The notes under the pieces are model-generated. The model worked only from the letters and a program-made list of their open reading frames with translations, was not told the DNA's origin and searched no databases. DNA of 37,844 bases from Deltaproteobacteria bacterium (GTDB taxonomy: Bacteria > Desulfobacterota > Dissulfuribacteria > Dissulfuribacterales > QOAL01): the NCBI GenBank assembly GCA_015489365.1, contig WFZW01000070.1:1-37844 (forward strand), written 5' to 3'. Shown here one piece after another: positions 1 to 37,844 of the stretch (the stretch's first letter is position 1; every line of letters begins with the position of its first letter). Both the position numbers and the translations under genes were made by a program.

Positions 1-257
1 GGAAAAATATTTCCCATCGCGTCGTCCTTCAATAATGGAAGCTAACACCTGTATATTTTGTGCCTTTTTTCCCTAAAACCCCTCGACCCTTGGCACTGAT
101 CTTGCTTATTTTTGAGTATAAGCTACTTGACAAATTTCCCATATGTTTGTTAATGGGCTTAAGGTTGATCTTATTCCTGGCATGTTGCCTGTACAGGCAG
201 CCGGTTCAGGGTGAAGATGCATCTAAGTCTATCAGAAGATTTTAACGGAATATAGCT

Positions 258-473
258 ATGGCACCCGACAGATTTTCCAATAATCAGGTACAGACCTGTG
301 GCAGCTGTCAAAACTTCGAACCAGGCCTGCCTGGCAATTGTTATAGCTTCTGCAAATACGCTACGTTTTGGCTTGATGGGCAAAGAGCAAGGACTTGCCC
401 TTACGCCCCTTGTCCTTTCTCAGAAAATTACTCACCAGCCCTCAGACAATTATATTGTAGCAGAAGCAAGTAA
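258..473 (+). CDS. Small cysteine-rich protein (71 aa), possible metal-binding protein
   Basis: ORF with paired Cys motifs: CGSC...NCYSFC...RTCPYAPC. Overlapping frame ORF 298..483 lacks this pattern. No clear strong RBS. Confidence 0.4.
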   Translation: MAPDRFSNNQVQTCGSCQNFEPGLPGNCYSFCKYATFWLDGQRARTCPYAPCPFSENYSPALRQLYCSRSK

Positions 474-752
474 TTTCAGGTAGGGTCTAGCCCTTGCCTG
501 GTTACCTTATATTGATGCATTCTGCATCGTAAGATTTCCTTATAGACGATTCAGAGGAAAGCAGGTGACCAATCTCCCACGGCTTGGACCTATTGAAGAA
601 ACCCCTTTAATGCTACCTCCTTGACCTGGTAACTGCGTCCTTGTCATGAGGAACCTATCTCACCCTAGCGCTTCCGTGTCTGACGTGAAAAGGCAATAAT
701 TCTATATGGGATCATCTTCATGCCCTAGGGAATGCAGCGCAGAGGATATAGG

Positions 753-1064
753 CTACAAGGAAGCTAACTCATCGACCCTCTTTTTGAATGATACAGTAGT
801 TTCTTTCCAAGGGCCCTTTTTATATAGATAATTCTTATATCTTTCAACGTACCTGAGGCCCCCGCTACGGCCATCTTTTATACCTCTAAGAACAAGGTAA
901 TCGGCATACAAGCTACATAAGAGTTTGTTTATGGATAAACCCTCTTCGTTTCTAGCCCGGAATGGGTTATACACATGGGACCGAGGACCAAAATTCAGGT
1001 GCATGGATGGGACATACAAACTGTACGACCCAAGATGTCCAATCGCCAAGCGCCGGCCAGGCAA
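753..1064 (-). CDS. Hypothetical 103 aa ORF, uncertain
   Basis: Open frame with Lys/Arg/Tyr-rich C-terminus; no recognised family; sits in a gene-poor region overlapped by opposite-strand ORFs. Confidence 0.2.
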   Translation of the reverse strand: MPGRRLAIGHLGSYSLYVPSMHLNFGPRSHVYNPFRARNEEGLSINKLLCSLYADYLVLRGIKDGRSGGLRYVERYKNYLYKKGPWKETTVSFKKRVDELASL

Positions 1065-1102
1065 AGGGTACCCGCGACAGGATTACGTTCCCCTTGCGGG
1101 TC

Positions 1103-1187
1103 TAAACTTCCATGCGGCCCGCACCTTGGTGCCGCACCCCCAATACATGAAGATACAGCCCATAGACTCTGTATCTTCACGGTAAAC
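1103..1187 (-). repeat. Family 1 two-hairpin intergenic element, copy 1
   Basis: aaacttccatgcggcccgcaccttggtgccgcacccccaatacatgaagatacagcccatagactctgtatcttcacggtaaa. Perfect inverted repeat TGAAGATACAG/CTGTATCTTCA (1148-1158/1169-1179) and TGCGGC/GCCGCA (1113-1118/1131-1136). Near-identical to 3103-3186. Confidence 0.9.
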
Positions 1188-1243
1188 CATAAATGATCCT
1201 ACGGCATACCGGCGCATCCCTTGGTAAACTGAAAAGGGTGCTA

Positions 1244-1331
1244 ATTATCGTGAAAATACATCCTGAGCTAGGGCTGCATTTTTTTCATGTCTAGGGGCGC
1301 AGCTTGGGGGCGTATGAGCTGCATGAAAATT
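1244..1331 (+). repeat. Family 1 element, tandem copy A
   Basis: TCGTGAAAATACATCCTGAGCTAGGGCTGCATTTTTTTCATGTCTAGGGGCGCAGC...GCTGCATGAAAATTTA aligns with the reverse complement of copy 1; retains GCAGC/GCTGC pairing. Confidence 0.75.
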
Positions 1332-1413
1332 TACTGTAAAAATACATACCGGGTTAAGGACGGCTTTTCATGTTCGGGAATGCGGCGCCAAGGTACGGGC
1401 TGCAGAAAATTTG
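1330..1413 (+). repeat. Family 1 element, tandem copy B
   Basis: TTTACTGTAAAAATACATACCGGGTTAAGGACGGCTTTTCATGTTCGGGAATGCGGCGCCAAGGTACGGGCTGCAGAAAATTTG; starts 86 bp after copy A, head to tail, ends at the argS leader. Confidence 0.8.
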
Positions 1414-1428
1414 GGAGAAGTGATAACT

Positions 1429-3090
1429 ATGCGCAATAGGATAAAGACAGCTGTAGAGACGGCATTCAAACAGATAGCTGGTGAGCAAGCACAGCAAAAA
1501 TTACCTTTCGATAGGCATCAAGTTTCTGTCCCTAAGCAGGAGAGCCATGGGGACTACGCCAGCAATATAGCCCTGGTGATGGCCTCCATTATCAAGGTCT
1601 CACCCAGAGATCTTGCCAGCAAACTGGCAGATCGATTGGCTGAGCAACCTCATTTTGAGAAGATAGAGGTGGCAGGACCGGGTTTTTTGAACTTTTTCAT
1701 AGCCAAAAACTGGTGGCAGGAAAATCTCTATGACATGAAAAGGGCAGGGGCTGCCTATGGTGAATCCGATACCGGTCAGGGGAAACGTGTTCTTGTGGAA
1801 TTCGTCAGTGCCAATCCTACTGGGCCTCTGCACGTTGGACATGGACGTGGGGCAGCCGTGGGGGATTCGCTGGCAAGGGTCTTGAAGGCTGCCGGTTACA
1901 GACCTGAAACTGAATATTATATCAACGATGTTGGAAACCAGATGAAGACCCTGGGACGATCCGTGTATCTCAGGTACATTGAATTTTTTGGACGTAAAAT
2001 TGATTTCCCCAAGGAATGTTATCAAGGCGATTACATAAAGAACATTGCGACGGGCATAGCCTCCAGAGAAGGAAAAAGGTATATTGATAAACTACCCGAG
2101 GAGTGTATTCCCTATTTCACCAAGGTGGCGGTAGAAGAGATCTCTGCCGGAATACGCAGGGATCTGGAGGACTTTGGGGTAAGGTTTGACCGTTGGTTCA
2201 GTGAAAGAACCCTTCATGAGACCGGACTGGTTGAAAAAACCATTGCTGAGCTACAACGAAAGGGATTGATCTACGAAAAGGACGAGGCCCTTTGGTTTCG
2301 ATCCACTGACTTTGGAGATGAAAAGGATAGAGTTGTTAAACGCTCAAGTGGTGTCTTGACCTATTTTGCAGCCGATATCGCATACCACCGTAATAAGCTT
2401 GAAAGGAATTTCGATCTGTTGGTGGATATATGGGGAGCAGACCACCATGGATATGTACCAAGGGTAAAGGCAGCCATCGAGGCGCTGGGATATAGTGCAG
2501 AAAAACTCGAGGTTTTGCTCATACAACTAGTCAATCTCCTTGAAGGTGGTAAGATCAAGGCAATGTCCACCAGGGCGGGTGAGTTCGTGACGTTGAGAGA
2601 AGTCCTGGATGATGTGGGAAGAGATGCCGCGAGGTTCATATTTTTGACACGTAAATGCGATAGCCCCCTGGACTTCGATCTTGATCTGGCCAGGACCCAG
2701 ACCCAGGAAAATCCTGTATATTACGTTCAATATGCCCATGCAAGGCTTGCCAGTGTCTTCAGGAAGGCCAGGGAACAAGGGATTGCCATTGCTTCACCTG
2801 AGAAGGTAAATGTGGCCCTTTTGAACAAAGCAGAGGAAATAAGGCTTTTAAAGACGCTCGAGGCCTTTCCCAGGATAGTCTCTGATAGTGCCAAGACCCT
2901 TGAACCACATCGGATCAGCTATTATCTCACAGAATTGGCAGCCCAATTGCATAGCTATTATACCCGTCACAGGTTTATCAGTGAAGATGAGGCATTAACC
3001 CAGGCACGCTTGCTTCTGGCGGATGTTACCAAACAGGTATTCAACAAGGGACTGGGCTTATTAGGGGTCTCGGCGCCTGAAAGGATGTAG
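1429..3090 (+). CDS. argS: Arginyl-tRNA synthetase
   Basis: VEFVSANPTGPLHVGHGRGAAVGDSLARVL class I signature, KAMSTRAG motif, C-terminal DALR-type anticodon domain. The ORF track starts at TTG 1411; ATG 1429 preceded by GGGAGAAG is the more likely start. Confidence 0.97.
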   Translation: MRNRIKTAVETAFKQIAGEQAQQKLPFDRHQVSVPKQESHGDYASNIALVMASIIKVSPRDLASKLADRLAEQPHFEKIEVAGPGFLNFFIAKNWWQENLYDMKRAGAAYGESDTGQGKRVLVEFVSANPTGPLHVGHGRGAAVGDSLARVLKAAGYRPETEYYINDVGNQMKTLGRSVYLRYIEFFGRKIDFPKECYQGDYIKNIATGIASREGKRYIDKLPEECIPYFTKVAVEEISAGIRRDLEDFGVRFDRWFSERTLHETGLVEKTIAELQRKGLIYEKDEALWFRSTDFGDEKDRVVKRSSGVLTYFAADIAYHRNKLERNFDLLVDIWGADHHGYVPRVKAAIEALGYSAEKLEVLLIQLVNLLEGGKIKAMSTRAGEFVTLREVLDDVGRDAARFIFLTRKCDSPLDFDLDLARTQTQENPVYYVQYAHARLASVFRKAREQGIAIASPEKVNVALLNKAEEIRLLKTLEAFPRIVSDSAKTLEPHRISYYLTELAAQLHSYYTRHRFISEDEALTQARLLLADVTKQVFNKGLGLLGVSAPERM

Positions 3091-3102
3091 TATACTTTTA
3101 CT

Positions 3103-3187
3103 AAACTTCCATGTGGCCCGTACCTTGGTGCCCACCCCCCAATACATGAAGATACCGCCCATAGACTCTGTATCTTCACGGTAAATT
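3103..3187 (-). repeat. Family 1 element, copy 2
   Basis: aaacttccatgtggcccgtaccttggtgcccaccccccaatacatgaagataccgcccatagactctgtatcttcacggtaaa; begins 12 bp after the argS stop codon. Confidence 0.9.
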
Positions 3188-3258
3188 AATTGTCAGATAG
3201 TAGAGTTTAGTGCCCTGTAATCCTGCTAAAGATAAATAGCAAATCCTGAGGGGAAGCC

Positions 3259-3993
3259 ATGGCCCGTTCTATCAGGGAAAAGAAGAAGAAAAAGGCTATA
3301 CAGTTTCAATTGGGCTGGTCGGGCCTGATTGCACTTATTATAGCCACTGTTGCTGCCCTTTTATGGACATTCGTATTGGGTTTCTGGATAGGTCAGAAAC
3401 TTGTGGGCCAATCAGGTCCTACAAATATGGTGGCTGGAAACCTTACCAACAAAAATGCTGCTAATGGCGCCCTGCCAGGAACAGGCAGTAATGAATTGGC
3501 AACGCCCTTATCCAAGACTGTCACCCCCCCTTCCGGTGAATTGGCAACAGCCACTTCAGGTAAAAAGGATAGGGAAGGGTCACTAGAGACCGAAACCCTG
3601 GGCAATGTCGATATGGTCAACGCAAAGAAGGCAGCCCCCCCTATCAACAAATCAGGGGCACCAATCGAAAGGGCCCTCCCAGCTAGCTCCAACCAATCTA
3701 CCAGGGCCATGGAATCCAAGGGCAGCAAGAAGACCGTAGCTCCCAGAGAGAAAGGGGGCCACTTTGTACTTCAAATTGCCTCTTATAGGTCCAAGGAACG
3801 TGCCGAACGTGAAGCGCAAAGATGGAGGAAAAAAGGCTATAGGACAACCGTTAAAAAGGCCAACCTCGGTACCAAGGGTATCTGGTACAGGATTTATCTG
3901 GGACAATTCAAAACGGTTTCCGATGCGACGAATTTTGCAAGACAATTTGCGAAAAAAGAAGGGCTCCGCTCCTACGTGGTACCTGTCAAGTAA
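3259..3993 (+). CDS. SPOR domain-containing membrane protein
   Basis: N-terminal TM helix, low-complexity linker, C-terminal FVLQIASYRSKERAEREAQRWRKKGYRTTVKKA...WYRIYLGQFKTVSDATNFARQF SPOR motif. RBS-like GAGGGGAAG before ATG. Confidence 0.88.
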   Translation: MARSIREKKKKKAIQFQLGWSGLIALIIATVAALLWTFVLGFWIGQKLVGQSGPTNMVAGNLTNKNAANGALPGTGSNELATPLSKTVTPPSGELATATSGKKDREGSLETETLGNVDMVNAKKAAPPINKSGAPIERALPASSNQSTRAMESKGSKKTVAPREKGGHFVLQIASYRSKERAEREAQRWRKKGYRTTVKKANLGTKGIWYRIYLGQFKTVSDATNFARQFAKKEGLRSYVVPVK

Positions 3994-3999
3994 TAAATC

Positions 4000-4455
4000 A
4001 TGATCCGCAAGGCCAAGATAGGTGATGTCAAACATATCCATGCCCTATTGGCCCATTTCGCTGAAAAAAATCTATTGCTATCCAGATCACTTAGCGAGCT
4101 TTACGAGCATTTGAGGGATTACAAGGTATACGAAAAACCAGGCACTAATGAAGTTGCCGGAGTAGTTGCATTGAGCATCTCTTGGGAAAACCTTGCCGAA
4201 ATCAGGTCACTGGCCGTATTAGAGGATCAACAATTCAAGGGAATCGGAAGGCGGCTTGTGGAGCATTGCCTCTCAGAGGCAATAATGCTTGATATATACC
4301 GGGTCTTTTCATTGACATATCAGCCAGGATTCTTTGAAAAATTGGGCTTCAAGGTAGTGGATAAAAATGTGCTTCCCCACAAGATATGGGCAGATTGCGT
4401 AAAATGCCCCAAGTTCCCAGACTGTGACGAAACTGCTGTATTAATAGAATTATAG
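4000..4455 (+). CDS. GNAT N-acetyltransferase, short ArgA-like (putative N-acetylglutamate synthase)
   Basis: IRKAKIGDVKHIHALLAHFAEKNLLLSRSLSELYEHLRDY, EIRSLAVLEDQQFKGIGRRLVEHCL, GFFEKLGFKVVDKNVLPHKIWADCVKCPKFPDCDE; arginine genes argS and argJ are close by. Confidence 0.8.
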   Translation: MIRKAKIGDVKHIHALLAHFAEKNLLLSRSLSELYEHLRDYKVYEKPGTNEVAGVVALSISWENLAEIRSLAVLEDQQFKGIGRRLVEHCLSEAIMLDIYRVFSLTYQPGFFEKLGFKVVDKNVLPHKIWADCVKCPKFPDCDETAVLIEL

Positions 4456-4633
4456 CTTCTGCCTGTCTAGAAACTGGAACTTCGTTCAAGGCCAAGGCAT
4501 CTTTTACCGCAGACTATAGCTGATATTTCTATTTTAAGGATAATTTATATAGCGCCAAGACCGTGCAAAAAGACCATTTATGAACAGACACTAGCTTATT
4601 ATCATAAAATGATTAATCTTATCATTGAACCTA

Positions 4634-4673
4634 GATGCAGCCCAAAGAATAGGGGCTGCATGAAGGTTTGGAT
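4634..4673 (+). repeat. Family 1 element, partial copy C (tail hairpin)
   Basis: TGCAGCCCaaagaatagGGGCTGCATGAAGGTTTGGATT; perfect 8 bp stem TGCAGCCC/GGGCTGCA (4636-4643/4653-4660), followed by head-like TAAAATATATCC. Confidence 0.6.
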
Positions 4674-5059
4674 TAAAATATATCCTCCCCTCCAAGGCGC
4701 TGTACCACAGGTCAAAACCAGGGATGCGCAAAACGGGGATGCATGTCATATGAGAGTTTACCATTGAGACACGACACCCTTTTGAGCCGTATCTTCATAC
4801 CTGAATGCATCCATTATAAAGGTACACTCAGGCATGATGCCTTCAAGGCGTCCCATCCCCACTGCAATCTTCATCCTGGATTGCGCCTGGTGCCAGTTAC
4901 CTTCACACGCTGGTGCTGGAACCTTACCCGTGCAACTATATCTCATCGGACTACAATGAGGATTTAGGCCCTGGGAAACAGGGGAGAGATGATCACACAT
5001 TGGCTCCAGTCATGGGTCCTTGGTAGGACACCACGACAGGGCGAGATTTGGAAATATAA

Positions 5060-7597
5060 ATGATAGGCAATCTTTTAACAAAGGTATTTGGAACCAAACA
5101 CGACAGAGAACTCAAGAGATTGGCACCGATTGTCAGCCAAATTAACGGGTTAGAACCCGAGATCAGAGGGTTATCCGATGCGGCGCTCAAGGCCAAGACC
5201 CCAGCCTTCAAGGAACGGCTGGCAAAGGGCCAGCCACTTGATGAATTGCTTCCTGAGGCCTTTGCGGTGGTGAGGGAGGCCTCCCGCAGGGTACTTGGCA
5301 TGAGACACTATGATGTGCAATTGATCGGTGGGCTCGTGCTGCATCAGGGGAAAATCGCTGAAATGAAGACCGGGGAAGGTAAGACCCTGGTTGCAACCCT
5401 TCCGGTTTACCTCAATGCACTTACCGGCAGAGGCGTTCATGTGGTGACGGTCAATGATTATCTTGCAACACGTGATGCCGAATGGATGGGGCAGGTCTAC
5501 AGATTCTTAGGCCTAAGTATCGGTGTCATAGTAAACGACCTCGATGAAGATGACCGGAAAAAGGCATACGATTCAGATATAACCTATGGCACTAACAATG
5601 AATTTGGTTTCGACTTCCTCCGTGACAACATGAAATATTCCCTGGAGGACATGGTCCAACGGGAATTCCACTATGCAATCGTGGATGAGGTAGATAGCAT
5701 CCTCATCGATGAGGCCCGCACACCGCTCATTATCTCTGGCCCTTCTGATCAGGCCACAGACCTCTACCTGCGCGCCAACCAGGTCATTCCATACCTGAAA
5801 AAGGATACCGATTATACGGTAGACGAAAAGGCCAGAAACGCCACCTTTACAGAGGCGGGCATTGCCAAGTGCGAAAAACTGCTCGGCATCAACAATCTAT
5901 ATGATCCTGCCCAGACGGAATTGCTACACCATGTCCAGCAGGCCTTGAAGGCCCACGTCCTGTTCAAAAGGGACGTGGATTATATTGTAAAGAATGGTCA
6001 GGTAATCATAGTGGATGAATTTACCGGGAGGCTGATGCCTGGCAGGCGTTACAGTGATGGCCTACACCAGGCCCTTGAGGCCAAGGAAGGGGTTAAGGTA
6101 GAAAGTGAAAACCAGACCCTTGCATCTATAACCTTTCAAAATTTCTTCCGGATGTACGAAAAGCTCGCTGGCATGACCGGTACCGCAGATACCGAGGCGG
6201 CTGAATTCAAGAAAATCTATGACCTGGATGTGGTGGTGATCCCAACCCATAAGCCAATGATCCGTAAAGACCATCCCGATGTGGTTTTTAGGACCAAAAG
6301 GGAAAAATTCGAGGCAGCGGCCAAGGAAATCAAGAGACTTCACGAAAAGGGCCAGCCTGTACTGGTAGGAACCACCAGCGTAGAAAACTCCGAACAGCTT
6401 TCATCCATGTTGAAGCGTATGGGAATCCCCCACGAGGTTCTCAATGCGAAACATCATGAGAGGGAGGCCGAGATCGTTGCCCATGCAGGGGAACGTGGAA
6501 GGGTGACAATCGCCACTAACATGGCTGGCCGTGGTACGGACATCGTATTGGGTGAAGGCGTAGCAGAGGTCGGGGGTCTCCATATCCTTGGGACGGAAAG
6601 GCATGAATCCCGGCGTATAGATAATCAGTTACGAGGACGTTCAGGCAGGCAAGGTGACCCAGGCTCATCAAGGTTTTACCTGTCTCTAGAGGACGATCTC
6701 CTGCGTATCTTTGGATCTGACAAGATATCCGGGATCATGAACAAACTGGGCATGGAAGAAGGCGAACCCATAGAGCATTCCATGCTTTCAAAGGCCATTG
6801 AAAACGCCCAACGCAAGGTCGAGGCACACAACTTCGAGATCAGGAAGCACCTCCTTGAATATGATGATGTAATGAATAAACAGCGGGAGGTCATATACTC
6901 TCAACGAAAACAGATCATGGCCGGTGAGGATTTGAGGTCGGATCTGCTAGGATTCATCGACGAAATTGCTGAAAAGCTCGCAGACACCTATGCAGACGAA
7001 AAGAAGCCCCCGGATGAGTGGGATTGGAAAGCGCTCAAGGAACGCCTTAAGGGTCAGTTTGGCGTACACCTTTTTATCCCATCCGAAAAGAGGTCAGAGT
7101 TGACTCCAGAGGAACTCAAGCAGGAAATCTCTAGTGCTGTAAAGAAGGCTTACGAGGAACAAGTAGAGCTTTTTGGGTCTGAAGATATGGCCCAAGTAGA
7201 ACGCTTTATAATGCTCCAGAGCCTGGATTCCCTTTGGAAGGATCACCTTCTAAACATGGACCACCTACGGGAAGGGATTGGCCTTAGGGGCTATGGACAA
7301 AAAGATCCCCTGCAGGAATATAAACGCGAAGGCTATGATATGTTCATGGCCATGATTCAGCGTTTCAGGGAGGAGACCCTCAGCATCCTGCTACGCATCC
7401 GTCCCATGCGCCAGAGTGAGGTTGAGGAACTTGAGATCAGGAAAAAACGACGCCAGGAACAACAGATGCAACTGAGCCACGGTGATGGGGAAACGAAAAA
7501 GCGGCCGGTAAAGCGTAAGGCAAGAAAGATCGGAAGAAATGAGCCATGTCCCTGTGGTAGCGGCAAGAAATATAAGAGATGCTGCGGAAAAAAATAA
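5060..7597 (+). CDS. secA: Preprotein translocase subunit SecA
   Basis: [53 protein letters not shown], and C-terminal zinc motif [17 protein letters not shown]. Confidence 0.98.
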
Positions 7598-7644
7598 ATC
7601 CAGTCGTAGTAAAGACGCAAAAGCCTGCACATATCGGGGAGGAG

Positions 7645-8850
7645 ATGGATTTGCTGAGCATTAAGGGATTTTCAGGAAACGCGGTAGCTGCTGCCATCAA
7701 GTATCAGGACCGCCTTGATCTCGGCCTCTTGTTTTCAGAAAGACCGGCCACGGTAGCTGCCACATTTACCAGGAACAAGGTCAAGGCAGCCCCTGTTCTG
7801 GATGCAATAGGGCTTCTGGGCTCAGGTATCAGGCAGATCCGGGCCATATTGGTAAACAGCGGCAATGCCAATGCCTGTACGGGAGGCCGCGGCCTTGAGG
7901 ATGTTAGGAGACTTCGCCGTTGGAGTGCAGATACCCTGAATATAAGTAAGACCGATATATTGGTCTCCTCCACTGGTGTAATAGGGGAATTGCTGCCGCT
8001 GGATCGGATAGGGGCCGCAATCCCTGGATTGGTTGCAGGGCTTTCCACCGATGGCATTGAGCGGGTCGCAGAGGCCATCTTAACCACTGACACGGTGAAG
8101 AAAACCGCGTTCCGGCAAATAGACCTGGATGGAGTACGTTCGGGGATCTACGGCATGGCAAAGGGCTCAGGGATGATAGGACCCAATATGGGACCTCCCC
8201 AGGCGACCATGCTTGCATTTATCCTGACCGATCTCAAGGTGTCCCCCGATTGGTGGCAAAGGGCGCTTGAGAAGGCGGTGAAGGTAAGCTTTAACAGGAT
8301 CGTTGTAGATGGTGACACTAGCACCAACGATACGGTGCTTGCCATGGCAAATGGCATGGCAGGCAATGATCCAATAGGTGAAGCGAACCTTGGCCATGAG
8401 ATAGAAAAAATACTCTCTGAACTTACGATGGATCTTGCCAGGCAGATTGTACGTGATGGAGAAGGGGCCACCAAGTGCATAGAGCTAAACGTTACTGGTG
8501 CACGCTCAGATACCGATGCAGAGCGGGTTGCCAGGATAATATGCGAATCTCCACTGGTAAAAACCGCCTTTTTTGGAGAAGACCCCAATTGGGGTAGGAT
8601 ATTGGCTGCTGCTGGCAGGGCTGGAATCGAGCTCGATCCCGAAAGGCTCACCCTCAAAATAGGTGACGTGGAACTCGTCAAAAACGGCCAAGGCACTGGA
8701 ACGAAGGCAGAACACCTGGCAAAAAAGATCATGAAGGCACGCGACTTTGACCTGACACTGGACATGGGACTGGGAGATGGCTGCATCCGCTTTTTGACCT
8801 GCGACCTTTCTGTCGAATATGTGCGCATCAATGCAGATTACCGGACATGA
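7645..8850 (+). CDS. argJ: Bifunctional glutamate N-acetyltransferase/amino-acid acetyltransferase ArgJ
   Basis: NSGNANACTGG, STGVIGE, MAKGSGMIGPNMGPPQATMLAFILTDL, GEDPNWGRILAAAGRAG. ORF begins 7579; start is likely ATG 7645 or TTG 7651 next to GGGGAGGAG. Confidence 0.95.
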   Translation: MDLLSIKGFSGNAVAAAIKYQDRLDLGLLFSERPATVAATFTRNKVKAAPVLDAIGLLGSGIRQIRAILVNSGNANACTGGRGLEDVRRLRRWSADTLNISKTDILVSSTGVIGELLPLDRIGAAIPGLVAGLSTDGIERVAEAILTTDTVKKTAFRQIDLDGVRSGIYGMAKGSGMIGPNMGPPQATMLAFILTDLKVSPDWWQRALEKAVKVSFNRIVVDGDTSTNDTVLAMANGMAGNDPIGEANLGHEIEKILSELTMDLARQIVRDGEGATKCIELNVTGARSDTDAERVARIICESPLVKTAFFGEDPNWGRILAAAGRAGIELDPERLTLKIGDVELVKNGQGTGTKAEHLAKKIMKARDFDLTLDMGLGDGCIRFLTCDLSVEYVRINADYRT

Positions 8851-8959
8851 TCCCAAAACCTTTGTGCGGGCCTGCCTTCCCTCCCTCATACAGCATGGAA
8901 GAATGACAAGTCCGGCATGTCCAGCATTGCAATATGCCCCTCAAAAACACATAATCTGA

Positions 8960-10006
8960 TCAGAGAGAGAATGCCCCATGACCAAACAGTCGTCGGTGTA
9001 TCCATAGATCAGCAATCAGGTAACCCATACTCAAGGTGCCTGATGTCCATAGAAATATCCACACCACATGCTGCACCTCATACCCCAAGAGCAGCCCTGC
9101 AAACAAGACAGTCAATGCCAGTGGAGTAATCAGATATTCCTTGAACCTTGCCAACTCGACCTTTTTTTCATGTGCTGCCCACATATCGATTCCCTGTGAT
9201 GCGAATTCCATGGCCACTATCAATGTGACCAACGAGGAGTAGATCCCTGATACCCATGGAAGCAAGGCAACAGATGTCAAGGGTAGGGCAATCGAAAGCA
9301 GGAGGCTCAGGATCGCAGGCAGGCCCAATTTTAAACAGGCAGGGAATCCCACCAGAAAATATTGGCTGCCAGATGCCAGGGTGATAATCAGTATCACGAC
9401 CCCGTAGATCAGCTCTATCTGCCTTGCCGGAAAGGAAAGTGCCACGGCCAGCCCGAATATCTCAAAGGCCAGGGCCACCTTGACCCTTGAGGTAATCCTA
9501 TCCTCCTTGAGCAACAGTGTAATGGCAAGGGCAACGGTGGCAATCAGTACGCCGGTCAGAAACGCTATAGTTATAGCCTTATCTGGAAACGTGGCGGTCA
9601 GCAGGATGAGCCCTATACCCGTCATCTGGAGAGTGGTTTTGATCTTGGCAAGCTCAGTCACCTTGAGTTGTACAGTGGAACCTGCCAAAAACCGCCTGAG
9701 TTCCGTTACCAGAAATTCCCTCAGAAAGATCGGCCATGCTATCCAGACAGGCAGGATGGAAAGGTCAACCAGTGGGATAAACGTCACTGCTACGAAGATC
9801 TTATCGGCAATCGGGTCCAATAGCCTTCCAAGGGGGGTGCTTCCCTCCCTCCTGGCCATAAGCCCATCAAGATAATCAGTAAGGCCAAGAAACAGTAATA
9901 TGATCAACGCGGCAAGCCTGGAATTGGTCTTGCCATAGATAAGGAAATAAGGCAACGGAAGAAACAGGATCCTTACCGCAGTAACGTGGTTGGCCTTTAT
10001 CTTCAT
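8960..10006 (-). CDS. pgsA: CDP-alcohol phosphatidyltransferase (PgsA-like) with extended C-terminal membrane region
   Basis: DYLDGLMARREGSTPLGRLLDPIADK matches the CDP-OH-P motif; remaining ~170 aa is strongly hydrophobic. Start at MKIKANHVTAVRIL (10006). Confidence 0.85.
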   Translation of the reverse strand: MKIKANHVTAVRILFLPLPYFLIYGKTNSRLAALIILLFLGLTDYLDGLMARREGSTPLGRLLDPIADKIFVAVTFIPLVDLSILPVWIAWPIFLREFLVTELRRFLAGSTVQLKVTELAKIKTTLQMTGIGLILLTATFPDKAITIAFLTGVLIATVALAITLLLKEDRITSRVKVALAFEIFGLAVALSFPARQIELIYGVVILIITLASGSQYFLVGFPACLKLGLPAILSLLLSIALPLTSVALLPWVSGIYSSLVTLIVAMEFASQGIDMWAAHEKKVELARFKEYLITPLALTVLFAGLLLGYEVQHVVWIFLWTSGTLSMGYLIADLWIHRRLFGHGAFSL

Positions 10007-10557
10007 GGTCCAGAGCGCTCCCCCCTGGAGGTCCACAATTGGTAGAGCAGGCGCATGAGGTTTCCCCGCGCTGCCCCCAATTCCTGTACATCGGCGATAA
10101 AGTTGCGGTAGTGCCTGGCTGGACCGATCTCTATTTGCAAAAGCAGTGGCTCACAAAAATACCATGTGCAACGATAGGGTCTCTGGGGCCTTGGCAGGAT
10201 GCATCCAGAGGGCCCTATAAATTGGCAAATATCCGATTCATCCACATCCAAGTCGTATGATGGCACTTCCAGACCCATGGCCAGAAATCCTGCCACGTCG
10301 GCAAATTCTGGAAATCCGTGTTTGTTTGCACAGCAGACAGTTCCACAATAGGGGCAGACCTTGGCGGTATATTTTTGGATAAAAGGATCCAGTTTATCGA
10401 ATGCCCTGCGGAAAAGTATGGCCTTTTCCCTTACTTCGCGCAGGTGCCCCGCTTTCTTTTCAAAGAATCTCCTGATTTCTTCAATGGTTGAATAGAAGGC
10501 ATCAGGGTCCTTATAATCAAGTTTGGGGAAAACAGTGGTATCGAAACCAACGATCAT
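10003..10557 (-). CDS. Cysteine-rich conserved hypothetical protein (YkgJ-like candidate)
   Basis: CPYCGTVCCANKHGFPEFAD...CQFIGPSGCILPRPQRPYRCTWYFCEP; overlaps the pgsA start, consistent with an operon. Confidence 0.65.
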   Translation of the reverse strand: MIVGFDTTVFPKLDYKDPDAFYSTIEEIRRFFEKKAGHLREVREKAILFRRAFDKLDPFIQKYTAKVCPYCGTVCCANKHGFPEFADVAGFLAMGLEVPSYDLDVDESDICQFIGPSGCILPRPQRPYRCTWYFCEPLLLQIEIGPARHYRNFIADVQELGAARGNLMRLLYQLWTSRGERSGP

Positions 10558-10582
10558 AGGTTACATTCCTGGCGCAATTCTT

Positions 10583-11707
10583 CTAAAGATATTTTTTTAA
10601 CCTTTTTTGGCGAATCCTGTTAACGATCTCCCTCACCTCTTCAAGCCGATCCCTTGGGCATACGAGAACCGCATCCCCCTCAGCTACCACGGTCATCCCA
10701 TTCAGGCCTACAGCAGCCACCAGGGTACCTTCCCTAGATGAAAGGAGGCTGTTTTCACAACCGATAGCCACTACCAGTCCATCCAAGGCATTCCCGTGCA
10801 TGTCTTTTTCCATGAGTGAATAATGGGTTTCCCATATACCAAGATCATACCATTCGAAATCACAGGGAAACATTGCAAGGCCGCAGGCATTGCTATGGTG
10901 ATCGCCAGTCGCCATGCCTGCCATCTTTTCGAGCAATATCTTGTCAATGGACTCAGATGGCAGAAGTGAATAGATCCTTGGAAGGCTCTCATGCCGTTTA
11001 TCAGCGCAAAATGCCTTGATAAGCCTCTGTAACTGTAACCACATGGATGGTACAAGTTGCCTGAGATATCGGGCCAGGCTTTGAACATGAAAGGTAAATA
11101 TGCCGCTATTCCAAAAGAAACGCCCTGAAGAAACATAGTCTTGGGCACGTTCCCTATCTGGCTTTTCATGAAAGGCCAAGACCCTATGGCAGGGTTCCTT
11201 CATTACGAGTTCGCAATCTTCCCCCGCCTCTATGTAGCCAAATTCTGTCTCTGGACGGGAAGGCCTGATCCCAAACACCACGATTTCCTTGTGGGTCTTT
11301 GCCCTGACCATCCCGGCCCTGAGTATCTGCCTGAAGCGTTCCTCATCCTTTATCAGGTGATCCGATGGGAATACCGACACCACTGCTCCCGGCTCCCTAG
11401 CCTCAATGGCAAGACCCGCCCATGCTATTGCAGCACCTGTACCCTTGGCACATGGCTCAACCAGGACATTTCCAGGCCTTATCTCAGGAAACATCTCGAG
11501 CACGTCCTGTTTCTGGGATGGTCTGGTAACGATCCAGGTCCTTTCCGCCTTAAACAAGGGCCTTATCCTGTTTACCGTAAGCTCCAGGAGCGAGTCTTCG
11601 CAATCCAATCTTAGAAACTGCTTGGGACGCCCATATCTACTTCTCGGCCAAAGCCGTGTGCCAAGCCCTCCAGCCAGGATCAATGCATGCCTATTCCCAC
11701 TAGTCAT
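10583..11707 (-). CDS. manC: Mannose-1-phosphate guanylyltransferase
   Basis: LILAGGLGTRLWPRSRYGRPKQFLRL, FPSDHLIKDEERF, FGYIEAGE, WNSGIFTF; nucleotidyltransferase domain only. Confidence 0.88.
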   Translation of the reverse strand: MTSGNRHALILAGGLGTRLWPRSRYGRPKQFLRLDCEDSLLELTVNRIRPLFKAERTWIVTRPSQKQDVLEMFPEIRPGNVLVEPCAKGTGAAIAWAGLAIEAREPGAVVSVFPSDHLIKDEERFRQILRAGMVRAKTHKEIVVFGIRPSRPETEFGYIEAGEDCELVMKEPCHRVLAFHEKPDRERAQDYVSSGRFFWNSGIFTFHVQSLARYLRQLVPSMWLQLQRLIKAFCADKRHESLPRIYSLLPSESIDKILLEKMAGMATGDHHSNACGLAMFPCDFEWYDLGIWETHYSLMEKDMHGNALDGLVVAIGCENSLLSSREGTLVAAVGLNGMTVVAEGDAVLVCPRDRLEEVREIVNRIRQKRLKKYL

Positions 11708-12465
11708 CGGATAAGCCCCTTATATCGCAAAAATGCCGATAGTGCGGCAGCGGCGTTTATGGCTGCGGTTTCCGTCCGTTGGATCCTTTCGCCGAGCCAG
11801 ACTGGCACCAGGCCTTTTGTCAGGCATAGGGCCATTTCCGCACTGGTAAACCCACCTTCCGGGCCAATTATCACATCTATAGGCAGCCTGCTTCCCTGTC
11901 CTTCCCATGCGGCAAGAAGGGGAAGCCGGGTACTGGATTCACACAGAATTAGTTTGCTGCCCAACCTATCCAGACAGGTCAAGGCATCCTCTAGACCCAT
12001 AATTGGGCCTATGTCAGGGACCTTGATCCCACGACATTGTTTAAGCGCCTGTAGTGCCTTCTTGTGCCATCTTGCAACCAATTTGTCCATGCGCTCTTCA
12101 CTATCCGTTCTAATTACGCACCTGCTGGTCAGGATTGGCTGAATCTTCTGGACCCCTATCTCTGTTGCCTTTTGTATAAGCCATTCCATTGCCCTGGATT
12201 TTGGCAATGCTATGAATAGATTTATAGGAAGCAAATCACTGGTACCGGCTTTCACTTCCTCAATATCTATCACCACAATCCCCTTGGCAGAGGATATGAT
12301 CTTTCCCGTTGCAACGTAGCCAGTCCCGTCGACCAGAACCAGGATGTCACCGGGGGCCATACGGCGGACCCTCAAAATATGATGCGCCTCGCCCCCCTTT
12401 ATGACCAACCTCTTCCCTGCACGGACAAGACGCCCGGGTTCTACTAAAAAATTAGGTGCCCCCAT
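11704..12465 (-). CDS. rsmE: 16S rRNA (uracil(1498)-N(3))-methyltransferase
   Basis: GEAHHILRVRRMAPGD, ALPKSRAMEWLIQKATEIGVQKIQPI, IIGPEGGFTSAE, LGERIQRTETAAINAAA. Confidence 0.95.
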   Translation of the reverse strand: MGAPNFLVEPGRLVRAGKRLVIKGGEAHHILRVRRMAPGDILVLVDGTGYVATGKIISSAKGIVVIDIEEVKAGTSDLLPINLFIALPKSRAMEWLIQKATEIGVQKIQPILTSRCVIRTDSEERMDKLVARWHKKALQALKQCRGIKVPDIGPIMGLEDALTCLDRLGSKLILCESSTRLPLLAAWEGQGSRLPIDVIIGPEGGFTSAEMALCLTKGLVPVWLGERIQRTETAAINAAAALSAFLRYKGLIR

Positions 12466-13420
12466 CCGCTGGTGCCATAATCATGCACGCCCATTGGCCT
12501 TCTATTTTGTCGATATTCGTTTGCAGGACCTTCATATTATGCCGGCCATAGACATCGGCTATCGAATCCGCCTTGTCCGCAAGGAAACCAGATAGGACCA
12601 AGCGCCCCCTCTTCTTTACAAGCCTCGTCAGGTCACTTGCGAGAAAAGTCAATGTCTCCTTGTCTATATTGGCAAGTACTATGTCATAGGGCCCCTCGAC
12701 TTGCCATACCGGGGTATTTGAAACCGAAACCACGTGATGAACATGATTCCTCAGACAATTTTCCCTGGCAGTTTCCACTGCATCCAGATCGATATCCAGG
12801 CAAAGAACGGACTTGGAGCCAAGTTTGGCAGCGGCTATGCCCAATATGCCTGTTCCAGTACCTACATCAAGGCATTCCGGCCACATATCGACCACATTCC
12901 CATCTGCCCATGGACGTTCGTTCCATAGGTCTTCCATGGCCTCCAACATAAGGGATGTGGACGCATGCGTACCAACCCCAAAGGCCCTGCCCGGATCGAT
13001 ATCGATCAGGATATCATCCTCTTTAGGGACAAATTGCTCCCAGCTTGGTTTTATTACTATGGACTTACCTATGCGCAGGGGCTTGAAATATTTCTTCCAG
13101 TTTTCACTCCAATCTTCCTCGACAACGGCCCTGGTAGACCATGAAATCACAGGAAGGTCCGAATAAAGTTCCTCAAGTGCCAAAAAATAGCCTTCGATAG
13201 TCTTCAACATGCCACTTTCCAGGTCTTCTCTACTCAGATAGGCGTGTATCCTGGTGGTGAAGCCATCTTCCTCGACCATTTCCTCAAGATCCTCTATATA
13301 GACCCCCCTCGAGAGGGCCGATACCAAAAAATCCGACACAGCATCAGCTATATCCTCTGAGGTCTCCACTATAAGTTCCACCCATGGTCTTTTCTTGTGG
13401 TGTTTGGTCATATTGTACAC
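12452..13420 (-). CDS. prmA: Ribosomal protein L11 methyltransferase
   Basis: DPGRAFGVGTHASTSLMLEAME, DVGTGTGILGIAAAKLG, VLANIDKETLTFLASDLTRLVKKRGRLVLSGFL. Confidence 0.95.
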   Translation of the reverse strand: MYNMTKHHKKRPWVELIVETSEDIADAVSDFLVSALSRGVYIEDLEEMVEEDGFTTRIHAYLSREDLESGMLKTIEGYFLALEELYSDLPVISWSTRAVVEEDWSENWKKYFKPLRIGKSIVIKPSWEQFVPKEDDILIDIDPGRAFGVGTHASTSLMLEAMEDLWNERPWADGNVVDMWPECLDVGTGTGILGIAAAKLGSKSVLCLDIDLDAVETARENCLRNHVHHVVSVSNTPVWQVEGPYDIVLANIDKETLTFLASDLTRLVKKRGRLVLSGFLADKADSIADVYGRHNMKVLQTNIDKIEGQWACMIMAPADGGT

Positions 13421-13704
13421 CGAGGTGTAATGGCTTTGAATATTAAGCCTTGCTATGCTCCTTGCGATATAGGCATCCAGCCATCTCTTCAGACAGGTGG
13501 CGATAAAAAATAACCCCTATAATCGTGACTGGTCTAGGGTTAAGGCTGAAGATGGCAGGATCCAGCCTCCGGTGAAACAATTCAGTATTAATACCAGAGT
13601 GCCGACAAATAAAACGTAATCCTGACCTATATATCTATCGCATAGGCCCCATAATAGGAGCGACAGGCAAAATCTACCATGAAATATGATCATAGGATAG
13701 GGAA

Positions 13705-15453
13705 ATGATCCATCCATATTTTGATTCCCACTACATTTTTTCTTTGCTCAGGGCCAATGGACTTTTGAGCCAGAAACAGATAGAGAAGCTACTTACCAAG
13801 GTAGTAATTGCAAAACGAAAGGGGCAGGATATCGTTCAATGGTTGGATTCCCTCAAGATACCCCGGGCCGATTCAGGGGATGAACAGATATTCCTGGATG
13901 AGGCAGATATACTGGCTGTCATCGCCAGAGACCGCAACTGGCCGTTCAGAAGACTTGATCCCTTAAAACTAGACATGGAGGTGGTCACAAAGACCTTATC
14001 ATCCTCGTTTGCACGCAAGCGACTGGTATTACCCTTGAAATGGCATGGAAACGAACTGGAAATCTGCACCTATTATCCAGGTGACCAGGAGCTAAAGGAG
14101 GATCTTGAAAGGGCCTGCCAGGTCAAGACAAGGATGTCAGTTGCCCCCAAAAAGGATATCGAGGGAATAATCAGGGAATTTTTCGAGTTCAAGCGCTCCA
14201 TCGCCGCGGCAGAGGACATACTAGCAGCCCCCAAGGTAGATATATCAAATCTCGAACAGTATGTGAGATTGATGTCCCCTGACAGCAAAGGGTCAGATAA
14301 ATATATCAATCAGGCCGTGGATCACCTTTTCCAATATGCCCTGGATCAACGGGCCAGTGATATACATATAGAGCCCAAGAGGTCGGAGTCCCATGTACGC
14401 CTGCGGATAGATGGGGTCCTACATACGGTCTATCGCCTCCCAAGGGCTATCCATGATGCCTTGTGTACAAGGATAAAGGCCATGTCTAGGATGGATATAG
14501 CTGAAAAACGCAGGCCTCAAGATGGCAGGCTGAAGATAGCAAGGAGAGACGATGAGGCAGAGGTGAGGGTATCGACCGTACCAGTGGCCTTTGGGGAAAA
14601 GGTGGTACTGCGCCTTCAGAGTGCCGAAATCCTTTTTACAGCCCTCGATGAACTTGGATTTGCTCCCAATGACTTGGTCACATACAAGGCCTTTCTCCAA
14701 AGAAATCACGGAATGATCCTGATGACAGGCCCCACAGGCAGTGGGAAATCAACCACCCTGTATTCCACCTTGAGATACCTGAGTTCCCCGGATGTAAATA
14801 TCGTTACCGTAGAAGATCCCATAGAGATGGTATATGAGGATTTCAATCAGATCGCCGTGCAACCACAGATAGGCGTCACCTTCGCCTCGATATTGAGAAA
14901 TATCCTGCGTCAGGACCCGGACATCATTATGATAGGGGAAATCAGGGACCTAGAGACAGCACGATACGCTGTCCAGGCCGCGCTCACAGGCCACATGGTA
15001 TTTTCAACCCTACATACCAACGATTCAGTCGGTGCAGTCACCAGGCTTAGGGATCTAGGCCTGGAGCCCTATCTGATAGCCTCTACCCTTATAGGGGTGG
15101 TGGCCCAAAGACTGGTGAGGAAGGTCTGCGTAAGATGTGGCCGCCCCGTATCCCTATCAGGGAAACGTCTGGCAGCTATTGGTTGCAAGGACGCCTATAC
15201 GCCTGCCGCCAAGATAATGCAAGGACAGGGTTGTAACCTTTGCAGGGACACTGGTTATTTTGGAAGGGTTGGTATATATGAAGTCCTACCTGTTTCGGAA
15301 GAAATCAGGAGGATCATCCATGATAGCGGAGAAGAGGAACAAATCCGCAAACAGGCCATCAAATCCGGTATGACCACCTTGCGAGAGGATGCATGCAGGA
15401 AGCTTTTAGGTGGAATCACCACCTTGGAAGAGGTTATCAGGACGGTGGGTTAG
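13705..15453 (+). CDS. GspE/PilB-family type II secretion or type IV pilus assembly ATPase
   Basis: GPTGSGKSTTLYSTLRYL, VEDPIEMVYEDFNQIAVQPQIGVTFASILRNILRQDPDIIMIGEIRD, Walker-type motifs and tetracysteine CVRCG...CNLCRDTGYFGR. Confidence 0.95.
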   Translation: MIHPYFDSHYIFSLLRANGLLSQKQIEKLLTKVVIAKRKGQDIVQWLDSLKIPRADSGDEQIFLDEADILAVIARDRNWPFRRLDPLKLDMEVVTKTLSSSFARKRLVLPLKWHGNELEICTYYPGDQELKEDLERACQVKTRMSVAPKKDIEGIIREFFEFKRSIAAAEDILAAPKVDISNLEQYVRLMSPDSKGSDKYINQAVDHLFQYALDQRASDIHIEPKRSESHVRLRIDGVLHTVYRLPRAIHDALCTRIKAMSRMDIAEKRRPQDGRLKIARRDDEAEVRVSTVPVAFGEKVVLRLQSAEILFTALDELGFAPNDLVTYKAFLQRNHGMILMTGPTGSGKSTTLYSTLRYLSSPDVNIVTVEDPIEMVYEDFNQIAVQPQIGVTFASILRNILRQDPDIIMIGEIRDLETARYAVQAALTGHMVFSTLHTNDSVGAVTRLRDLGLEPYLIASTLIGVVAQRLVRKVCVRCGRPVSLSGKRLAAIGCKDAYTPAAKIMQGQGCNLCRDTGYFGRVGIYEVLPVSEEIRRIIHDSGEEEQIRKQAIKSGMTTLREDACRKLLGGITTLEEVIRTVG

Positions 15454-15479
15454 ATCCATATCTGAATATCCCTGCCCTG

Positions 15480-16976
15480 TCATCCCTCCACAAAACTGCG
15501 AAGGGCCTTACATCGCTTTGGATGACGCAGCTTCTTCAAGGCCTTAGCCTCGATTTGTCGTATCCGTTCCCTTGTGACGGCAAAATTCTTTCCCACCTCC
15601 TCTAACGTGTGATCCGAGCGCTCCCCTATGCCAAAGCGCAATCTCAAGATCTTTTCCTCCCTTGGAGTTAGCGTGGCAAGCGCTATCCTCGTCTGCTCTA
15701 TTAGGCTGGTATTGAGAGCCGCCTCATCCGGCCGTATCCCCTCCTTGTCCTGTATAAAATCTACCAGATGGCAATCTTCATCGGAGCCAATTGGTGTTTC
15801 GAGGGATATGGGATCGCCAACCATTTTCAAAATATGCTCGACCTTTTCGGTTGGCATCTCCAGATGACGGGCAATATCCTGGGCAGTGGGCTCCTTACCG
15901 GTTTCCTGTATAAGCGTCCTGGTGGCCCGATATACCTTGTTCATTGTCTCGACCATATGTACCGGTATGCGAATGGTCCTGGATTGATCTGCAATGGCCC
16001 TAGTTATGGCCTGGCGGATCCACCAGGTGGCATAGGTACTGAATTTATACCCCCTTTTGTATTCAAATTTTTCAACGGCCTTCATAAGGCCGATATTTCC
16101 TTCCTGTATCAGGTCGGAAAGCGGCAGCCCCCTATGGCTATAATGTTTCTTTGCTATGCTCACCACAAGACGAAGGTTTGCCTTCACTAGTTTTTCACGG
16201 GCCTTTTTGGCCTGGGCAAAATGTTGTTTGAACTCCTTGGTAAGCCTTTCTATCTCTTCCAGCTCCATACCGGTCTGGGCAAACAATTCATTTGCGGGCA
16301 GGCCCTCCAGCCTTAACAACTCATTGTGAAATTCACTATATACAGTATCGAGTAAATGCTTTTGTATCCTGGAGGTACCCAGGGCGCGGACCATCCCCGA
16401 AACCAGTTTTGCATGTGCCTTCCTCAGGTATTCCCTGTATTGTTCATCAGCATCCGGCGTGAGCGCCCTAATGAGCATCTTCCGCCTCGCTTGAATCTTT
16501 CTTATTCTTTCGATCGAGTGACGGAAGCGGACCTTGCCAATAAACTCCTCATCCTTTGGCAGGGACTTATCATCTTCCACCTCTACAAGAGGGTTGTCCT
16601 TTTGAGAAGGATTGTCAAATTTGCTGAGACAGGCATCTACTACACGAACAAAAAAGAATGCCAGTTCAACCAACCTCTTCTCGCTTTGTTCTAAATGCTT
16701 GGCCGTGGCGGCCTCCTCCTTTCTGCCGAACAACTCGTTGGCCCCCATCTCCTTGAGATAGATCTTGACCGGATCAATTCCCCGTTTTGTCTCTTCTGAC
16801 ATGGGAAGCCCCCCCTTCTCACCATTGACAGCATCAAGATTTATATTGAAGAAGGGATCATTGATTTTATTCTGTATGAAATTACCCTTGGCATTCATAT
16901 CTTCCGTTACGGCCTTGATTTCAATGGAATCACCTTTTCCCCTAGCACCTTGCTTGTTACCTCTTTTGTCCCCCAT
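15480..16976 (-). CDS. rpoD: RNA polymerase primary sigma factor
   Basis: [54 protein letters not shown] and region 4 [49 protein letters not shown]. Confidence 0.96.
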
Positions 16977-17260
16977 GGTTAGATAGTCCTCTTGCTAAGA
17001 TTACCGTGGAAATATGGCCCGAGTACGGACCAGGGTTTCTGCCAGCCAATGGCCATGCCAGTTGGCCGGCCAGGGGCAATCAAGTTTGTCCCTGTTGAAC
17101 CCCACTACATTGTGCCCTCTGACCAGACTGGAGAGGGATTGCTAATCTACTCATACAGAGAAACATCCTTTTATATCCTGTCCCCAAAACAGCCCCAAGG
17201 GAGGAGCTGCACCTTTATACCCTGGGATACGGTATGGGATTTTAGGGCAGCGTAACACTC

Positions 17261-19051
17261 TTACCGGAGCTGCTGTATCTGCCTTAAGAATTCCAGATCG
17301 TCCATCTCTTTATCACCTTGCCTGTACTGAGCGAGAAGTTGTTGTCTAATGGCCCTTTTCTTTTTATCTTCACTGTGTCTTTTCCATCTGGCCGCCTCTT
17401 TTTCTGCATCAACACAAGGGGGAAATTCTGCCGAAAGCCTTACAGCAAGTCTTTTGAGATCAGGTATTGACTCGAGCTGCCGAAGGAGACCCGTAAGATC
17501 AAGTTTGCCAGAAAGACCATAAAAATGGGACATTGATGCCCATAGATCCCTCAGTGGAGGTTCATCCAACCACAAATCTATACCTGCATCGATGAACTCC
17601 TCCATGTATGTCGGATAACTCAAAAGAAAACCTATAAGTTTTGCAGAACCACTATTTTTGAAACTGTTATTATTGTAAGAATGGTCTTCTCGATCTGACT
17701 TGCCATGCTGCGCCAAACGACCCCTCAGCCCTCCCCTCTTAGCATATGTCCCCTTGTTGGGACCAAGACCCTCCCAGAGGCTTTCTTCCCTAAGGCCGAG
17801 TTTGCGGGATATGTGGCTGATAAGTAATGACTTGCGTATGGGATCACGGACCGGTTCCACAAGGACAAGCGCATCCTTTACGGCCTTGAGTCTTTCCTCA
17901 GGATCGTCCCCATACCTACTTCTCCCCCTATCTATTACGTAATCAAGGCCTGAAGGTGCCTCTTCTTCGAGCCTTTGCCATATCGTCACCCCTTCCGCGC
18001 GTATGAAACTGTCAGGGTCATGGCCTTCGGGAAGAGTCAACACACTTACGGTAAGATTGCTGGCATAAAACATGGGCAGTGCCCTTAATGCAGCCTTCTG
18101 GCCAGCAGCATCCGAATCGAATACCAGGATCCATTTTCTACATATACTGTGCAACAACCTTACATGCTCTTCGGTAAGGGCCGTACCCAAGGTTGCAACC
18201 GCGTAATCGATCCCGGCCTGGACCAAGGCCAGTAAATCCATATAGCCTTCTACTATGATCCCTTTACCCCTTTGACGAATGGCGCCCTTGTTTTGGGAAA
18301 GGCCATAAAGTACACGTCCCTTGTGATAAACAGGTGTTTCAGGGGAGTTAAGATATTTTGGCTGCGCCTTGCCCCCTTGCTTGATGATACGGCCACCGAA
18401 GGCAATTATCCTTCCAGACTTATTAGTAATCGGGAAGATGATCCGGCCACGGAAACGGTCATAATGTCCGTTTCCACCTTGGCGTGCCACTACCAGTCCA
18501 GCCCTTTCAGCCAGCGTTGTCGAAAGCCCCTTCTCCTTCAAAAAACCAATAAGGCTGTCCCATTCTTCATTGGCCCAGCCCAAGCGAAACCTCTCTATAA
18601 TCTCAGAAGACACGCCCCTTTTCCCAAGGTATGCCCTGGCATCAAGGGCACTTTTTGAATTCAATAATCTTTCATGGAAAAACGTGGTCACCAATTCATT
18701 AAGTTCAAGGATGCGTTCCCTTTCGGCCAACCTCTTCTTGCTGGCCCGGGACCTGGCGGGATCTGGGATCGATATGCCGCTTCTCTTAGCAAGGGCCTTG
18801 ACTGCTTCCGGAAAGCTAAGGCCTTGCATCTTCATCAAAAAACGAAAGGCATCACCACCTTCACCGCATCCAAAGCAGTGGAAGATTTGCTTGTCTTCGC
18901 TTACAGAAAAGGAGGGATCTTTGTCAGGATGAAATGGACACAGACCAACCCAGTTATGGCCTCTTTTTTTGAGGGCGACAAACTCACCTATGAGTTGTCT
19001 TATGTTCGTGGCTTCCAGAATGGACTGAATGACATCTTCAGGTATGTACAC
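17261..19051 (-). CDS. dnaG: DNA primase
   Basis: N-terminal zinc finger CPFHPDKDPSFSVSEDKQIFHCFGCGEGGDAF, TOPRIM region IIVEGYMDLLALVQAG...ILVFDSDAAGQKAALRAL. Confidence 0.97.
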   Translation of the reverse strand: MYIPEDVIQSILEATNIRQLIGEFVALKKRGHNWVGLCPFHPDKDPSFSVSEDKQIFHCFGCGEGGDAFRFLMKMQGLSFPEAVKALAKRSGISIPDPARSRASKKRLAERERILELNELVTTFFHERLLNSKSALDARAYLGKRGVSSEIIERFRLGWANEEWDSLIGFLKEKGLSTTLAERAGLVVARQGGNGHYDRFRGRIIFPITNKSGRIIAFGGRIIKQGGKAQPKYLNSPETPVYHKGRVLYGLSQNKGAIRQRGKGIIVEGYMDLLALVQAGIDYAVATLGTALTEEHVRLLHSICRKWILVFDSDAAGQKAALRALPMFYASNLTVSVLTLPEGHDPDSFIRAEGVTIWQRLEEEAPSGLDYVIDRGRSRYGDDPEERLKAVKDALVLVEPVRDPIRKSLLISHISRKLGLREESLWEGLGPNKGTYAKRGGLRGRLAQHGKSDREDHSYNNNSFKNSGSAKLIGFLLSYPTYMEEFIDAGIDLWLDEPPLRDLWASMSHFYGLSGKLDLTGLLRQLESIPDLKRLAVRLSAEFPPCVDAEKEAARWKRHSEDKKKRAIRQQLLAQYRQGDKEMDDLEFLRQIQQLR

Positions 19052-19083
19052 AGTAGACCTGTCCGCTAGAAAGCTGTCGTACT

Positions 19084-19180
19084 ATTGGCCCTGAAAACGT
19101 GCACTCCATCCATAGGGAGTATGGTAACAGGCCAATGGTCCGGTTCCCTGCGCCTATGACCTTATCTGCATTGGCAGATC
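19084..19180 (-). promoter_or_regulatory. Candidate structured 5' leader upstream of dnaG
   Basis: Nested inverted repeats: ATTGGCC(C)TG (19084-19093) with CAGGCCAAT (19128-19136); inner ACTCC/GGAGT (19103-19107/19116-19120); adjacent ATCTGC-attg-GCAGAT (19164-19179). Confidence 0.4.
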
Positions 19181-19515
19181 GGGCTATGTGTCTATCCGCC
19201 GACGAGGCTAAGCACCTTTTTCCATAGCAAGGCACTTGCCCCCTATCCGAATAGTAAAAGATGCTTACCTTGCCTGGTGTGCTATATTTATTTCCTCACA
19301 GAGGCATTGCCCTCGAACGAAGCGGTTATTTTCCAGCGATCTCATATTAATCATACTTGCTGATGTGTCAACTGGGACAGCCCTAATCCTGGTCTAAACT
19401 TCAAACAGGCCTTATGCGCTCCTTATGCAAGCGCCCCTTTGAACAAGTAGAGATACAAACCTGACGAGGGTGGTATCCTTATTGTAAACTTACTATCCAA
19501 TCCATGGAATGTAAG

Positions 19516-19962
19516 TCATGCCCTTATTTCAAGGTCTAATGCATCGTATAAGATGGACGGAAGCCTTATGAGCTTGCCCGTACTGTCAATGGCCGCATGT
19601 TTGGTATAACCAGTGGCTAACATACGGTTTGTGGATACCAGTCGGATTTCATGGCAGAAACTGATAGTTGCCCTGGAAAAGGATCTAATCCTGGTTGCTA
19701 TGTCGAGTAGATCATCGTAACGGGCCGGTGACTTGTACCTGCAATAGCTTTCTGCCACAGGTAGCATGACCCCGCGATCCTCTAGGGTTTTATAAGACAG
19801 AGAGAAAACGGCCCTCATGAACTCGGTTCGGCCAATTTCAAACAGCCTGTAGTAATGGCCATAGTACATTACCCCCCCTGTATCGGTATCACCGTATATA
19901 ACACGGTAGCGAACCGTATGGACAGGCCCGCCATCCTCCTTAAAGCCTATGGCCCTGCCCAT
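19516..19962 (-). CDS. YbgC/FadM-type acyl-CoA thioesterase (4HBT family)
   Basis: RVIYGDTDTGGVMYYGHYYRLFEIGRTEFMR is the hotdog-fold catalytic motif. Confidence 0.9.
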   Translation of the reverse strand: MGRAIGFKEDGGPVHTVRYRVIYGDTDTGGVMYYGHYYRLFEIGRTEFMRAVFSLSYKTLEDRGVMLPVAESYCRYKSPARYDDLLDIATRIRSFSRATISFCHEIRLVSTNRMLATGYTKHAAIDSTGKLIRLPSILYDALDLEIRA

Positions 19963-19963
19963 A

Positions 19964-21283
19964 TTATTTTTTTTTCTTGGGGTCCAATTCCACGTAACGG
20001 GGTTTTATCCCCAGGAACCTCGACATGACCTCGTACCCCTTTTCCAGGACAAGCCCGGTCTTTTCAGCGGACCTTTCACTGAATGAGGCAGCAAGGTTCT
20101 CCTTCGGATTGAGGCTATCATAGATTACAAAGGGAACCGGCCCTGGAGTATGGGTCTTGAACCTTACCGGCGTAAAGTGATCCGTGGCCACCAGAATCCT
20201 GTACGAGCCACCTATTTCCTTCAAGCCATCCATTATCGGGCCCACAACCTCCTTATCAAATCGTTCGATCGCCTTGACCTTTTCCTTTATGTCGCCCATA
20301 TGTCCAGCTTCATCCGGTGCTTCCACGTGTACCACCACGAGATCCTTGTCCTTGATCTCCCTGAGAGCCGCCTTCGCCTTGGCCTGGTAATTTGTATCCA
20401 GGAACCCCGTGGCTCCTGGTACCTTGATGATATCCAGGCCGGCCCAAACCCCGATCCCCTTGATCAGGTCTACAGCGGCTATAACCGATCCCTTTATATC
20501 GTAGAGCTGCGGTATGGTAGCCATTACTGGGCGTGTTCCCTGCCCCCATGGCCACAATGAATTGGCTGGCCTTTTTCCTTGTGCCCTACGTTTTTCATTT
20601 ATTGGATGACGATGGAAAAAGGTTATGGCCTTGGTCAAAATGTTATAGAGAAGGGGTTCGTCCTCATAGATATGCCAGGCCTCTGTGACGTCCATTCCGG
20701 TGAAATCGTGTGGCGGGACGGTGGCAATGCCCTCTGGACCACCCTTCCATAGTAGGAGATGCCGATAGCTGACCCCTGGCACAAGCTCAAAGGAACGACC
20801 AGATACCAGAGGGGCCAGGTCCTCAAGCAGCGCATGGGCCTCCTCCATACTTATGTGGCCTGCACTATAATCCTCCATGTAGACCCTGCCTTCCCTGAAC
20901 CTCAATGTAACCAGATTACATCTAAAGGCTACGTCCTCCGGGTTCATCTTGACACCCATAGCCGCTGCCTCAAGCGGTCCTCTTCCAGTATAATATTTTT
21001 CAGGATCATAGCCCATGAGCGACATGTTGGCCACATCGCTGCCAGGAGGAAATCCTTCCGGAATGGTATGCAATAATCCAAAATCCCCCATGCGTGCCAT
21101 CAGATCCATGGAAGGCGTCCTTGCAGCCTCGAGGGCAGTTTTCCCACCCAGGCTCTCTATAGGTAGATCGGCCATACCATCACCAATCAGTATTATGTAC
21201 TTGGAGGAAGGAAGCTCAATCCTTTCTGAAGATTCCTCAGGAGACTCCTGACTGTTTTTTGGGGCTTTTTGTATCTTTTCCAT
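19964..21283 (-). CDS. Archaeal-type cofactor-independent phosphoglycerate mutase family protein; possible homoserine kinase
   Basis: KYIILIGDGMADLPIESLGGKTALEAARTPSMDLMARMGDFGLLHTIPEGFPPGSDVANMSLMGYDPEKYYTGRGPLEAA; next gene upstream is hom. Confidence 0.88.
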   Translation of the reverse strand: MEKIQKAPKNSQESPEESSERIELPSSKYIILIGDGMADLPIESLGGKTALEAARTPSMDLMARMGDFGLLHTIPEGFPPGSDVANMSLMGYDPEKYYTGRGPLEAAAMGVKMNPEDVAFRCNLVTLRFREGRVYMEDYSAGHISMEEAHALLEDLAPLVSGRSFELVPGVSYRHLLLWKGGPEGIATVPPHDFTGMDVTEAWHIYEDEPLLYNILTKAITFFHRHPINEKRRAQGKRPANSLWPWGQGTRPVMATIPQLYDIKGSVIAAVDLIKGIGVWAGLDIIKVPGATGFLDTNYQAKAKAALREIKDKDLVVVHVEAPDEAGHMGDIKEKVKAIERFDKEVVGPIMDGLKEIGGSYRILVATDHFTPVRFKTHTPGPVPFVIYDSLNPKENLAASFSERSAEKTGLVLEKGYEVMSRFLGIKPRYVELDPKKKK

Positions 21284-21394
21284 GGTATTACCTTTTAAAG
21301 AGGGATTTCTAGGGATTTTACAAAATCCTCTGAAAAATCATATTATTATAATAAAGATGAGTTAATGTCCCTACCTTGGTACTTGGGGTGTATA

Positions 21395-21485
21395 AATTAC
21401 TGCGAAAATATATCTCTGGTAAGGGCCTTATTTTTCACACCCAGGGACACGGTGCCAAGGAGATGGGATGCATGAAAGTTTGGAT
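21395..21485 (+). repeat. Family 1 element, copy D (degenerate)
   Basis: AATTACTGCGAAAATATATCTCTGGTAAGGGCCTTATTTTTCACACCCAGGGACACGGTGCCAAGGAGATGGGATGCATGAAAGTTTGGAT; abuts the hom stop codon at 21486. Confidence 0.7.
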
Positions 21486-22805
21486 TCATTTTTCCAATGA
21501 CATAAGATCTTCTATTCTAATAATCATTGGTTGATCTGAAACAACCTCAAGGGCATCGATTTCTTTCAATGCCTGCCGGACGTTCGCCTCCTTGGCCTCA
21601 TGTGTAAGCATCACTATTGGAACCGACGAGCCTTCTCCACGCCCCTTCTGGACTACAGAGGCAATGCTGATGTTCCTATCACCCAGTATGCCGGATATCT
21701 TCGCCAAGACACCAGGGCGATCCTTTACGGAGAACCTGAAATAATACCTTCCATGTATCGATGCAGGATCCTTCACATTAGGAGTGGATATCAAGGCCAA
21801 GGGGAATCCCAGGGACGGCATACGCTTAGCGGCCCCTGAAATTATATCCCTGGCCATGTCCACCACGTCGGCAACCACTGCACTACCTGTTGGCATCTGC
21901 CCTGCGCCAAGACCATACAGCATTATTTTACCCACCGAGTCACCTATAAGATAAAAGGCATTGTACGCCCCGCGAACCTGGGCCAACAAGTGATCAGATG
22001 GGATCATGGTGGGATGGATTCGAAGCTCAAGGCCGTCTTTCCCGTCACGGCCAATGGCGAGAAGTTTAATGGTATAACCAAATTCCCTGGCAAAAGAGAT
22101 ATCAAGGGGTTTGAGTCGTGAAATGCCCTCGGTATATATGTCCGAGAGGGTTACCTTCTTCCCAAAGGAAAGTATTGACATTATAACAAGCTTATGTGCG
22201 GTATCAACACCTTCTACATCATAGGTGGGATCGGCTTCTGCATAGCCAAGTCGCTGGGCCTCCTTGAGTGCCTGATCAAAGGCCATTGCGTCTTGCGTCA
22301 TCCTGGTAAGTATGTAGTTTGCTGTTCCGTTCATGATGCCCATGACGGTATGGATCCGATTTGCAGCCAACCCCTCTCTGACTGCCTTAATTACAGGGAT
22401 CCCTCCCCCTACACTGGCCTCAAAACCGACCCCGACCCCTCTTTGGGCCGCTGCCTGGAAAATCTCATGGCCATGCTGTGCCAATAGCGCCTTGTTGGCA
22501 GTAACCACATGTTTCCCCCTATCGATGGCCTTCAATATAAAGGTCCTAGCAGGTTCAATGCCTCCTATTAATTCTATGAAGATATCTACCTCCGGATCCT
22601 CTAGCACTGTATCCAGGCTATCGGTCATGATTTGTCGGGGAACTGGAAAACCCCTATCGGTAGATATGTCCCTGTCACAAATCCATTTCAACCTTACGGG
22701 GCTTCCCACCCGTTTCTGTAACATATCCCCTCCTTCAAGGAGGATTTTAGCCGTCCCGCTTCCAACGGTCCCAAAGCCTAGTAAACCTATATTTATGGAT
22801 CGCAT
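21486..22805 (-). CDS. hom: Homoserine dehydrogenase with C-terminal ACT domain
   Basis: INIGLLGFGTVGSGTAKILLEGG, HVVTANKALLAQHG, GIMNGTANYILTRM, AEADPTYDVEGVDTAHKLVIM, C-terminal ACT-like YFRFSVKDRPGVLAKISGILGDRNISI. Confidence 0.97.
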   Translation of the reverse strand: MRSINIGLLGFGTVGSGTAKILLEGGDMLQKRVGSPVRLKWICDRDISTDRGFPVPRQIMTDSLDTVLEDPEVDIFIELIGGIEPARTFILKAIDRGKHVVTANKALLAQHGHEIFQAAAQRGVGVGFEASVGGGIPVIKAVREGLAANRIHTVMGIMNGTANYILTRMTQDAMAFDQALKEAQRLGYAEADPTYDVEGVDTAHKLVIMSILSFGKKVTLSDIYTEGISRLKPLDISFAREFGYTIKLLAIGRDGKDGLELRIHPTMIPSDHLLAQVRGAYNAFYLIGDSVGKIMLYGLGAGQMPTGSAVVADVVDMARDIISGAAKRMPSLGFPLALISTPNVKDPASIHGRYYFRFSVKDRPGVLAKISGILGDRNISIASVVQKGRGEGSSVPIVMLTHEAKEANVRQALKEIDALEVVSDQPMIIRIEDLMSLEK

Positions 22806-22888
22806 ATTCTTGAACTCCTGTCTCGCATGCTCGCTAAGGCCATCTCAATCTTCATCTTATCCTGTTTCATATCTAGAAGCCTTCATCC

Positions 22889-22969
22889 CAAACCTTCTCA
22901 GCACCCTCGGTTGCACCCCCTAAAGCATAAAGATACAGCCCATAGCCAGGATGGATTTTCACAGTAACT
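22889..22969 (-). repeat. Family 1 element, copy E (degenerate)
   Basis: Reverse complement GTTACTGTGAAAATCCATCCTGGCTATGGGCTGTATCTTTATGCTTTAGGGGGTGCAACC...GAAGGTTTGG aligns with the family. Confidence 0.7.
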
Positions 22970-22983
22970 GCCATTCCCATGAG

Positions 22984-23088
22984 GGGGCACAACGAAGTAT
23001 GAAAATAGGCCATTGTAAACATTTTGTCTTTTGTACATGGACGTCCTTGTGTGTCCATGACTAATCAAAAATGTATTTTCGGATAAGC
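22984..23088 (-). repeat. Family 2 element, copy 1 (~105 bp)
   Basis: Reverse complement CTTATCCGAAAATACATTTTTGATTAGTCATGGACACACAAGGACGTCCATGTACAAAAGACAAAATGTTTACAATGGCCTATTTTCATACTTCGTTGTG aligns with 28955-29060. Confidence 0.8.
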
Positions 23089-23196
23089 TTTCATGCAGCC
23101 ATCCATTCCAGCTCCTTGGAACATGCCTCAATCTTCCAGAGAGAGGGCACCATAGTATTTAATAACCTATGCAGGCGACAAGGTTAGGCTTATTTC

Positions 23197-23282
23197 CCAA
23201 ACCTTCATGCAGCCCGAAGCCTTGGAGCTGCACCCCAATACATGAAGAACAGCCCATAGACTCTGCATTTTCACGGTAAATA
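23197..23282 (-). repeat. Family 1 element, copy 3
   Basis: ccaaaccttcatgcagcccgaagccttggagctgcaccccaatacatgaagaacagcccatagactctgcattttcacggtaaat; retains TGCAGC/GCTGCA pairing. Confidence 0.88.
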
Positions 23283-23543
23283 TATGGACAACATTACAGA
23301 TCATGTCCACTACCTGAGTAAAAATTTTAATTTAAACATTTAAATTCTAAACGGCAAGACAAGGCCTGCTCAACTAGGATCACCCGCTTGTAATCACAGG
23401 GCTATCTAGCAACAAGAACGAATGAAAATCAAGTTTTCCAGCCTTTTCCCGATAATCAGAATGTGGCCAGTGGCATTCCATGGCTTGGACAAATCCCAAC
23501 CTGACCCAAGGGCACTGCCCGCGTTAAAGGATAGTGTTGGCAC

Positions 23544-24530
23544 ATGAACCTAATAAACAGGATTGGACAAGGTATTGGGCCAGGCAAGATGGCCCTTTTT
23601 GCCGCCATTGCTTGGCTGGTTACCATAACACTCCTACACGCATGGATAAGCGAACCTGGTGCCAAGAAGAGAAGATTACAGGTGGGTTTCTTACCCATAA
23701 CTTGTCATCTTACATGTGCAGTGGCATTTGACAGGTTATCCAAGACAGGGAAGGCATTTGATGCCCATAAATTTTCTGCCTGGCCCGACATGATAGAGGC
23801 ACTCAAGGGTGGGGATCTTGACGTGGCATTTATATTGGCCCCTATCGCCATGGCCATGGAAGATCAAGGCTTTCCAGGCAAAATCGTGTTGTTAGCCCAT
23901 CGAAACGGTACTGCATTGGTAGTGTCCAAGCATAGTGGCATTCGATCCATTACCGGGCTAAAGGGGGCCACTGTTGCCATACCCATAAGATACAGTTGCC
24001 AGATGCTCGCCCTGCGACGTCTTTGCAGACAACATGGCTTTTCCATAAGGGAGCTGAACATGGTCGAATTATCCCCGCCTGATATGCCCTTTGCCCTGGC
24101 TTCGGGGACAATAGACGCATATATAGTGGGGGAGCCCTACGCAGCCAAGGCAGAGCTTGAGGGCACGGGCAGGGTATTGTGCCAGATGAGGGATGCATGG
24201 CCAGGTTTTATCTCAAGCGTGGTCTTTGTAACCAAACATGCACTCAAGGACAGACGCCAAGAGGTCTCAAGGCTTATAAGGGCATTTTATCAGGCTGGCA
24301 AATGGATCGAAGGTCATCGTCTAGAGGCAGCCCGCATAGCTGCCCCTTTTCTAGGCCTTCCAGAGCCACTCATACGATACGTCCTACTTTCCTCAAGGGA
24401 CAGGGTCTCTTACTCAAACCTGATCCCGATGCCAAAAGAGCTTTCTGATCTTTCCGAAGAGATGGTAAAGGCCGGCCTTATAAAGAGGCCAATGGTTGGA
24501 AAGGAAATCATAGATCTTTCATGGCGCTAA
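23544..24530 (+). CDS. ABC transporter substrate-binding protein, nitrate/sulfonate/bicarbonate (NrtA/SsuA-like) family
   Basis: N-terminal hydrophobic anchor; VGFLPITCHLTCAVAFDRL, GDLDVAFILAPIAMAM, LKGATVAIPIRYSCQMLALRRL, GTIDAYIVGEPYAAKAE; followed by permease and ATPase genes. Confidence 0.85.
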   Translation: MNLINRIGQGIGPGKMALFAAIAWLVTITLLHAWISEPGAKKRRLQVGFLPITCHLTCAVAFDRLSKTGKAFDAHKFSAWPDMIEALKGGDLDVAFILAPIAMAMEDQGFPGKIVLLAHRNGTALVVSKHSGIRSITGLKGATVAIPIRYSCQMLALRRLCRQHGFSIRELNMVELSPPDMPFALASGTIDAYIVGEPYAAKAELEGTGRVLCQMRDAWPGFISSVVFVTKHALKDRRQEVSRLIRAFYQAGKWIEGHRLEAARIAAPFLGLPEPLIRYVLLSSRDRVSYSNLIPMPKELSDLSEEMVKAGLIKRPMVGKEIIDLSWR

Positions 24531-25279
24531 AAGGGCTTCATCCATTTATATCCTTCGGTCTGGCCATACTTGTCTGGGAGGCCGCCATAAGATGCCTGGC
24601 CATCCCTGCCTACAAGTTTCCAGGCCCGCTTGCCGTTGCAGAGGCGATGAAAGAGCTCGCCCTGTCGGGTCGACTTCTTGCCAGTGTCGTTGCCAGTCTG
24701 TTCAGGGTAACATGGGGTTTTTATCTGGCGGCCTGCGCTGCAATTCCCTTGGGACTAGTGCTGGGAATATACGGCTCTGCCAGGGCATTCCTGAACCCGA
24801 TCGTACAGTTTCTCCGACCCATATCACCGCTGGCCTGGATACCTGTGGCACTCATGTGGCTGGGGATCGGTGACAGGTCGGCCATATTCCTGATCTTTCT
24901 TTCCTCCTTCTTCCCTCTTCTGGTCTTCACTATGAGCGCCGTCCTGGGTATCAAGGTGACCTATATCAGGGTGGGATTGAACTTCGGGGTTACAGGACTC
25001 AAACGCTATACAAAAATCCTGCTTCCAGCCATAATGCCCGATATAATTACCGGACTTAGGATTACACTGGGTACCGCATGGTTGGTGATTGTAGCGGCGG
25101 AGATGATAGCCGTGAAATCAGGCCTCGGTTATCTCATCATTGATGGACGAAATTCTATGCGCATGGACTATGTTGTGGCTGCCATGATTGTAATTGGTAT
25201 AATTGGGCTCGTATTGGATTGGACAGTCAGTCGACTGGAAATGCTTCCTTCTGTAAGATGGATACATAAAAGACGATGA
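24521..25279 (+). CDS. ABC transporter permease (SsuC/NrtB-like)
   Basis: AVAEAMKELALSGRLLASVVASLFRVTWGFYLAACAAIPLGLVLG, PISPLAWIPVALMWLGIGDRSAIFLIF; overlaps neighbouring genes. Confidence 0.92.
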   Translation: MALKGLHPFISFGLAILVWEAAIRCLAIPAYKFPGPLAVAEAMKELALSGRLLASVVASLFRVTWGFYLAACAAIPLGLVLGIYGSARAFLNPIVQFLRPISPLAWIPVALMWLGIGDRSAIFLIFLSSFFPLLVFTMSAVLGIKVTYIRVGLNFGVTGLKRYTKILLPAIMPDIITGLRITLGTAWLVIVAAEMIAVKSGLGYLIIDGRNSMRMDYVVAAMIVIGIIGLVLDWTVSRLEMLPSVRWIHKRR

Positions 25280-26064
25280 AAAAGATCGAGGTCAAGGGGC
25301 TATCTAAATCTTACAATGAAAGGAGGAAAAAAAGGCGTTCCCCAGGGGATTGCAGGTACGGACATGGATGCCTGGTACTCAAGGACCTAGATTTCCAGAT
25401 CGAAGAGGGCAGTTTTACCTGTTTCATAGGCCCTTCCGGTTGTGGAAAGTCTACTCTCTTTAGGATAATGGCAGGATTTGAGACACCAACCACCGGGGAG
25501 GTATTGATAGATGGAATTCCGGTCTTAGGTCCCAGCACGAGGCACATATTCGTCTTTCAGGAAGATGGTCTATTCCCCTGGTTGACGGCCATGGAAAATG
25601 TTGCCATAGGTGCCAAGCATATTTCAGATCCGCTGGAGAGAGAGGGAGAAATCCGGGATTTCCTAGACATGGTAGGGCTCAAGGGTTTTGAGGATCATTA
25701 CCCACACGAACTCTCAGGTGGGATGAGACGAAGGGCCGAGGTGGCCAGGGCGCTCATAGCCAATCCAGAAATACTACTCATGGATGAACCCTTTGGAGCG
25801 CTGGATTTCATCACCAGGCTCCAGATGCGTGAAGAGATGGTAAACGTTCATCAGATGTTCGATTCCACGATCCTGTTCATAACACATGACATAGACGAGG
25901 CCCTTCAACTCGGGGATCGAATCATTATGCTTTCTGGCCGACCCTCATCGATAAAGGCAGACATATCCCTGCCATTTCCACATCCCAGGGACCTTACCGT
26001 CGGAGAGATAGCGAGCTTGCGAAAAGAGATCTATTTCCACATAGGTATACATGCTGCCTTGTAG
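25276..26064 (+). CDS. ABC transporter ATP-binding protein (SsuB/NrtD-like)
   Basis: IGPSGCGKSTLFRIMAGFETPTTGEV Walker A, LSGGMRRRAEVARALIANPEILLMDEPFGALD signature and Walker B. Confidence 0.95.
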   Translation: MKKIEVKGLSKSYNERRKKRRSPGDCRYGHGCLVLKDLDFQIEEGSFTCFIGPSGCGKSTLFRIMAGFETPTTGEVLIDGIPVLGPSTRHIFVFQEDGLFPWLTAMENVAIGAKHISDPLEREGEIRDFLDMVGLKGFEDHYPHELSGGMRRRAEVARALIANPEILLMDEPFGALDFITRLQMREEMVNVHQMFDSTILFITHDIDEALQLGDRIIMLSGRPSSIKADISLPFPHPRDLTVGEIASLRKEIYFHIGIHAAL

Positions 26065-26137
26065 CAAACTATTGGCCTACATACACCTGCTGTGCCATAC
26101 TTGCTGACAAGACCAGTCCGGGTTACCTTGCTGCCCC

Positions 26138-28732
26138 ATGGATTTTTTGAAATATTTGCCGCTTGTCAATCGCCCTAGCCGCTATCTAGGGACCGAAATA
26201 AATGCTCGCAGAAAGGCATGGGGGGACAGCCACCTAAGGGCTGCACTAGTGTTCCCTGATCTTTATGAGATAGGCATGTCCCACCTTGGCCTTCATATCC
26301 TGTATCATATACTCAATGACCTGCCATGGGCACTTGCTGACAGAGTATATTGCCCCGATACGGACATGGAAAGATTGCTGAGATCGAAGGGTATATCCTT
26401 GTGGGGCCTTGAAAGCAGACGGCCTCTAAAGGATTTCGATCTTCTTGCAATCACCCTGCCCTATGAACTTTGTTATTCTAACATCTTGACGATACTGGAT
26501 GTGGCAGGCATACCTGTCTGGGCATCCGAACGCCTTGAAGGTGATTGGCCCATTGTCCTTGGAGGTGGAAGTTGCTCGGTAAATCCGGAGCCGGTAGCGG
26601 ATTTCTTCGATGCCATACTCATCGGGGATGGGGAGGAGGCCATCTGTGAGATTGCCAAAACCATAATGGATTGGCGGAGGGCCAAGGGATCGAAAGACGA
26701 GTTGCTAGGGTCTCTGGCAGGTATCAAGGGCCTATATGTGCCCTCATTTTACAAACCCATATATACGCCCTCTGGTCTCTTCAAGGCCATAGAGGTCACA
26801 CCCCATGCCCCTCCTGTAATCAATAGAAGGATACTTTCCGACCTTGCAAGTGTTACCTTCCCCACAAAGCCGCTGGTACCTTTCATGCAGATCGTCCATG
26901 ACAGACTTGGAGTAGAAATCGCCAGGGGGTGTACCAGAGGATGCAGGTTTTGCCAGGCAAGTTCCATCTATCGACCGGTCAGGGAACGCCCATTGGATCA
27001 AATCCTTAACATAATCGATAGGGGCATCCTTGCCTCTGGATGGGAGGAGCTTTCACTTTTATCCTTGAGCACAGGGGATTACTCCTGCCTTGGTACATTG
27101 GTTCCAGAACTCATGGATCGCTATCTTGAGAGAAATATTTCCCTATCCCTTCCCTCATTGAGAGTGGGCACCTTGACCCCACAAATAATGGAACAGATAA
27201 AGAAGGTCCGAAAAACCGGTTTCACCCTTGCCCCCGAGGCAGGCAGTGAACGCCTGAGAAGAGTGATAAACAAGGGTATTACAGAAGCGGCGCTTCTAGA
27301 GACCGCAAAAGAGGCCTTCTCTCATGGTTGGAATCATATCAAGCTCTATTTCATGATAGGCCTTCCCACTGAAACAGATGATGACATACAGGAGATTGCC
27401 CACTTGGCAAGAAAGGTCCTTGCAACATCGAAAGGAAAAGGGCGCAGCAGAAGGGGAAGTCATCAAGTGATAGTGAGCGTGGGCACCTTTGTACCCAAAC
27501 CCCACACCCCCTTTCAATGGGAGGGGCAGATCAACCCTGAGGAATCGTGGAGGCGCATAGACCTCATCAAATCCGGGCTCAATAGCAAGAGGTTCCGGGT
27601 AAAGTGGCATGATCCTAGGCAAAGTTACATGGAAGGGATCTTCTCAAGAGGAGACAGGAGACTGTCCAGGGTCATATTTAGTGCCTGGAAAAGGGGGGCC
27701 AGGCTGGATGCCTGGAGCGATATGTTGAAACCTAATCTTTATACGGAAGCCATGCGCGAAATCGGGCTCCTGCCCCCATCCTTTTTAAACGAAAGGGCAC
27801 TGGACGCCCCGCTTCCCTGGGGACATATATCGGTTGGTATCAAGCAGGAATATCTTTTGGACGAACGGGAAAAGGCCTTAAAGGCGATCTATACCCCAGA
27901 CTGCCGTTTTGGCAAATGCCATGGATGCGGAGTATGTGATTTCAAACAGATCCAACCCAGGCTATCCAAACCATGTAGTGAACCCTTGGGGGACAAGAGG
28001 GTGAGATCACAGGCCGGACATCCATCGAAGGCTAGCCAATTCTTTTATTCATTTGCCTATTCTAAGCTGGGAGCAGCACGCCTTCTCGGTCATCTGGAAT
28101 TAGTACATGCCTTTCACAGGGCAGCCCGCAGGGCCTGTCTTCCCATAGCCTATTCCGCTGGTTTTAATCCCAGGCCTAGATTCTCCTTTGATCAACCGGT
28201 GCCCCTGGGGCTTGAAAGTATCATGGAGAAGGCAGGGCTCGTTCTTACGGATAACCTGTCCACTGACCATATTCTTACCGCACTAAACGTACATCTACCC
28301 GATGGTATCACCATAAGACAGATCAAGCATCTTCCAGGCAAACCAAGATTTAAGATCCAGAAGGCCTCGACCTACCTAGCCCTTTTGGAAGGTCGATGGC
28401 TTGGACCGGTCATCAATTCATTGAAACACCTGGAAGGTACCTCCCCCATGCCTATTTCCTTTCCTAAAGGGGACCGAACCTGTAGAGTAGACTTGCAAAA
28501 GGCCATCGACATGGTCCAGGTCTTCGAATCCGTGGAACAAGGCCCTGAGGATACGCTTTCATTGTGGCTGAATACAGACGAACTTGCATCCATCAGCAAG
28601 GGTTCTTGCTTTATACTCTTGTTTCGATGCATCAACAAGGTGATCTCAGGCCTCAAGCCATGGGATATTCTAGGATTTCTTGCCGGTCTAGAGCAACCTC
28701 AGTTGAAAATGATCCGGATACTGAAGCTTTAG
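26138..28732 (+). CDS. Fused radical SAM protein (TIGR03960-like) with C-terminal DUF2344 (TIGR03936-like) domain
   Basis: GVEIARGCTRGCRFCQASSIYRPVRERPLDQI radical SAM cluster; C-terminal YSKLGAARLLGHLELVHAFHRAARRACLPIAYSAGFNPRPRFSFDQPVPLGLES. Confidence 0.92.
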   Translation: MDFLKYLPLVNRPSRYLGTEINARRKAWGDSHLRAALVFPDLYEIGMSHLGLHILYHILNDLPWALADRVYCPDTDMERLLRSKGISLWGLESRRPLKDFDLLAITLPYELCYSNILTILDVAGIPVWASERLEGDWPIVLGGGSCSVNPEPVADFFDAILIGDGEEAICEIAKTIMDWRRAKGSKDELLGSLAGIKGLYVPSFYKPIYTPSGLFKAIEVTPHAPPVINRRILSDLASVTFPTKPLVPFMQIVHDRLGVEIARGCTRGCRFCQASSIYRPVRERPLDQILNIIDRGILASGWEELSLLSLSTGDYSCLGTLVPELMDRYLERNISLSLPSLRVGTLTPQIMEQIKKVRKTGFTLAPEAGSERLRRVINKGITEAALLETAKEAFSHGWNHIKLYFMIGLPTETDDDIQEIAHLARKVLATSKGKGRSRRGSHQVIVSVGTFVPKPHTPFQWEGQINPEESWRRIDLIKSGLNSKRFRVKWHDPRQSYMEGIFSRGDRRLSRVIFSAWKRGARLDAWSDMLKPNLYTEAMREIGLLPPSFLNERALDAPLPWGHISVGIKQEYLLDEREKALKAIYTPDCRFGKCHGCGVCDFKQIQPRLSKPCSEPLGDKRVRSQAGHPSKASQFFYSFAYSKLGAARLLGHLELVHAFHRAARRACLPIAYSAGFNPRPRFSFDQPVPLGLESIMEKAGLVLTDNLSTDHILTALNVHLPDGITIRQIKHLPGKPRFKIQKASTYLALLEGRWLGPVINSLKHLEGTSPMPISFPKGDRTCRVDLQKAIDMVQVFESVEQGPEDTLSLWLNTDELASISKGSCFILLFRCINKVISGLKPWDILGFLAGLEQPQLKMIRILKL

Positions 28733-28954
28733 GGGGATATCCTCTTAAAGTGGAAGCTCCCTACAGGGAAGAGCCTCTCCCCACCGGTTGTGGTCCTTGA
28801 ACCCTTTCATGTATAATTTCAAATTATACATCTTTCAAATCTGCCGAAGATACAAGGCGAAGGGGATGCAAACGTGGGTACTTAAAACTCCTGGCAAAAT
28901 AGTAGGCCTGGTAGGCTTAAAACCCCCCTCTATGCCTTCAGATACCGAACAACC

Positions 28955-29060
28955 TTTACCCGAAAATGCATTTTTTGATTGGCCATGGACACACAATGGC
29001 ATACATGGACAAAAGGCAAAATGTTCCCAGGGTGCATTTTCATACTTCATGTGTCCGTCC
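28955..29060 (+). repeat. Family 2 element, copy 2 (~105 bp)
   Basis: TTTACCCGAAAATGCATTTTTTGATTGGCCATGGACACACAATGGCATACATGGACAAAAGGCAAAATGTTCCCAGGGTGCATTTTCATACTTCATGTGTCC matches the reverse complement of 22984-23088. Confidence 0.8.
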
Positions 29061-29136
29061 ATATTAAATGGATGTGGCAATTCCTCCTGCATGGTTTTCC
29101 AGGTTCTTTGTAGGCAGGAATAATTGAGGAAAGACC

Positions 29137-31473
29137 ATGAAACAGCAGTTACTAAGGGATGTTGGTACATCCAACCCGATTACCGTATCACCAGATGCAT
29201 ACCTTTCAGATGCAGCACAGATCATGACCTCCAAGAAAATCAGCAGCCTGATCGTTGTAGAGGACGATCGACCCAAGGGGATAATAACAGAAAGGGATAT
29301 TGCAATGGCAGCACACAGATTCAAGGAGATAGGACAGGTAGTTGTCACGCAGATAATGTCTGAGTCCTTGATTACTGCCCCTGATGATATGGATATATTC
29401 GAGGCCTACAATCTTATCAGGGCCCACAACATAAGGCATCTAGTGATTGTCAACCGTGAACAACGCCCTGTTGCTGTGGTTTCACAATCGGACATCATGA
29501 AGGGATTGGGCCTTGGAAGCTTCCTTGAAATGCAACATCTAGACAGGATAATGACAAGGGTTGTCCTTACTATTGCACCTGATTCAACCGTTTTCGATGC
29601 GGTCAATCAGATGGACAGGCATGAGGTCAGTTGTACGGTCATAGAAAAGGGAGGATATCCTGTAGGTATCCTGACGGAAAGGGACATAGTGGATCTATGG
29701 CAAAAGGGAATAGATTTCAGGAAGACCCATGTGAAGGAAGTGATGAGTGCACCTGTCTTCTTGATCTCTGAGCAATCTACCACCTACAAGGCGGCAAATC
29801 TCATGCAAAGACACCACATCAGGCGCCTCGTAGTGGTAGATGGCCGAGGCAAACTGGTGGGGCTTGTTACCCAATCTGATATTTTTGAGGCACTCGAAAA
29901 AAGATATGTCAATTTCTTGCAAAACATCATATATGAACAAAATAAAAGGCTTAATGAAACACAAAATAGCCTCCTTGAAAAATCCATCTATCTGGACAAC
30001 ATCCTGAGATGGTCCACCGACATGGCTATCATGGCAACAGACCTCGACTATAGGATCATATTTTACAATCCTGCCTGTGAAGGTATCTTTGGTTATAAGG
30101 CAGAGAAGGTAATTGGCAGGTCAGCCGTGGATCTTCACGTAAAAAAACATGCCGATATCAGGGGATTCTTTTCTGCCATCGAAACGGTCAAAAAAGGGGG
30201 AGAGTTTCAGCGTCAGTTGGAGTTGGAACTAAATGGAAGACGGATCTTCCTCGAGGCAAAGATATCAGGAATCGTTGACAAGGAAGGCAAACTCATGGGC
30301 TATGTGATGATGGCAAGGGATGTGACATCCCAAAAGAGGATGGAAGAAGATCTCCTCAAGGCACACAAGCTGGAATCAATAGCCCTATTTGCAGGTGGAA
30401 TAGCCCATGATTTTAATAACTTATTAACTGCCGTCCTTGGCAATGTCTCCCTTGCGAAAATTATGGCCGAAGATCAAGAAGACCTGTGCAAGCGTTTGAG
30501 CGAGGCAGAAAAGGCGCTTTTGAAGGCAAAGGATCTTACCCAGAAGCTACTTACATTTGCCTCTGGAGGGGCCCCTGTCAAAAAGGTTGTTTCCCTGGTA
30601 GAGACCCTCAGGGAAACGGCGGATTTCATCATGAGCGGCTCCAATATAAGATGCGAATATGTATTCGATGATGAGCTTATGGCGGTTGAGGTCGATCGGG
30701 GCCAAATAAATCAGGTTGTCACCAACCTTCTCATAAATGCGATGCAGGCGATGCCAGAGGGAGGAAAAATAATCATCAAGGCAACAAATACAACGATAAA
30801 ACCACAAGACAATATGTCGCTGCCAGCAGGGCGATATGTCAAGATCTCGATAACGGATCAGGGCATCGGTATCCCCCGCCAATATCTAAGCAAAATATTT
30901 GACCCCTACTTTACTACGAAACAAAAGGGCAGCGGCCTTGGTCTTGCCATTTGCCATTCGATCATCCATGGACATGGTGGTATGATCACAGTGGACTCCG
31001 AGATAGGGAAGGGCACGAGTTTCCATGTTTATCTGCCTGGTAGCGATAAAAAGGTCATTGCCAACAAGGATGCAGACGTGAATTTGAAAAAGCAAGGTGG
31101 AAGAGTACTTATCATGGACGATGAGGAAATCATTCTGGACGTGGCAGGAGAGATATTGAAGTTCTTAGGTTACGAACCTGCCGTGGCCAGAGACGGGGCG
31201 GAAGCCATAGAAATATACAAGGAGGCCATGGCAGCCGGCACACCCTTTGATGCCGTTATCTTTGATCTCACGGTCCCTGGTGGCATGGGTGGGGCTGCCA
31301 CATTAAAAAGGCTCCTGGAGCTGGATCCTAACGTGACTGCCATCGTATCGAGCGGATATTCCAATGACCCCGTGATGGCCAATTACAAGGATTATGGTTT
31401 TAAGGGCATAGTCAGTAAGCCCTATCAAATCGAGGAGCTTGGCCAGGTACTTGAAAAATGTCTATCCAAATGA
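29137..31473 (+). CDS. Soluble hybrid histidine kinase: 4 CBS domains, PAS, HisKA, HATPase, receiver
   Basis: Four CBS-like repeats (e.g. ITVSPDAYLSDAAQIM...GIITERDI), PAS ATDLDYRIIFYNPACEGIFGYKAEKVIGRS, FAGGIAHDFNNLLTAVLGN, DQGIGIPRQYLSKIFDPYFTTKQKGSGLGLAI, REC LIMDDEEIILDVAGEIL...DAVIFDLTVPGGMGG. No obvious TM segment. Confidence 0.93.
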   Translation: MKQQLLRDVGTSNPITVSPDAYLSDAAQIMTSKKISSLIVVEDDRPKGIITERDIAMAAHRFKEIGQVVVTQIMSESLITAPDDMDIFEAYNLIRAHNIRHLVIVNREQRPVAVVSQSDIMKGLGLGSFLEMQHLDRIMTRVVLTIAPDSTVFDAVNQMDRHEVSCTVIEKGGYPVGILTERDIVDLWQKGIDFRKTHVKEVMSAPVFLISEQSTTYKAANLMQRHHIRRLVVVDGRGKLVGLVTQSDIFEALEKRYVNFLQNIIYEQNKRLNETQNSLLEKSIYLDNILRWSTDMAIMATDLDYRIIFYNPACEGIFGYKAEKVIGRSAVDLHVKKHADIRGFFSAIETVKKGGEFQRQLELELNGRRIFLEAKISGIVDKEGKLMGYVMMARDVTSQKRMEEDLLKAHKLESIALFAGGIAHDFNNLLTAVLGNVSLAKIMAEDQEDLCKRLSEAEKALLKAKDLTQKLLTFASGGAPVKKVVSLVETLRETADFIMSGSNIRCEYVFDDELMAVEVDRGQINQVVTNLLINAMQAMPEGGKIIIKATNTTIKPQDNMSLPAGRYVKISITDQGIGIPRQYLSKIFDPYFTTKQKGSGLGLAICHSIIHGHGGMITVDSEIGKGTSFHVYLPGSDKKVIANKDADVNLKKQGGRVLIMDDEEIILDVAGEILKFLGYEPAVARDGAEAIEIYKEAMAAGTPFDAVIFDLTVPGGMGGAATLKRLLELDPNVTAIVSSGYSNDPVMANYKDYGFKGIVSKPYQIEELGQVLEKCLSK

Positions 31474-31566
31474 TGGCAGGATCTTTACACCCTGCCTATG
31501 GCAGCTTGGTCATCCCTTCATGGATCTTGTAAAAAACTTTATCCTCGAAATATCAGCCAGGTCTGC

Positions 31567-31603
31567 GGTGCGGCACCAAGGTACGGGCCGCATGGAAGTT
31601 AGA
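31567..31603 (+). repeat. Family 1 element, partial copy F (tail hairpin)
   Basis: GGTGCGGCACCAAGGTACGGGCCGCATGGAAGTTAGA; TGCGGC/GCCGCA (31569-31574/31587-31592). Confidence 0.75.
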
Positions 31604-31662
31604 ACGAACACCCCTATTCCTGGACATACGCTAGCGAATAGGGTTGATTGGTACCTTTTAAA

Positions 31663-33525
31663 ATGAGACAAAATCTTATCCTCGCTTTGCTTAAGCCCCA
31701 TGGCATTGATTCCCTCACCCTTGAAAGAATCTATCCAGGCCTGCTGGATTCAAAGGAAAATCTGCCAGATGACACGATCCTGGTAGGTGCATTCTCCAAT
31801 ATGGCAGGGGATCATGAAGGGGCTGTTTCCCCTACCCTGAAGCTGAACGCAGATCTATGTAACCTTTCTGATGGTTCCCTGTTGGACCTGGCGATGGCAG
31901 AGAAAGGACGCCTGGCGAAGGAAGCCTTCAAGAGCCATCTGCAAAAAAACAAGGCAGAAGCCGTGGTCATCAGCGATTCCCCAGAAAGGATGCAAAGATT
32001 TGTCGATGACCTTGCAGGGGTCATCGATATCAAACCGATACTCACCAATGGGTACGGATATGAATGGCCAGTTGCCGAGGAATTGGAGATATCCGAAGAC
32101 CCAAAAGGCCTGAACCTATCGGTTGCCTATAGATTGCCTGTAAAGCAGGGGCTGTGCAACTATTGCGGAGCATGTGGACCTGCCTGCCCACACGGGTGCC
32201 TGGATGAAAATCTCATACTGGATTTCTCCAGATGCGACCATTGCGGTGAGTGTGCAAGGGCGTGTCCAGAGGATGCCATCGATATCCACCGCATGGAAAG
32301 GGTGGAACTTGTCACGCCAGCCGTGATTCTTTTGGGAAATCCAGAAATGACGTCACCAGGGAATTCGGGGCGCATCTACAGGGAAGAGACACTAAGGGAT
32401 TTCTTTAGTACTGTCGGAACATACAGGATAGACGAGACGATCATCCATGATCCTTTGAGCTGTCAATATCACCCAAGGCTCGGGGTTGGATGTTCCCGGT
32501 GCCTTGACGCCTGCCCGCATGGTGCCATTTCAAGAAACGAGGTCGGGCTTTCCATCGACCACGAAAGATGTGCCGAATGTGGTGCCTGCGTTGCCATATG
32601 CCCTACAGGGGCAATGCAGTATAGCCGTTTTAATGATCGTTTGTTCATGGATTATTTTGCAGGGTTCAGGCCAGCCCCAGGCAGCACGATGGTGATCGGG
32701 ACGGAGGAGGCATTAAAGAAGATCTGGTGGCGTGAAAATCACAGGCAATTTCCAGGATGTTTCTTCCTGGTTCATCCCCAGCCACTTACATTGACCGCCA
32801 TGCACCTGCTTTTTCTTTTTGTCATCGGTGTCTCCAGGATAATAGTAATAGATCAAGAACATCCATCTGGGCACCCCTTCGGCGAACAGGTCAGATTCGT
32901 CAACGCAATCCTGAGACGGTTAGTAGGGATGGAACCATGTTCAAGGCTGGCACTGGAGAATCTATACAAAGGCATGCTAGAACCCGTAACACATCCCTTG
33001 AAGATATTATACAACGACTTCACCCTTGAAGGCAGACGAGAGAAAATCGCCTCTATGCTACGTTTTCTACTTGACTTTTTCCCTCAAAAGGAGACCCTGT
33101 TACAAGAAGGGGTGCCTGATACCTATGGCCGGATTCTATGCAATTTGGAGGTCTGCACCGGCTGCATTGCCTGTCTGAATGTCTGTGGTATAGGGGCGCT
33201 TAGGGCCAATCCTGAGGATTTTTCCGTCGTATTTACCCCGGCCAGGTGTGTGCAGTGCGGGGCGTGCATTACTGTTTGTCCTGGAGATGCCCTTACCTTG
33301 GAGCAGGGCCTAGATCTTGAGCAGGGCTTTTTTGAGCAGCAAACGCTTTTTACGGATGAACCGATGGTCTGTAAGGGATGTGGCAAGATATTCGGAACCA
33401 GAAGAAGCTTTGACCATGTTATGAAGGTCCTAGGATCAGGTCAGGTCATGGAATTCGATATCTCGGTTCTCCAATACTGTGAAACTTGCAGGGCCGTAAA
33501 GATCCTTGAATCGGCAGATCACTGA
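31663..33525 (+). CDS. Multi-[4Fe-4S] polyferredoxin-like protein of the formate dehydrogenase locus
   Basis: CNYCGACGPACPHGC, CDHCGECARACPEDA, CSRCLDACPHGA, CAECGACVAICPTGA, CTGCIACLNVCGIGA, CVQCGACITVCPGDA, plus C-terminal CKGC...CETC. ORF track starts at TTG 31648; ATG 31663 also plausible. Confidence 0.88.
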   Translation: MRQNLILALLKPHGIDSLTLERIYPGLLDSKENLPDDTILVGAFSNMAGDHEGAVSPTLKLNADLCNLSDGSLLDLAMAEKGRLAKEAFKSHLQKNKAEAVVISDSPERMQRFVDDLAGVIDIKPILTNGYGYEWPVAEELEISEDPKGLNLSVAYRLPVKQGLCNYCGACGPACPHGCLDENLILDFSRCDHCGECARACPEDAIDIHRMERVELVTPAVILLGNPEMTSPGNSGRIYREETLRDFFSTVGTYRIDETIIHDPLSCQYHPRLGVGCSRCLDACPHGAISRNEVGLSIDHERCAECGACVAICPTGAMQYSRFNDRLFMDYFAGFRPAPGSTMVIGTEEALKKIWWRENHRQFPGCFFLVHPQPLTLTAMHLLFLFVIGVSRIIVIDQEHPSGHPFGEQVRFVNAILRRLVGMEPCSRLALENLYKGMLEPVTHPLKILYNDFTLEGRREKIASMLRFLLDFFPQKETLLQEGVPDTYGRILCNLEVCTGCIACLNVCGIGALRANPEDFSVVFTPARCVQCGACITVCPGDALTLEQGLDLEQGFFEQQTLFTDEPMVCKGCGKIFGTRRSFDHVMKVLGSGQVMEFDISVLQYCETCRAVKILESADH

Positions 33526-34142
33526 TGTCAGAATCCAGCACACAACTCAACAAAGGCCGCCTTTTTGGCTATGATCTTGTAAAGTCCTTTTTCGTCTCTA
33601 GTCCTACACAGGAAAAGATGGATGGCTGGAAGGCAGTAATGCGCAAGCTGGAGGAGGAATCAGTCAATCCCACCCTGGACAGGTCCGTGGCCCTTTTCAA
33701 TGAGTTGATAGACAAGATGAGTTTAGCACAGATCCAGCGAGAATATTATGAGCTGTTTGAAAATCCCTTTGGGGATCATCTGGTGAATACCGCTGCGTCG
33801 GCCTATATGGATGGTAGAAATTTCGGCCCTACACTTGTGGCACTTAGGGGGTTCTTGGTAGAAGCTGGCATTGAAAAGGTGGATTCATGGAAGGAGAGTG
33901 AGGATTCCCTGGTGGTAATGTTGGATTTTATGATAACATTGATTGAGCAGGCGGATTCTAATGGGAAACGGGTAGTAGCCGCGCAAAAAAGGCTATTAAA
34001 GGATTTCATCCTCCCTTTTTCGCATCGTTTCTACCAGGCCCTTAGCAACAACGATGTTGCCGTATTTTATGAGGCATTGGGCCTGTTTCTACTGGGTTTT
34101 ATGGAAATGGAAGAGGCTATCCTGCAAGAGGCAGAGGGGTAG
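33525..34142 (+). CDS. TorD/DmsD-family molybdoenzyme chaperone
   Basis: REYYELFENPFGDHLVNTAASAYMDGRNFGPTLVALRGFLVEAGIE; ATG overlaps the upstream stop (TGATG); followed by Tat/molybdoenzyme genes. Confidence 0.87.
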   Translation: MSESSTQLNKGRLFGYDLVKSFFVSSPTQEKMDGWKAVMRKLEEESVNPTLDRSVALFNELIDKMSLAQIQREYYELFENPFGDHLVNTAASAYMDGRNFGPTLVALRGFLVEAGIEKVDSWKESEDSLVVMLDFMITLIEQADSNGKRVVAAQKRLLKDFILPFSHRFYQALSNNDVAVFYEALGLFLLGFMEMEEAILQEAEG

Positions 34143-34177
34143 CCTGACAAGGATAATTTCTGAAGGAGGGTAAAGCC

Positions 34178-34366
34178 ATGAAGAGTGCCGATAGTAACAG
34201 GCGATCGTTTCTTAAGACCTTATTTGCAGGTGCTGTAACCACAGCCGTTGTCAGGGGGGCCAAGGAGGCATCGGCAGGGCAAACGCTTAACCGGCAAGGA
34301 ATCGAAGAAACCCTCTATCGAGAGACAGAAGCCTTTAAAAAGTACTATGAATCACTCCGCTCATGA
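34178..34366 (+). CDS. Small twin-arginine signal protein of the formate dehydrogenase region (TIGR02811-like)
   Basis: MKSADSNRRSFLKTLFAGAVTTAVVRGAKEASA...ETEAFKKYYESLRS; RBS-like GAAGGAGGG upstream; sits directly before fdhA. Confidence 0.87.
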   Translation: MKSADSNRRSFLKTLFAGAVTTAVVRGAKEASAGQTLNRQGIEETLYRETEAFKKYYESLRS

Positions 34367-34386
34367 GCGGGTAAGGAGATGGACAC

Positions 34387-37188
34387 ATGGCCAGGGAAAA
34401 GATTATCTCATTTTCACGTCTATCTGATAGCTCCAATGCCGTACGGACCACGCTGAACCCAAAGCTGGCCCGTAGGTCCTTCCTCAAACTTGCCGGAGCG
34501 GCTGCCGCCCTTTCCGGCGTAGCGTTGGCTCCCAGGATGACGCGCAAGGCACTGGCAGAGACAGGCAAGGCAAGGCAACAGGCATATCCAGGCTCAAAAA
34601 TCGTAAGGACCATCTGTACACACTGCTCGGTTGGTTGCGGCATATATGCCGAGGTTCAAAATGGTGTATGGGTACGACAGGAGGTTGCCTTTGACCATCC
34701 CCTCTCCAGAGGTGGTCATTGTTGTAAGGGAGCAAGTGCCATAGACATGGTTACCAGTGAGAAGAGGCTCAAGGGCCCGATGAAGCGGACTGGTGGCCAG
34801 TGGAAAAGGCTCTCATGGAACCAGGCGCTCGATGAGGTGTGCGGGAAACTCATGGCAATCCGGGAAAAGTATGGCCCAGATGCAGTACACTGGAATGGAA
34901 GCGCCAAGGTCTCAAACGAGATGGCATATCTTCAGCGCAAGCTCGCCGCCTTCTGGGGCACCAACAACATCGACCACCAGGCACGGATCTGTCATTCCAC
35001 TACGGTAGCCGGCGTGGCAAATACCTGGGGCTATGGTGCCATGACGAATAATGTGAACGACATTCGGCACTCTAGGCTCATATTCATGATAGGTTCCAAT
35101 GCGGCGGAGGCCCACCCAGTGGCCATGCAGCATATCCTCTATGCCAAGGAGGTTAACAATGCCCCCATGATAGTAGTGGATCCAAGATTCACCAAGACCG
35201 CGGCAAAGGCAACGGATTATGTCAGAATCCGTTCCGGTACGGATACCGCATTCGTCATGGGACTTGTAAACCAGATCATAGAAAATGGATGGTACGATAA
35301 GGAGTTCGTACGCACCCGTGTTGCTGGGTTCCCCGAGATGAGAAGAGTGGCCCGCAAGTACACCCCACAAGTAGTTGAAGAGATCACCGGGGTGCCTGCA
35401 TCTGAAATCACAAGGATCGCCAAGCTGATGGCGGATCACCGACCAGGTACGGTCATATGGTGTATGGGGGGTACCCAGCACAGCATTGGAAGCAGCAATA
35501 CCAGGGCATACTGTATCCTTCAACTCGTGTTGGGTAACATGGGTGTATCTGGGGGAGGAGCCAACATCTTCCGTGGACATGACAACGTACAGGGAGCAAC
35601 GGATATGTGTGTTCTGTCTCACTCCCTGCCTGCCTACTATGGTATCAAGGATGGCTCATGGAAGCACTGGTGCCGGGTCTGGGACGTGGATTATGACTGG
35701 ATAAAATCCCGTTTCCACAGCAAGGAATACATGAACAAGAAGGGCTTTACCCTGGGGCGTTGGTATGAAGGGGTGATCCAGGAGGACAAGATCGACCAAT
35801 ATACCCCGATCAAGGCCGTGGTATTCTGGGGCTGTGCATCCAACTCCCAGTCCATGTATCACAAGCTCAAAAAGGCCCTAGATAAACTGGAGTTGGTAGT
35901 GGTCATAGATCCATTCCCAACCATGACGGCTGCCGCCTGTGAGAAGGACAACATATATCTCCTTCCATGCTCCAGCCAATATGAGACATCAGGCAGTCTT
36001 ACCTCCACATCGCGCCAATTGCAATGGCGCTACAAGGTGGTGGATCCTGTCCATGACTGCAAGGATGATTACGAGATAATGGCTGAATTTACCAAGCGCT
36101 TTGGCTTTGCAGACAAGTTCTACAAGAATATAAAAAAGATCCCTGAGGACATTACCAGGGAATTGGGCAGGGGATCCCTCACCATTGGATACAACGGGCA
36201 AACCCCTGAACGCATCAAGAAGCATACAGACAACTGGCATACCTTTGATATAGACACCCTCCAGGCAAAGGGAGGGCCATGTGATGGAGAATATTACGGC
36301 CTTCCCTGGCCATGCTGGACACAGACCCATCCCGGCACCCCTATCCTGTACGATATTTCAAAACCTGTGGCCAAGGGTGGTCTTCCTTTCAGGGCCAGGT
36401 TTGGGGTCAAGCACACCTATGATGATGGCAGGACAGAGGATCTGCTGGCAGCACCAGGGATTGCAAATCCGGGAAGCGAGGTGAAGGGCGGCTATCCGGA
36501 ATTCAAGGATGTAGTGCCAGGTACCAACTGGAAAACCGATCTCTCCCAAAAAACCATCAAGGAGGCCCTTAGAAGGGGTATGGCCCCCTTTGGAAATGCC
36601 AGGGCCCGGTGTGTCGTATGGAATTTCCCTGACAAGGTACCGATACATAGGGAACCCATCCATTCACCGCGTCCGGACCTCATCGCAAAGTATCCAACCT
36701 ACGAGGACAAACCCAAACAATACCGGGTCTATACCCGCTTTAAGAGTGAGCAGAAACCGGAATGGGTAAAGGAATTTCCTCTTATCCTCACCACCGGCAG
36801 ACTCGTCGAATACATGGGGGGAGGGGCAGAAACCAGGAGCAACAAGTACCTGGCGGAGCTTCAGCCTAACATGTTCGCCGAGATCAATATAAAGGTTGCC
36901 AATAACCATGGCATAAGGGACGGGGAGATGATATGGATAGAGTCCCCTAACGGCGGGAAGATAAAGGTCATGGCCAAGATATCAGACAGGGTGGATGAAA
37001 AGACCATATTCCTGCCCTTTCATTTTGGTGGGATATTTATGGGAAGATCCCTTGCAGCCAACTATCCCAAGGGTACCCTGCCCTATGCCATAGGAGAGGC
37101 TGCGAACGTGGTTACCAACTATGGATACGATATCGTAACCCAGATGCAGGAGACAAAAACCGGGCTTTGCAAGATAACAAAGGCCTAA
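34387..37188 (+). CDS. fdhA: Formate dehydrogenase catalytic (Mo/W-bisPGD) subunit, Cys-type, Tat-exported
   Basis: Tat motif [17 protein letters not shown], [4Fe-4S] motif [14 protein letters not shown]...GGHCCKG, active-site region [29 protein letters not shown]-terminal molybdopterin domain. Confidence 0.94.
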
Positions 37189-37204
37189 GCGGGAGGGATG
37201 AACA

Positions 37205-37792
37205 ATGGCTAGGATGAAGTTCCTGTGTGATGTGGAACGTTGTATCGACTGTAACGGGTGCGTGGTGGCATGCAAGGAGGGCAATCAGGTCCCGGTTGGT
37301 ATAAATCGAAGACGTGTAGTCACTATAAATGCTGGCAAGCCAGGTGAAAAATCTATTTCAATAGCCTGCATGCACTGTTCTGATGCACCGTGCATTGCTG
37401 TATGCCCGGTAGATGCCATTTACCAGCGTGAAGACGGCATAGTACTGGTAAACAAGGATATATGTATAGGATGTGGATACTGTTTCATGGCCTGTCCCTT
37501 CGGGGCCCCTCAGTTTCCAAAGGGCAATGTATTCGGGGCAAGGGGGGCCATGGACAAATGCACGTTCTGCGCCGGGGGGCCTGCCAAGGACTTTAGTGAA
37601 AAGGAACGTCGCCTATATGGCCAAAATCGTATCGCCGAGGGGAAACCACCCCTTTGTGCGGCCATGTGCGCCACCAAGGCCCTACTTGCAGGCGATGGGG
37701 ATGTTATAGCGGACATATATCGCAAACGGGTCTTTCGCAGAGGTTCCGGTGCCAATGCCTGGGGATGGGAAAGGGCCTACAAGGGCCGGTAA
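37205..37792 (+). CDS. fdhB: Formate dehydrogenase iron-sulfur subunit
   Basis: CDVERCIDCNGCVVACKEGNQVPVGINRRRVVTIN, CMHCSDAPCIAVCPVDAI, CIGCGYCFMACPFGAPQFP, CTFCAGG; adjacent to fdhA. Confidence 0.93.
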   Translation: MARMKFLCDVERCIDCNGCVVACKEGNQVPVGINRRRVVTINAGKPGEKSISIACMHCSDAPCIAVCPVDAIYQREDGIVLVNKDICIGCGYCFMACPFGAPQFPKGNVFGARGAMDKCTFCAGGPAKDFSEKERRLYGQNRIAEGKPPLCAAMCATKALLAGDGDVIADIYRKRVFRRGSGANAWGWERAYKGR

Positions 37793-37844
37793 TTAGGGAA
37801 TGTCACCGTGACAACCTTGGCATATAGGAGACAGCCCATGAAAC

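Follow-up and report, generated by a model that had tools for sequence, protein, structure and literature searches.

The PATEs of Haloquadratum walsbyi have palindromes near their ends, lack terminal repeats and a transposase, and produce no target duplication (PMC3119063). A REPIN is a pair of REPs of one kind in inverted orientation, located beside a RAYT (PMC3116915). TIRYTs, corresponding to TnpA-Y1 subclass 2.1, have GGGGWSAS termini (PMC3733652) and have been reported without REP-like partners (PMC6006769, PMC3733652). DDE-type bacterial MITEs such as ERIC, NEMIS and RUP carry terminal inverted repeats of 15–30 bp (PMC3733652). The dispersed repeat analysed here (family 1) works like a PATE or a REPIN and is a member of neither; it is closer to the PATEs than to REPs or MITEs. 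With it, an uncultured deltaproteobacterial lineage contributes an abundant family of miniature mobile elements intermediate between PATEs and REPINs.

The window, i.e., the whole stretch of 37,844 nt that was analysed, belongs to the host genome G000 (2.49 Mb, 239 contigs, rated 99% complete). Pairwise repeats within it already reveal the family, and the nine places listed in the preliminary description align. All nine proved real, matching a covariance model trained on G000 copies and on those of the sister genome G001 with E-values of 1e-20 to 3e-6, and a tenth copy was added. Most of the nine were part of the training alignment of this model, and the independent support for family 1 therefore comes from the genome-wide counts. 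The copies in the window are as follows.

681–768 (+): old, diverged copy, not on the first list (covariance model E 3.6e-7)
1102–1186 (-): young full-length copy, 97.6% to the consensus, 80-nt unit plus target TTTA (covariance model 1102–1184, E 1e-20)
1242–1331 (+): old copy in tandem with the next, the junction TTTA being common to both (covariance model 1246–1334, E 2e-14)
1328–1413 (+): old copy, second member of the tandem pair (covariance model 1335–1414, E 3e-10)
3101–3185 (-): young copy, 93%; orthologous G001 site without the copy (covariance model 3101–3183, E 9e-18)
4600–4671 (+): old partial copy with a degraded left half and a clear right hairpin, the right-hairpin segment missing from G001 (covariance model E 3e-6)
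21395–21482 (+): old copy in a region not alignable in G001 (covariance model 21398–21483, E 5e-13)
22887–22969 (-): old copy, an ancestral insertion with a diverged counterpart in G001 at L180:3931-4013 (covariance model 22888–22966, E 1e-13)
23197–23282 (-): rather young copy, 88%, beside a repeat of a second family, absent in G001 (covariance model 23197–23278, E 4e-18)
31567–31603 (+): right hairpin on its own, left side truncated, almost identical to the young type (covariance model 31540–31603, E 3e-6)

The diverged counterpart of the copy at 22887–22969 implies that some insertions predate the split between G000 and G001.

The young consensus is CCGTGAAAATACAGAGTCTATGGGCTGTATCTTCATGTATTGGGGGTGCGGCACCAAGGTACGGGCCGCATGGAAGTTTA, preceded by TTTA and followed by G. 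The mobile unit measures 80 nt (CCGTG…GTTTA); the length of ca. 85 bp first given was too long because the leading TTTA is part of the target site, and the two hairpins of that description stand. Hairpin 1 is CCGTGAAAATACAG-loop-CTGTATcTTCATG; a short linker separates it from hairpin 2 (TGCGGC-loop-GCCGCA), which is followed by TGGAAGTTTA. When the consensus was folded as single-stranded DNA, two separate hairpins formed, the first beginning no more than 2 nt from the left end and the second leaving ca. 10 nt to the right end. In no genome compared do hairpins 1 and 2 have the same sequence, and the element is thus asymmetric. The unit has no coding capacity and contains no transposase.

In four genera of one family, compensatory changes have preserved both of the unlike hairpins. 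The named pairs yielded a covariation score of 0.212 in 41 copies compared with 0.168 after shuffling (reached in 0 of 500 shuffles), and a score of 0.275 against 0.203 in 16 sequences from six genomes (again 0 of 500), with some hairpin 2 stems misaligned in the latter. RNAalifold predicted no consensus structure for the 41 copies because old copies are decayed; covariation became visible when the pairs of a named structure were counted. Copies in G002, G004, G008 and G013 retain the terminal words TTTACCRTGAAAATACA and CATGAAAGTTTRG, but their hairpin 2 stem has been rewritten on both sides, e.g., to the wholly different GTTGCAC/GTGCAAC in G008 and TGCTGCC/GGCAGCA in G013. The conserved foot of the consensus is TTTACC; the GT[AG]G tetranucleotide foot of REPs is absent from the hairpins, and the two element ends share only 1–5 of 14 identities, i.e., there are no terminal inverted repeats. 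Accordingly, the label REP/MITE-like originally given to the family is apt for a miniature mobile element, but family 1 is neither a true REP nor a classical MITE.

Family 1 extends far beyond the window, as expected of the dispersed element that had been proposed. The left module, allowing up to three mismatches, occurs 122 times in the whole of G000 and not once as the backwards pattern, and a profile HMM found 232 matches in 1.02 Mb of sampled G000 contigs compared with none in the reversed sequence. A content-blind sample of 20 contigs contained 25 copies in 138 kb, which extrapolates to ca. 450 per genome, at least 122 of them near-identical. On average, G000 has a copy every 5 kb or so, generally in intergenic DNA. 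Five short G000 contigs (L261, L205, L215, L216 and L218) consist of N throughout. Among the 232 copies, 92 are full-length and at least 90% identical to the consensus. A single sequence type (≥ 90% identical) has expanded recently in G000, alongside a large decayed older population. In the sister genome G001, 55 matches were obtained from 363 kb, and the young type was not among them.

The intergenic position and the mixed orientation noted in the window are general features of the family. Outside proxy genes lay 83 of the 89 young copies, compared with 17% of random points (83% fell inside), and the orientation of young copies had no relation to these genes; the sampled copies were divided between strands as 122 plus and 110 minus. 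A weak bias towards the G-rich strand was detected in G000 (56:29, p 0.005) and not in the G001 sample (31:24). This bias could reflect a replication-linked single-strand mechanism, although it is confounded by coding bias.

Two stable hairpins with compensatory changes in intergenic positions would likewise be expected of a conserved regulatory RNA, i.e., a riboswitch, terminator or mRNA stabiliser under functional selection at each site. Such a regulator is very improbable, however, given that orientation is independent of genes, that Rfam at gathering scores gave no match within the window (in line with the earlier failure to recognise a known family) and that the copies are lineage-specific, nested and tandem, with the old ones decaying; the empty sites described below also disfavour it. 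Single family-1 copies could still be co-opted as regulators.

Young copies occupy the ends of contigs L204, L251, L266 and L267; the repeat therefore probably breaks the assembly, and both assembly and annotation would benefit from knowledge of family 1. The short contig L240 has the right half of the element at 40–76 and a left half at 616–662, in inside-out order and ca. 540 bp apart. A second dispersed repeat family (CTGGAAACATTTTGCCTTTTGTCCATGTATGTCCTTGTGTGTCCATGGCTAATCAAAAAATGCATTT) is present in the window at 23012–23078 (+) and 28964–29031 (-). It has 78 copies in 1.02 Mb of G000 and none in 363 kb of G001; for 35 of the 78, a family-1 copy is no more than 60 bp away.

Family 1 is mobile and has multiplied recently, and its insertions are precise, intergenic and TTTA-directed. 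The preference for a mobile element over a riboswitch in the preliminary description was borne out by empty orthologous sites and nesting as well as by the many intergenic copies. The window is collinear with contig C2 of G001, and several orthologous G001 regions were too diverged to define an empty site. The cleanest one corresponds to L259:6553, where removal of exactly 80 nt gives ACAGACCTCGATTTAGAAAGGAGGAGGCAATGG compared with ACAGA-CTCAATTTAGAAAGGAGGAGGCAATGG in G001; the junction after removal reads CTCGATTTAGAAAGGAGGAGGCAATGG and the G001 orthologue CTCAATTTAGAAAGGAGGAGGCAATGG, so that the empty site is exact to the base (CAATTTA↓GAAAGG, the arrow marking the point of insertion). Two more G001 sites, orthologous to window position 3101 and to L222:17005, are without the G000 copy. 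At L228:2244, a young copy lies precisely within an old antisense copy, and its flanks, once joined, align with many old copies straight through the insertion point (E 4e-18). Another young copy, L033:5465, splits a palindrome (GGGGACAGGCAAA...TTTGCCTGTCCCC) downstream of a TIRYT gene, and the flank of the G001 TIRYT gene reads CTTTTACATTATTCGCCTGTCCC at the equivalent place. Several copies are inserted in the ATTTT end of the second repeat family, and neighbouring copies and tandems have one TTTA in common, as insertion at the TTTA of an existing copy would give.

Insertion occurs directly 3′ of a pre-existing TTTA, with TTTA↓G preferred. The left TTTA was found in 72 of the 89 young copies, and the base following the right TTTA was G in 72% compared with 15% after TTTA genome-wide. 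These features bear on whether family 1 could be a classical MITE of the DDE type that duplicates a 4-bp TTTA target. Small, gene-less, intergenic and multi-copy, it resembles such MITEs in size and copy number, and TTTA stands on both sides in 58 of 89 copies, at which a 4-bp duplication is ambiguous. A search for target-site duplications with shifting boundaries recovered the shared TTTA and nothing else. However, the left and right 4-mers are unequal in 9 of the 27 youngest copies, and the changes are not even, falling mostly on left base 1 and also on right base 4. This points to a left TTTA derived from the target and a right TTTA borne by the element, rather than to a duplication. Considering also the absence of terminal inverted repeats and the conservation of two unlike hairpins, a DDE-type origin appears unlikely.

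Among relatives, family 1 is concentrated in the host genus. A model trained on g1 and applied to 46 genomes of the order was saturated in both members of the genus; it found five copies in G002 and one each in G004, G008 and G013. With a broader model applied to the family, the two congeneric genomes gave at least 150 and 143 copies (150 scored) and G002 gave 10; six genomes from genera g4 and g5 had one to three, and the nine from the fifth genus, g3, had none. No copy was found by exact pattern scans of genome_contigs and viral_contigs or by blastn against phage and plasmid records.

The lack of terminal inverted repeats, the hairpin ends and the precise TTTA↓G insertion together support a PATE-like reading: family 1 is probably a non-autonomous miniature IS200/IS605-like element moved in trans by an HUH/Y1-type single-strand route. 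In common with PATEs, it has palindromes near both ends, is too short for a transposase, inserts precisely and in a strain-specific manner (L259:6553, L228:2244), and consists of homogeneous young types among heterogeneous old copies, with elements nested in one another. The absence of target duplication is probably shared as well, judging from the pre-existing TTTA and the mismatched ends, whereas copies with TTTA on both sides are ambiguous. Insertion 3′ of a fixed short target and hairpin ends are also features of the IS200/IS605 type. Unlike PATEs, family 1 is bacterial, is 80 nt long with two unlike hairpins and a TTTA(G) target, and has no IS605-type parent with similar palindromes at the Y1 loci searched in the host family.

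The Y1 mechanism is suggested by the anatomy of the unit. A Y1/HUH tyrosine transposase acting in trans would recognise both hairpins on single-stranded DNA, cut after the flanking TTTA and after the terminal TTTA of the element itself, and re-insert the unit after another TTTA. A single-strand circle intermediate, if formed, would carry the junction of GGAAGTTTA and CCGTGAAAATAC. As drivers, we infer two candidates: the single TIRYT-type Y1 gene of G000 or an autonomous parent that the assembly does not contain.

The only Y1_Tnp gene (PF01797) in G000 encodes 310 aa at G000:C122:12287-13216 (L033:4288-5217), with the motifs NHFH and YIDLNP, the latter including the catalytic tyrosine. Its protein scored 61 bits against NCBIfam REP_Tyr_transpos, under the cut-off of 80, and phmmer against the PDB returned chance matches only. 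The sequence of the locus fits a TIRYT of TnpA-Y1 subclass 2.1 bounded by its own GGGGACAGG inverted ends, since these ends fit GGGGWSAS and the protein has YIDLNP and ca. 310 aa. The termini differ from those of family 1, and the class (TIRYT/TIRtron) is described without REP-like repeats (PMC3733652, PMC6006769). In G001, PF01797 likewise identified only TIRYT-type genes. The REP-associated tyrosine transposase with matching ends that had been anticipated, i.e., a RAYT/REPtron, thus appears to be absent, the sole IS200-like gene being a TIRYT with its own ends. An initial RAYT/REPtron reading of this locus was demoted, because the related genes are GGGGACAGG-bounded and without family-1 copies.

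A canonical REP/REPIN family with its RAYT would account for abundant, intergenic, hairpin-forming and doublet-like repeats, and the Y1 gene, with its sub-threshold REP_Tyr_transpos match, is flanked by family-1 copies 40 bp before and 250 bp after. Two adjoining copies can nevertheless be due to chance at the observed density, and the relatives of the gene in other genomes have inverted GGGGACAGGC termini and no family-1 copies nearby. Family 1 does share with REPINs and REP-BIMEs (PMC3116915, PMC8266576) hundreds of intergenic copies with single-strand hairpins, young two-hairpin units with solo halves as remnants and presumed Y1 action in trans. It differs in being asymmetric, its hairpins not being inverted copies of one REP, in lacking a GTAG/GTGG foot and in having no cognate RAYT with flanking repeats in relatives. 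Together with the fit of the Y1 protein to a class not associated with REPs, these differences make a canonical REP/REPIN family highly unlikely.

For the PATE-like element favoured here, two sources of the enzyme were weighed. We tentatively suggest, although this remains rather doubtful, that the resident TIRYT mobilises in trans a large population of asymmetric elements with two hairpins and with ends unlike those of the TIRYT. If true, TIRYT and family 1 would form a host-restricted REPIN-like alliance in which another class of enzyme is guided by TTTA in place of GTAG. The distribution of TIRYT within the host family matches that of the elements only in part: G003 and G007 have TIRYT without elements, and G004 and G013 have elements without TIRYT. 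A possible but not likely alternative is an autonomous IS200/IS605-type parent that was lost when a multi-copy IS collapsed in metagenome assembly, TIRYT being unrelated. In its favour, Haloquadratum PATEs arise from IS605-type elements by core deletion (PMC3119063), the contig ends already carry young copies, and the scan for a composite of left half, gene and right half, which gave no convincing candidate, covered 41% of G000. Against such a parent stand the completeness of the genome, the recovery by PF01797 of TIRYT alone in G000 and of TIRYT-type genes alone in G001, and the searches within the host family, in which no IS200-like locus bears ends like those of family 1 (R2-like ends). Because very recent copies, exact sites and a single candidate Y1 gene are available, the enzyme question for gene-less hairpin-ended repeats is directly testable in this system.

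Close relatives of the TIRYT occur in many Deltaproteobacteria, and one Candidatus Anammoxibacter genome contains more than 10 loci. Just upstream of the TIRYT gene in G000 (L033:4172-4245) lies a palindromic variant with the right end in both directions (AAACCAAACTTTCATGC, GCGTGAAAGTTTTGGTT) around a hairpin-2-like sequence.
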